Shown here one piece after another: positions 1 to 45,452 of a DNA stretch of 45,452 nucleotides. The position numbers were made by a program, and so were the translations under genes. The stretch spans positions 1 to 45,452 of the IMG/VR virus record IMGVR_UViG_3300031578_012373, one strand, 5' to 3'. The stretch comes from a virus. The notes under the pieces are model-generated. The model did not search any database. It was given only the letters and a program-made list of their open reading frames with translations, and had not been told where the DNA came from. Positions within the stretch are counted from its first letter, which is position 1. Every line of letters starts with the position of its first letter.

Positions 1-1095
1 GGTATCTCTAAGAAATCTCATTAATCTTTCTACCTCAGCTATAGATTTATCAGAACCGTATTTCAACCCTTTAGCAAATAAATATTCAGCTAATCCCATT
101 ATTCCTAACCCTACACGACGAGAATTATGCGCCTTTATATCAATTTCTCTCAATGCATATTTATTAACATCAATTACATCGTCTAAAAATCTTATAGCTA
201 GTTTAATAACCTCTTCAAGCTTCTTCCAATTGGTATTAATAGTACCAGTAATAAAGTGTGGTAATACTAAAGAGCCGAGATCACACACATCATAGGGAGC
301 TAAAACTGCTTCGCCACATGGATTCGTGCCCATAACAGGATCATAATAATAAGAATTATTTTTAATCAAATTATTCCAATTCAATAGCCCAGGCTCAGCA
401 CATCTTACCATGTTTTCTATTATTTTATTCCATATCATTTTGGCTTTTACTTTATCATACGACTTATGAGCAAATTTAAATTCCCAGTCGGCATTAGCCT
501 CTACCGCCTCTAAAAAATCGTCGGTTACAGCAACAGAAATATTATATTGCTTCAATGTACCATCTACTAATTTAGCATCAATAAATTTTATTATGTCTGG
601 ATGCGAAACTGACATAGAAGCTAAAGCAGCAGCTCGTCTAGATCCACCACTCTCTACAACTTTAGCAATAGCATCAGACGCTTCTAAAAAGCTAACTGGG
701 CCAGAAGAAAATCCTTCAACTGTTTTAATAGGATCTCCTTCTGGGCGAAGTGAACTCATATTTACGCCTATGCCGCCGCCCTCTCCCCATAAAATGAGAG
801 AATCTTTATAAAATTGGCCTATCTGTTCCCTTGAATCGCCTATAGGTAAATGATAGCAATTAAATAAAGAGCCTCCTTGTCTACCGGCATTTCTTAATAT
901 TCTACCACCAGGTAAAAAATCAACATTATATATTGCTTCTGAGAATTTTTCAGCGTATATATTGGATCTACTATTCTCTGCCATACCAATAACTGCGCCA
1001 ACTCTTCTACAACAGTTTTCCCAATCTTCTCCTTTCATAAAATATCTGTTTGCAGCAACTTTTACAGCCATATCTGTTAATTTACCATTACTCAT
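1..1095 (-). CDS. nrdJ: Ribonucleotide reductase, class II (B12-dependent) type, C-terminus cut by window edge
   Basis: This gene reduces ribonucleotides to deoxyribonucleotides for phage DNA synthesis. The frame is open from an ATG at 1095 to base 1 (365 codons), so the C-terminal part lies outside the window. Visible are LPGGRILRNAG (about residues 61-71), FNCYHLP with Cys80, and NPCGE at 258-262. In the class II family the Cys of NPCGE carries the thiyl radical, and here that is Cys260 with Asn258 and Glu262. Cys80 and Cys271 sit where the redox pair is expected. GLGIMGLAEYLF follows near 330. No ATP-cone precedes the catalytic domain. An AGGAG lies 7 nt before the start. It is the last visible gene of the dnaX-polA-dut unit, 14 nt after dut. 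A class I large subunit is less likely given the motif spacing. Confidence 0.88.
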   Translation of the reverse strand, partial: MSNGKLTDMAVKVAANRYFMKGEDWENCCRRVGAVIGMAENSRSNIYAEKFSEAIYNVDFLPGGRILRNAGRQGGSLFNCYHLPIGDSREQIGQFYKDSLILWGEGGGIGVNMSSLRPEGDPIKTVEGFSSGPVSFLEASDAIAKVVESGGSRRAAALASMSVSHPDIIKFIDAKLVDGTLKQYNISVAVTDDFLEAVEANADWEFKFAHKSYDKVKAKMIWNKIIENMVRCAEPGLLNWNNLIKNNSYYYDPVMGTNPCGEAVLAPYDVCDLGSLVLPHFITGTINTNWKKLEEVIKLAIRFLDDVIDVNKYALREIDIKAHNSRRVGLGIMGLAEYLFAKGLKYGSDKSIAEVERLMRFLRDT

Positions 1096-1109
1096 TTCTT
1101 ATTCTCCTC

Positions 1110-1556
1110 TTATTTTCCAGTAGATCCAAAACCACCATCATTTCTATCTGTTTCACTCAACTCATTCACTTCTTTGAATTCTATTTTTTCATATTTTTTA
1201 ACTATCATTTGAGCAACTCTATCGCCTTTTTTTATTACTACACCATAATAATCAGGCGAACTAGCAATTAATTTCATAGGTATAAGTATTTCACCACGAT
1301 AATCATTATCAATAATTCTTGAACTAATTATAATCAACTCTTTTTTAGAAGCTAACCCGCTTCTATTATAAATTTCAGCATAATATCCTTTTGGCATTTC
1401 TATTGATATACCAGTTCTAATAAATTTCACAGCTTCTGATGACAAAGCTTTTACCATATAATCCTCAATAGCATATAAATCAACAGCAGAAGATCCATCA
1501 GTAGCATAAATGGGTATTATAGCATCTTTATGTAATCGTTTAATTTTTACTTCCAT
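1110..1556 (-). CDS. dut: dUTP diphosphatase (trimeric dUTPase)
   Basis: The enzyme hydrolyses dUTP to dUMP and pyrophosphate, keeping uracil out of phage DNA and feeding dUMP to the thymidylate synthase encoded at 41228-41920. All five trimeric-dUTPase motifs are present in 148 residues, the usual length: ATDGSSAVDLYA (18-29), NRSGLASK (64-71), RIIDNDYRGE (80-89), GDRVAQMIV (111-119) and the glycine-rich tail RNDGGFGSTGK (138-148). Tyr86 in motif 3 is the deoxyribose-discriminating residue. AAGGAG precedes the ATG. It sits 11 nt after a small unknown gene and 14 nt before the reductase. Confidence 0.95.
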   Translation of the reverse strand: MEVKIKRLHKDAIIPIYATDGSSAVDLYAIEDYMVKALSSEAVKFIRTGISIEMPKGYYAEIYNRSGLASKKELIIISSRIIDNDYRGEILIPMKLIASSPDYYGVVIKKGDRVAQMIVKKYEKIEFKEVNELSETDRNDGGFGSTGK

Positions 1557-1567
1557 AATTTTACTCC

Positions 1568-1882
1568 TTATTCAATTGGCTGAATAAACCAACCAAATAT
1601 TTTTTCTCTAGTTCCCCTTTTAGAATCTAATTCAGCTTGTATATTATTAGCTTTTTGTTTAAAATTAGGATTAGCGCAAAGGCCATCCCCATATGCTATC
1701 CCTTCCGGATCATCTCTATAATCCCAAACGCCGCCCAATTTTTCCGAACCATCCTCTCCATCAATAATAACTTCCATAGCCAAACCAAGTGGGTGTAAAA
1801 ATCTGCGATTTAATTCTTGTAAATATCCTTTAGCCCTAAATTCTTTTATGTCTATTCTTTTTACCTCTTTATTCAATTCCAT
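1568..1882 (-). CDS. Conserved-looking phage protein of unknown function, 104 aa
   Basis: I do not recognise a named family. The protein is acidic to neutral with no membrane segment. Its centre is rich in Gly and Asp (GVWDYRDDPEGIAYGDGLC, around residues 52-70) and it ends with the aromatic tail IFGWFIQPIE. An AAGGAG stands 10 nt before the ATG. The gene lies 22 nt after the DNA polymerase and 11 nt before dut, so it is co-transcribed with replication and nucleotide genes. That placement suggests a DNA-metabolism accessory role, which is inference only. Confidence 0.7.
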   Translation of the reverse strand: MELNKEVKRIDIKEFRAKGYLQELNRRFLHPLGLAMEVIIDGEDGSEKLGGVWDYRDDPEGIAYGDGLCANPNFKQKANNIQAELDSKRGTREKIFGWFIQPIE

Positions 1883-1904
1883 TTTATAATTTCTCCTTCT
1901 ATTT

Positions 1905-3740
1905 TTATCCTTTCAACCAACAATCTCCTATCAAAGCTGCAGCTTCCATTTTTACTGTTTTAAAAAATTCAGCGAAGCCATTTACCAAACATTGCGAAAC
2001 TATTGGAGCAACTTCTTCGGATTGGTCTTCTTTTACTTCTACAATTACTTCATCATGAACTGTCAATATAAGTTTCGCATCATAATTTTTAATATGTTCA
2101 TAAACATATATCATTGCTTGCTTAATAGTATCGGCGTTGCTGCCTTGAACAGGATGATTTTTACCAGCTCTTTCTACAGAACCTCTTAGTCTATTAAACA
2201 TGGAATCTGAAGGATCTGGTAATTTATAAAATCTTTTTCTGCCACTAATAGTGGTACTATATCTATTAATTACAGCGGATTTGCCACTTTTATCAAGATA
2301 TTCCTTAACTTTTCTATATTTATTAAAATATTTATCTATTAAAGTCTGCGCTTTTTCTTCACTACATCCTAATCTTTTAGATAAACCTATAGCAGTCAAT
2401 CCATATGCAAGGCCAAAATTAATTGCTTTAGTAGCATCTCTATATCCCCGCTTCTTCGGATCATTATCTGATAGCTTTTTGTCTCTTTCGACCTCTTCTG
2501 GTGTTACACCGAACATTTCACAAGCAGTTCTAGTGTGCAAGTCCTGACCAGTCGCATATACTTCTAAAAATGCTGGATCCCTTGAATAATCTGCAAGTAT
2601 TCTTAATTCTGCCTGTGACATGTCACAAGTTATAAGTTTATATCCTGGCGGAGCAACAAAACAAGATCTATATCTTTGTTCTTTTGGAATATTTTGAAGG
2701 TTTGGATTAGAAGAGCTTAACCTGCCTGTACTAATCATTTGAGTAAAATCAGTATGTAATTTATTAGTTAGAGGATGAATCCTATTAATCAGGGCCTCTC
2801 CATAAGTAGTTATAAATTTTTCATATTTTCTATAGTCTAAAAGTGATTCAATAATAGGGTTATTCTTATATTTAACAAGTTCTTTTACATCGGTGCTCTC
2901 AACTGGTATGCCCAAACTATTTAAACCTTTTACTAACTGTAATGGACTATCTAAATTTAATAATGATACTCCGAATAAAGTAGTTTGATTAATCGTTTTA
3001 TTTAAAATATTAGAAATTTTACTCTGTAATAAATCTCGTTCCTTTGTCATTTCATCTAAAATTCCATACCATTTTTCAACATCTAAAAGAATGCCGTTTA
3101 ATTCCATTTCAGCTAACGGTTTAATAAATTCAAATTCCAATCTAGCAGCCCTAGTTAATCCTTCTTGCTTTAATTGAGATAACTGTAAGTTATAAACATC
3201 TCTTAATAAACTTACGTCATTAGCAGCATATCGTAATTGATATTCCTGATATTTTTGATCATATTTTTTGAAAGTCGGTCCAACATCTTTTGGCATGTTT
3301 AAATGAAAATATTTAGCTGCCAAATATGATAAATTTGCTTTTGGATTCAAGCCCAAAAATAACAATTGTTCAGCAAGCATAGTATCATACATTCTATTAA
3401 TTTCAATATTAAAATTGGTTTTCAACATTTTATAATCAAAAACAGCATTTTGCAATATTTTTAAATATCTATCATCTTCTAATAATGGTTTAAAAATTCT
3501 TGCGTCAACATTTCCTTCTCTCACATCAAAAACAAAAGCTTTACCTATAATGCCTAGCTGTAGTAATACTACTTTATCAACTAAAGGATCAAACCCAGTG
3601 GTTTCTGTGTCTACTTCTATCATAGGATAACGCTCTATTTTCTCTAAAATTCTGGCCGCAGCCTCACTATTAGTTATATATTCATATTGTGTTGGGGGAA
3701 AGTCAGACAATGCACCATTATTAACCGATATTTTAGACAT
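1905..3740 (-). CDS. polA: Family A DNA polymerase with 3'-5' exonuclease
   Basis: This is the phage replicative polymerase (611 aa). A DnaQ-type proofreading domain comes first: Exo I IEVDTETTGFD with Asp44/Glu46, Exo II NAVFDYKM near 109, Exo III YAANDVSLLRD near 171. The polymerase domain follows, with TGRLSSSNPNLQNIPKE near 340, motif A CDMSQAELRI near 373, motif B KAINFGLAYG near 440 and motif C TVHDEV near 564. No 5'-3' flap nuclease domain is present, as is usual for phage enzymes. The O-helix position matching E. coli Phe762 is Phe, a state reported mostly in virulent phages. AGGAG lies 5 nt before the ATG. Confidence 0.96.
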   Translation of the reverse strand: MSKISVNNGALSDFPPTQYEYITNSEAAARILEKIERYPMIEVDTETTGFDPLVDKVVLLQLGIIGKAFVFDVREGNVDARIFKPLLEDDRYLKILQNAVFDYKMLKTNFNIEINRMYDTMLAEQLLFLGLNPKANLSYLAAKYFHLNMPKDVGPTFKKYDQKYQEYQLRYAANDVSLLRDVYNLQLSQLKQEGLTRAARLEFEFIKPLAEMELNGILLDVEKWYGILDEMTKERDLLQSKISNILNKTINQTTLFGVSLLNLDSPLQLVKGLNSLGIPVESTDVKELVKYKNNPIIESLLDYRKYEKFITTYGEALINRIHPLTNKLHTDFTQMISTGRLSSSNPNLQNIPKEQRYRSCFVAPPGYKLITCDMSQAELRILADYSRDPAFLEVYATGQDLHTRTACEMFGVTPEEVERDKKLSDNDPKKRGYRDATKAINFGLAYGLTAIGLSKRLGCSEEKAQTLIDKYFNKYRKVKEYLDKSGKSAVINRYSTTISGRKRFYKLPDPSDSMFNRLRGSVERAGKNHPVQGSNADTIKQAMIYVYEHIKNYDAKLILTVHDEVIVEVKEDQSEEVAPIVSQCLVNGFAEFFKTVKMEAAALIGDCWLKG

Positions 3741-3767
3741 TTTTACTCCTTTTTATTAAATCTTTTA

Positions 3768-3842
3768 CTAGTATTCTAAGAACCAGTTATCCATTAATCT
3801 ACCAAATTTTTGCCCTATTAAATCCAATTTTTTATTGCCCAT
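3768..3842 (-). CDS. Possible 24-residue micro-ORF overlapping the end of the clamp-loader gene
   Basis: An ATG inside the last codons of the clamp-loader gene opens a 24-codon frame ending at TAG. It carries the stretch LDLIGQKFGRLM followed by DNWFLEY. An AGAGGA lies 7 nt upstream of the ATG, a plausible ribosome binding site, and the 11-nt overlap fits the packing style of this genome. It would otherwise be the longest unexplained gap in this operon, 91 nt. The peptide could be real, a remnant, or chance; nothing else supports it. Confidence 0.35.
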   Translation of the reverse strand: MGNKKLDLIGQKFGRLMDNWFLEY

Positions 3843-4878
3843 TTGGTTTTCCTCTCAATATGAGCATTGTTTTGAATAAATTATTCATCAATACATGCTC
3901 CTGCTTTGGCCCGTAATAAGGTATACTAATTATATCTATAATTTTAGAAAATTTTTTAGCTTCATCTATACTTCTTGCATTCCTTAAACATCCAGCAATA
4001 AAACCAGTAATTACTATTCGTATAGTTTCTACTGGTATATTTTTTATTTTCTTATAAGCATCTAATATATCTTTCCAGCCGCTCTTTAATAATATTTTAC
4101 AAAATTCAAAAACTTCTATTTGATCTATTTCAATTCCCGCATTAATTATCAATGATGCAGCTTCTTTTGTCCATGTATTATCTGCTGCCACCTGTTGTAA
4201 AAAAGAAAGTGCCTGCCGTGGCACCCCATTTGATTCAGACGTAATATATTTTAATATCTCTTTATTATAAGACATTCCTTCAAACTCTGACACATTTTCT
4301 AATAAAGAACATATTTCTTCATCAGAAAGTCGGCCTAATTGAGTAATCTTACAACGATTTTTCAATTCTATTTTCTTTATTTGCTCAGGATGATTAGTGC
4401 ACAGAATTATATAAACATGTTCCCTATTATCTTCCAGCGTTTTTAAAAGAGAAGATTGTGATTTATCACTAAGTAAATGTGCCTCATCAATAATTAATAT
4501 TTTATATCTATCATCTGATAAAGGAGCGCATGGAAGATTGTCCAAAATATCACGCATAGTATCTATATTGCCAGCCCTCCCCCCATCAACTTCAATAACT
4601 GACATAGAGTTTAAATTAAGTATTGCTTTACAAGAAGAGCATTTACAACAAGGATCCGGAGTAGGGCCTTCTTTACAATTCATTCCAAGAGCAACAATTC
4701 TTGCAATAGTAGTTTTACCTACACCGCTAATTCCTGTAAACATAATACTATGTGGAAGAGTTCGCTTTTCAATACCAGTAGCAATCATATTTTTAATTGT
4801 CTGATTACCTATTATTTCCTTGACTGTACATGGGCGATATATTTTGTCTAAATCGCCTTCGCCACGCCTAATTATCAT
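3832..4878 (-). CDS. dnaX: DnaX-like clamp-loader ATPase (gamma/tau type)
   Basis: This AAA+ ATPase loads the sliding clamp encoded at 38494-39618 onto primed DNA. Counting from the ATG at 4878 it has 348 residues: Walker A GISGVGKTT (49-57), a zinc knot Cys68-x8-Cys77-x2-Cys80-x2-Cys83 as in bacterial DnaX, Walker B ILIIDEAH (127-134) and the NRC sensor/arginine-finger motif (174-176). The frame extends upstream to a GTG at 4905, but that codon lies at the predicted transcription start of the 4910 promoter. The ATG at 4878 has GGGAG six bases upstream, so I chose it. No delta or delta-prime subunit is seen in the window. It opens the dnaX-polA-dut-nrdJ unit. Confidence 0.92.
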   Translation of the reverse strand: MIIRRGEGDLDKIYRPCTVKEIIGNQTIKNMIATGIEKRTLPHSIMFTGISGVGKTTIARIVALGMNCKEGPTPDPCCKCSSCKAILNLNSMSVIEVDGGRAGNIDTMRDILDNLPCAPLSDDRYKILIIDEAHLLSDKSQSSLLKTLEDNREHVYIILCTNHPEQIKKIELKNRCKITQLGRLSDEEICSLLENVSEFEGMSYNKEILKYITSESNGVPRQALSFLQQVAADNTWTKEAASLIINAGIEIDQIEVFEFCKILLKSGWKDILDAYKKIKNIPVETIRIVITGFIAGCLRNARSIDEAKKFSKIIDIISIPYYGPKQEHVLMNNLFKTMLILRGKPNGQ

Positions 4879-4909
4879 AGTCTTCTCCCAATTAAAGTTA
4901 CTCACTTTT

Positions 4910-4977
4910 ATTATAGAATAAAATGCTAATTTTGCTAGATTAGTTTATTCATTTTTAGCATTTTTTCTCAAAAAAAT
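4910..4977 (-). promoter_or_regulatory. Phage promoter element, copy 1 (upstream of dnaX)
   Basis: Read on the minus strand, this 68-bp stretch has a T-run/A-run tract, AAAAATGAA, the box ATCTAGCAAAAT, a four-base variable gap, ATTTTATTC and the -10 TATAAT (4915-4910). The 31-bp core at 4910-4940 matches the copy at 41971-42001 at 27 positions with identical spacing. No good TTGACA exists 16-18 nt upstream of the -10; the conserved CTAGCAAAAT box occupies that place. The predicted start site near 4903 gives a short leader to the ATG at 4878. Promoter function is inferred from position, duplication and the -10. Confidence 0.75.
4920..4964. repeat. 10-bp perfect inverted repeat overlapping promoter copy 1
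   Basis: AAAATGCTAA at 4920-4929 is exactly complementary to TTAGCATTTT at 4955-4964, with 25 bases between. One arm lies in the spacer of the promoter and the other just upstream of the CTAGCAAAAT box. The promoter copy at 41971 lacks the repeat. It could be an operator for a dimeric regulator acting only on dnaX-polA. The loop is long for a terminator hairpin. Confidence 0.45.
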
Positions 4978-5003
4978 CATAAATTTTTGCTAAAACCCCC
5001 AAA

Positions 5004-5510
5004 TTATTCAGAATTTTTAATATTTTTTATTCGATCTTGTAATAAGTATAGCAATTCCGAAAAAATTCCTTGTCCTCCATTTTTTACAAAATTTGCAAAA
5101 CAAATGTTTTTTAAATATTCCCCAGCATCGTCTGGACAAATAGACTCTGGTATCAACTGTGCACATTTTCTATCTGAAATCATAGAAGCTATATAAATAG
5201 TTTCATCTGGAGTACAAGAATATCTCCTCAAAATTTCTATTAATCTATCATATTTTTCCTTTTCATTTTTGCCCCAATAAAATGGTATATTACGACGTCT
5301 ACACATATTATAGTTAATACGATTATCGCTGGATAAAAATACAAATTTAAAATATTTCTTAAGATCATTTATCGCATCAAAATCCCTACTCTGATAAACT
5401 TTATAAAATACATTCCCTATTTCATCCTCAGCATAAGTACCATCGGTTATTATTCCATCCATTTCACTGACAATAAGCCGAGCATTTTTACCAAAAAGTT
5501 CTTCTTCCAT
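5004..5510 (-). CDS. KdsC-like HAD phosphatase homologue, probably inactive
   Basis: The 168-residue protein has the length and layout of KdsC (3-deoxy-octulosonate-8-phosphate phosphatase): EMDGIITDG near 16, SRDFDAIN near 41, KNEKEKYDRL near 81 and the C-terminal GGQGIFSEL. The HAD catalytic residues are missing. The nucleophile position of the DxD pair is Glu16 (DVDG becomes EMDG), and the GDD metal-binding motif is ASM at 108-110. KdsC works in sugar-acid synthesis in the cytoplasm; this copy may instead be a regulatory or structural partner, or act on something else. It is the last gene of the carbohydrate island, 2 nt after the heptose-type kinase, with AAGGAG before its ATG. Confidence 0.75.
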   Translation of the reverse strand: MEEELFGKNARLIVSEMDGIITDGTYAEDEIGNVFYKVYQSRDFDAINDLKKYFKFVFLSSDNRINYNMCRRRNIPFYWGKNEKEKYDRLIEILRRYSCTPDETIYIASMISDRKCAQLIPESICPDDAGEYLKNICFANFVKNGGQGIFSELLYLLQDRIKNIKNSE

Positions 5511-5512
5511 TT

Positions 5513-6460
5513 TTATCTCCTTTTACTTAATTCATCTATACCAATAGTAGCTGTTCCCATTTTTCCAACTACTATTCCAGCTGCCTTATTTGACAATCTG
5601 ACCGCTGACCATATATCCATACCAGAAGCAATCGCTAGAGAAAGCGTTGCTATAACCGTATCACCTGCTCCAGATACATCAAATACTTCTTTAGCGGTAG
5701 TTTTAATATGTAATATTTTATTTTCGTCTTCAAAGAGCGTCATACCATCTTTTCCTTCGGTAATAAGTATAGATCCACAAACTATTTCATGAAATATTCT
5801 TTTCGCAGCAAAATTTAAATCTCCATCATTTTTTATTTCGAAGCCGCAAAAAATAGAGGCCTCTTCTTTATTAGGAACTATTATATTTACATGTCTATGC
5901 GCTATAAAATTATCTTTGTGAGGATCTGATATAATAAATTTTGAAAAATTATTTAGATCCCTTAATCTAAACATTAGCTGAGGAGAAACTACTCCTTTAT
6001 TATAATCAGATATTATTATACCATCAACGCTTTTTATATTACTTTTTATAACTTCCATAAGACTATCAACAAATCCATTTTTAATTTCTTCTCTGCTTTC
6101 CTCATCAAACCTGACTATCTGATGATTATTTCCAATAACTCTTGTTTTAACTGTAGTTGGTCTATCAGGATCTATTATGATCGTATTAATTGGTAAATCT
6201 AACTCTGTAGCTTTTCTTAGTATAGTTCCTCCGATTACATCTGCGCCAATTATGCCGCATAATATAGCCTTTGCTCCAAGAGTAACTATATTATGCGCAA
6301 CATTAGCAGCGCCGCCAAGTGTTTCTGTCTTTTCTTTAACTTCTACAATAGGCACTGGCGCTTCTGGAGAAATTCTGTAAACATTTCCCCAGATATATCT
6401 ATCTAGCATTATATCACCTATGACAAGAATCTTAATTTTTTCAAATCTATTTATCTCCAT
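5513..6460 (-). CDS. hldA: PfkB-family D-glycero-D-manno-heptose-7-phosphate kinase-like protein (HldE N-domain type)
   Basis: The sequence resembles the kinase half of HldE/RfaE, which phosphorylates heptose-7-phosphate at C1 on the way to ADP-heptose. From the ATG at 6460 there are 315 residues: VIGDIMLDRYIWG near 13, SPEAPVP near 31, GGAANVAHNIVTLGA (49-63), VSDYNKG-like ISDYNKG near 150, and the PfkB ATP/catalytic signature DVSGAGDT (261-268) with the catalytic Asp267. The adenylyltransferase domain of HldE is absent, and no GmhA, GmhB or HldD is present in the window. An upstream TTG at 6484 is in frame, but AAGGAG lies 7 nt before 6460. Its end is 2 nt from the KdsC-like gene. Confidence 0.85.
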   Translation of the reverse strand: MEINRFEKIKILVIGDIMLDRYIWGNVYRISPEAPVPIVEVKEKTETLGGAANVAHNIVTLGAKAILCGIIGADVIGGTILRKATELDLPINTIIIDPDRPTTVKTRVIGNNHQIVRFDEESREEIKNGFVDSLMEVIKSNIKSVDGIIISDYNKGVVSPQLMFRLRDLNNFSKFIISDPHKDNFIAHRHVNIIVPNKEEASIFCGFEIKNDGDLNFAAKRIFHEIVCGSILITEGKDGMTLFEDENKILHIKTTAKEVFDVSGAGDTVIATLSLAIASGMDIWSAVRLSNKAAGIVVGKMGTATIGIDELSKRR

Positions 6461-7259
6461 CTCTTGGCTCCTTTTTAGATTCAAAATAATATTCCATATT
6501 AATTAGCTCCTCTAACCTATTATTATATATTTCATTAAATAAATCATCTTTTTTGAAAGATTTATAATATTCATAATATTCATTATATTTATATTCATCA
6601 TTTTTTATCAAAAAATTTTCCAATGTTTTCGGATCTCTTCTTTTTCTCCATATACCTAAATGTAAACCATGATGTGGTCTAAACCATCCTTCTGGTAAAG
6701 AAAACCCAGATTCAACAACCATTTTATAAAGCGTTTCCTCATTTTTGGCATTGATTAATTCTCTGTTTTTAAGCTTGCCTCTGTGTTTTTGGACAATCCC
6801 GTCCATTTTAGAATAATATTCATGTTTTTTTATAAAATGAAGCCCAGATAGTCTTTTAGAATTAGGCCTAACACTATTACTATAAGGCAATTTAGTTTTT
6901 ATACAATGATTTAAATGTTGTTCTAATAATGATTCATCCTCTCTACATATAAGTATATCCACATCCCCTATATAAATATAATCATATTTATCAAAATCAT
7001 TAGAATTAAGCATCCATCGCAAAGTTTTTAATTCATGGCCGACTTTAGGATATCCTTCAAAACAATTTTCTTTTATTTCAATAATACCTAATTTATTTAA
7101 TTCACTGATAATGCTTATATATTTATTATTAAGACCTTCTGTTAAAAATAATTTTATACTATATTCAGGATATGATTTCAGACAAAAATATAAAAATATA
7201 GGTATATATTTTTGATACGCTTTATTCACTATTGTAGATATACATAATTTATTGCTCAT
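6447..7259 (-). CDS. GT-A-fold glycosyltransferase-like protein
   Basis: A 270-residue protein with a GT-A layout: an N-terminal strand (LCISTIVNKAYQKYIP), a long helix, then YIYIGDVDIL with the metal-binding DxD at residues 99-101. Towards the C-terminus HHGLHLGIWRKRRDP and many Tyr/Glu-rich residues follow. The DxD coordinates the nucleotide-sugar phosphates in this fold. Donor and acceptor are not visible from sequence. It overlaps its upstream neighbour by 11 nt and its downstream neighbour by 14 nt, and has no clear ribosome binding site, suggesting translational coupling. Confidence 0.75.
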   Translation of the reverse strand: MSNKLCISTIVNKAYQKYIPIFLYFCLKSYPEYSIKLFLTEGLNNKYISIISELNKLGIIEIKENCFEGYPKVGHELKTLRWMLNSNDFDKYDYIYIGDVDILICREDESLLEQHLNHCIKTKLPYSNSVRPNSKRLSGLHFIKKHEYYSKMDGIVQKHRGKLKNRELINAKNEETLYKMVVESGFSLPEGWFRPHHGLHLGIWRKRRDPKTLENFLIKNDEYKYNEYYEYYKSFKKDDLFNEIYNNRLEELINMEYYFESKKEPRDGDK

Positions 7260-8568
7260 TTTTTATATAATCTTTTATTAAATTTTCTATAATATTAGAA
7301 TGTCCTTTATCAAATACACGCACAACTATATTATTATCACTCAATAATTTAAGATATTCGGATAATTTATTTTTAAGTTCAGAAACTTTAGAAATATCTT
7401 CTCCTCTTGGAGATCCAGCAAAAATATTAATATATTTCAACAAGCCGCTACTAATAACATCTCTCATAAGAAACCATTCAGCACCTTCAATATTAAATCT
7501 TACTATATTAAAAGCGTTTTTAAAATTAGGCACATTTTTTGATGCCCAGTCTGAAAAAAGTATACCATCAACTTCATCATAAGTATTTATATTTACATTC
7601 GATTTTGTTGAAAATATAGAATCTCCTTGGCCTTTTTTATTATCATGGTATAATTTCACAGCTTTATTCTCATTAGTTATAGCCTTATTTAGTATAGATA
7701 TTCTTTTATCCATAAAATTAGCTTTTAAATATTTATACATTTTTTTATTGGGCTCAAAACAATATATTTTATAATCAGTTATATTTAGCTTATTACAAAT
7801 ATCTGTAAATAATTTAACTTCTGCGCCATTATACGTCCCTAAATCAAAATAATTTATATCTTTGGTATTTAAATAAGGAAGAATCTTATCAAGCTCTTTG
7901 GTTCTCCATGTTCTAGCATAAAAATGTAAAACTTCTATTTTATTTTGTTTTAGATCTTCAATTATAAGATCTGTTTGTTGAGGCTTCCCTGCTTTTCTAT
8001 TATATACATCAACATCAAGATCTATTACTTTATGACTTCCAGTTCTATAATATTTTCTTATTATATCTGAAAATGCAATCTGAGCATAAGAACCTTCATA
8101 AGCTACAACTCCCTTGCCTTTTTCATAGTTTAGTTTTTGTTCTTTATACCAGTCATCAAAAAATTTTCTATTATGCTCCGTATTGTATAAAAAATAAATT
8201 CCAGCACTTACAGATATATTTTGCCTATTCAATCTTGTAACAGCAAAATCAAAGCTATGATCTTCAAATATATGCCCTATATCTCTAATTAAATAACAAT
8301 CGATATCTAAGAATATTAATCTTTCCTCTGCTTTTTTTACAACATCTTGAGCTGCAAACACACGTCTGCCGGTATTTATTAACCAATCATCTGTTATATG
8401 ATTAAATAAATTAATTATAGTTATTCTATCGTTGTTAGACTTCCAATCAGGATCATCTGTGTAAATATATATATGTTTAACAGACATTCTTAACCATGAA
8501 TCTATTACAAAATCATAAGCATCTTTATAATTTTTTGAACACATTGTAAATATAGAATAATTAGTCAT
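7249..8568 (-). CDS. Fusion of a GT-A glycosyltransferase and an FkbM-type methyltransferase
   Basis: Residues 1-230 look like a nucleotide-sugar transferase: TDDPDW near 38, RLIFLDIDCYLI with DxD at 88-90, and an aspartate-rich region around 181-189. Residues 238-439 form an FkbM-like SAM methyltransferase: INYFDLGTYNGAE (238-250), YCFEPNKKMY near 272 and VRFNIEGAEW near 349, the counterpart of the family's D-x-E-G-x-E. FkbM enzymes O-methylate sugars. The fusion suggests that one protein adds a sugar and methylates it or its neighbour. AGGAG precedes the ATG; the start overlaps the preceding methyltransferase gene by 8 nt. Confidence 0.8.
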   Translation of the reverse strand: MTNYSIFTMCSKNYKDAYDFVIDSWLRMSVKHIYIYTDDPDWKSNNDRITIINLFNHITDDWLINTGRRVFAAQDVVKKAEERLIFLDIDCYLIRDIGHIFEDHSFDFAVTRLNRQNISVSAGIYFLYNTEHNRKFFDDWYKEQKLNYEKGKGVVAYEGSYAQIAFSDIIRKYYRTGSHKVIDLDVDVYNRKAGKPQQTDLIIEDLKQNKIEVLHFYARTWRTKELDKILPYLNTKDINYFDLGTYNGAEVKLFTDICNKLNITDYKIYCFEPNKKMYKYLKANFMDKRISILNKAITNENKAVKLYHDNKKGQGDSIFSTKSNVNINTYDEVDGILFSDWASKNVPNFKNAFNIVRFNIEGAEWFLMRDVISSGLLKYINIFAGSPRGEDISKVSELKNKLSEYLKLLSDNNIVVRVFDKGHSNIIENLIKDYIKNEQ

Positions 8569-9211
8569 TGTTTTTTCTCCTAAACAGCATCATTTCATGG
8601 CTGCCTATATTTTCATTTATTAACTTAACCAAATAGAATCCACAGCCATTAAATATATTGGAATAATATTCACTATTATTATATTTACTACCTCTAGCCC
8701 TAACTATAAATTCATTTGACAAAGTGGTTATATATTTTATAAATTTAATCTCCCTGTCTCTATATATTTCATCATAATGATGTCCTTTAATTATATTTCC
8801 TCCTCTACCTACCCAATATAATACAGCTATAGCAAATATAATATCAAATTTTCCTAAATTCATTGATGATAAATTTTCTAAACTATCATTAATGAATTTT
8901 ACATTTGGAACATTGAAATATTCTTTTAAAAAAGCACATTGCTTTAAATGCTTCTGCTCTCGCTCTATACCTATAACTTCTTCCGCGCCCATTTGAGCAG
9001 CTCTTATACAAAATAAACCAGCATTAGAGCCTAAATCTAATATTCTTTTTCCTGATAATGATTCTGGTAAAAGTTGTTTTATATAATTCCAAGCATACTC
9101 ACCAGATAATTTACTATGAGAACTAACAGCAGAAATTTCATTATTAAACTGTACGTTTTGATACCATGGCCTTAATTTTTTTATCTCATTATATAACCGA
9201 TCATTATTCAT
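8561..9211 (-). CDS. Class I SAM-dependent methyltransferase
   Basis: This 216-residue protein shows the SAM-binding motif I RILDLGSNAGLF (57-68), motif II VIGIEREQKHL near 79 with the acidic residue that contacts the ribose, and motif IV FDIIFAIAVLYWVG near 125. The N-terminal part (LRPWYQNVQF) resembles small-molecule and sugar methyltransferases. The substrate is unknown; within the glycan island a sugar hydroxyl or carboxyl is likely. It shares 8 nt with the glycosyltransferase-FkbM fusion downstream and lies 7 nt after a coiled-coil gene. Confidence 0.82.
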   Translation of the reverse strand: MNNDRLYNEIKKLRPWYQNVQFNNEISAVSSHSKLSGEYAWNYIKQLLPESLSGKRILDLGSNAGLFCIRAAQMGAEEVIGIEREQKHLKQCAFLKEYFNVPNVKFINDSLENLSSMNLGKFDIIFAIAVLYWVGRGGNIIKGHHYDEIYRDREIKFIKYITTLSNEFIVRARGSKYNNSEYYSNIFNGCGFYLVKLINENIGSHEMMLFRRKNND

Positions 9212-9218
9212 ATATTAT

Positions 9219-9623
9219 CTATTCAACTTTCTTTGGCTCATTTTCTAATACATTAACACCACTTGTTAATAATCTATCTATTTCAATTTTCTCGGCCTTA
9301 ATCTGTTTTAATAAATTTTTCTTATATTCAGCTCTATATTTGTTTAGCTTTCCAACATTTTCTTTTTTATTTTGCGCATCTCTTTGAATTTCTTTTTGTA
9401 TAACCTTCTTAAGATGTTCTGGATTACCATAATCAAAAAGATCTTCAGCAAGCAATTCTTGATCAGCTCTATATTCCTGCAATTTCCATACTATTTTCTT
9501 CGCCATTATATAAGCGTCTTCCAATAATTTTTTAATTCTTATTGAATCAGGATCATTTTTATTAACTAATATATCATAGATCTGTCTATGTACCTCGCAT
9601 ATAGTTCTTATTTTTTTGACCAT
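9219..9623 (-). CDS. Small helical, probably coiled-coil protein of unknown function
   Basis: I do not recognise the family. The 134 residues are almost all helix-forming and highly charged, with Lys and Glu dominant. They start with ICEVHRQIYDILVNKND and carry a long heptad-like stretch from about 75 to 118. There is no signal peptide or membrane segment. It sits inside the carbohydrate island between an LPS-kinase-like protein and a methyltransferase. A scaffold or subunit role for a neighbouring enzyme is possible but unsupported. AAAGGA precedes the ATG. Confidence 0.65.
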   Translation of the reverse strand: MVKKIRTICEVHRQIYDILVNKNDPDSIRIKKLLEDAYIMAKKIVWKLQEYRADQELLAEDLFDYGNPEHLKKVIQKEIQRDAQNKKENVGKLNKYRAEYKKNLLKQIKAEKIEIDRLLTSGVNVLENEPKKVE

Positions 9624-9650
9624 ATATATATTCCTTTCTTACTATACATT

Positions 9651-10226
9651 TTACAATTCTTCAAATTTTATTGGTTCTGCTTTTTCATTGCCCCATATCC
9701 AATTTCTTTTATCACAATCAGATATAACATGTTTTACATTTCCATATTTAGCATAGCCCCTTAAAAAAGCTAATATTTTTTTTCTTTTATATTTTCCCCT
9801 ACAATTCTTCAAACACAGTTTGGACATGCGTACAATATGCTCATCGTAGGTCTCATAAAGCAATTTTTTTAAATCTATATATATAGTAGAACTATTATTC
9901 CACACAAAATTTTTAAAATGATTGTCTACAGGCGATATTTTACCTATATCACGTAGTTCACTTATGTATCTTGCTAAATCAATACAGACTGGCTCTATCA
10001 TAGTTGGATTTTTTTCTATTTCATCGTGGATTGTATTCCCTTCTATCCATTCTGTAGTCTTATAAATTTGCCCATTAGTTTCCTTCACATCATACAACTC
10101 TGGAATCCTAAGCCCTAATTTTAATGCTTCTTTATGTATTGGCAATGATCTAAATAATTTATGTCTTTTATTAAAGATTTCTAATTTAGCCTGCTTGCCA
10201 TCATATATAATTTTTTTATAAGCCAT
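9651..10226 (-). CDS. LPS-kinase-like (atypical protein-kinase fold) protein
   Basis: The 191 residues look like a compact kinase of the RIO/LPS-core-kinase kind. An N-lobe strand region leads to KTTEWIEGNTIHDEI (56-70), the hinge. SPVDNHFKNFVW (98-109) has the catalytic Asp101 and Asn106 spacing, and IYIDLKKLL (116-124) supplies Asp118 in the DFG place. Such enzymes phosphorylate heptose or Kdo in LPS cores, which would suit the heptose-type kinase and GT9 gene of the same island. An in-frame GTG at 10235 exists, but AAAGGTG 7 nt before the ATG at 10226 favours the shorter form. The N-lobe lysine is not certain. Confidence 0.65.
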   Translation of the reverse strand: MAYKKIIYDGKQAKLEIFNKRHKLFRSLPIHKEALKLGLRIPELYDVKETNGQIYKTTEWIEGNTIHDEIEKNPTMIEPVCIDLARYISELRDIGKISPVDNHFKNFVWNNSSTIYIDLKKLLYETYDEHIVRMSKLCLKNCRGKYKRKKILAFLRGYAKYGNVKHVISDCDKRNWIWGNEKAEPIKFEEL

Positions 10227-10238
10227 TATCCACACCTT

Positions 10239-10805
10239 TTATTTATGTTTAATAGCAAAAATAATTCTCGCATTGTGATTGCCAACAAATTCATCTATTA
10301 CTGCGTACTTCTTATTAAAAAAATCTCTGATTTCAATTTTTGTAGCAGCAAAACAATCGGCAGAATCTACGTTTTCTACCTCTCCATGCCAATGAATATA
10401 ACAAACACCATTTCTTTTGACACAGCTCATCCAATTATCCAAACACAGTTCTGGATCATATGAATGATCAAAAGAATTGCTATAAATAAAATCTACATTA
10501 TTAATCCACCCATCCTTAACTTTGTGAAAGTCCCATTGTATTACATTCTTAAATTTATTAGCTGTCGGCGAAATTTCAGTTCCTATAATTTCTATATTTA
10601 ATAATTTTCTTAGTCGCTGAACTTCCCAGCCATTTCTAACACCATGACAAATACCAAATTTTAGATCAGGAATATTTTCTTTAATATGTTTAGACAATAA
10701 AATTATTTCCTTTTCCTTAATATATACAGTTTTTAATTTATTCACATTTTTAGCTAATTGAGCTTTATAATATTCATTATAATCCTTATGTTTATATAAT
10801 TTCAT
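10239..10805 (-). CDS. Methyltransferase-fold protein
   Basis: A 188-residue protein with a Rossmann-like methyltransferase layout. LKFGICHGVRNGWEVQRL (49-66) stands where motif I is expected, EIIGTEISP near 73 carries the ribose-binding acid, NVDFIYSNSFDHSYDP near 104 is motif IV, and NGVCYIHWHGE near 132 is motif VI. Motif I departs from the usual GxGxG, so SAM binding is likely but not certain. It lies between WbqC and the kinase-like gene in the carbohydrate island with no gap over 13 nt. The substrate is unknown. Confidence 0.68.
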   Translation of the reverse strand: MKLYKHKDYNEYYKAQLAKNVNKLKTVYIKEKEIILLSKHIKENIPDLKFGICHGVRNGWEVQRLRKLLNIEIIGTEISPTANKFKNVIQWDFHKVKDGWINNVDFIYSNSFDHSYDPELCLDNWMSCVKRNGVCYIHWHGEVENVDSADCFAATKIEIRDFFNKKYAVIDEFVGNHNARIIFAIKHK

Positions 10806-10816
10806 TGTTTTATTTC

Positions 10817-11491
10817 CTAATTTCTAAGTTTATTGTTAAATATATGATTTCCACAATTAAATAAATAATCAAGAATAGATAAATTAGCTTCAAAATTGCC
10901 CCATAATTGATTATATATTGGGCATTCATAGGTCACATATGTCAACTTAATTCCATTTCTATTAAATAATTCTTCATCATTATATACCTTAGCTCCTGCC
11001 CCAGATAAATATACAGAGGCACCAAGCTTATTACAAATATCTATAATTAATTCTGATTTATGTCCAAAATCAAAAAGTATTTCAGATAATCTAATCCGCC
11101 TATTATTTATGTTTAAATAGTTAGCAAATGTCTCAATTAAATTAATATTTATATCAACAAATGTGCCTTCTGTGCTAATCGCTGATTCATATAATTTAAA
11201 TATTTCAGAAAAATATTTCGCTTTAGAATAATTTGTTTTAATAGTTTTAAGATGCTTAGTTTTCCATCTTAGATCGGCAAATTTTACATCAGTATATTTT
11301 CCATTTTTAGAAATGCTGATTGGAATAGTAAGATATTCAACTCCTTTAGCCGTCTTTATTCTATTTCGTGCCCCAAATCCTCCGCGAGAATATTCTAAAC
11401 TATCTAAATAAACAAATATGTCGCAATCAAACATCTTTTGAAAATATCCCAAATAAGGAACATAATTAGGTTGATGAGCTGCTACTATCAT
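10817..11491 (-). CDS. WbqC-family protein
   Basis: The N-terminus MIVAAHQPNYVPYLGYFQK is the hallmark of the WbqC family, followed by CDIFVYLDSLEYSRGG and NRIKTAKG, all typical. WbqC proteins are found in O-antigen and capsule clusters, usually beside aminotransferases and acyltransferases, but their reaction is not settled. From the ATG at 11491 it has 224 residues; a second ATG four codons upstream (11503) is also in frame. I prefer 11491 because it overlaps the stop of the deacetylase gene as ATGA and matches the family start. Confidence 0.88.
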   Translation of the reverse strand: MIVAAHQPNYVPYLGYFQKMFDCDIFVYLDSLEYSRGGFGARNRIKTAKGVEYLTIPISISKNGKYTDVKFADLRWKTKHLKTIKTNYSKAKYFSEIFKLYESAISTEGTFVDININLIETFANYLNINNRRIRLSEILFDFGHKSELIIDICNKLGASVYLSGAGAKVYNDEELFNRNGIKLTYVTYECPIYNQLWGNFEANLSILDYLFNCGNHIFNNKLRN

Positions 11492-12123
11492 TTTATTACC
11501 CATCTAATCACTTCAAAAGATTCAGCATATGAACATCCTATTTGAACGCCTCTAACTTTAGCTAGACTTCTGATCAAATCTTCTGTAGCCTTATTTCTAT
11601 GCGCTTGTGATTTATAACATTTCATTGCTTCTATTTTTTTCAGCAAATGATCTTCTTGTAAAAGAATAAAAGCACTAGTATTAAATACTAAATTATTCCA
11701 CGGAACTTCATATCCCAACATTGTAATATTTTTAAATGCTCGAAATCCCTCTTGAGCAACTACTTGATGATCTTGATGCGTGTCATCAAGACAAGGAAGA
11801 AAAACTATATCAGGCTCTATAATAGATTTAAATTTTATCAGGTCTTCTAAAATTTCTTGCCTATATGACAAAAAATCTCTAACTGGATATGATAAAACTG
11901 TTAGATTTTCTTTTGATATTCCAAGTATTAATGTAGCTTCTTTTACTTCTTTTTTCAAAATATTTCTTGGAAATTGCTTCAGTACCGATTTTTCAGCTGC
12001 TGAAAAGGCCAAATAAAAAACCTTTTTACCTTCTTGGATAAATCTAGCAATAGAACCACCGCAACCAAATTCTCCATCATCAGTATGAGGCGCTAATATT
12101 AAAACTCTATTGATATCATTCAT
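11488..12123 (-). CDS. PIG-L/LmbE-family sugar N-deacetylase
   Basis: Zinc-dependent removal of an N-acetyl group from an amino sugar is the family reaction. APHTDDGEFGCGGS (11-24) supplies the zinc ligands His13 and Asp16 and the general base Asp15. DDTHQDHQ (113-120) supplies the third histidine ligand region. At 211 residues it has the normal family length. It ends in an ATGA overlap with the WbqC gene and starts 8 nt inside the epimerase gene, with AAGGA upstream. It probably acts on a nucleotide sugar or lipid-linked sugar made by neighbouring genes. Confidence 0.87.
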   Translation of the reverse strand: MNDINRVLILAPHTDDGEFGCGGSIARFIQEGKKVFYLAFSAAEKSVLKQFPRNILKKEVKEATLILGISKENLTVLSYPVRDFLSYRQEILEDLIKFKSIIEPDIVFLPCLDDTHQDHQVVAQEGFRAFKNITMLGYEVPWNNLVFNTSAFILLQEDHLLKKIEAMKCYKSQAHRNKATEDLIRSLAKVRGVQIGCSYAESFEVIRWVIK

Positions 12124-13078
12124 TATATTTTTCCTTTTTTATATACCATTCTATAGTTTTTGATAATCCATTCTGACTATTTATAACAGGTTTATATCCA
12201 ATCAATTTATGCGCTAATCGAATATCTGCTTTATGACACATTACATCTGCCAGTCTTTGTTTATTATAACTGACTAATATTTTTTTTTCGCATATTGCTA
12301 AGATTTTATCAACCCAACTATTCATGGAATAATTAATTCCACTACCAATATTTAATATTATATTTCTTAAATTATCATGACTATATAAAAGAATAGCTGC
12401 ACTTACTACATCAGATACATATGTAAAATCTCTAGACTGTTTTCCATCTCCAGTGATAACTATTTCTTTATCATTCAATATATTCATAATAACTTTTGGA
12501 GTTATTGCTGCATATTGTCCAGCATTTTGTCTAGGCCCGTATATATTAAAAGGACGAAGTATTACTGCGTTTATATCAAATGTTTTACAATATGAAAGTA
12601 TCAATAAATCTGAGGCTGCTTTACTTGCTGCATATGGTGTAGTAGCATTTAAAGGATGTTTTTCATCCATAGGAAGATATGCAGCTGATCCATAAGCTTC
12701 TGAAGATGAAAAATGTATAAGCCTATTATATTTACCATTTAAAAGCAAATCACATAAACTACGAGTAATTTCAACGTTAGTATGAAACGTATATGATGGG
12801 TCTTTGAAGGATGCTGGCAATGGTATTACTGCTAAATTAAATACTGTGTCTATTTTCTCCTTCTGTATAACATCATTTAATACAGAAAAACTAGCATTTG
12901 CATGGACAAATTTAAATAAATTATCAGTTTTTGGCAAATTCTCTTTTTTGCCTAAAGAGAGGTTGTCCACTACTATAACTCTATTGCCATATTTTAATAG
13001 CTCATTAACTAAATGACTTCCCACAAAACCAGCGCCACCTGTTACCAATATGGATTCGCTTCTTAAATTTATTCCCAT
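12116..13078 (-). CDS. NAD-dependent nucleotide-sugar epimerase/dehydratase (extended SDR)
   Basis: From the ATG at 13078 this is a 320-residue extended SDR. VTGGAGFVGSHL near 12 binds NAD, VVDNLSLGKKENL near 36 follows, FSSSEAYG near 118 gives the catalytic Ser, YAASK near 143 gives the Tyr/Lys pair, and LRPFNIYGPRQ near 170 completes the family pattern. Such enzymes epimerise or dehydrate UDP- or GDP-sugars in the cytoplasm. The frame extends 12 codons further to 13114, but GAGGG lies just upstream of 13078. It follows the ATP-grasp gene with the two coding regions nearly abutting. Confidence 0.87.
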   Translation of the reverse strand: MGINLRSESILVTGGAGFVGSHLVNELLKYGNRVIVVDNLSLGKKENLPKTDNLFKFVHANASFSVLNDVIQKEKIDTVFNLAVIPLPASFKDPSYTFHTNVEITRSLCDLLLNGKYNRLIHFSSSEAYGSAAYLPMDEKHPLNATTPYAASKAASDLLILSYCKTFDINAVILRPFNIYGPRQNAGQYAAITPKVIMNILNDKEIVITGDGKQSRDFTYVSDVVSAAILLYSHDNLRNIILNIGSGINYSMNSWVDKILAICEKKILVSYNKQRLADVMCHKADIRLAHKLIGYKPVINSQNGLSKTIEWYIKKEKYNE

Positions 13079-13103
13079 TTTGCCCTCAACTATTTTTTTT
13101 AAT

Positions 13104-14180
13104 TTATAAATCATTTACAAACTCTGTTAATTTACGATGTATACAAATTTTTTTATATGTATATTTCGATAATGGCTCCTTTCCAAAATGGTGCCTTATC
13201 AATATATCAGGCTCATTAAACCCTGCCATCGCTCTTAGTGAAGTGGTACCAGAAAATCTTGGATTTATTTCAAATATATAGACCTTATTATCCATCATTC
13301 TACATTGTATATTTAATGGGCCTTTTGAACCCAACACTTTTGCCACTTTTTCACAGTAATTTTTAATGATAGGATGATCAACAAACTTGCCTTGAGATAT
13401 TCCAGAAGATATTACCATATCTTCACTCAAAGAATTACTTTTCAAATTCATTTTTACAGCCCACCTATCAACAGCCGTCTCATTACTTATATTATATCTT
13501 TTTATATTTAGCCTTTTAGATATACCTTCTACATTTCTCTTCAAAACAATTGAATCAATTAAATCCCCATTCAAAGCTGAAAGAATGCCTACCGTATATT
13601 CCTCATTATGGCTGCCAATATATTCCTGAATTATTGGAGCTTGGCCTTGCTTCATAAGGTAATTACAAAAAAATGATAACTCATTCATATCTTGAGCTAT
13701 AAATACATTATTAGATCCTCTACCATCTATAGGCTTTATAACTGCTGGCAACCAAGATTTAATAGTAGCAACATTAGCTCCACCGCTTACTAACATAGTT
13801 CTCGGATGATAAAATTCATTGTTTCTTAAAAATTTCATTGTCATTAATTTATTCATACATACATCAATTACTTCTTTGGGCTGTATAAGAAGTAAATAAT
13901 CATCAAATCTGAGCCTTTCCTCAGATAATATTTTTAGCTCCTCTTCACTGCCTGGTATAATAATATTTATTTGTGCCTCTTTACATATTTTTTGCAATCT
14001 ATCTATATAAGTATTATCACTTGCAATAGGAATCAAATGAAAAGCATCTACCCTTTCTGTTACATTATGTGTTGTATTAGTGCCTATGATCTTATATTTA
14101 TTAGCAATCTTTAATGCTTTTACAATTTGTTCACCAACGCCGCCGCTACCAATACCTGTGACTAATACATTTATTTTCAT
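13104..14180 (-). CDS. ATP-grasp ligase, carbamoyl-phosphate-synthase-like
   Basis: The 358 residues show an N-terminal Rossmann-like domain (VLVTGIGSGGVGEQIVKAL, 5-23), the ATP-grasp lysine strand AVIKPIDGRGSNNVF near 151, QEYIGSHNEEYTVG near 185 and the metal-binding end VYIFEINPRFSGTTS near 307. ATP-grasp enzymes join a carboxylate to an amine or thiol through an acyl-phosphate. Members of this kind in surface-polysaccharide clusters may amidate sugar acids or attach amino acids to sugars. The substrate here is unknown. The ATG follows GCAAGGA and overlaps the methyltransferase stop by 4 nt. Confidence 0.82.
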   Translation of the reverse strand: MKINVLVTGIGSGGVGEQIVKALKIANKYKIIGTNTTHNVTERVDAFHLIPIASDNTYIDRLQKICKEAQINIIIPGSEEELKILSEERLRFDDYLLLIQPKEVIDVCMNKLMTMKFLRNNEFYHPRTMLVSGGANVATIKSWLPAVIKPIDGRGSNNVFIAQDMNELSFFCNYLMKQGQAPIIQEYIGSHNEEYTVGILSALNGDLIDSIVLKRNVEGISKRLNIKRYNISNETAVDRWAVKMNLKSNSLSEDMVISSGISQGKFVDHPIIKNYCEKVAKVLGSKGPLNIQCRMMDNKVYIFEINPRFSGTTSLRAMAGFNEPDILIRHHFGKEPLSKYTYKKICIHRKLTEFVNDL

Positions 14181-14887
14181 TTCCTTGCCTCTATTTTAAT
14201 ATATTTCATATTCGATTTTTTATTTTTTTCTCCAGCATTTTCTGGCACTAACCATCTATAAATTATTTTTACATCTTTATATCCTATAGTATATAATAGA
14301 TTTTTTATTTTATTACCATCAATACCTCCAAGTGCGTCATGATATTCAGCAAGTTTTGTTATGTTTCTCGGAATATTTACTTTTCTTTCGAGCGCTTTCG
14401 CAGTCCTTTCGGTAATATTATTGTCCCAAAAATATAAATTAGGATCTTGATCTGTATATAACATGCCGCCATTTTTTAACACCCTATAAGCCTCCATTAA
14501 TGTACTTTCAAATTCTAATAAGTGATGCAAAAACCCATAAGCTGTACAAATATTAAAACTATTATTTTCAAATGGCAATGCTTCTGAATTAGCAATACAT
14601 ATATCCATATTTTTTGTACGATTAATTTTTTCTATCATTTTTGGCGTAATGTCTATGCCTACTACATGTGTAAAATGTTCTTTAGCAATATTAAGTATAA
14701 AACCAGTTCCGCACCCTATATCCAAAAGTGAAGTAAATCCAGACTCTTTTCCACATTTCAAAAGAATTTTTTTTACTCTTTTTTTATTTTCTGAAAGAAA
14801 ATGTGGTTGATTATCATATATATCAGCAAATTTAGTATGATATTCTATATTAGCATTTATTATTTTCTTCTTTAATCCATTTTGCAT
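14177..14887 (-). CDS. Class I SAM-dependent methyltransferase (type 11)
   Basis: A 236-residue methyltransferase with LLDIGCGTGFILNIA near 55 as motif I, VVGIDITPKMI near 75 as motif II, ALPFENNSFNICTAYGFLHH near 106 and AYRVLKNGGMLYTDQDP near 137. The pattern is the common UbiE/type 11 form that methylates small molecules. It overlaps the preceding reductase-like SDR gene by 38 nt and the ATP-grasp gene by 4 nt, so the three are tightly coupled. The product is probably a methylated sugar or sugar acid. Confidence 0.87.
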   Translation of the reverse strand: MQNGLKKKIINANIEYHTKFADIYDNQPHFLSENKKRVKKILLKCGKESGFTSLLDIGCGTGFILNIAKEHFTHVVGIDITPKMIEKINRTKNMDICIANSEALPFENNSFNICTAYGFLHHLLEFESTLMEAYRVLKNGGMLYTDQDPNLYFWDNNITERTAKALERKVNIPRNITKLAEYHDALGGIDGNKIKNLLYTIGYKDVKIIYRWLVPENAGEKNKKSNMKYIKIEARK

Positions 14888-15644
14888 AGTCTTTTATTCC
14901 TGCTTCTAGCCCATACGGCTGTTTAAAAGATAAAAAATTATGATAGAAAGCCTCTAACACATCTTCATTTCCATCAATATATTTTATTGTTGAATTTGAA
15001 TTTAATATTTCTATTATAGTCTCCGCTAATAACTTCATTGAAATACTATTACAGGGATATGAAAATACTCCTCGTAAATTTTCCCTTCCAGCAAGCTCAA
15101 GCACAGCAGCAACATCTTTTACATATCCAAAAAACTGTTCTCTCTCTCCCTTATTATATAATATAATATCCTCATCTTTTAAAGCTGCTCTAATAAACTT
15201 ATCAATAACTGTTTTTGATTTCATTCCTGGTCCATATACTGAAGGAAGCCTTATTGAACAGACGTTTATATCATATTTATGTACATAAAATGAACATATA
15301 TCTTCTACTATTTTTTTACTTAAAGAATAAAAAGTTGGAATTTTTAATTCAATTGAAACTGTAGACGTATGTATGAAAGATTTGCCATACCATTCTTTAT
15401 ACATATTAAGAAGCCTCATTGTTAATAGAGGATTTCTAAACAACGAATGTTCAGTCAGATCTTCATTTAAAGAAGCAGCTAAATGATATACACTATCAAA
15501 TCCTTGATCGCCTATTAAATCAAGAGCTTCAAAACATTCATTAGTCGAAAACCCAGAAATTTTTGTCGCATAATTTTTATTTTCAACGGCTTTCCATAAA
15601 TAAGATCCTATAAATCCTGTATGTCCAGTTATTAACACGTTCAT
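14850..15644 (-). CDS. NAD(P)-dependent extended SDR (sugar epimerase/reductase-like)
   Basis: The 264-residue protein starts with the nucleotide-binding motif MNVLITGHTGFIGSYL, has SVYHLAASL near 51, FIHTSTVSIE near 91 with the catalytic Ser/Thr, YSLSKK near 106 for the Tyr/Lys pair, and IRLPSVYGPG near 129. At 264 residues it is shorter than typical GalE-like enzymes. It resembles sugar dehydratases and ketoreductases of O-antigen clusters, but the exact reaction cannot be told. Its ATG overlaps the stop of the amidotransferase gene as ATGA. Confidence 0.83.
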   Translation of the reverse strand: MNVLITGHTGFIGSYLWKAVENKNYATKISGFSTNECFEALDLIGDQGFDSVYHLAASLNEDLTEHSLFRNPLLTMRLLNMYKEWYGKSFIHTSTVSIELKIPTFYSLSKKIVEDICSFYVHKYDINVCSIRLPSVYGPGMKSKTVIDKFIRAALKDEDIILYNKGEREQFFGYVKDVAAVLELAGRENLRGVFSYPCNSISMKLLAETIIEILNSNSTIKYIDGNEDVLEAFYHNFLSFKQPYGLEAGIKDYAKWIKEENNKC

Positions 15645-16789
15645 CTTATATTTTCTTCTTTGCTTGCATATTTCAAATAAAAGCTTTTTGGTATAAGGCT
15701 CATTTTATACATTACCCAAAAAAGTAAATTCATTCTTTCAAAAGTTTTTTTATAAGTCTCAAAATCTCTATAAGATTTCAGTGGCAATCTCATTATATCA
15801 TAAAATTGATCGCCAGTAAAATTAACTGCTTCCAAAATTTCCCTCATAAGAATAGAATCTGCTTCTAATTTTTCCCATGCTGGCTGTGCTAATTTATCAA
15901 TAGCATCTTCTCTATTCATCTGACCATCTCTTACTAATGCTGCATATTCAGCTTGCCTTATATCAATACCAAATTTTTTCGGCAAATAATAATTATTAGC
16001 AAAATAAGATGTTTTATTTTCCATATGATGTCCACCATACCATTTCCAACCATAATTATTACTTAAAAACTCCTTAATGGCTTCTTTGTTATAATTAATA
16101 TAATACAACGGCCTTATTTTCTTTATCCTATTCCACAACATCCATTTCAATTGTTGACCTAAATACATGGTAGGCAGATCATAACCATTAATATACATCT
16201 CACCAAATTCTTTTTGTACATTATCAATATATTTTTGATCAATATAAATCCATCCTGGTGGTACTATACCTTCAGTTCTAAAATTCCTGCCTTCAAAGAT
16301 ATATTTAATTCCATATCTTTCGCATGCTATATAATGGCTAGATGCTAATCCAATATCAGATATATTGTCAATTTCTGGTATTGATGCCAACATGCCAGCT
16401 CTTAATGCAGCAGCGGTAACTTCTCTTGAAACTTTTTGAACAGATAAATCAATGTCTAATTGCTTACACATCATTCTCATATTTTCGTTAGCTATATCTG
16501 TATTAAATCCATTATCACAATGTACAGCCAATGGCCTTAATCCTAATAATATCTTTGTAAGATATAACATATATGATGAATCGCATCCTCCGCTCACGCC
16601 AACAACTACATCATACGGTTTATTTTTCATATCCTTCTTAATTTTATCAGATATATTTAGAAGAATATTAAAATCCTTTGGATATTCTTTTTCTAAATTA
16701 TCATGTTGATGACAATAATTACATTTGCCATCTTTATCAAAATTTATATAAGGTATTTTACTATCATACACGCATCTTGAACAAATCAT
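15641..16789 (-). CDS. wbpG: N-acetyl-sugar amidotransferase (WbpG/PseA/WbuX-like)
   Basis: A 382-residue PP-loop enzyme. Two CxxC pairs (Cys3/Cys6 and Cys23/Cys26) form the N-terminal zinc site, and GVSGGCDSSYML (64-75) is the ATP pyrophosphatase loop. The conserved EGRNFRTEG near 165 and GWKWYGGHHMENK near 248 follow. In Pseudomonas and Campylobacter these enzymes turn an N-acetyl group into an acetamidino group on amino-uronic or nonulosonic sugars, usually with HisH/HisF-like ammonia suppliers that I do not find here. With WbpB-, WbpD- and WbpE-like genes nearby, the likely target is a diamino-uronic acid. AAGGAG precedes the ATG. Confidence 0.87.
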   Translation of the reverse strand: MICSRCVYDSKIPYINFDKDGKCNYCHQHDNLEKEYPKDFNILLNISDKIKKDMKNKPYDVVVGVSGGCDSSYMLYLTKILLGLRPLAVHCDNGFNTDIANENMRMMCKQLDIDLSVQKVSREVTAAALRAGMLASIPEIDNISDIGLASSHYIACERYGIKYIFEGRNFRTEGIVPPGWIYIDQKYIDNVQKEFGEMYINGYDLPTMYLGQQLKWMLWNRIKKIRPLYYINYNKEAIKEFLSNNYGWKWYGGHHMENKTSYFANNYYLPKKFGIDIRQAEYAALVRDGQMNREDAIDKLAQPAWEKLEADSILMREILEAVNFTGDQFYDIMRLPLKSYRDFETYKKTFERMNLLFWVMYKMSLIPKSFYLKYASKEENIR

Positions 16790-16802
16790 TTTTTATCTCC
16801 TT

Positions 16803-17594
16803 TTACTTTTTAATTTTTTTTGCGGGATTACCACAAACGGTTATTCCAGATTTTATATTTTTTACTACTACTGAGCCCATTCCTATAAATACTTCATTTC
16901 CAATTATTATTCCATCCCTTATTATAGCGCCGGCCCCTATAAAACATTTCTTTCCTATCTTTGTACTTCCACTTATACTTACCTGTGGAGCTATTATAGT
17001 ATCTTCCCCAATTATTACATTGTGTGCAATATGGACTAAATTACCTATTTTTACATTTTTACCTATTATTGTATTTGATAAAGTTCCTCTATCTATACAA
17101 CAATTATGGCCTATTTCTACATTATTATTTATAATAACTTTGCCAACATGAGGCCAATTTACTATTTCTCCGTCTAACCACTCATATCCGAATCCACTTC
17201 CACCAATAATAGATCCTGCTCTAATAATTACATTTGCTCCTACTTCTACATAATTTTCAAAGATAGTAGAATCAGAACTTATTCCAACTTCTATACACTT
17301 AAATTTTTTCAAATCAAAATATCTAGCTATCCTTAAGAAAACCTTTCGCGGATTTTTTGTCACTATATAACATTTCTCATTAGATGTCGGTAATATTACC
17401 GTTTCATCACAAATAATAACAGATGCTTTTGTATTTCTCGCTATCTCTTCTTTGTTTTCCTTAGATCTATCAATAAAAATTATTGATTCTTTATCAGCAT
17501 TATCTAAAGCCGAAAGTTTAGTAAACTCTGCTTTATTGTAAGCATTACAAATATATAATGGTTTTATTAAATGCAATATATCATTTACTTTCAT
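16803..17594 (-). CDS. LpxD-like hexapeptide acyltransferase
   Basis: The protein (263 aa from the ATG at 17594) has an N-terminal alpha/beta domain up to about 95, then a left-handed beta-helix of hexapeptide repeats. The signature GGSGFGYEW (131-139), PHVGKVIINNNVEIGHN (148-164), IDRGTLSNTIIG (167-178) and VHIAHNV (187-193) match LpxD, including the His of HIAHNV that acts as base. LpxD N-acylates a UDP-amino sugar. With no other lipid A genes here, an O-antigen-type N- or O-acyltransferase is more likely. It is shorter than LpxD (about 340 residues). GGAG lies 7 nt before 17594; a further in-frame ATG is at 17609. Confidence 0.82.
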   Translation of the reverse strand: MKVNDILHLIKPLYICNAYNKAEFTKLSALDNADKESIIFIDRSKENKEEIARNTKASVIICDETVILPTSNEKCYIVTKNPRKVFLRIARYFDLKKFKCIEVGISSDSTIFENYVEVGANVIIRAGSIIGGSGFGYEWLDGEIVNWPHVGKVIINNNVEIGHNCCIDRGTLSNTIIGKNVKIGNLVHIAHNVIIGEDTIIAPQVSISGSTKIGKKCFIGAGAIIRDGIIIGNEVFIGMGSVVVKNIKSGITVCGNPAKKIKK

Positions 17595-17595
17595 T

Positions 17596-18279
17596 TTATT
17601 TCTCCACATATGTCTCAGGATGTATCAAAACATATAACAATCTGTGTTTATCTTCGAGATGTTCACATAAACATCTATGATCATTATCAATTAGCTTACC
17701 TTTTTTATAAATTTTCCAATAAACCCACATAGAATCAGAAATATATACACATCTATTCCACAAATGCTTGTCATACGCTTCATAAATAATCCCAAAATTA
17801 TCCAGATTTATATTATTCCATATATCAAGATTATTATATCCAGTATTTCCATTATGTGCCGCAACCCCAGATACTTCCATTTCTATTATTTTTTCTAATA
17901 AATCTAAATCAGATCTCAGAAACATAATAGAATCCTGTTTCCAACATTTTTCCATGTCTATACATTCATGATGCAATCCGATCTCATTATTAGTAGATTT
18001 TATATATTCCAATATTTTTTTATTTTCCAAAGAAAATGAATTATATTCTTGTGCATGTAACCTCACAAAAAATGTTCCATATATTTTCAATTCATTAAAT
18101 ATTTCCGCCACTTTTTTTGCTTTAAGAATATTTGTATCTATGTCTATTCTATTTATCAATATCTTTTCAGAAGTAATATTTAAAGTAAAATATTCTTTAA
18201 GAGTACAAATCTTATATTTTAAATCTAAAGCTTTTTTATATATTTCTTTTAAATGCTTAAATGTAAATTCACATTCCAC
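17596..18279 (-). CDS. Polysaccharide-deacetylase-like (NodB-fold) protein
   Basis: The 227 residues resemble the CE4/NodB deacetylase barrel: LINRIDIDTNILKA near 40 places Asp residues at the catalytic/metal strand, IYGTFFVRL near 66 follows, NEIGLHHECID near 96 has a histidine pair near the metal site, and LLYVLIHPETY near 213 ends the barrel. Not all CE4 motifs are clear, so activity is uncertain. The start is a GTG inside the aminotransferase's end, with only a distant AGGA. It reads into the LpxD-like gene, whose ATG starts 2 nt after this stop. It may remove an acetyl group from a precursor sugar. Confidence 0.65.
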   Translation of the reverse strand: MECEFTFKHLKEIYKKALDLKYKICTLKEYFTLNITSEKILINRIDIDTNILKAKKVAEIFNELKIYGTFFVRLHAQEYNSFSLENKKILEYIKSTNNEIGLHHECIDMEKCWKQDSIMFLRSDLDLLEKIIEMEVSGVAAHNGNTGYNNLDIWNNINLDNFGIIYEAYDKHLWNRCVYISDSMWVYWKIYKKGKLIDNDHRCLCEHLEDKHRLLYVLIHPETYVEK

Positions 18280-19420
18280 TTTTGGTTTTTATTCCTTCCA
18301 TAATTAAAATTTTTCTCAGTTCATCAGCGACTATATCAATGTTGTCTTCAGTAAGATCATAATATAAAGGTAATCTCAGTGCTCTATTATAAATATCTAA
18401 TGATATTGGGCATTTATAGTGTGAACCATAAGCTGGTTGTATAAAACTGCAATAAGTTCCTATTTGAGAACCTATGCCCATATCTTTCAAAGATTGTATA
18501 ATATTATTCCTATCAATATTATCGGCCACCAACGTACAATATCCCTGATAATTATGATAATTATAAGATCTCACATAAGGAGCTATTATATAAGGTATAT
18601 TTATTAGTTTGTCACCCCAATATCTAGCAAGTTTTCTTTTTCTTTTAATAATTTTATCCAACTTTCTCATCTGTGCTATTCCACAGGCAGCTGCTATATC
18701 GCTCATTTTGTAATTAAAACCGGCTGTAGTAAATATTGGTATTGAAAAAGACATATCTTTCTCTCTTTCCCAAGAAGCCTGCTTTTCTGAACCAAACATA
18801 AATAAACTTTTTACTTTTTTTGCTATTTCATCATTATTTGTAACAACACATCCACCTTCACCTGTAGTTATTCCTTTAGTAGCATGAAAAGAAAAACATC
18901 CAACGTCACCTATAGTTCCAGCCATACGGTCTTTATATTTAGATCCAAACGCACATGCGGCATCCTCAATAACATAAAGATTATTATTCTTTGCGAATTC
19001 TATTATTTCATCCATTTCTGCAACCTGACCAAAAGTATGCACTGGAATTATAGCTTTTACTTTATTAGTCATTTTATTTATAGCGTCTTGTACATTTAGA
19101 TTATATGTTAGCGGATCTACATCTATAAATATAGGATTCGCTTTACAATGCATTACAGCATGACCAGTAGCAGGAAATGTATAATCTGCTACTAATACAT
19201 CATCACCTGGCTTTATTCCTATACCTAAAAGCGCGAGGTGCAATGCAGTAGTGCAACTACTACAAGCTATCACATATTTGATACCCAATTTTTCGGAAAT
19301 CATTTTTTCAAATTCTTTTACCTTTGGGCCTTGTGTTAACCATTTCGAATCAAGTACGCTTTTTATTTCATTCAATTCATTATTATCTAAATGAGGCCGA
19401 AACAAAGGTATGTCTAACAT
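18269..19420 (-). CDS. wbpE: DegT/DnrJ/EryC1 sugar aminotransferase, WbpE-like
   Basis: A 383-residue PLP enzyme that converts a keto-sugar nucleotide to an amino sugar. SKWLTQGPKVKEFE (25-38), ACSSCTTALHLAL (52-64), the PLP-stacking and Asp motif IEDAACAFGS (151-160, Asp153) and SFHATKGITTGEGG (177-190) with Schiff-base Lys182 are all present. It lies 12 nt after a WlbA-like dehydrogenase and close to a WbpD-like acetyltransferase, the order seen in di-N-acetylated glucuronic acid pathways. There it would aminate the 3-keto group of UDP-GlcNAcA. GGAG precedes the ATG. Confidence 0.9.
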   Translation of the reverse strand: MLDIPLFRPHLDNNELNEIKSVLDSKWLTQGPKVKEFEKMISEKLGIKYVIACSSCTTALHLALLGIGIKPGDDVLVADYTFPATGHAVMHCKANPIFIDVDPLTYNLNVQDAINKMTNKVKAIIPVHTFGQVAEMDEIIEFAKNNNLYVIEDAACAFGSKYKDRMAGTIGDVGCFSFHATKGITTGEGGCVVTNNDEIAKKVKSLFMFGSEKQASWEREKDMSFSIPIFTTAGFNYKMSDIAAACGIAQMRKLDKIIKRKRKLARYWGDKLINIPYIIAPYVRSYNYHNYQGYCTLVADNIDRNNIIQSLKDMGIGSQIGTYCSFIQPAYGSHYKCPISLDIYNRALRLPLYYDLTEDNIDIVADELRKILIMEGIKTKSGM

Positions 19421-19432
19421 TTTATTTATCTC

Positions 19433-20173
19433 CTATATCAAATTAAAATCGTTTGGCTTTATAATAATTTTTTTACCTAATATTTCTCTACCACTTCCAA
19501 ATCTTTCAGTAAATCTACCTAATAACCAATGAAGTTTAGCAATATCAGTTGGCTTTATTCCTTTATTATAAAAAACAATATCTCTATACATTTTTTCATA
19601 AACAACATTCATATCAATGTCCATTAAATTAATTTCATCAATATATCTTTCTTGGGTACCTTTAGATAAAACCAGTGCTTCAAATTCAGCCTCAAGCTTC
19701 ACAGCCAAATCAATATAATGAATAAACAAATCAAAAAAAAGACCCCCCGTCATCACAGGATTCCCTTTCCACCCAACAAAATATTCTTCATTTCTAGATG
19801 CCTTAATAAATATTCTATTGGCCTTATCTGGCAAAGAAAGCCATCTTAGTTGTAAAACTACAGAAACAGCATCATCATCAATTATTGGTTGCCAAGGAAG
19901 CACCATAGGCTTTTCAACAATAATTCCTACATCATATTGCAAAGCCATTTTAAGATGATCATAATGAAGATAGGTAGGTGAACAAATAACAACATAATCA
20001 ACCGATATAAAATTCTTTTTAGACAGAACAGGAATTGCCATATATCCATCTGGTGTTATTTTAATTCCCTTATAACAAGGATCATAAACCCAGCTTATAA
20101 CGCCTCCTATCGCAATTATCGATTTTTTATGCCTCATGGCTATCCTACCATCGCCAATTAATCCAAATTTCAT
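19433..20173 (-). CDS. wbpB: Compact Gfo/Idh/MocA dehydrogenase, WbpB/WlbA-like
   Basis: The 246-residue protein has the NAD motif GLIGDGRIAMRH (4-15), the catalytic VEKPM (86-90), SVVLQLRWLS near 103, then VGWKGNPVMTGG near 132 and a D-x-x-IHYIDL stretch. The VLQLR and WKG...GG...IH segments match WlbA/WbpB, which oxidise C3 of UDP-GlcNAcA. It is about 70 residues shorter than those enzymes, mostly lost after EKP and at the C-terminus, so it may be a minimal active form. It sits directly between WbpD- and WbpE-like genes. A GnnA-type enzyme acting on UDP-GlcNAc is the alternative. AAGGAG precedes the ATG. Confidence 0.82.
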   Translation of the reverse strand: MKFGLIGDGRIAMRHKKSIIAIGGVISWVYDPCYKGIKITPDGYMAIPVLSKKNFISVDYVVICSPTYLHYDHLKMALQYDVGIIVEKPMVLPWQPIIDDDAVSVVLQLRWLSLPDKANRIFIKASRNEEYFVGWKGNPVMTGGLFFDLFIHYIDLAVKLEAEFEALVLSKGTQERYIDEINLMDIDMNVVYEKMYRDIVFYNKGIKPTDIAKLHWLLGRFTERFGSGREILGKKIIIKPNDFNLI

Positions 20174-20607
20174 TTTTCTAATCTCCTTACTCTAGCTGGT
20201 ATCCCCATTACTGTAACTCCAGGAGATACATCTTTAGTAACAACAGCACCAGCAGCTATAAACGCCTTTTCTCCTATTGTAATGCCAGTAATTAATAAAG
20301 CTCCAGCTCCTATCCTAACGCCATCTTTAACGATAGTTTCAAACCACCATTTTCCTCCAGAAGGAGGATGTTTATCATTAGTAAATGTTACATTTGGGCC
20401 TATAAAAACATTATTACCTATCTTTACGCCTTTTGGTATAAAAGTAAAAGCCTGTATTTGAACATCATTCCCAATTATAACATCTTCACCTATTTCCACA
20501 AATGCAGCTATACTGCAGCGCTCTCCTATTTTACATCCATAAATGTTTACTAATTCTGGATGCCAAATTTTTGTTTCTTTTCCTATTATTGCATTTTCGA
20601 TTGGCAT
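20170..20607 (-). CDS. wbpD: Hexapeptide-repeat N-acetyltransferase, WbpD/WlbB-like
   Basis: A 145-residue left-handed beta-helix protein of hexapeptide repeats. KIWHPELVN near 12, GPNVTFTNDKHPP near 69 and AAGAVVTKDVSPG near 116 match the WbpD/WlbB/FdtC class that acetylates a 3-amino sugar nucleotide with acetyl-CoA. With the adjoining dehydrogenase and aminotransferase it would give UDP-GlcNAc(3NAc)A. The gene ends in a 4-nt overlap with the dehydrogenase start, so the two are translationally coupled. GGAG precedes the ATG. It is somewhat shorter than WbpD (about 190 residues). Confidence 0.84.
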   Translation of the reverse strand: MPIENAIIGKETKIWHPELVNIYGCKIGERCSIAAFVEIGEDVIIGNDVQIQAFTFIPKGVKIGNNVFIGPNVTFTNDKHPPSGGKWWFETIVKDGVRIGAGALLITGITIGEKAFIAAGAVVTKDVSPGVTVMGIPARVRRLEK

Positions 20608-20626
20608 ATTTATCTTTTCTCCAATA

Positions 20627-21526
20627 TTATAAAATTTTTTTATATAAATTTAAAAGCTTTTCTCCTACCACTTTATGTGAATGATGTTTTTCCACCCAAG
20701 CACGGCTTTTTTTCTTCATTTCTAATAATTTGTCATTAGGCAAAGAAATAAATTCCTCTGTTTTTGCAATTAAATCGTCAGCGCTTTTGATGTTTATAAG
20801 ATCAAATTCGCCTATCGTCTCTCTGTATTTATTTTCAAAAGCATATGGTGTAAATACAATCTTTCCTAAAGCAGCGGCTTCTAATACAGTAATTCCAAAT
20901 CCGCTATTTTTCGTAAGTCTTTCCAAATAAACATCGCATTCAGACATTCTCTTTATCTGCTCTTCCCACGGCACTGCCTTATCACTATATCTAAATTCAA
21001 AATTACCTTTTATATTTTTCATTATTTTAATAATTTCAGTACTTCCCGTATTAGCTGATTTAGATGGAAAATGACCTACTATTAATATATTATTTGATCT
21101 TTCATAAACCGGCCTTAATTTTTCTGTATCTACAATCCCAGATTCTATCCAATATTCATTTTTTGCACCTTTACCAAACAAATCAGCCCCTACAATTGTT
21201 AAATCAACTATCGGATTAAATATTTTATTAATTTTTCTGTATCTTTTCCTATACGCTGTGCCTGTATGTGAAACTACTACTTTTTTTCCTTTTAGATCAA
21301 TTTTCGGTATTGGGTTTTGACTATGCATAAAATGTATTATCGTGGCTTCCTTTATATAAGGCAGTATATCTTTATCGGTTTTAAAAATATTACCTTGATC
21401 AGGGTATTCAAATTGATGTAAATATTGAACAAACATATCAGCATCAATACCTATTGATCTTAAGCTTCTTGCATATTCAGCACCAAGCCTAGTATAATCA
21501 TTTCTAGCTAATAATACAACTTTCAC
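20627..21526 (-). CDS. GT-B-fold glycosyltransferase
   Basis: The 299 residues form two Rossmann-like halves. The N-terminal half starts MKVVLLARNDYTRLGAEYA; the C-terminal half contains NNILIVGHFPSKSANTGS near 145, ECDVYLERLTKNSGFGITVL near 210 and EAAALGKIV near 231, the E-x7-type donor-binding region of GT4-like enzymes. It resembles a short GT4-type enzyme lacking a classical extended N-lobe. The start is GTG, with AAGGAG 7 nt upstream. The sugar and acceptor are unknown. It begins 3 nt after the next glycosyltransferase gene ends. Confidence 0.78.
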   Translation of the reverse strand: MKVVLLARNDYTRLGAEYARSLRSIGIDADMFVQYLHQFEYPDQGNIFKTDKDILPYIKEATIIHFMHSQNPIPKIDLKGKKVVVSHTGTAYRKRYRKINKIFNPIVDLTIVGADLFGKGAKNEYWIESGIVDTEKLRPVYERSNNILIVGHFPSKSANTGSTEIIKIMKNIKGNFEFRYSDKAVPWEEQIKRMSECDVYLERLTKNSGFGITVLEAAALGKIVFTPYAFENKYRETIGEFDLINIKSADDLIAKTEEFISLPNDKLLEMKKKSRAWVEKHHSHKVVGEKLLNLYKKIL

Positions 21527-21529
21527 AAT

Positions 21530-22480
21530 CTAACTCCTTATATTAAATTCTTTCTTCACGATTTCAGTGAATTGCTTTACTCTAACAGCACAACTGTGAT
21601 TTTCTCGAACAAATTCCATACCTTGTTTAGCTATTCGTTCTCTTTCCACATCATGTTCTAAATAATATTTAATCTTATCCTCTAGATCTTTTAAATTTTC
21701 ATACAAAACCAAATGCTTACCATCAATAAAACCTTCTTTTTCAAAATCTCTAGGCTTATCAGTCAAAAAAAATGTGCCGCATCCCAGTACTTCAGAAAAT
21801 TTCATAGTTAAACTTTTCCACAACCCACCAGCGTTCACAAAAATTTTAGATCTATTTATTGTTTTTATATAATCATTCCTGGTCACTTTTTTAATGAAAG
21901 TTTTAACTCCTAAATTTTGTATCAATTCATGTATTTTTAATCTATCAGGATAAAAAAAAGGAATAGTGGTAAATGAAGCCATAACATCTATATCCTTTTT
22001 TAAATTTAGATTTTTATATTTGTTTATATCTACACAAAAAGGCAAAAAATAAACTTTTTCCATCTTTAGATTTGCTTTTAAATCTTCCACAATTCTAGTA
22101 ACAAAAGCAAAAATTAAATCATATTTATTTTGATGAAAATATTTATCAAGGTTTTCATGAAAAGAAAAACCCTGAAATTCCTTTGGTAATTGTATTTCAC
22201 GCTGAGTTTTGTAGTCAATCTGAATATGAACTTTAGGAATATTTGTAATTGTGCCAAGGCCTTTAAAATTTCTACTATATTTTATTTCATATGTAAGAAT
22301 TATATCAAATGGTTTATTCAATTTTTTTAAAATTTGAGGAACTGTTAATTTTGGATCAAATCCTGAAAAACCTTGACCATAATAAACAACGTCATGCTGC
22401 CTACCAAATTCATTTTTAAATAGTTGATGTCCCCAATTATATCTTTCTATCTGGTTAGGATTTAAAAGTAGTATTCGCAT
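21530..22480 (-). CDS. CgeB-like GT-B glycosyltransferase
   Basis: From the ATG at 22480 this is a 316-residue protein that looks like the CgeB/GT4-like group: MRILLLNPNQIERYNWG at the N-terminus, KVYFLPFCVD near 150, SKIFVNAGG near 218 with the donor-binding stretch KSLTMKFSEVLGCGTFFLTD, and ENHSCAVRVKQF at the end. CgeB proteins glycosylate spore or surface material. An in-frame start lies 14 codons upstream (22522), but AAGGA 9 nt before 22480 is the clear ribosome binding site. Sugar and acceptor are not readable from sequence. Confidence 0.8.
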   Translation of the reverse strand: MRILLLNPNQIERYNWGHQLFKNEFGRQHDVVYYGQGFSGFDPKLTVPQILKKLNKPFDIILTYEIKYSRNFKGLGTITNIPKVHIQIDYKTQREIQLPKEFQGFSFHENLDKYFHQNKYDLIFAFVTRIVEDLKANLKMEKVYFLPFCVDINKYKNLNLKKDIDVMASFTTIPFFYPDRLKIHELIQNLGVKTFIKKVTRNDYIKTINRSKIFVNAGGLWKSLTMKFSEVLGCGTFFLTDKPRDFEKEGFIDGKHLVLYENLKDLEDKIKYYLEHDVERERIAKQGMEFVRENHSCAVRVKQFTEIVKKEFNIRS

Positions 22481-22499
22481 TTTATTATTTCCTTTATTT

Positions 22500-23435
22500 C
22501 TACAATTTTTTAAACAATTCAATTAGTTTTTTCATATTTTTTTCTCGCGAACCAATATTATTTCTTAAATGATTGTTCATTCTTTCTATAACAGCCCAAT
22601 TTGGATGCTTAATAAGATCTGCAGCGTGTTCTATATTTCTTGCTTCATATACCATAGCAGTATTATCATTAAAAGCATAATCAAATCCCATACCATTTAA
22701 AGTCGAATCATTACAAACTATTAAACAGCCACATAATGCGGCTTCCATAGGAATATTATGTAACCCTTCTAATTCAGTAGGAGCAAACCATATATGACAT
22801 GAGCTATAAATATCATTTAATTCTTTTATTGAAGCATTAGATTTAAAGTATGTAAGAAATGGATCGTTTCGTACATTATTTCCTATTCCAATATATTCAT
22901 ATTTTTCCGTACCAAGTATTCTAGCAAGTTCTATAAAATCTATCCATCTTTTTGTAGATTTTTTATTATATAAACATCCAATTCTTATTTTATTATTCGA
23001 TCTTAATTCTCCATCTTTCCATAAATTAAAATCTAATCCCTGATAAATTACAATAGAATCAGCTCCATAAGAAGCTAATTTTTGTTTTAGATTTTTAGAA
23101 TTTACTATATTAAACAATCCTGCATTATAATATTTTCCAAGCCGATCTTCATTACATGCCCATGACTCATGGCCTCTTATATACCATGCTTTCTTTTCAA
23201 TACGAGAAGATAAAGTATTTTCTACAGTTGTACAAGCAGTAGCAACAATAATATCTGTATCTAATGGAATATATGATATAACTGGCTTATGATCAAACCA
23301 AGTAAAATTATCTACGGTTGCAACTATATTACACTGATGCCCCAACTGCTCTATAGTTTCAACGCATTTTATAATTGTTTGGCTTCCGCCATTATTTCCT
23401 AATCCAGAATTTAAACTATTAAACACTATTTTCAT
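22500..23435 (-). CDS. GT4-like GT-B glycosyltransferase
   Basis: A 311-residue enzyme: FNSLNSGLGNNGGSQTI (5-21) is the acceptor-side glycine loop, AWYIRGHESW near 87 follows, and the donor-side motif is WFAPTELEGLHNIPMEAALCG near 215, matching E-G-x-x-x-x-x-x-E in GT4 enzymes. The closing region contains SREKNMKKLIELFKKL. Its ATG is preceded by GAGG and overlaps the end of a 57-codon ORF by 17 nt. It belongs to a run of four adjacent GT-B genes. Confidence 0.82.
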   Translation of the reverse strand: MKIVFNSLNSGLGNNGGSQTIIKCVETIEQLGHQCNIVATVDNFTWFDHKPVISYIPLDTDIIVATACTTVENTLSSRIEKKAWYIRGHESWACNEDRLGKYYNAGLFNIVNSKNLKQKLASYGADSIVIYQGLDFNLWKDGELRSNNKIRIGCLYNKKSTKRWIDFIELARILGTEKYEYIGIGNNVRNDPFLTYFKSNASIKELNDIYSSCHIWFAPTELEGLHNIPMEAALCGCLIVCNDSTLNGMGFDYAFNDNTAMVYEARNIEHAADLIKHPNWAVIERMNNHLRNNIGSREKNMKKLIELFKKL

Positions 23436-23592
23436 TTTTTGGCCTCGATCTTTTGCTTGTTTCCTCGTAAGCTTTCATTAGTATTTTAAATTCTTTTTTT
23501 GTTAATGGCTTTCCTTCTTTTAAAGAACTATATATTTTTTTATAAATATTTTTTTCTTTTTCAGTCATTGTTTTAAAAGAATTTATATTCAT
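23419..23592 (-). CDS. Small basic helical protein, 57 aa, unknown
   Basis: This small gene fills what would otherwise be a 153-nt gap between two glycosyltransferase genes. Its ATG overlaps the stop of the upstream gene as ATGA and its own stop lies 17 nt inside the downstream gene, the local packing pattern. The protein is rich in Lys and Glu (KEKNIYKKIYSSLKEGK around 12-28, KKEFKILMKAYEETSK around 32-47) and probably helical, with no membrane segment. No family is recognised. The spacing to the nearest GGAG is about 16 nt, long for direct initiation, so coupling is likely. Confidence 0.6.
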   Translation of the reverse strand: MNINSFKTMTEKEKNIYKKIYSSLKEGKPLTKKEFKILMKAYEETSKRSRPKNENSV

Positions 23593-24560
23593 ATTATTTC
23601 TTTTATTTTCTCCTTTATAAAATTCGCAGCATGACTAAGAGATAAATTTTCTTCGTAATATTTTCTAGGATTATATTTTTTTGAATTATTTAAAACATGC
23701 TCCACAACTTCCCAAAAATTATTTTTATTTGCCAATTCCCCAGTAACTCCGCTAATGATATATTTTTCTTTCCAAAATCTGATAGAATCCAAAACTACAA
23801 CAGGCAAACCACAAGCTAATAATTCTGGAATAATACGTGGACATGAGTCTATTTCACTTTCTACCGCTACTATCCCCACTTTACATTTAGCTATATGTTT
23901 TGGCATCTCAGCTCTTAATACTCTATAAGACATTACGTTTTCTGGATGCCTGTAGTTATGTGGATTATTACCAAGATTTAATAATTTTAAATTTGACGGA
24001 ACAGTTTTATATATAAAAGCATGGCCTTTAAATTTTTGACTACCATTAGCAGGAAAGCATACATCATATTCTTTTTCACATTCTATAGGATAAAATATAT
24101 TATCTGCCGCAGGTTTTATAAATAATGTTGTTAATATCTTAGGAAATCTCTTTTTACATATTTCAACTTGTTCTGGAGAGTCTTGCAATATTATATTATA
24201 ATTATAAAATCCTTGTTGTGGTATAAATCTTCTTCCTGCCCCATATCTAATTTTAAAAGCCTTTGGGTATCTATAAAATACTTTATGATATTCTTTAAAA
24301 GCGCCTCTAGCAAAAATTATATCTGGTCTAAAATTATTTTTATAAGTTTCAAAAGAAGGTACCCATCTTTCAATAAAATTATTAGCGAATTTCTTTTTCC
24401 TATTACCATGCCAATACCATAGTTCACCAACATCATTATTTTCTAATAGATTATAAAATAGTTGTGTCCACATATCATCAACTTCTTTAAGATTATCAAA
24501 CACTATTTCTTTAGGATTTCTATCCTGTGGGACTTGGCCTCTAAGCATTAATAATTTCAT
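23589..24560 (-). CDS. GT-B-like glycosyltransferase
   Basis: The 323-residue protein has an N-terminal MKLLMLRGQVPQDRNP, an aromatic-rich middle (WTQLFYNLL, ELWYWHGN) and a C-terminal donor-binding region CPRIIPELLACGLPVVVLD near 240, where P-E-x-L-x-C-G-x-P is typical of GT4-type enzymes. The DNA upstream of the ATG lacks a clear AGGAG, suggesting coupling to the GT9 gene, which ends 3 nt away. Donor sugar and acceptor are unknown. Confidence 0.76.
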   Translation of the reverse strand: MKLLMLRGQVPQDRNPKEIVFDNLKEVDDMWTQLFYNLLENNDVGELWYWHGNRKKKFANNFIERWVPSFETYKNNFRPDIIFARGAFKEYHKVFYRYPKAFKIRYGAGRRFIPQQGFYNYNIILQDSPEQVEICKKRFPKILTTLFIKPAADNIFYPIECEKEYDVCFPANGSQKFKGHAFIYKTVPSNLKLLNLGNNPHNYRHPENVMSYRVLRAEMPKHIAKCKVGIVAVESEIDSCPRIIPELLACGLPVVVLDSIRFWKEKYIISGVTGELANKNNFWEVVEHVLNNSKKYNPRKYYEENLSLSHAANFIKEKIKEII

Positions 24561-24562
24561 AT

Positions 24563-25450
24563 TTAGTTTATTTTTTTCCTTATAGTATTTACTATGATTT
24601 TAGGATCAATATTTCTACATTCCCAATTTTTACAATTTTTATTCCAGTTTTCACTAGCCTGGCATGGCCTACATTTTAAATCATCTCTATATATTAATGT
24701 GCTATACTTATGAAATCGTTCATCATAATTTTTATCTATAGAAGTAGCAGTAAATATTACTACATTTTTTACTTCGAGCGCATTTGCTGCATGATATAAT
24801 CCACTATCATTACTTAAAAATACTTTACAATTTTTTATAATACCTAAACTTGTTAATAAATCTAGCCCAGTTTTATCATCTGTATCTTTTATATATTCAT
24901 TCTTAATACCTATAGAACAAATTCTAAATCCCTTTAACAGCTTTACTATTTCTCTATAATAAGGATAGCTTTTAATACTCCAATTAGAAGCTCCATATCT
25001 ATTGTATCCATTATGAATGACTATATCATATTTATTTTTAGGATCTCTTACCTCATTATAATTGCATTTTCCATGCCAAATTAAATCCTCTTCTTTCACC
25101 CCAAGATTTCTTGCAATATCCATATAAGTATCTACTTCAGATCTACTCATTCTCAATGGCTGTATATTACTTAATAATGGCAATTTATCCAATGGCGAAA
25201 TATTCAAACGATTCTTAGTCCAACGAGTTGAAACTTTGCCTTTATATTCAGACGGATTAATGGTTCTTATTTTCTTACCTACTATCCATCTATCTACATA
25301 AGGAATAATTTTTGGTATATTATAACTACCAAAAGCATGCCAATAATCAATAAATTCAAAATTCAATCTTTCTTTTAAAGTTCTAATAACTGGAATAGTT
25401 TCTATAACATTACCTATACCTTCCGCTGTCATAAAGAGTAGTCTTTTCAT
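24563..25450 (-). CDS. GT9-family (heptosyltransferase-like) glycosyltransferase
   Basis: The 295-residue protein has EGIGNVIETIPVIRTLKE (10-27), the GDxxxxTPxIRALK-like motif of ADP-heptose:LPS heptosyltransferases. Near 208 it has NCKVFLSNDSGLYHAANAL, the SxDTGxxHLAAAL counterpart, and then VIFTATSIDKNYD and CRPCQ. GT9 enzymes add heptose to inner-core LPS. With a heptose-type kinase (5513) and an LPS-kinase-like gene (9651) in the same island, use of a heptose is plausible but unproven. AAAGGA precedes the ATG and it starts 4 nt after the next gene ends. Confidence 0.86.
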   Translation of the reverse strand: MKRLLFMTAEGIGNVIETIPVIRTLKERLNFEFIDYWHAFGSYNIPKIIPYVDRWIVGKKIRTINPSEYKGKVSTRWTKNRLNISPLDKLPLLSNIQPLRMSRSEVDTYMDIARNLGVKEEDLIWHGKCNYNEVRDPKNKYDIVIHNGYNRYGASNWSIKSYPYYREIVKLLKGFRICSIGIKNEYIKDTDDKTGLDLLTSLGIIKNCKVFLSNDSGLYHAANALEVKNVVIFTATSIDKNYDERFHKYSTLIYRDDLKCRPCQASENWNKNCKNWECRNIDPKIIVNTIRKKIN

Positions 25451-25454
25451 TACA

Positions 25455-26333
25455 TTATCCTTTTAAATATAAAGTTTCATCCCATTTATTTAATCTATCA
25501 TCAAATATTAAATAATCATTATACATCTTAGCTCTCGTCATTTCATAAAATTTATTTTCTTTTATTATACTTTTCAAATTATCCAATCGCTCCTCATATG
25601 AATTACCAATTAAATTACCAGGCCTATTTTTTCCATAATAACCAATATGTATTTGTCTATTAACTTTAGGCATTATAACATACATATCATCTTGTATCAT
25701 AGCAATATCAACTAATCTATTAATTAACCCAGCTTGCTCATTATGTACTGGTTTTTTATATTTATAACGGCTATCATTTATAAAATTTTTATCCAGTGAC
25801 CCAACAAATTTAGCCCTACTATTAAAACTAGCATAATAAGAAGAATTAATACAATGAACAATATAATCATTGAAAAATTTCTTAGTTATTAAAGGCGCCA
25901 ATGCCGCATAATGATGTCCTCTATACACCTCATTTATACTGCCTTTATTATTATTATTAAAAGGAGACAAAATACTAAACTTTACAATATCCATATTTAA
26001 TAAAATATTCATATATTTAAAATAAGTTTTATGAATTAATATATCATCTTCAACATATATAATATAATCATTTGCTATACCAAATGCTTCCTTCATTCCT
26101 TCGAGTATGTTTTTGGATAAACCATATTGCTCTGTTCTTAATATAATTTTCTTTTCAAATGGATATTCTTTTATTAAATCTATTGTTTTCTGCGGCGAAC
26201 CATATTCAATTAAAAATACAGTAATAAATTCGCCTGGTAACATGAAATATTCTCTGGCTAATACTTCATATTCAATAGATAATTGCAACATTTCTGGACG
26301 ATTAAATACTGGCCTTAATATGACTTGACTCAT
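25455..26333 (-). CDS. GT2-like GT-A glycosyltransferase
   Basis: A 292-residue protein starting MSQVILRPVFNRPEMLQLS, the P-V-F-N-R-x-x-x start of GT2 enzymes. The metal-binding motif YIIYVEDDILI (around 91-101) supplies the DxD-type acid pair, and later HNEQAGLINRLVDIAMIQDD near 197 is rich in acidic residues. The family transfers sugars from nucleotide donors to polysaccharide or protein acceptors. GAGG precedes the ATG; the start overlaps the stop of the preceding methyltransferase gene by 4 nt. Confidence 0.8.
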   Translation of the reverse strand: MSQVILRPVFNRPEMLQLSIEYEVLAREYFMLPGEFITVFLIEYGSPQKTIDLIKEYPFEKKIILRTEQYGLSKNILEGMKEAFGIANDYIIYVEDDILIHKTYFKYMNILLNMDIVKFSILSPFNNNNKGSINEVYRGHHYAALAPLITKKFFNDYIVHCINSSYYASFNSRAKFVGSLDKNFINDSRYKYKKPVHNEQAGLINRLVDIAMIQDDMYVIMPKVNRQIHIGYYGKNRPGNLIGNSYEERLDNLKSIIKENKFYEMTRAKMYNDYLIFDDRLNKWDETLYLKG

Positions 26334-26815
26334 TTTATTTTCCTCGCCTTCAAAATCATATTATTATCTGCTTCCTTATAAGATATGATTTGAAATTTAC
26401 ATTCCTCAAGTAAAGAGGATAACCATTCTTTATCAAACCCTACATAATGAAAATTTAAGGCATAATCTTGGCCTCCATATAAAAGCCAAGAAGTTAATTT
26501 TGTATTATGGACTCTATCTATGTATTTTTTGCATATAGCCCTCAAATTAGGGCACCTAAGCTCCAAAATACCCCCTATTTTAAGAGATCTATTCCATCCC
26601 CATAGGATAGCCTTAGTCTTATCAATTGGAAAGTGTTCTATAATGTCACTAGCTAATATATAATCAGCGCAGCTTTCTTTAAATGGTAGATATTCTACGT
26701 CGGCTATTACATTAATTCCTTTTAATTTTCTTTTATCAACATTTATACATTTACATTCTTCTAAGTTCTCAAATTGTTTATTGCCACAACCTAAATTTAA
26801 AGCTATATCTATCAT
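26330..26815 (-). CDS. SAM-dependent methyltransferase, type 11
   Basis: The 161-residue protein is a compact methyltransferase: IALNLGCGNKQFENL (4-18) is motif I, CINVDKRKLKG near 23 motif II, EYLPFKESCADYILASDIIEHF near 41 motif IV, and LKIGGILELRCPNL near 78 motif VI. It is shorter than average but keeps the core fold. It lies between a GT4 and a GT2 gene, so the substrate is probably a sugar or sugar-lipid. AAGGAG precedes the ATG. Confidence 0.82.
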   Translation of the reverse strand: MIDIALNLGCGNKQFENLEECKCINVDKRKLKGINVIADVEYLPFKESCADYILASDIIEHFPIDKTKAILWGWNRSLKIGGILELRCPNLRAICKKYIDRVHNTKLTSWLLYGGQDYALNFHYVGFDKEWLSSLLEECKFQIISYKEADNNMILKARKIK

Positions 26816-26828
26816 ATAAATCTCCTTA

Positions 26829-27959
26829 TTACAATGAACTAATAAGATCTATTATTTTTTGGCCTACTTTATCCCAACTCAAATTTTCAGCAATATATTT
26901 TTTTAATAATTCGCCTTTGTTTTTAGCTTCTTCCTGATTATTATATACGTGTTTCATTAATTCAATAGCATGACCACAATCAGGCTCAGCCCACATTTGT
27001 ACAATACCTTTTTCATGATTATACCATGGGCTCCAGTTCATACCAAAAACAGGGGTTAATGAATACTTAGCTAAATAGCTATGCTCTGGCTTAGCGTATT
27101 CTAAAGCTCCGCCTCCTCCAGTAATTATAACTGGATTGCCTGCTGCACCAGCCTCAAAACCTGGAAGACCAAACCCCTCAAATCTATCCAAACTAACAAA
27201 ACAATCTCCAATTTTATGAAGTCCTAATATTTCATTCCTAGTTAACATTTCTAATATTAAATAAATAGGTGGATAATTATCCATTCTTGTCACATCTTTT
27301 AATTTCAAAATAGTTTTTCTTACAGCATTTTTTTCTTTCTCAGAAAAGTCTGCTCTATAAGTTTTTAAAATCAAAGCTACATTTTCATTATTTTGAAATG
27401 CAGCCCAATATGATTTAATTAAAGCCATTGGGTGCTTTCTTTCAGTAAATTGAAATATGTCATAAAATTTATAAATGTCTTTTTTTATATTACCTATAGA
27501 ATATGGTTCTACATTGTCATATTCATTAACATCTATGCCATGAGGAACACTAAAAATAGGCACTTTTACTCCAGAGTCTTTAAATACTTTAACATTCCAA
27601 TCACAGCCAACCATTACTGCATCTACATTATTATTTATATGATCCACCCAACTATAATGTAGCTTAGTAGTTTCCCATACAGTATATCCTATATTAATTT
27701 TATTAGGTTCCCTATGTTTTTCCCAAAATTCTGGAGTAGTGTGTAGTATAACTACATTATAATCTATATCCTTATTTACAAGATCTCCTAAAATTACCCC
27801 CTCTTCTCCCCAATTAGGCACCTCTTTTTCAAACGTAATTGGCTTAAGTGTTAACGGTATACCCAGCCTATTCAATGCTAGAATATATCCTCTAGAAGCT
27901 TGACCATACCCAGAATGATCAAACATTGGTCCGAAATATTTAATGCCTCTTATTTTCAT
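26829..27959 (-). CDS. GT4-family glycosyltransferase
   Basis: A 376-residue GT-B enzyme: GPMFDHSGYGQASRGYILAL (10-29) is the N-terminal loop that binds the acceptor side, FSVPHGIDVNEYD near 136 follows, and FVSLDRFEGFGLPGFEAGAAG near 253 is the donor motif with E-G-F-G-L-P and the pair of Glu residues of the family. Linking features such as FQFTERKHP near 168 also fit. It is adjacent to a similar GT4 gene at 27971; the two may be related by duplication. GGAGG precedes the ATG. Confidence 0.86.
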   Translation of the reverse strand: MKIRGIKYFGPMFDHSGYGQASRGYILALNRLGIPLTLKPITFEKEVPNWGEEGVILGDLVNKDIDYNVVILHTTPEFWEKHREPNKINIGYTVWETTKLHYSWVDHINNNVDAVMVGCDWNVKVFKDSGVKVPIFSVPHGIDVNEYDNVEPYSIGNIKKDIYKFYDIFQFTERKHPMALIKSYWAAFQNNENVALILKTYRADFSEKEKNAVRKTILKLKDVTRMDNYPPIYLILEMLTRNEILGLHKIGDCFVSLDRFEGFGLPGFEAGAAGNPVIITGGGGALEYAKPEHSYLAKYSLTPVFGMNWSPWYNHEKGIVQMWAEPDCGHAIELMKHVYNNQEEAKNKGELLKKYIAENLSWDKVGQKIIDLISSL

Positions 27960-27970
27960 CTTATCGCCTC

Positions 27971-29323
27971 CTAAATCTCTTCTGTTTTAATAATCTTGTT
28001 TATGTTATTGTCTATTTCTTGCTGGGTTTCTTTTTGCTCCTTGCCTATTTTTTCATATAATTCATCAAATAATTCCACCCATTGCTTTACAATATTCTTC
28101 TGCCAATCCATTTTTTCTACTATCCATTTATAAGCATTTTCTGCTTTCTGTATAGCCTCTTCTCTATTATTATAAACATAAACTAATTTATCGACTAAAT
28201 CATTTATATCAACTAATGGCCTTAATATTTCATTATCGTGCGGCAATATTGAAAATAAATTATCATCTGATCCGCTTTTTACTAAATATCCTCTATCTTC
28301 GGTTATAAACTCTATCATAGAAGTATTAGCTGGCATAATTACTGGAACTTTAGCAGCCATTGCTTCAATCCAACTTAAGCCCCAGCCTTCTCCAGTGGTA
28401 GTACTTATAACAACATCACTAGCATTATATAAAAGATTTACAATTTCTCTAGGATATCCTTGGTTAGCTCCAAAATTTTGAGGGAATATAACATCTTTAT
28501 TAATATTAAATCCAATATTATCACATATACTTTTCAAATCCCAACCCTGATCTTTTATTGACATATGTAAATATAACATAGAATCAGGCACTATTTCTCT
28601 AAATTTTTTAAAAGCCATTATTGTTCTAGGAATATCTTTTCTTTGTTGATTTCTATTAAGATTAGTTATAATAAACTTATCAGCCTCTGAACCAAAATAT
28701 CTATTTCTAAATGATGTTATCTGCTGTTTTTGAAGAGGAAAGTATTCCCTCGTATTAACGCCATGATTTATTATTCTAACATCGTTATTAGGCAAAACTT
28801 TCAATGTTTCATCCCTACCAAAACTACAGTATGCTACTAAAGTATTAACTACTTCTATATTTTTTGCCCACTCTTTTTTTAATATTGAATCTATAGGATA
28901 ATACACAATAGATTCAAATGGATTTTTTCTATTCGCTTTTAAATGCGGCATTAAAACTGGTAAAAAATCCATTATAAACGTATCTTGCAAAAAGAACAAT
29001 ATATCAAAATCCATTTGTTGTATCATATTTATAACTTTCTGTCTTCCATACGGATCTTTTTGCGGATTAGTGCCTACTGGCCATATTCTATAAGGAAAAT
29101 TATGAGGGTCGCCCCAATAATTTATTCCAAGAATATCAATCTCATAACGCCCAGTTCTATAAAGACCCTCAAAAATATTTCTTGATACCGTACCAAAACC
29201 AGTTGCACATGTTGGCGAATCACAATAAGCCAATATTTTTATTTTCTTTTGTTTATTAGTAACTTGCTGTGGCTTAAAATTTTTATTTCTTGTCTTTCTT
29301 ATTTTTTTTGAACCTCTTGCCAT
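27971..29323 (-). CDS. GT4-family glycosyltransferase with basic N-terminal extension
   Basis: This 450-residue enzyme starts with about 28 Lys/Arg-rich residues, then CDSPTCATGFGTVSRNIFEG (34-53) as the acceptor-side loop, INHGVNTREYFPL near 185 and TTTGEGWGLSWIEAMAAKVP near 315 as the donor motif. The C-terminal 40 residues are highly charged and probably helical. The basic tail could bind nucleic acid or membrane; which, the sequence does not tell. It is the first gene of the carbohydrate island in the direction of transcription. AAGGAG precedes the ATG. Confidence 0.86.
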   Translation of the reverse strand: MARGSKKIRKTRNKNFKPQQVTNKQKKIKILAYCDSPTCATGFGTVSRNIFEGLYRTGRYEIDILGINYWGDPHNFPYRIWPVGTNPQKDPYGRQKVINMIQQMDFDILFFLQDTFIMDFLPVLMPHLKANRKNPFESIVYYPIDSILKKEWAKNIEVVNTLVAYCSFGRDETLKVLPNNDVRIINHGVNTREYFPLQKQQITSFRNRYFGSEADKFIITNLNRNQQRKDIPRTIMAFKKFREIVPDSMLYLHMSIKDQGWDLKSICDNIGFNINKDVIFPQNFGANQGYPREIVNLLYNASDVVISTTTGEGWGLSWIEAMAAKVPVIMPANTSMIEFITEDRGYLVKSGSDDNLFSILPHDNEILRPLVDINDLVDKLVYVYNNREEAIQKAENAYKWIVEKMDWQKNIVKQWVELFDELYEKIGKEQKETQQEIDNNINKIIKTEEI

Positions 29324-29333
29324 AACCTTCTCC

Positions 29334-30467
29334 TTATTTATTTAAATTTCTAATAGCTAAAAATGGACTCGTATAACTTTTAATAGATGTCTCTATAATT
29401 TTGGATCTATCAACCACATTTTCTTCCATATAGTTGTCCAATAGTTTTTTAGAAACTGATATCATTTTTAAAAATTCATTTAATGGAATAGCCTCATATA
29501 CAGTTTTTGGATTATAAACAGTAGATGGATTCTGTCGTACATATATTACATTTTTCCCATCATCTAAATCTTGTTCATCAGCATTAATTTTTTTCAATAT
29601 ATAAGTCTTTAGTTCCTTTTCATAATTATCCAATATTCTTTTTCTACTTCTAATGTCTATATATTCTTCTACAAGCTCATTGTCATTACAATCTACGAGG
29701 TTTTTTTTAAAAATTTTATTATTTTTAGCAGCTTCTACATATGCTGGACAATCATTTCTAAAGTCACACCAATTACACATATCATTGATAGAAGGATTGG
29801 CCTCTTTTTCTTCAAATATTAACATTTCATTATAAACAGCCAACAAATATTTAGAAAAAACTTTTCTTTCCTGATAAGTTCTATATGTATATAAAGGTTC
29901 TCCTCTCAAATAATCAAGACATAAAATAATTCTTTTATATTGAGGAAATTTAATACTGCCAACAATATCATAAATAGATAACTGTATATCACCTTTCATT
30001 TCGTCTGGCGTATAAAAAAATTTAGAGGTCTTGTAATCAACTATTAATATCGTATCTTTATTTAATTCGATTATTTTATCCATAGCACCAATAATAGGAA
30101 CACCATCGTCAGTAACAATCTCAAATTTATCTTCCACATCAACTATTTTTCCTACTTCAAATTCTTTAATTTTATCTAAAACCATACGCAGCCCTTCTTC
30201 ATATATACTAAGATCTTCTATGCCCTCCCTAGCTGCTGTTTTTCTATATGTATTTTTTATTCTTTGTATGTCATATGGTATAAATTTCTCTTTATTTTTC
30301 CATATCTTACCAGCAACTTTTAATGCTTCATGTACTGCTAAACCCAATTTAAAAGAAACATTAGGTAATCTCGGCTTATGTAATATATAATTACAAAAAT
30401 ATTTCCACTTACATTGTAAAAACATAGCCATTCTGGTTGCTGACATTTTAATATTTATTTCATTCAT
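29334..30467 (-). CDS. Cas4/AddB-like PD-(D/E)XK nuclease with Fe-S cluster
   Basis: The 377 residues contain a RecB-type nuclease core: HEAL near 46, GAMDKI with Asp130, IVDYKTSK (142-149) with Asp144 and Lys146, and QLSIYDI near 162. Cys19, Cys231, Cys234 and Cys240 (CNWCDFRNDC) reproduce the four-cysteine iron-sulphur arrangement of AddB and Cas4. These nucleases resect DNA ends; a phage copy could act in recombination-dependent replication with the nearby RecA and RuvC-like proteins. No AddA helicase, Cas1 or CRISPR array is seen here. AAGGAG precedes the ATG. Confidence 0.88.
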   Translation of the reverse strand: MNEINIKMSATRMAMFLQCKWKYFCNYILHKPRLPNVSFKLGLAVHEALKVAGKIWKNKEKFIPYDIQRIKNTYRKTAAREGIEDLSIYEEGLRMVLDKIKEFEVGKIVDVEDKFEIVTDDGVPIIGAMDKIIELNKDTILIVDYKTSKFFYTPDEMKGDIQLSIYDIVGSIKFPQYKRIILCLDYLRGEPLYTYRTYQERKVFSKYLLAVYNEMLIFEEKEANPSINDMCNWCDFRNDCPAYVEAAKNNKIFKKNLVDCNDNELVEEYIDIRSRKRILDNYEKELKTYILKKINADEQDLDDGKNVIYVRQNPSTVYNPKTVYEAIPLNEFLKMISVSKKLLDNYMEENVVDRSKIIETSIKSYTSPFLAIRNLNK

Positions 30468-30488
30468 TACTCTTCTCCTTTTTTAGCG

Positions 30489-30971
30489 TTATCCTTTCAA
30501 TACAAATTCATAATAATACAATGCTTGTAAAATACTATCAGTTATATCATTACCTTTCTCAAAATCATAATCAGCTAACATTGGTTCATATAAAGCTTTT
30601 ATGAGCTCAAAAGCCTCTTCTTTACTTCTTACTCTAAATTTACTTCTAACAGTAAGAGTACCAACAAAAAAAGGTTCTATTTTTAATATATTAATACAAT
30701 TTAAAGTAACAATCCCTGCAAATTGCATAAGATTTTTTAAAGTTTTAACATTCTTTAAATAAGCTTCTTCCACAACAACATGTGATGGTTTACACATTTT
30801 TAATATAGACTTAACAACATTATCAAAATAATACAATTTTTGAGCAGTAGAAAAATTTTTAGGCGGCTGTATAACACCAAACTTCTTCAAATTTTTTCTG
30901 ACTAAATAAGACCAACCAGTAGAAACTGAAGAAATATCAAATGAAACTATTCCGTTTTTTGCTCTTTTCAT
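30489..30971 (-). CDS. RuvC-like Holliday-junction resolvase
   Basis: A 160-residue RNase H-fold protein. FDISSVSTGW (11-20) supplies the first catalytic Asp12, VVVEEAY (65-71) the Glu, and NDITDSILQALYY (141-153) the paired Asp142 and Asp145; RuvC-type enzymes use this set to cut four-way junctions. The length matches RuvC (about 170 residues). It overlaps the DnaJ gene stop by 4 nt (ATGA), with GAGG upstream, and would resolve branched replication DNA before packaging. Confidence 0.85.
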   Translation of the reverse strand: MKRAKNGIVSFDISSVSTGWSYLVRKNLKKFGVIQPPKNFSTAQKLYYFDNVVKSILKMCKPSHVVVEEAYLKNVKTLKNLMQFAGIVTLNCINILKIEPFFVGTLTVRSKFRVRSKEEAFELIKALYEPMLADYDFEKGNDITDSILQALYYYEFVLKG

Positions 30972-31723
30972 ATCGTCCTCAACACCTCCAATTGTTCTTC
31001 TGTAAGATCTTCTTTTTTCGGTATTTCTACTTCTAACTTAATCAGAAGATCTCCATTTGGGCCACCATTTATTCCACTATTACCTTTCCCAGCAATTCGC
31101 ATAATTGACCCATTAATTATATTTGGTTTTAGTTTTATAATAATTTTTTCATTTCTATTCACAACACCAATTCCACCACAAGTTTTGCAACTATTCATAA
31201 TAATAAATCCTCTACCTTTACAATTATTGCATGTAGTTTGATTTATCATTTCAACATTTGCAGATCTATTCACTTTTGTAATCCTTCCAGTTCCACCACA
31301 TTCAATACATTTTTCTTTTTCTGTCCCTCCTAACCCTTTACATTCTGAACATATATCTTTAAAACTATATTCAAATTCTTTATCTCCACCACATATTGAT
31401 TCATAAAGTGAAATTTTTATTATATACTTTAAATCTTTACCTTTCATAGGCATATTAGTAGTATAATGCCTTTCTCTAAATGGAAAGCCGCCGAAAGAAA
31501 ATCTATTAAAAAAATCTGAAATTCCTGCTATAGGATTATCATATTCTGAGCGCTTCTCATCGTCTGATAATATACTATAAGCTTCGTTTATTTCTTTAAA
31601 TCTATTTTCATCACCACCATGATCAGGATGATATTCTTTAGCTAATTTTTTATAAGCTTTTTTTATCTCCTCTTTGGTAGCATCTTTATCAATATTCAAT
31701 ATTTTATAGTAATTTTCAGACAA
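30968..31723 (-). CDS. dnaJ: Short DnaJ-type co-chaperone (J domain, zinc region, one C-terminal domain)
   Basis: The 251-residue protein has a J domain with HPD at 32-34, a Gly/Phe-rich linker (SFGGFPF near 76-82) and four CxxCxGxG units between residues 125 and 186 (CSECKGLG, CIECGGTG, CNNCKGRG, CKTCGGIG). The second substrate-binding and dimerisation domain of full DnaJ (about 375 residues) is missing. It would work with the host DnaK to remodel replication or virion complexes. The start is TTG with a strong GGAGG upstream, a slow start that may limit production. It ends in a 4-nt overlap with the RuvC-like gene. Confidence 0.9.
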   Translation of the reverse strand: MSENYYKILNIDKDATKEEIKKAYKKLAKEYHPDHGGDENRFKEINEAYSILSDDEKRSEYDNPIAGISDFFNRFSFGGFPFRERHYTTNMPMKGKDLKYIIKISLYESICGGDKEFEYSFKDICSECKGLGGTEKEKCIECGGTGRITKVNRSANVEMINQTTCNNCKGRGFIIMNSCKTCGGIGVVNRNEKIIIKLKPNIINGSIMRIAGKGNSGINGGPNGDLLIKLEVEIPKKEDLTEEQLEVLRTI

Positions 31724-31726
31724 TTA

Positions 31727-32137
31727 TTATTTTCCTCCATCCAATATTTCCCATTCAAAACCACATAAAGAACATTTAAATTCGTGATTACTTATTGGAT
31801 ATGCTATTTTTCCGCATCTAATACATTTATGTATCATATCAGACATTGTGCGAAAATCATCATTTCTTTTTGTATTGCCGTAATATGTTTCAACTTCTAC
31901 ATCATCGTTACTAAATTCATTTTTAATCAAAGCCTCGAGCTCTTCTAGCATTTGATTAACGCTTTCCTCATTAATTAGGTCTCCATCCATAAATTTACCA
32001 TTATTCAATCTCCATGTATAACCACATACATGACATGCACAATATTCTATAACTAGATATTCTCCACAGTTATCACATATAATTTTATCTTCGTACATAA
32101 CGCCACCAGAATTTTCCTTACAATGAGGACATTCCAT
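31727..32137 (-). CDS. Zinc-ribbon protein, unknown function
   Basis: A 136-residue protein built of CxxC knuckles: CPHC (3-6), CDNC (21-24), CACHVCGY (33-40), then after an acidic helix CIRC (104-107) and CSLCGF (118-123). These suggest two or three zinc ribbons joined by a helical arm. Such proteins often bind DNA, RNA or proteins. It lies between a small unknown gene and dnaJ, with AAGGAG before the ATG. The function is not deducible. Confidence 0.72.
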   Translation of the reverse strand: MECPHCKENSGGVMYEDKIICDNCGEYLVIEYCACHVCGYTWRLNNGKFMDGDLINEESVNQMLEELEALIKNEFSNDDVEVETYYGNTKRNDDFRTMSDMIHKCIRCGKIAYPISNHEFKCSLCGFEWEILDGGK

Positions 32138-32138
32138 G

Positions 32139-32528
32139 TTAATTCTCCTTTTCTCTTAGCATTTCAATAACACTTCCTATAATTTGAATATTGTCTTTTT
32201 CAACAATTATAGCTATAGGTGTAAAAGCCTGATTATCTTCTAGATCTGGATATTGAGAAGTTGCAAACAATACTTTAGAAAGAGATGGTACATATAATAT
32301 ATCATTAGCCAATATATTAAATTCGCCATCTTCTTCTGTATATGTATTTGCATCAAAATTTTTATATTCGCCTTTTCTAGGAATAGTAATATTATATTCC
32401 TCTGGATAAACTTTAAATTTATAATTTCTAGCTGGCAAAAGCATCATTGTAGGAGTACCTATTATCTTCAACATATCTACTTTGCTTTCTTTTTGTTCTT
32501 TCTTCTTTTCAACTTTCTTTCTTGGCAT
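32139..32528 (-). CDS. Unknown protein with Lys-rich N-terminus
   Basis: The 129 residues begin with about 16 Lys/Glu-rich residues, probably disordered, followed by a beta-rich region (MMLLPARNYKFKVYPEEYN near 28-46, ILYVPSLSKVLFATS near 77-91) and a short C-terminal helix (VIEMLREKEN). No family is recognised. It starts 12 nt after the primase gene and ends 2 nt before the zinc-ribbon gene, with a GGGGG-type site upstream. Its position suggests an accessory replication role, as inference. Confidence 0.65.
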   Translation of the reverse strand: MPRKKVEKKKEQKESKVDMLKIIGTPTMMLLPARNYKFKVYPEEYNITIPRKGEYKNFDANTYTEEDGEFNILANDILYVPSLSKVLFATSQYPDLEDNQAFTPIAIIVEKDNIQIIGSVIEMLREKEN

Positions 32529-32539
32529 AACAAACCCCC

Positions 32540-33559
32540 TTATTTTATAGAGCCTATAATATTTTTTAATTCTACAATACTACAGTCGGATGGATCTTTA
32601 CCATCATAAGGTAAAAATAAAGCTATTAAATTTATTTTTTTACTCATATCTTTTATAGCTCTTAAAGTACCTTTCACTCCACCTTCATCGCCATCAAATA
32701 ATACAATCACTGTAAAAGCCATGCTATATAATAAATTCTGTTGACCATGCGTTATAGTACTTCCCATACATGCTACTGCATTTTTATATCCAGCCATATA
32801 CAATTTCCAAACAGATTTAAATCCTTCTACAACAATTATTGTTTTGGATTCACCTATATAATTTTTTGCTTCGCATAAATTATATAAAACCAAGTCTTTT
32901 TCAAATCCTTCTGTTAACAAATATTTATAATCTTCGTCAGCTTTGCCAGTTATATCTCTACAACTATAAGCTACTAATTTTCCGTCTTTATTTCTTATAG
33001 GAATAACATCTCTTTGAAAACCATATTTATCTACATAACCCCCGCCTATTTCAAACTTATCAAGAATTTCCTTAGTGAATCCCTCTTTTTCAAAATAATT
33101 AGATCTAAATTTTTTAAAATCCTTAAGATATTCCTCAGTCACATGTCCAGGCGGTAATTCATATTTATTTGCATGCTGTATAACTTCTTGTCTATCTTTA
33201 GCTCTTTTAAATTCTACATAACTAATATCATTATGTATATTAATTCCAGTTATATTCTCTAAATATTCAACAGCATCATTAAAATTAAGATTAAGTACAT
33301 GCATTACTAAGCTTATTACATCATATCCTATTTCCTCATGGCATCCATGAGAAAAACATATCCAGTTTTTTGTCTGCTTATTCATTCTAAAAGAAGTTTT
33401 ATTATCGCCGCCATGTATTTTACAAGGCGCTCTTACTTCTTTTGAAGTACTTTTAGATATGCTAAATCCAAGTAGTCTAAGCAATGTGTCTACATCAACA
33501 GCATCTTTTAGTAAATATAATTTATATCTTAATTCTTCTTTATCCGAGGATATTGTCAT
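32540..33559 (-). CDS. dnaG: DnaG-type DNA primase
   Basis: This primase makes RNA primers for lagging-strand synthesis. Residues 46-73 form a CHC2 zinc finger (Cys46, His49, Cys68, Cys73). The TOPRIM catalytic centre is at IIVVEGFKS (241-249) with Glu245 and LFDGDEGG (287-294) with Asp289 and Asp291. The length (339 aa) lacks the DnaB-interaction domain of full DnaG. Its ATG lies 20 nt inside the end of the helicase gene, so the two are translated as a coupled pair. Confidence 0.93.
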   Translation of the reverse strand: MTISSDKEELRYKLYLLKDAVDVDTLLRLLGFSISKSTSKEVRAPCKIHGGDNKTSFRMNKQTKNWICFSHGCHEEIGYDVISLVMHVLNLNFNDAVEYLENITGINIHNDISYVEFKRAKDRQEVIQHANKYELPPGHVTEEYLKDFKKFRSNYFEKEGFTKEILDKFEIGGGYVDKYGFQRDVIPIRNKDGKLVAYSCRDITGKADEDYKYLLTEGFEKDLVLYNLCEAKNYIGESKTIIVVEGFKSVWKLYMAGYKNAVACMGSTITHGQQNLLYSMAFTVIVLFDGDEGGVKGTLRAIKDMSKKINLIALFLPYDGKDPSDCSIVELKNIIGSIK

Positions 33560-34958
33560 CTAAACCGCCTTCTTCTAAATCGCTAACATCGTATTCAAAT
33601 TCTTCGCTTTCTTTATATTCACTACTATTATAATCTATTAATTGAACTTTTGCTTCGCTCATTTGTAATGATCTCTTATAAAAATTAAAGCCTATTCCTT
33701 CTTCCGGTGTCGTTCCTCCTCGTCTACTATCTGTAATTACCAATTTATAAGTGCCGCCATCTATACCGACTTGTTGAATTTCTTCCATAGTTTTTGGCTT
33801 AAGAAACATCAATACATCAGCATATCTTAAAATTCTATCACTGTCTGCAATATCTTGTTGCCTATTGATTTGATTGGCGGCAAAAAAAGGCACGCCTAAT
33901 TCTCCCGCCAAATCTTTTAATGTAGTTGTAACATCACCAAGTAACTGATATTCTTTTTTATTTTTAAAATCAGCTGATGGAGGAGCTTTTATATAATCAA
34001 ATATTCCTATTTCTATATTTTCACTATATTTATATTTCTTGTAACTAGCTACAAGCTTATCTATATTATAACCTGGCATATATTCATGGTATAATTTACC
34101 TTTTTTTATTATTTCTATAGCTTTATTAATATTATAATATTCCTGCTCATTATATCCGCCATGCTTAACTCTTCTTTCAGGAACACCAGACATCATAGCT
34201 ATAATTCTATTTCTCCATTGTTCAAAAGGCATTTCTGTATCAATATATAATGCTGGCTTAAATAGTTCATAAGCAACATGGGCAGCTATAGCTGACAAAA
34301 AAGTGCTTTTGCCATGTTTTGGTCGAGCACAAACAATATGTAAAGTACCAGGAATTAAACCATCTAATCTTCTATCAAAAATTTCAAACCCTGTACTCAT
34401 ACCACAAATTTTTATTGGATTATTTCTTCTTTCTTCTATATATTCATCTATTCCTTCAGCCAAATTAGTAGCATCTTTAACAGCTTTTGACTGCATTGAC
34501 AAATTCATTATATCCGCACCAACTTTGCCCAACATATCAATAGATGTAATATCATCATTTTTAGATTCTTTTTTTAACACATCCAAATTAGATTCCAATC
34601 TACAATACAACTGATATTTAGTGCTAGTATCTAGTACTTTATTAACATAATAATGAATATTGCTATCATCTAAATCTAACCCAATCACTGCATTTACATA
34701 CTCATGGCCACCAATTTGCTGCAAAATACTTTCTTTCTGGGCAAGACTGATAATCATGCTTCCATCTAGCTTAGAAATTCCATTTTTTATTAAAGACCCT
34801 ATCATAAGCCACATCAAACGATGCTCGGGCCTTAAAAAATCTTTATCTGAAACATTAGAAGAAATTTCAAAATAATTATCCATTTTTTTAAAACAATAAG
34901 ATAAAAGTGCTCTTTCACATACTGGCTGACAAAACAATTCTTTTGTCTTTTCGCTCAT
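33540..34958 (-). CDS. dnaB: DnaB-type replicative helicase
   Basis: The 472-residue ATPase has an N-terminal helical domain (CERALLSYCF near 14, LRPEHRLMW near 42, GGHEYV near 83), then the RecA-like core. STGFEIFDRRLDGL (188-201) precedes Walker A ARPKHGKSTFL (211-221, Lys217), IEIGIFDYIKAP near 315 is the Walker B strand, and AANQINRQQ near 359 is the H3 glutamine region. The layout is that of hexameric replication helicases. It reads straight into the primase gene. GAGGAG precedes the ATG. Confidence 0.94.
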   Translation of the reverse strand: MSEKTKELFCQPVCERALLSYCFKKMDNYFEISSNVSDKDFLRPEHRLMWLMIGSLIKNGISKLDGSMIISLAQKESILQQIGGHEYVNAVIGLDLDDSNIHYYVNKVLDTSTKYQLYCRLESNLDVLKKESKNDDITSIDMLGKVGADIMNLSMQSKAVKDATNLAEGIDEYIEERRNNPIKICGMSTGFEIFDRRLDGLIPGTLHIVCARPKHGKSTFLSAIAAHVAYELFKPALYIDTEMPFEQWRNRIIAMMSGVPERRVKHGGYNEQEYYNINKAIEIIKKGKLYHEYMPGYNIDKLVASYKKYKYSENIEIGIFDYIKAPPSADFKNKKEYQLLGDVTTTLKDLAGELGVPFFAANQINRQQDIADSDRILRYADVLMFLKPKTMEEIQQVGIDGGTYKLVITDSRRGGTTPEEGIGFNFYKRSLQMSEAKVQLIDYNSSEYKESEEFEYDVSDLEEGGLDDNILG

Positions 34959-34966
34959 TACCTACT

Positions 34967-35010
34967 CCTCTTTTCATCATTTTAATTATAAACGTGTCCA
35001 TAAAATTAAT
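34967..35010 (-). promoter_or_regulatory. Possible weak promoter before dnaB
   Basis: The 51-nt gap between the cold-shock gene and dnaB holds a TATAAT on the minus strand (34990-34985), about 27 nt ahead of the dnaB start. A hexamer TTAATT lies 17 nt upstream of it but is a poor -35. It does not share the CTAGCAAAAT box of the two duplicated elements. In DNA this rich in A and T a chance match is quite possible. Confidence 0.25.
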
Positions 35011-35210
35011 TAAACTACATCAACATTCACTGCTGTAGGGCCTTTTTTGCCATGCTCTACGTCAAAGCTAACTTTATCGCCTTCTTTAAGAGACTTAAAA
35101 CCACTTCCATTGATTCCAGTATGATGAACAAACACATCAGAACCATTCTCTTGCTCAATAAAGCCATAGCCCTTACTGTCGCTGAACCATTTCACAGTTC
35201 CATTACTCAT
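35010..35210 (-). CDS. csp: Cold-shock protein (CspA family)
   Basis: A single OB-fold domain of 66 residues with both RNA-binding motifs: KGYGFI (13-18) and VFVHH (26-30), plus [11 protein letters not shown] at the N-terminus and [10 protein letters not shown] at the end. These proteins bind single-stranded RNA or DNA and ease translation. A phage copy may help keep AT-rich mRNA open or bind replication intermediates. AAAGGAG stands 8 nt before the ATG. It sits between a coiled-coil gene and dnaB. Confidence 0.94.
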
Positions 35211-35230
35211 AAATCTTTTCTCCTTTCTTT

Positions 35231-35710
35231 TTACATTCTTCTTTCATCCCTGGCAAATTTTAATTCATTCTCTCGTCTGCCAAGTTCTCTTTTAAACGTA
35301 TTTATCCATTCTATATAATAATGCTCAAGATTCTCTGTCATGATGATTTCTTGTTCAAGAGCTTCTATATCTATTTCTATCTGCTTAAGCTCTTCATTTG
35401 AATCTATTACAGCTCTTTTATGCTGTGATTTAGTCAGCTTTCCTTTAGCAATACCTGACTCTTCTACAGACATTTCCATAAATTTACGCTTTTGCATTAA
35501 TAATACTTTGCTTTTATTTATTTGGGAAGCAAAATAAATTAAAAATTGTGCAAGCCCTATAGCATATCTACTAATATCTTCGCTACTTGTAGACTCCAGC
35601 GTTCGTGGATCATAAGCAAAAATTTCATCCATAAGATTTTCATTTCTAGGCATTTTATAAACCATAAGATCTTCAGATTTTTTATTTAGATATTCATTTA
35701 TTTTGTTCAT
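35231..35710 (-). CDS. Coiled-coil protein of unknown function, 159 aa
   Basis: The sequence is helical throughout. An N-terminal region ([20 protein letters not shown]) leads to [20 protein letters not shown] near 47-66 and then two long Lys/Glu-rich helices from about 70 to 155, with heptad character. No motif names its function. Small coiled-coil proteins beside RecA in phages can be recombination mediators in the manner of UvsY; RecA lies 0.8 kb upstream here, so this is a guess only. AGGA precedes the ATG. Confidence 0.68.
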
Positions 35711-35721
35711 AGTTTGCTATC

Positions 35722-35895
35722 CTATTTATACCAAAATCCCTGTATTGTAAAACAGCCTTCTTCGTCATATATATCATCTTGTTCAAGATCTATAAATTCT
35801 GATGAATGGCCGCATTTATTAAATTCTATACCACGAATAACCACATCCCAATCTGGATGGCCAGATAATATTTTTATAAGTTCAGCAGCCTTCAT
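35722..35895 (-). CDS. Small acidic phage protein, 57 aa
   Basis: This gene fills a 187-nt gap. It has a GGAGG ahead of the ATG at 35895 and a TAG stop. The protein begins MKAAELIKILSGHPDWDVVI, a pattern I have seen in small phage proteins without a known role, and continues with an acidic run (DLEQDDIYDEEG) and a closing FTIQGFWYK. No membrane segment or signal peptide. It lies 2 nt after a small Cys-containing gene and 11 nt before the coiled-coil gene. Confidence 0.8.
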   Translation of the reverse strand: MKAAELIKILSGHPDWDVVIRGIEFNKCGHSSEFIDLEQDDIYDEEGCFTIQGFWYK

Positions 35896-35897
35896 AT

Positions 35898-36158
35898 TTA
35901 ACTAGCCTCCTCATCTATCATTCTTTCTTCAAATCTTGGTTTTTTGCCAGTACAAAAATAATCATGCCCTACAAATTTACCAGTTTTAGGATCAAAAAAT
36001 TCTACATAATCTGACTTCATTCCTATTTGTTTACATTCAAATGATAAATTACAATATTTTTTTTCGCCAGTAATTGTGCCGTCTTCTAAAGGAATAAAAT
36101 CTGAACAATCCTTATCTAATATATCATCTTTTTTACCCTTTATTATTATCTCTTCCAT
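35898..36158 (-). CDS. Small unknown protein, 86 aa
   Basis: An acidic protein with three cysteines in its central part (Cys19, Cys36, Cys42) and a fourth at about 69, which might form a metal site, plus the stretch EFFDPKTGKFVGHDYFC near 53-69. No family is recognised. GGGAG lies before the ATG, which is inside the last codons of the endonuclease-like gene (26-nt overlap). Confidence 0.6.
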   Translation of the reverse strand: MEEIIIKGKKDDILDKDCSDFIPLEDGTITGEKKYCNLSFECKQIGMKSDYVEFFDPKTGKFVGHDYFCTGKKPRFEERMIDEEAS

Positions 36159-36516
36159 TTTTTAAACTCCCTATATACCATAGCTGTGATTTAATTATTT
36201 TTCCCATCAATTTATTTTTATCTATATCTTCGTTATATTCAATAATGACAAAAGGAACTTCATTAATTTCAGCATATTCTTTTTTTAAATTATCGCGCTT
36301 TACTAATTCAAAAAATCCATCTCTATCTTGATGAAAATGTTTAACAAATTCGCTATGCTGTCTTCCCTGACATTCAAAAAGTATATCCAAATCTTTAATA
36401 TAGAAATCAAAAAATAATCTGGCTCCTTTATAATTTATATAGTATTCTTTTACCACAATATTATGAGGAAATATTTCTTTAAGTAAATCATAAATTTTGT
36501 CGGATAATTCGCTCAT
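36133..36516 (-). CDS. PD-(D/E)XK-like endonuclease (Vsr-like), probable
   Basis: The 127 residues have an alpha-beta core with RLFFDFYIKDLDILFECQG (33-51), where an Asp on one strand and E-C-Q-G on the next match the D...ExQ/ExK metal centre of Vsr-like nucleases, then QHSEFVKHFHQD and RDNLKKEYAEINEVPFVII. Such proteins may cut mismatched or branched DNA, or be free-standing homing-type nucleases. Its ATG overlaps the stop of recA (TAATG), so the two are co-translated. Activity is not proven. Confidence 0.65.
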   Translation of the reverse strand: MSELSDKIYDLLKEIFPHNIVVKEYYINYKGARLFFDFYIKDLDILFECQGRQHSEFVKHFHQDRDGFFELVKRDNLKKEYAEINEVPFVIIEYNEDIDKNKLMGKIIKSQLWYIGSLKNGRDNNKG

Positions 36517-37553
36517 TATAGTCCCAATGTTTCCTTAGTAGCCTTTCTAATTACTTCATAAACATCGTTATGTTCCTTAAGAAAATCAATTAAATTGTCT
36601 TTACCATTAAATTTTTCATCGCCATAATAATACCAATTACCACTTTTATCTACAATACCAAACTGAATTGCAAGATCTGCTACTTCTGCAATAAAATCAT
36701 AGCCTACACCATAAATCAACTTTATAGTAGCTTTTCTCCAAGGTGCTGCTAGTTTATTTTTAACTATTTCAAATTTACATTCATGTCCCGTAACAATCCC
36801 TTCCTCATTAACTATATGAGAAGATTTGCTTTCTCCACCCTCCACTTTTATTCTACCAGTAGTGTAAAATCCTAGCGCTTCTCCACCAGTAGTTACACGA
36901 GTATCTCCCCATTTACCGATATCATGCCGTATTTGATTAATAAATATAAGCAGTGTATTTGTCCTATTCGCTATAGGCGTTAACTTAATACATGCTTTAC
37001 TCATTAATCTCGCCAATAACCCTATGTAATTATCGCCTATTTCTCCTTCAGCCATGCCCTTAGGCAATAAAGAAGAAACACTATCTATAACAAGAATATC
37101 TATTTCACCGGTTTTCATAAACTTTTCAGCTATTTCTAAATTTTCATCGCCAGTGAATGCTTGAACTAGTTCTATTTTATCCACATCAATGTCTACACCA
37201 GTTTGTTTTCCCATATTCCTAACGAGTCGTGGATCTAGTGCATGCTCTGCATCTACATATACAATGCTTTTCAATCCTCGCTTAAATGCTTGCATAATAA
37301 CGCTAAGAGCTAGTGTAGATTTACCACTACTATTCGGCCCATATATTTCATAAAGCCTTCCTCTTGCAAAACCGCCTATTCCAGTAGCGGCGTCCAATGC
37401 TAGACATCCAGTAGATATGGCGTCTATTATAAGATCCTCATGATCTCCAAGAAAACTAATAATCCCTTCTCCATATTTTTTAATTATGGCTTTACGTGCT
37501 ATTTCTAATGTATCTGGTGATTTTTGATCTTCTGTTTTTTTCGTTTTAGCCAT
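36516..37553 (-). CDS. recA: RecA recombinase
   Basis: The 345-residue protein is a full-length RecA: Walker A YGPNSSGKST (71-80), Walker B IDILVIDSVSSLLP near 131, then INQIRHDIG near 205 and the TTGGEALGFY region near 221 that binds DNA in loop L2. GHECKFEIVKNKLAAPW near 255 belongs to the C-terminal domain. It promotes strand exchange in recombination and replication repair. The upstream neighbour is a small Cys protein whose stop abuts its start; the downstream gene overlaps its stop. Confidence 0.97.
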   Translation of the reverse strand: MAKTKKTEDQKSPDTLEIARKAIIKKYGEGIISFLGDHEDLIIDAISTGCLALDAATGIGGFARGRLYEIYGPNSSGKSTLALSVIMQAFKRGLKSIVYVDAEHALDPRLVRNMGKQTGVDIDVDKIELVQAFTGDENLEIAEKFMKTGEIDILVIDSVSSLLPKGMAEGEIGDNYIGLLARLMSKACIKLTPIANRTNTLLIFINQIRHDIGKWGDTRVTTGGEALGFYTTGRIKVEGGESKSSHIVNEEGIVTGHECKFEIVKNKLAAPWRKATIKLIYGVGYDFIAEVADLAIQFGIVDKSGNWYYYGDEKFNGKDNLIDFLKEHNDVYEVIRKATKETLGL

Positions 37554-37738
37554 TATTTTGCCCCCATTTTAATCAATCCCTTATTATTTATAATTTCTTT
37601 GGTAAGAAGATTAACAAAATTATTACAATCTTCACAATATACTTCATATATACTAGATATTCTTATAATACCTTCAGTGTATCTTTCATAAGGATATCCT
37701 GCACATATACAATTTTTATGCTCGCACAATCTTTCCAC
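37553..37738 (-). CDS. Small Cys/His-rich protein, 61 aa
   Basis: The protein starts from GTG at 37738 with GGAG 7 nt upstream. It carries CEHKNCIC near 5-12 and CEDC near 35-38, a spacing that could hold one zinc ion. It overlaps the end of the 194-residue helical gene by 23 nt and its stop touches the recA start, so it is translated with recA. No function can be assigned. Confidence 0.62.
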   Translation of the reverse strand: MERLCEHKNCICAGYPYERYTEGIIRISSIYEVYCEDCNNFVNLLTKEIINNKGLIKMGAK

Positions 37739-38300
37739 TATTTTTCTCCATCGCCGATAAAATTTTATCTAATTTATTAGCCTGTATTTTCATATTTTTT
37801 TCATAATTATTTTTCATATATTGATCTTCTATTTCGTCAATCATTTTATCTCTAGATATTTCTTTTTCTTTATCTTTATTAATATTCAAAATAGAAATCG
37901 CGGTACTTATTATCCATCCTACTCTTAATATCATTATATCTACAATAGGCCTGTCTAATTTAAACTCTTCCTCATAATCAAATATAACGTCTATTATTGC
38001 AATACATTCTTGAATAGCTGCCTTTCTATTCGTACCTTCTTCTCTCGACGTCACAAATTCTCGAATTACTTTCATTTCTTCTTTGTAATATTGAATATAC
38101 ATTTGCAGTCTATCTGGATATTTCGCCCAAAGCTTCTCATAAAAATATCTTCTTAATTTTTGCATATCGTTTACATCATTATTTATTTCTAAGGGCTCAA
38201 TTATTCGATAACCAGCATCTATAAGAATTTTTTTAGATTCTTCAATTCTTATTTCTTCTATAGATTTTTCTCCAGCAAATATATCATTATTATCTGTCAT
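37716..38300 (-). CDS. Helical unknown protein, 194 aa
   Basis: No motif is recognised. The sequence is acidic and helical: SIEEIRIEESKKILIDAGY (13-31), DMQKLRRYFYEKLWAKYPDR (45-64), a hydrophobic helix VDIMILRVGWIISTAISIL near 119-137 that is probably buried rather than membrane-spanning, and a charged C-terminal coiled region. It is packed between the Cys-rich genes and recA with overlaps at both ends (ATGA with the upstream gene), so a role in recombination or replication is plausible but unsupported. Confidence 0.65.
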   Translation of the reverse strand: MTDNNDIFAGEKSIEEIRIEESKKILIDAGYRIIEPLEINNDVNDMQKLRRYFYEKLWAKYPDRLQMYIQYYKEEMKVIREFVTSREEGTNRKAAIQECIAIIDVIFDYEEEFKLDRPIVDIMILRVGWIISTAISILNINKDKEKEISRDKMIDEIEDQYMKNNYEKNMKIQANKLDKILSAMEKNSGKIVRA

Positions 38301-38491
38301 TCAATGTTTTTTCCACACCAAGAAAATCTAACCAAGCATTTATTACATTCGTGCATATCATTTATATCTGATCCACATCTAGGGCATATACGCTCATCTA
38401 TACATAATCTATTATATTCTTTTAAAGCTATCTTTTTCTTAATTAGGTCATAGATTTTTCGCTGCGTATCATTTAAATATTGTAACTCCAT
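38297..38491 (-). CDS. Small zinc-finger-like protein, 64 aa
   Basis: Cys36-Pro-Arg-Cys39-Gly and Cys49-Asn-Lys-Cys52 make a CxxC-x9-CxxC zinc ribbon typical of small phage and ribosome-linked proteins. The N-terminal half is a charged helix (QRKIYDLIKKKIALKEYNRL). It lies just after the sliding clamp gene (2 nt gap) with AAGGAG upstream. The function is unknown. Confidence 0.7.
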   Translation of the reverse strand: MELQYLNDTQRKIYDLIKKKIALKEYNRLCIDERICPRCGSDINDMHECNKCLVRFSWCGKNIE

Positions 38492-38493
38492 AA

Positions 38494-39618
38494 TTATCTC
38501 CTTTTAACAGTAGTTATCAAAGCTATATGATTACTATCATTTTCAGATTTAAATGTTATATAATTATTGCCTTTTGTGAAATGAATTTCTAGATTATCTC
38601 CTATAAAATCTTTTAACATCGAAGCTAAAAATACTCCGTTAACATCTACATCTAAGACGCTGTTAAAATTATTGTCAAACTCATGGACCGCTTCTACTCT
38701 ATCGTTTTTTAATGTCAGTTTATTGCTATTAAAATTTAATGTTAGCCTATTATTATCTTCTGGATCTAAAACATCCATTATAGCAAGAATACTATCAGTA
38801 AAATCCACTCTTGGAAATATAATTGTTTCATTACAAGCAAACATTGGCTTATAGTCTGGATAACTTTCTCCTATAATTAAACTTCCTATAATATATATAT
38901 CATTACATTTTATATAAACATACCGACCTTCAAAAGATATAAATACCTGACTATCATCATCTAATATAAAGCGCAAAATAGTAGCTAAATCATGTTTAAA
39001 AATATAAGAAGCTTGTCTTATATCAGCATTAATATTCATTGTGTCTTCAGCAAGTTTTACGCCGTTTGTGCCGACAAAAACTATTTTATCTTCGTCTATG
39101 GTTACATTCAAGCCTTTAAGAGCATTTCTTATTTCTGTAGGATCTATGCAATGAAGTACTTTTTCTATTCCTCTTTTAAGAATATTACTATTAATTATTA
39201 ATTGAACTTCTCCAAAAGGTTTAATTATTGGGTATTGTGTCGTATTAAATATTTCAAATTTCAAGGTTTTATAAGAAGGCTTACTATTAGGAAATAAAGT
39301 TTTAGTTTTAATATTGCCTTCATCATTTTTAATAATAAAATGAAAATTCTTTGTACCATAGTTTTCTGATAATGGCACAAACCTTAAAACATATCCTTTT
39401 ATATCTCTGAATTTTAATAAAACTTTACCCTTTTCTATAATTTCACATTCATTAGAATCTATAGTAATATGAACAAAACCATTAGTAGCTTTAAATTTTA
39501 TATTATCATCAGCTTCAATATATAACATACCACTAATATCATTTTCATTCATTTTTACTATATTAGATAGTTTTGAAATTATAGTTTGTAATTTTCCTGT
39601 AGGTATTTTAAATTCCAT
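38494..39618 (-). CDS. dnaN: DNA polymerase sliding clamp (DnaN/beta type)
   Basis: The 374-residue protein has the three-domain layout and length of the bacterial beta clamp: MEFKIPTGKLQTIISKLSNIV at the N-terminus, a middle domain with LNVTIDEDKIVFVGTNGVKLA near 168, GESYPDYKPMF near 251 matching the conserved YP(D/R)Y region, and LEIHFTKGNNYITF near 345. It tethers the family A polymerase to DNA, with the phage's own DnaX-like loader 34 kb away. Sequence identity to cellular clamps is low. AAGGAG precedes the ATG. Confidence 0.87.
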   Translation of the reverse strand: MEFKIPTGKLQTIISKLSNIVKMNENDISGMLYIEADDNIKFKATNGFVHITIDSNECEIIEKGKVLLKFRDIKGYVLRFVPLSENYGTKNFHFIIKNDEGNIKTKTLFPNSKPSYKTLKFEIFNTTQYPIIKPFGEVQLIINSNILKRGIEKVLHCIDPTEIRNALKGLNVTIDEDKIVFVGTNGVKLAEDTMNINADIRQASYIFKHDLATILRFILDDDSQVFISFEGRYVYIKCNDIYIIGSLIIGESYPDYKPMFACNETIIFPRVDFTDSILAIMDVLDPEDNNRLTLNFNSNKLTLKNDRVEAVHEFDNNFNSVLDVDVNGVFLASMLKDFIGDNLEIHFTKGNNYITFKSENDSNHIALITTVKRR

Positions 39619-39826
39619 TATTCTTCTCCTTTTTTTCTAACATATCTTTTTTACCTAATTCATAGGCTTCTAAGATTGCTTCTTTTATCCATGCTAAATC
39701 TCTGTAAAATACAGCATCCTCTGGTTCCATATAGTCACTGTGTCGTTCTATCTCCTTCCCATCATGTAATATTACAAGATCGCGACAACAATATTCTCCA
39801 TCATCAATTATTTTTACTTCTAACAT
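39608..39826 (-). CDS. Small acidic unknown protein, 72 aa
   Basis: A strand-rich start (MLEVKIIDDGEYCCRDLVIL) with two adjacent cysteines, then HDGKEIERHSDYMEPED and a helix (WIKEAILEAYELGKKDMLEKK). No family is recognised. GAGG lies before the ATG and the stop is 11 nt inside the sliding clamp gene, the usual packing. Its gene follows another unknown by 2 nt. Confidence 0.65.
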   Translation of the reverse strand: MLEVKIIDDGEYCCRDLVILHDGKEIERHSDYMEPEDAVFYRDLAWIKEAILEAYELGKKDMLEKKEKNNGI

Positions 39827-39828
39827 TT

Positions 39829-40152
39829 TTATTCCTCAATAATTTTTATCCATTGTGCCAATAACACATTTCTATTTGATGGTTTAATATGCATATTTTT
39901 TGCTTTACATGGTACAATATGTAAAAGTTCTTTTCTTTTTCTGAATTTTTTAAGAAAATCAGCAGCATCTTGATAGCTTTTCAAGACGTGCCAACCAGAT
40001 AAATATCTTTTACCATGTGCGGCATCTCTTACCATTTTAGTGTTTGCTTCAAGCCAAACACCAGTTTCTAAAGATCTAGAACCATTATTTCCATGAAAAA
40101 GTGTTTTTAAACCATTTGGATGTTTTTCAACTATTTTATACAACGTTGTCAT
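39829..40152 (-). CDS. Conserved-looking small phage protein, 107 aa
   Basis: From the ATG at 40152 there are 107 residues: KIVEKHPNGLKTLFHGNNGSR near 6, WHVLKSYQDAADFLKKFRKR near 56 and KAKNMHIKPSNRNVLLAQWI near 84. The arrangement resembles small phage proteins of unknown role. The frame stays open 34 codons upstream (to 40254), but AAGGA 7 nt before 40152 marks the start, and the longer frame would overlap the next gene. No membrane segment in the chosen form. Confidence 0.7.
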   Translation of the reverse strand: MTTLYKIVEKHPNGLKTLFHGNNGSRSLETGVWLEANTKMVRDAAHGKRYLSGWHVLKSYQDAADFLKKFRKRKELLHIVPCKAKNMHIKPSNRNVLLAQWIKIIEE

Positions 40153-40162
40153 TTTTAATTCC

Positions 40163-40393
40163 TTATATATCATGTAGTAATTTTCTACACTGCCTATTAA
40201 AACTATCAATAGAATTTTGCATAACTTCGTGTACCTTATTATACTCTTCTTCACTCATAGACATAGCCTCACCATTAGGTGGCGATTCTTTTATAAACTT
40301 TTGGCTATCTAAACAATTAAGTAAATGCTCAAAGCTATCTTCTGAAATAATAATATTACCTTTTCCATCTTTTTTTGCTTCTAATTTTACCAT
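40163..40393 (-). CDS. Small unknown protein, 76 aa
   Basis: Starting at the ATG at 40393 (AAGGAG 9 nt upstream, with a TTG one codon earlier as an alternative), it encodes MVKLEAKKDGKGNIIISE followed by a helical, acidic C-terminal half (SMSEEEYNKVHEVMQNSIDS). The frame continues further upstream to 40477, overlapping the kinase gene, but lacks a ribosome binding site there. No family is recognised. It lies between the nucleoside diphosphate kinase gene and another unknown gene. Confidence 0.65.
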   Translation of the reverse strand: MVKLEAKKDGKGNIIISEDSFEHLLNCLDSQKFIKESPPNGEAMSMSEEEYNKVHEVMQNSIDSFNRQCRKLLHDI

Positions 40394-40406
40394 CAATTTT
40401 TTCTCC

Positions 40407-40817
40407 TTAATATTTAATGCGATTAAAAAAACTAATTTCAAAATTCGCCGACTCTTTAGAATCAGAACCATGAACAATATTATGTCTTATATCTGTAGCT
40501 AGTTCTTTTCTAATAGTTCCCTGATTTGCTTTTTCTTTATCGGTAGCCCCTATAAGTTCTCTATATTTTGCTATAGCATTTTCTCCTTCTAACACCATCA
40601 TTATGCATGGCCCGCTTGACATAAAATCCGTTTGGCCATCAAAAAAAGGCTTGTCTTTATGTTCTTTATAAAACTCTGCCGCCTGTTCCTTAGTCATTCT
40701 TATCATTTTCATATCTACAATTTCTAAATTTGCCATTTCTATCCGCTGAATAATATATCCAATTAAATATCTGTGTATCGCATCTGGTTTAATAATTGCT
40801 AATGTTCTTTCTTTCAC
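40407..40817 (-). CDS. ndk: Nucleoside diphosphate kinase
   Basis: The enzyme passes phosphate from ATP to (d)NDPs for DNA synthesis. From a GTG at 40817 there are 136 residues, the family length: ERTLAIIKPDAI (3-14) at the N-terminus, RIEMANLEIVDMKMIRMT near 25 and NIVHGSDS (113-120) with the phosphorylated His116. AAAAGGAG lies about 10 nt before the GTG. The frame extends 19 codons further to 40874, but without a family match. It sits just after a Cys-rich small gene (29-nt overlap) and in the same unit as the thymidylate synthase. Confidence 0.93.
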   Translation of the reverse strand: MKERTLAIIKPDAIHRYLIGYIIQRIEMANLEIVDMKMIRMTKEQAAEFYKEHKDKPFFDGQTDFMSSGPCIMMVLEGENAIAKYRELIGATDKEKANQGTIRKELATDIRHNIVHGSDSKESANFEISFFNRIKY

Positions 40818-41052
40818 GTATTTGTCTCTCCTTTTTCCTTTGTAAAGCACGATGCCTACTATATGGCCACCCACTCATGCCATTATTAAATCCACAACCA
40901 CATTCTGATATATAAACTCCACAATCTAAACAATGAGATTCGCTGCCACTACAATAGGGGGTAGGGCAAGCAATATATTCATAATAATTTGGATTTAGGT
41001 TTTCATGTTTACATTTTAATACCTTATCCCAAAATTTATTTAGCTTCTTCAT
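40789..41052 (-). CDS. Cys-rich small phage protein, 87 aa
   Basis: The central block CPTPYCSGSESHCLDCGVYI and ECGCGFNNGMSGWP (residues 29-63) contains six cysteines that could bind one or two zinc ions. The N-terminus is basic (KKLNKFWDKVLKCKHENLNP) and the C-terminus carries a basic helix (HRALQRKKERQIRERK). I have seen this pattern in phage genomes, without a known role. AAGGA lies about 10 nt before the ATG; both ends overlap neighbours. Confidence 0.75.
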   Translation of the reverse strand: MKKLNKFWDKVLKCKHENLNPNYYEYIACPTPYCSGSESHCLDCGVYISECGCGFNNGMSGWPYSRHRALQRKKERQIRERKNISNY

Positions 41053-41215
41053 TAAAATTATATCCTTGGTTAACTAAAAATTTTATTAATTTTGCATTAT
41101 CAGAAGGATGTATATACACAATACACATTTTACCATCATTTGATATAAAAGTAATAATCCCCATATTATTTATTTCCACTTTAATTTTTGAAGTGTCTAT
41201 TGCTACTTCTGACAT
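41036..41215 (-). CDS. Small unknown protein, 59 aa
   Basis: A gene of 59 codons in a gap between thymidylate synthase and the Cys-rich gene. AAGGAGA stands 8 nt before the ATG at 41215, and the TAA at 41036 lies 17 nt inside the next gene. The protein has a strand-rich middle (MGIITFISNDGKMCIVYIH) and a C-terminal helix (AKLIKFLVNQGYNFNEEA). No family is recognised; the strong ribosome binding site and packing support it as real. Confidence 0.75.
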   Translation of the reverse strand: MSEVAIDTSKIKVEINNMGIITFISNDGKMCIVYIHPSDNAKLIKFLVNQGYNFNEEAK

Positions 41216-41227
41216 AATTTTCTCTCC

Positions 41228-41920
41228 TTATTTTTTATAAGTCCTTAATTTTGCTAATTGCCAAATATAATCATAAAGATGTAATCCTTTACTTGATGCT
41301 ATTATTTCTCCATCCTCTACACCAATCTCTCCAGCCATATATTCCTTCAACAATTGAATTGCTCCCAAATTAGCTGGAAATCCGCCCCAAAGATCCCAGG
41401 AACGAAAATAGACGATAAAATGCAACTTATCGTCTTTTATACGAGTATCTATTAATCTTAAACATGGTGGATCTTTAAGTTCTATGTCTGTAGGAATACC
41501 AACTTCCATACAAGCTTGATTTGTATTAAATCCATCTCGTTTATACATGCGAATAATTTCATCAATCTGATTAACTTCATAAAGATCTCTATATCTTATA
41601 GTTAACCAACAAGAAAGTCTTTCACCATATGTATAATCTTCGCCAGATTTTTTTGAAAATGTCATTAAATATGGTAGGTATTCTTCAAGATACCCTTCTG
41701 CTACGGGATTTGGTATGCCTAAATGTGGGGGGATTTCTGGAAGGAGTGGCCTTACCCCAGGATATTTGATATGAACGGTTATGTAATCAAATTCTAGGCG
41801 CTGTTGGCCTTTATAACTACCTCTTTCTATTATATATTTTCTTCCAACATCTAAAATTCTATAAATACATTGAAACCACGCATCCGAAAGCGTAGTTGCT
41901 TCAATAAACTCTATGTTCAT
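41228..41920 (-). CDS. thyA: Thymidylate synthase, archaeal (methanogen) type
   Basis: This enzyme methylates dUMP to dTMP. The 230 residues include the catalytic Cys153 in DPPCLRL, the phosphate-binding RS.D motif YFRSWDLWGG (171-180), PANL (182-185) with Asn184 in the position that reads uracil, and KGLHLYDYIW (211-220) with His214 and Tyr216. The pattern resembles the methanogen-type enzyme more than the bacterial ThyA, from memory of the family. Retained Asn argues against dCMP hydroxymethylase; dUMP hydroxymethylation remains possible. Its ATG is about 44 nt from the predicted start of the 41971 promoter. GGAG precedes it. Confidence 0.88.
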   Translation of the reverse strand: MNIEFIEATTLSDAWFQCIYRILDVGRKYIIERGSYKGQQRLEFDYITVHIKYPGVRPLLPEIPPHLGIPNPVAEGYLEEYLPYLMTFSKKSGEDYTYGERLSCWLTIRYRDLYEVNQIDEIIRMYKRDGFNTNQACMEVGIPTDIELKDPPCLRLIDTRIKDDKLHFIVYFRSWDLWGGFPANLGAIQLLKEYMAGEIGVEDGEIIASSKGLHLYDYIWQLAKLRTYKK

Positions 41921-41970
41921 AAACTTCTCCGTCGCCTTTTTATTTGTATTTTCTAATTCAATTCATCTAT

Positions 41971-42037
41971 ATTATAGAATAAAATTACGATTTTGCTAGA
42001 TAAAATTTTCATTTTTCTTCATTTTTTTTAAAAAAAT
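41971..42037 (-). promoter_or_regulatory. Phage promoter element, copy 2 (upstream of thyA)
   Basis: The second copy of the element at 4910-4977. On the minus strand it has the T-run/A-run tract (touching the stop of the repeat protein gene), AAAAATGAA, ATCTAGCAAAAT, a different four-base gap, ATTTTATTC and the -10 TATAAT (41976-41971). The length (67 bp), order and spacing match the first copy, and the 31-bp core is identical at 27 positions. It should begin the long thyA-to-glycan-island transcript. Promoter function is inferred. Confidence 0.78.
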
Positions 42038-43932
42038 TATACACCATTAATTGACACATCAAGACTTTCTGTTTCCGTAGCTTGATAACCTCTAAGGCGA
42101 CCAACAAGAGAAGCATAAAGATGTTTCTGCCATCTATGTTTAACATTAGGAATTATATGAGCGTTTAAATTTAAGTGTGAAGGCAATTTACCATCTATAT
42201 ACATTCCTAAATCTATTTTTCTATAAGCAGACACTCTATCAATCAAATCTCTAACAGCTTCATCTATATTATTATAGTTTGACATCTTAAAAATATATTT
42301 ATGTCTAACATCGACTCGTTCTATCATATTTTCTTTGTCTTGTCTATATGATTTAGCCCATATTGTCCAATGTCTATTTTTATCAATTCTATATACTTTA
42401 TTTGAACCACTAACATAAAAATAATGAAAATTGTCATCTCCATAAGTTTCAAACATTAATTCTATAAATCTTTGCCATTGTGTTTCAAATCTTTCAAGAT
42501 TTATAACAGCTTCATGGGTTTTAGGATTAATCCATGGAGGTAATTCTGTATAGTTATAATCAAATATTGGGGTCAAGCTAGCGCTTAAGTCAACAGATCT
42601 AAACATACCATAAATAGATGCTGATAAATCCAAAGCATAATAAGATCCATATAGAATTTGTAGTGTATCAAATACTGTATATTTATCTGTCACGCCAAAT
42701 CTTAATTTAACAATTGCATAATTATTCGTACTAGAACTAGGAATAAGTCTAATATAAACATCGTCTTCAACATCATATATTGCTGTATTTATATAGCATT
42801 TTAAATTTGATATATTAAAACCTATCCAACCAAAAATAATTCCTCTTAGATCTAATTTATATATAGCTTTTATATAAGCTAATAAGTTCTTATATTCAGA
42901 ATTAAAGCACATAAAATTAATTAAGGCTTTTAGATCTTTATGTTCTAATAAAGCAATATTAATTGCTCTTTTAAAACGAATAGTCCTAGGTATAATACTT
43001 GCACCCAAAATAACAGACTTTCCTATTGAATTTATATAAACTCCCAAATCAAACGGATTGATAGGATAAATTGAAGCCTGTAAATCTTCTTTATAATAAC
43101 TTTCTATTGCTGCTCTTAAATTAAATGGAATTGCTATCCCTTTAAATCCTGATATATACGCGCTTAAATTTTTGGGTGGTATTGCATATATATACGCTTG
43201 TATATCACCAGGGCCGTATCCTCCAATTAAATAAATAGGTAGATTTTTCTCTACAGCAAAGCCTTTTTTACCAATTAAATATGCAGATAAGTCTGAAGCA
43301 TAAATTCTCTTTATATAAGCTCCTAAGTCTTTATATTCTCTATAAAAAACATTTAAATAAGCTGATAAATCTCCATAATCAATTACATTCAAATAGGCTG
43401 GTAAATCAAAAGGCATCATATAACTTCTAATATATATACCTAAATTTAAACATTCTCTTTGAAAAATATTTAATCTTGCAGATACATCATAGTAATCATG
43501 CCACCATTCGCCAGTAATAGTTACCGATAAATTTCTTATTTCTATAATATTTATAATAACCTGTAAATCTTTTGGTGGTATGCTATATGCATAAGCTGAT
43601 AAATTTTTTATATCCCAACCATGAATATAAGATGGCAAATCCTTTGGTGGTATACCATATATATAAGTTAATAAATTTTTATAGCTTGTTGTAGTACTTT
43701 TAATGTATGAGCCAAAATCTTCATAAGCTGATATAGTAGGTTTTACATAAACCGATAAATCTTTCACATCATGATCAAGAGCTAATACAACTATAGCAGC
43801 CTGTAAATCAGCTGTCTGTTGATATAAAGGAGATCCGAAAGTAAATTTAATATTGGCAGGATCAGAAGGCACATATCCACCGCTAGTAAATCTAAAAGGC
43901 ATATTAAAAGCTGATGGTTTATTATATGACAT
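42037..43932 (-). CDS. Repeat-built virion-type protein, 631 aa
   Basis: No known family is recognised. After about 40 N-terminal residues the protein consists of about 27 tandem units of 12-16 residues with the core [D/N]-[L/I/V]-x-[A/V]-[Y/A/S]-[I/L], for example DLPSYIHGWDIK and NLSAYISGFKG. Unit starts lie near residues 42, 58, 72, 86, 98, 110, 122, 134, 149, 163, 176, 188, 202, 214, 230, 243, 255, 271, 283 and 295, then less regularly to 450. The regular alternation of hydrophobic and polar residues suggests a beta-rich solenoid or fibre. A non-repeat C-terminal region (from about 460) may be a head or assembly domain. The position beside adhesion-type genes supports a tail or fibre role. 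AATGGAG precedes the ATG. Confidence 0.8.
   Translation of the reverse strand: MSYNKPSAFNMPFRFTSGGYVPSDPANIKFTFGSPLYQQTADLQAAIVVLALDHDVKDLSVYVKPTISAYEDFGSYIKSTTTSYKNLLTYIYGIPPKDLPSYIHGWDIKNLSAYAYSIPPKDLQVIINIIEIRNLSVTITGEWWHDYYDVSARLNIFQRECLNLGIYIRSYMMPFDLPAYLNVIDYGDLSAYLNVFYREYKDLGAYIKRIYASDLSAYLIGKKGFAVEKNLPIYLIGGYGPGDIQAYIYAIPPKNLSAYISGFKGIAIPFNLRAAIESYYKEDLQASIYPINPFDLGVYINSIGKSVILGASIIPRTIRFKRAINIALLEHKDLKALINFMCFNSEYKNLLAYIKAIYKLDLRGIIFGWIGFNISNLKCYINTAIYDVEDDVYIRLIPSSSTNNYAIVKLRFGVTDKYTVFDTLQILYGSYYALDLSASIYGMFRSVDLSASLTPIFDYNYTELPPWINPKTHEAVINLERFETQWQRFIELMFETYGDDNFHYFYVSGSNKVYRIDKNRHWTIWAKSYRQDKENMIERVDVRHKYIFKMSNYNNIDEAVRDLIDRVSAYRKIDLGMYIDGKLPSHLNLNAHIIPNVKHRWQKHLYASLVGRLRGYQATETESLDVSINGV
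42570..43809 (-). repeat. Tandem 12-16-residue coding repeat array in the virion-type protein
   Basis: The coding repeats run about from residue 42 to 455 of the 631-residue protein. Three units share the stretch IPPK before the next D/N-L (near residues 94-97, 118-121 and 251-254), so some copies are recent relative to others. DNA identity between units is low apart from these, indicating old duplication with drift. The units would stack as similar turns in the folded protein, which is inference. Confidence 0.75.
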
Positions 43933-43944
43933 TAAATTTCTCCA

Positions 43945-44670
43945 TTAACCAGAAATCGTAGCTGGGTACATTTGTCCATATATTAAATCATTATAAACTG
44001 TACCACCTTCAGGATCTAAGCAAACTAAAAAGTGTGATCCGCTATATGTAGTCTCTATATAAAATTCTCCATCATCATTAGAAGTAGTAGATCCCATATA
44101 AGCTCCAGTGTCCTCTCTATACATATAAATAATGGCACCACTAATAGTAGTAGACGGTCCTTCATAAACATACCCAGAAAAATAAAATGGTTTTTCTCCC
44201 CATGCCTCTAATTCGGATATCTGGCACCAATACCCACCATCTACCCAAAGACCGTCAGCGGCAGAGGAACAAAATACTTTAAAATATCTATAACTAACTG
44301 GCTCATCTAATTCTAATTCCCAGACCGCATAACCAGAACCAGAACCAGTTCTTGTTGGAGCACTAAAAGTTTTTAAAAATGAATAGGTTACGTTATCATC
44401 TGATGCCCAAACATCTGTATCATCTCTACCACCATAAAAATTATCAGTATCTCTGTTATCATAAACAATAATTTTACTAACTGAAGTAGGAGATCCAAGA
44501 TCAAGCCCGTATGCATAATGGATCTGCCAGTTAGTACCAGCACCCCATACTGGCTCGTCTTTAATTCCATCGCAAAGAAAAGCTATTCCAGTAGTAAGTG
44601 CGTCTGCACCAGCACCTCCGGTGTCTTCTTTTTTTAATCCATCTATAGCAGTTTTTTTAGTAAGTGCCAC
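43945..44670 (-). CDS. Discoidin-like (F5/8 type C) plus Ig-like domain protein
   Basis: The 241 residues appear to hold two domains. Residues about 30-155 resemble a discoidin/F5-8C carbohydrate-binding jellyroll: YAYGLDLGSPTSVSKIIVYD near 48-67, GRDDTDVWASDDNVTYSFLK near 77-96 and YRYFKVFCSSAADG near 127. Residues about 160-241 look like a carboxypeptidase-regulatory, Ig-like fold: SGAIIYMYREDTGAYMGS near 176 and DDGEFYIETTYSG near 198. Such proteins bind sugars at the virion surface. The start is GTG at 44670 with AAGGAG upstream. It lies between the propeller and repeat-protein genes. Confidence 0.72.
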   Translation of the reverse strand: MALTKKTAIDGLKKEDTGGAGADALTTGIAFLCDGIKDEPVWGAGTNWQIHYAYGLDLGSPTSVSKIIVYDNRDTDNFYGGRDDTDVWASDDNVTYSFLKTFSAPTRTGSGSGYAVWELELDEPVSYRYFKVFCSSAADGLWVDGGYWCQISELEAWGEKPFYFSGYVYEGPSTTISGAIIYMYREDTGAYMGSTTSNDDGEFYIETTYSGSHFLVCLDPEGGTVYNDLIYGQMYPATISG

Positions 44671-44689
44671 GTTAAATATTCTCCTTATA

Positions 44690-45452
44690 TTAAATAGTTA
44701 TTCCCCACCAACATTTTAGTTTAGTTTCGTAATCAGTTATATCCACATCATCTGGTATAACTGTTTTTATATACATATTTTTTGAAGTCTGAGGCTGTAT
44801 ATCCTGGACTTTAATCGCCGGCGAAATAATTAATTTATTTAGAGACGGGTTAGTAGTAGGATCAACAGTTCTTAATGTTATCTCAGTCTGATGATATTTT
44901 ACTTTTGGTAAAAAATAGCCGTCCTTCTTAACTTCTTTCCAGTCAAGAGACCCATCAAGACCCCAAACTGGATCATAACTAATAGGAATTAAATTAGTTA
45001 AATTCTGAAATTCAACAAAATCTTCATATCTAAAAGAAAACAATGCTGGGCATTTTGTACTAGTTACACCAGCTATTGTAAAAGTTCTAACTATAGAGCC
45101 CTCATTGTCTATATATTTTACATAATCTTGATTTTCTGACCATACAATACACCCATTATATCCGCCCTTAATTTTAGTAGGTTGATTAACTTCAACATTT
45201 ACATTTTCAATTCCATTACTATCAACATGATAAATATGATTACTATTAATATACCAAAAACCATTATTCATATCTGTAGTCATACGACTAGCTGTTCTTT
45301 CAAGGCTTATTGTATTTAATAATACACCGCCTGAACTATATCTATAAGCATTTTCGTCTGTATTATCTATAACCCAGCAACCATTATCTAAAGTACCACA
45401 AATAGCTCGTGGCTCACTCAGAGGCAACTGATGTAAAACTGTACCATCTGTT
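44690..45452 (-). CDS. Beta-propeller-like virion protein, N-terminus cut by window edge
   Basis: The frame is open to the right edge of the window, so the N-terminal part is missing; the residues before 45427 continue the same pattern. About 254 codons are visible. Units such as RAICGTLDNGCWVIDNTDEN, then SRMTTDMNNGFWYINSNHIY and KIKGGYNGCIVWSENQDYVK, have the D-x-x-N-G-x-W-x-x-(D/N) form of propeller blades (NHL/Kelch-like sensing folds). The C-terminal 110 residues look like a beta-rich adapter. A tail or baseplate role is inferred from the neighbours. AAGGAG before 44670 begins the following gene 19 nt later. Confidence 0.68.
   Translation of the reverse strand, partial: TDGTVLHQLPLSEPRAICGTLDNGCWVIDNTDENAYRYSSGGVLLNTISLERTASRMTTDMNNGFWYINSNHIYHVDSNGIENVNVEVNQPTKIKGGYNGCIVWSENQDYVKYIDNEGSIVRTFTIAGVTSTKCPALFSFRYEDFVEFQNLTNLIPISYDPVWGLDGSLDWKEVKKDGYFLPKVKYHQTEITLRTVDPTTNPSLNKLIISPAIKVQDIQPQTSKNMYIKTVIPDDVDITDYETKLKCWWGITI

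Follow-up and report, generated by a model that had tools for sequence, protein, structure and literature searches.

The window (the whole 45,452-nucleotide stretch that we analysed, IMG/VR record IMGVR_UViG_3300031578_012373) contains a large glycan-synthesis island that is best read as a module with a 'fixed core plus variable cassette' layout, stable and vertically inherited within an uncultured lineage of large tailed phages. The sequence-only reading had placed this island at 5004-29323, between an AddB/Cas4-type nuclease gene and dnaX, and both span and flanks were correct: the ORFs run from 29323 (start of the first) to 5004 (end of the last). The large same-strand gene set was also present, but we counted 29 ORFs, all on the minus strand, rather than about 26; 23 of the 29 matched glycan-enzyme families. 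As claimed, the island held no transposase, and the description 'no gap' was nearly right, the single exception being 153 bp at 23436-23588. The surrounding genes form the replication module that had been described (upstream, clamp, RecA, DnaB, primase, DnaJ and RuvC; downstream, DnaX, PolA, dUTPase and RNR), and base composition was continuous across both island borders. Adjacent tail-like proteins received no name from PHROGs. The border genes and the two core transferases are listed below.

29334-30467, minus: PD-(D/E)XK (AddB/Cas4-type) nuclease, fixed 5' border (PF12705, 4.6e-16; PHROG exonuclease)
27971-29323, minus: core glycosyltransferase GT4_450, GT-B fold, first island gene (PF00534 over cut-off; PHROG 2170)
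26829-27959, minus: second core glycosyltransferase GT4_376, GT-B fold (PF00534 over cut-off; PHROG 2170)
3832-4905, minus: DnaX-like clamp loader, fixed 3' border (PF13177, 8e-26)

Examination of gene order in related phages, a check that had been proposed, revealed about nine further contigs, from other metagenome records, in which a glycan island lies between the nuclease gene and either dnaX or polA. These islands spanned 5.6-17.1 kb, and the window island (24.3 kb) was the largest among the bounded islands found. Contiguous glycosyltransferase and sugar-nucleotide genes, with phage replication genes on both sides and in more than one assembly, mark the island as a phage-encoded glycan-synthesis (LPS-type) cluster. 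In a primase-based search, which was not aimed at glycan genes or glycosyltransferases, GT4_450 followed the nuclease in 36 of 36 informative contigs; in every informative relative the nuclease gene preceded GT4_450, and dnaX held its border position at the other end in G005, G013, G017 and L061. The proposal of a large glycan-building set belonging to the phage itself was strongly supported, the same slot being filled in this way in every informative relative.

The first two island enzymes were common to the relatives examined, and the remainder, the distal cassette, differed from virus to virus. Median pairwise identity was 0.59 for GT4_450 versus 0.44 for primase, 0.46 for DnaB and 0.45 for the nuclease. 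GT4_450 identity exceeded that of primase, DnaB and nuclease in 97-98% of pairs and that of RecA in 87%, and it correlated with primase, DnaB and nuclease identity (r = 0.88-0.91). Retention of the island at a single position, together with the stronger conservation of its first enzyme relative to replication proteins, is an argument for a central role of phage-made glycans in the life cycle of this lineage. Contigs of the lineage reached 298 kb. Among cultured relatives, the best matches were about 30% for primase and about 23% for the nuclease, and a GTDB scan with GT4_450, run for the host, found no relative. Scans with a single DnaX or KdsC-like query returned few loci.

Both core transferases are GT4-type GT-B enzymes: the AlphaFold model of GT4_450 (pLDDT 84) and the model of GT4_376 (pLDDT 91) matched GT4 structures, and an E-x7-E-type donor motif was found as EG[FW]GL..xEA in the alignments. 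The chlorovirus glycosyltransferase B736L (PDB 3oy2) was the best fold and sequence match of GT4_450 and the top PDB fold match of GT4_376. Inteins were found in both core transferases, and the N-terminus of GT4_450 in the window is disordered and rich in Lys and Arg. Ten glycosyltransferase domains had been claimed for the island; family models backed eight (five over Pfam cut-offs, three below). The remaining transferases and one candidate are as follows; homologues of the two genes at 23589-24560 and 22500-23435 occupied the same place in G005, G004, L064 and L067.

25455-26333, minus: GT2-family glycosyltransferase, recurrent (PF00535, 8e-7)
24563-25450, minus: GT9 (heptosyltransferase-family) glycosyltransferase, recurrent (PF01075, 1.6e-7)
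23589-24560, minus: GT-B-type glycosyltransferase (group-1 GT model, below cut-off)
22500-23435, minus: GT-B-type glycosyltransferase (group-1 GT model, below cut-off)
21530-22522, minus: GT-B-type glycosyltransferase (PF13524, 2.5e-23)
20627-21526, minus: GT-B-type glycosyltransferase (group-1 GT model, below cut-off)
6447-7259, minus: unknown-family protein, possible glycosyltransferase (no significant Pfam or PHROG match)

The other island genes are mostly predicted to make or modify sugars. The aminotransferase (DegT family), SDRs (two), ATP-grasp enzyme and acyltransferases (two, of hexapeptide type) that had been named from the sequence were all confirmed. Five methyltransferase domains were narrowed to three by Pfam and a fourth, FkbM-like, by PHROG, the fifth (10239-10805) having no match; similarly, one deacetylase (PIG-L) was confirmed and the other (17596-18279) had no match. 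For the 'LPS kinase' at 9651-10235 there were only weak Bud32-type matches.

26330-26815, minus: methyltransferase, recurrent beside the core pair (PF08241, 1.4e-5; homologues in many relatives)
18269-20607, minus: amino-sugar set of hexapeptide acyltransferase, Gfo/Idh/MocA dehydrogenase and DegT aminotransferase (Pfam; NCBIfam PseC/LegC-like below cut-off)
17596-18279, minus: unknown-family protein, first read as a deacetylase (no Pfam or PHROG match)
16803-17609, minus: LpxD/NeuD-like acyltransferase (Hexapep, 2.4e-22; LpxD, 2.3e-9)
15641-16789, minus: N-acetyl sugar amidotransferase, WbuX/WbpG/PseA family (TIGR03573, 214.7 bits, cut-off 203.2)
14850-15644, minus: SDR epimerase/dehydratase (PF01370, 3.5e-24)
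14177-14887, minus: methyltransferase (PF08241, 5.9e-22)
13104-14180, minus: ATP-grasp enzyme with PylC-like N-terminus (PF15632, PF02655, PF21360)
12116-13114, minus: SDR, sugar-nucleotide dehydratase/epimerase (PF01370, 3.9e-60; LegB-like below cut-off)
11488-12123, minus: PIG-L N-deacetylase (PF02585, 2.3e-16)
10817-11503, minus: WbqC-like protein (PF08889, 2.7e-66)
10239-10805, minus: methyltransferase-like protein, lineage-conserved (no family match; the G005 island has a gene with 60% identity)
9651-10235, minus: kinase-like protein (weak Bud32 match)
9219-9623, minus: small protein (no match)
8561-9211, minus: methyltransferase (PF13847, 2.5e-11)
7249-8568, minus: protein with FkbM-like methyltransferase region at its C-terminus (PHROG 8156, 4.2e-8, residues 263-370); N-terminal half without a family match
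5513-6484, minus: HldA/RfaE-domain-I heptose-7-phosphate kinase (TIGR02198, 353.7 bits, cut-off 345)
5004-5510, minus: KdsC-like HAD protein, last island gene (KDN-9-phosphatase/KdsC models below cut-off)

No complete sugar-nucleotide pathway was present in the island. The KdsC-like gene was the fixed last island gene in nearer relatives, and it adjoins dnaX in L048 as well. The first-motif Asp of its product is replaced by Glu, a substitution shared by the homologues in G005, G013 and G017 (59-70% identical).

Searches of 51 records, in which the positive controls worked, found neither a Wzx flippase (PF01943) nor a phosphoglycosyl transferase (PF02397). A simple hydropathy scan of the window island detected no polytopic membrane protein: the threshold was exceeded by HldA, with two segments, and DegT, with one, both of which are expected to be soluble. 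On these absences an O-antigen or capsule locus with Wzx/Wzy-type export was rejected, and they fit a cytoplasmic acceptor better than a host-surface polymer. The island had been proposed to serve either virion decoration or remodelling of the host surface; the same absences weigh against a new host-surface polymer.

Our leading explanation, which we favour with about even confidence, is that the island product decorates a protein of the phage virion, with GT4_450 and GT4_376 starting the chain on a fixed cytoplasmic acceptor. Gene content, borders, conservation, co-inheritance and variability were observed directly, as was the absence of export machinery from the records searched. The conservation of the first enzymes points to a fixed acceptor, and the missing membrane and export proteins to a cytoplasmic one; we infer that this acceptor is a virion protein. 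During infection the universal GT-B pair would place the first sugars in the host cytoplasm, other transferases would extend the chain, and the variable cassette, drawing on host sugar-nucleotide pools, would make and trim unusual sugars (amino, N-acetyl, amidated, methylated and possibly heptose). The resulting glycan would give each phage its own 'serotype', hiding the particle or tuning adsorption. A shared starting pair followed by a set that varies suggests that a structure belonging to these viruses, probably the particle itself, carries a coat of variable sugar chains. The chlorovirus match of both core transferases favours this reading, and glycosylated virions have been described in mycobacteriophages (Freeman 2023, cited through PMC12619734). 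On the other side, the chlorovirus resemblance is one of fold, at 17% identity, and the use of host machinery would be compatible with absent export genes. A thymidylate-synthase (TS) homologue lying between the core transferases, together with the replication-module site, fits a DNA acceptor at least as well.

41228-41920, minus: TS homologue in the window (PF00303, 3.9e-11; TIGR03283 below cut-off)

Glycosylation of phage DNA by the core transferases, an option missing from the sequence-only reading, is a serious rival, though in our view a rather unlikely one: a TS-like enzyme would supply a hydroxymethylated pyrimidine, to which GT4_450, GT4_376 and the outer enzymes would add a sugar chain against host nucleases. 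The island lies within a replication module, TS homologues lie between the GT4_450 and GT4_376 genes in 12 contigs, and the Lys/Arg-rich GT4_450 N-terminus of the window would suit such a role. The T4 beta-glucosyltransferase gene likewise adjoins that of its TS-family dCMP hydroxymethylase, and there is a report of DNA hypermodified with a variety of glycans (Pyle 2024, cited through PMC12619734 and PMC13216743). The catalytic Cys and uracil-type Asn are conserved in the TS homologue; E. coli TS and the SPO1 dUMP hydroxymethylase share both, so these active-site residues cannot separate the two activities. Against DNA as acceptor, a search of several core-pair records of up to 189 kb (G053, G041, G027, G013; records may be incomplete) found no TS homologue, no known DNA-glycosyltransferase family occurred among the island Pfam matches at E<=0.001, and the variable amino-sugar cassettes look like surface-glycan loci. 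A C5-methyltransferase was found in none of 29 records, nor was a TET/JBP match in a search of the same number run without a positive control, and a route via TET and C5-methylcytosine was set aside. It is unlikely, in our judgement, that a strain-specific complex oligosaccharide is built on the genomic DNA, with a TS-family hydroxymethyl handle in some members, the universal pair starting and a swappable cassette finishing the chain; if true, this would amount to a genome 'serotype' against nucleases.

That the island serves to remodel the LPS or capsule of infected cells, for instance to keep out other phages, also seems improbable. Enzymes of O-antigen/LPS type are present (WbuX, WbqC, HldA, the KdsC-like protein and GT9), and host-surface remodelling was proposed for the LPS clusters of jumbo cyanophages (PMC7824862), but the missing export machinery speaks against it, and a core more conserved than replication proteins would be unexpected on a changing host polysaccharide. 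We regard as very improbable that a bacterial O-antigen locus was misassembled beside phage genes, or that the island is non-functional stuffer DNA. In its gene types it matches bacterial surface-glycan loci, and stuffer was raised earlier for cyanophage clusters (PMC3037559); however, the core is universal and highly conserved, composition runs on unbroken across the borders, and the islands with the same borders in separate contigs rule out misassembly.

Large phage glycan clusters are already known, so the kind itself is not new; what is new is the universality of the island in its lineage, its replication-module place and the inteins in both core transferases. The statement that one to a few such genes are the norm in phages overlooked the large cyanophage clusters (PMC3037559, PMC7824862), which include a 15-gene cluster with PfkB kinases (PMC7824862). 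The LPS clusters of P-SSM2 and S-SSM7 are similarly large blocks of glycosyltransferase, epimerase and sugar-enzyme genes (PMC3037559), but their neighbours are hli03, phoH and tRNA genes, they occur in larger genomes only, and function versus stuffer was left open for them, whereas the island here has a universal, highly conserved core pair, sits between fixed replication genes and occurred in every informative relative. No P-SSM2-type cyanophage was among the GT4_450 matches. Moraphages (PMC12619734) are also large (jumbo) aquatic phages, of up to 307 kb, with four core-genome glycosyltransferases and DnaJ, but they use a family B DNA polymerase and the lineage here PolA. B736L belongs to a eukaryotic virus. 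The T4 system (gp42 hydroxymethylase plus glucosyltransferases) shares a glycosyltransferase beside a TS-family enzyme among replication genes; in contrast, the island has many transferases and a sugar-making cassette, and its TS homologue is only a putative hydroxymethylase.

The layout resembles that of bacterial capsule loci, and it predicts phage serotypes. GT4_450 and GT4_376 offer concrete handles for finding the acceptor, be it virion protein, DNA or host surface. The closest cultured-phage homologue of GT4_450 (37.7%) was in Tetrasphaera phage TJE1, where it belongs to a glycosyltransferase cluster and adjoins nucleotidyltransferase, kinase, epimerase and methyltransferase genes; that cluster has six genes and lies upstream of the terminase in a 49-kb genome, outside any replication module.

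ORF calling placed 29 ORFs on one strand of the window (a linear IMG/VR virus record of 45,452 bases), running from 29323 down to 5004. Glycan-enzyme support from Pfam and NCBIfam was found for 23 of the 29 island ORFs, with some matches below curated cut-offs.

Features of the island and its borders (domain counts from Pfam/NCBIfam)
29334-30467, PD-(D/E)XK nuclease gene
5004-29323, minus strand, island: eight glycosyltransferases (five over Pfam cut-offs); three methyltransferases; two SDRs; two hexapeptide acyltransferases; one each of DegT, Gfo/Idh/MocA, WbuX, WbqC, PIG-L, ATP-grasp and HldA
27971-29323, first core glycosyltransferase, GT4_450
26829-27959, second core glycosyltransferase, GT4_376
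5004-5510, one KdsC-like HAD protein
3832-4905, dnaX

Genes for clamp, RecA, DnaB, primase, DnaJ, RuvC and the nuclease lay upstream, genes for DnaX, PolA, dUTPase and RNR lay downstream, and GC and skew were unchanged across the borders.

A nuclease-based scan of viral contigs recovered 17 relatives. The sequence-only reading had proposed looking for the same gene order in related phages. The replication order was kept in 17/17; GT4_450 followed the nuclease gene in every one, with at most a few ORFs intervening. The complete interval from nuclease to DnaX/PolA was present in G005 (a 150 kb contig; island 17.1 kb), G013 (13.5 kb), G017 (16.2 kb) and the L061 contig (9.5 kb). In five contigs of a remoter group (L076, L084, L086, L090, L093) the nuclease and PolA were 5.6-10.4 kb apart, and the L084 interval held GT2 transferases, SDRs, DegT and PglD-like genes. 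Because the same bounded interval recurs in other contigs, misassembly of the island is excluded. Between nuclease and GT4_450, G013 carried two ORFs of 311 and 809 aa (G013:C1:17049-20370), of which the larger has, by eye, zinc repeats of the CapR type as well as an HNH-like C-terminal part; the pair are probably insertions of the homing-endonuclease type at this edge of the island.

A primase-alignment scan, free of glycan-gene ascertainment, yielded 80 loci. GT4_450 was present in all 36 informative loci, i.e., those with the nuclease plus at least 2.5 kb beyond. Median pairwise identity across 61 contigs, part of them retrieved with GT4_450 as query, which may favour conserved copies, was 0.59 for GT4_450, 0.44 for primase, 0.46 for DnaB and 0.45 for nuclease; GT4_450 was the more conserved in 97-98% of pairs, and its identity correlated with theirs at 0.88-0.91. 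It exceeded RecA in 87% of pairs (49 contigs), the two being about equal in the group nearest the window. Median identity for GT4_376 was 0.53. Large phage glycan clusters are already known from S-SSM7 and P-SSM2 (PMC3037559; PMC7824862), and moraphages have four glycosyltransferases in their core (PMC12619734). A lineage-wide island at a fixed replication-module site, its core more conserved than replication proteins, was undescribed in the open-access literature searched, as were inteins in glycosyltransferases.

Inteins occurred at several sites, in 8/62 GT4_450 ORFs and 7/53 GT4_376 ORFs, and the EGFGL donor motif was a site in both.

Inteins in the core enzymes of related contigs
GT4_450, in-frame, EGFGL site: L079:10010-12457, L083:10001-12481, L098:10013-12580, L126, L137, L172
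GT4_450, in-frame, LYLH site: L096, L127
GT4_376, FQW^TERKH site: L051, L133, L139, L179
GT4_376, MPW^SPWY site: L074, L156
GT4_376, EGFGL site as in GT4_450: L180

The EGFGL-site intein of GT4_450 splits the donor-binding EGFGL/SWIEA motif, and one GT4_450 intein matched Intein_splicing and LAGLIDADG (Pfam). Intein-like insertions were also seen in the thymidylate-synthase (TS) homologue, just before the catalytic Cys, and in PolA and DnaX of relatives (L160:11669-13492; L047:11564-13786; L050:10639-12624).

Both core enzymes belong to PHROG 2170 and are GT-B folds whose best PDB fold match was a chlorovirus glycosyltransferase, likewise the best match to the GT4_450 sequence profile. Searches of 51 records, with working positive controls, detected neither a Wzx-type flippase nor a phosphoglycosyl transferase, and a simple hydropathy scan found no polytopic membrane protein encoded by the window island; a new exported polymer is therefore unlikely unless made via host machinery. 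This missing machinery, the chlorovirus match and the virion glycosylation reported in mycobacteriophages (Freeman 2023, as cited in PMC12619734) lead us to prefer a virion protein as acceptor, a call we regard as evenly balanced.

That the core transferases act on phage DNA instead seems unlikely. Replication genes do surround the island, and 12 contigs have a TS homologue between GT4_450 and GT4_376, a pairing analogous to gp42 with beta-glucosyltransferase in T4. The homologue, whose phage matches include SPO1 gp29, retains the catalytic Cys and a uracil-type Asn, compatible with thymidylate synthase and dUMP hydroxymethylase alike. However, no copy turned up in several long records having the core pair, the records searched yielded no C5-methyltransferase, and no island gene matched known DNA-glycosyltransferase families (Pfam). 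A TET/JBP search, run without a positive control, found no match. The nearest model to the window's TS homologue (41228-41920) was methanogen-type TIGR03283, with a score below cut-off.

Among the proximal genes the core pair recurred, frequently with a small methyltransferase alongside, as did GT2, GT9 and GT323/311; distal genes differed strongly from contig to contig. In nearer relatives the KdsC-like protein was the last gene ahead of dnaX. The first Asp of its HAD motif, the nucleophile, was Glu in 4/4 aligned sequences, which, given established HAD chemistry, suggests that phosphatase activity was lost or changed; judged by this residue, the protein kept beside dnaX is a possible pseudo-enzyme. 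Elsewhere in the window, a tail-like protein without PHROG or Pfam match (42037-43932) bears a repeated DLSAYI-type motif and is kept beside the clamp gene in relatives.
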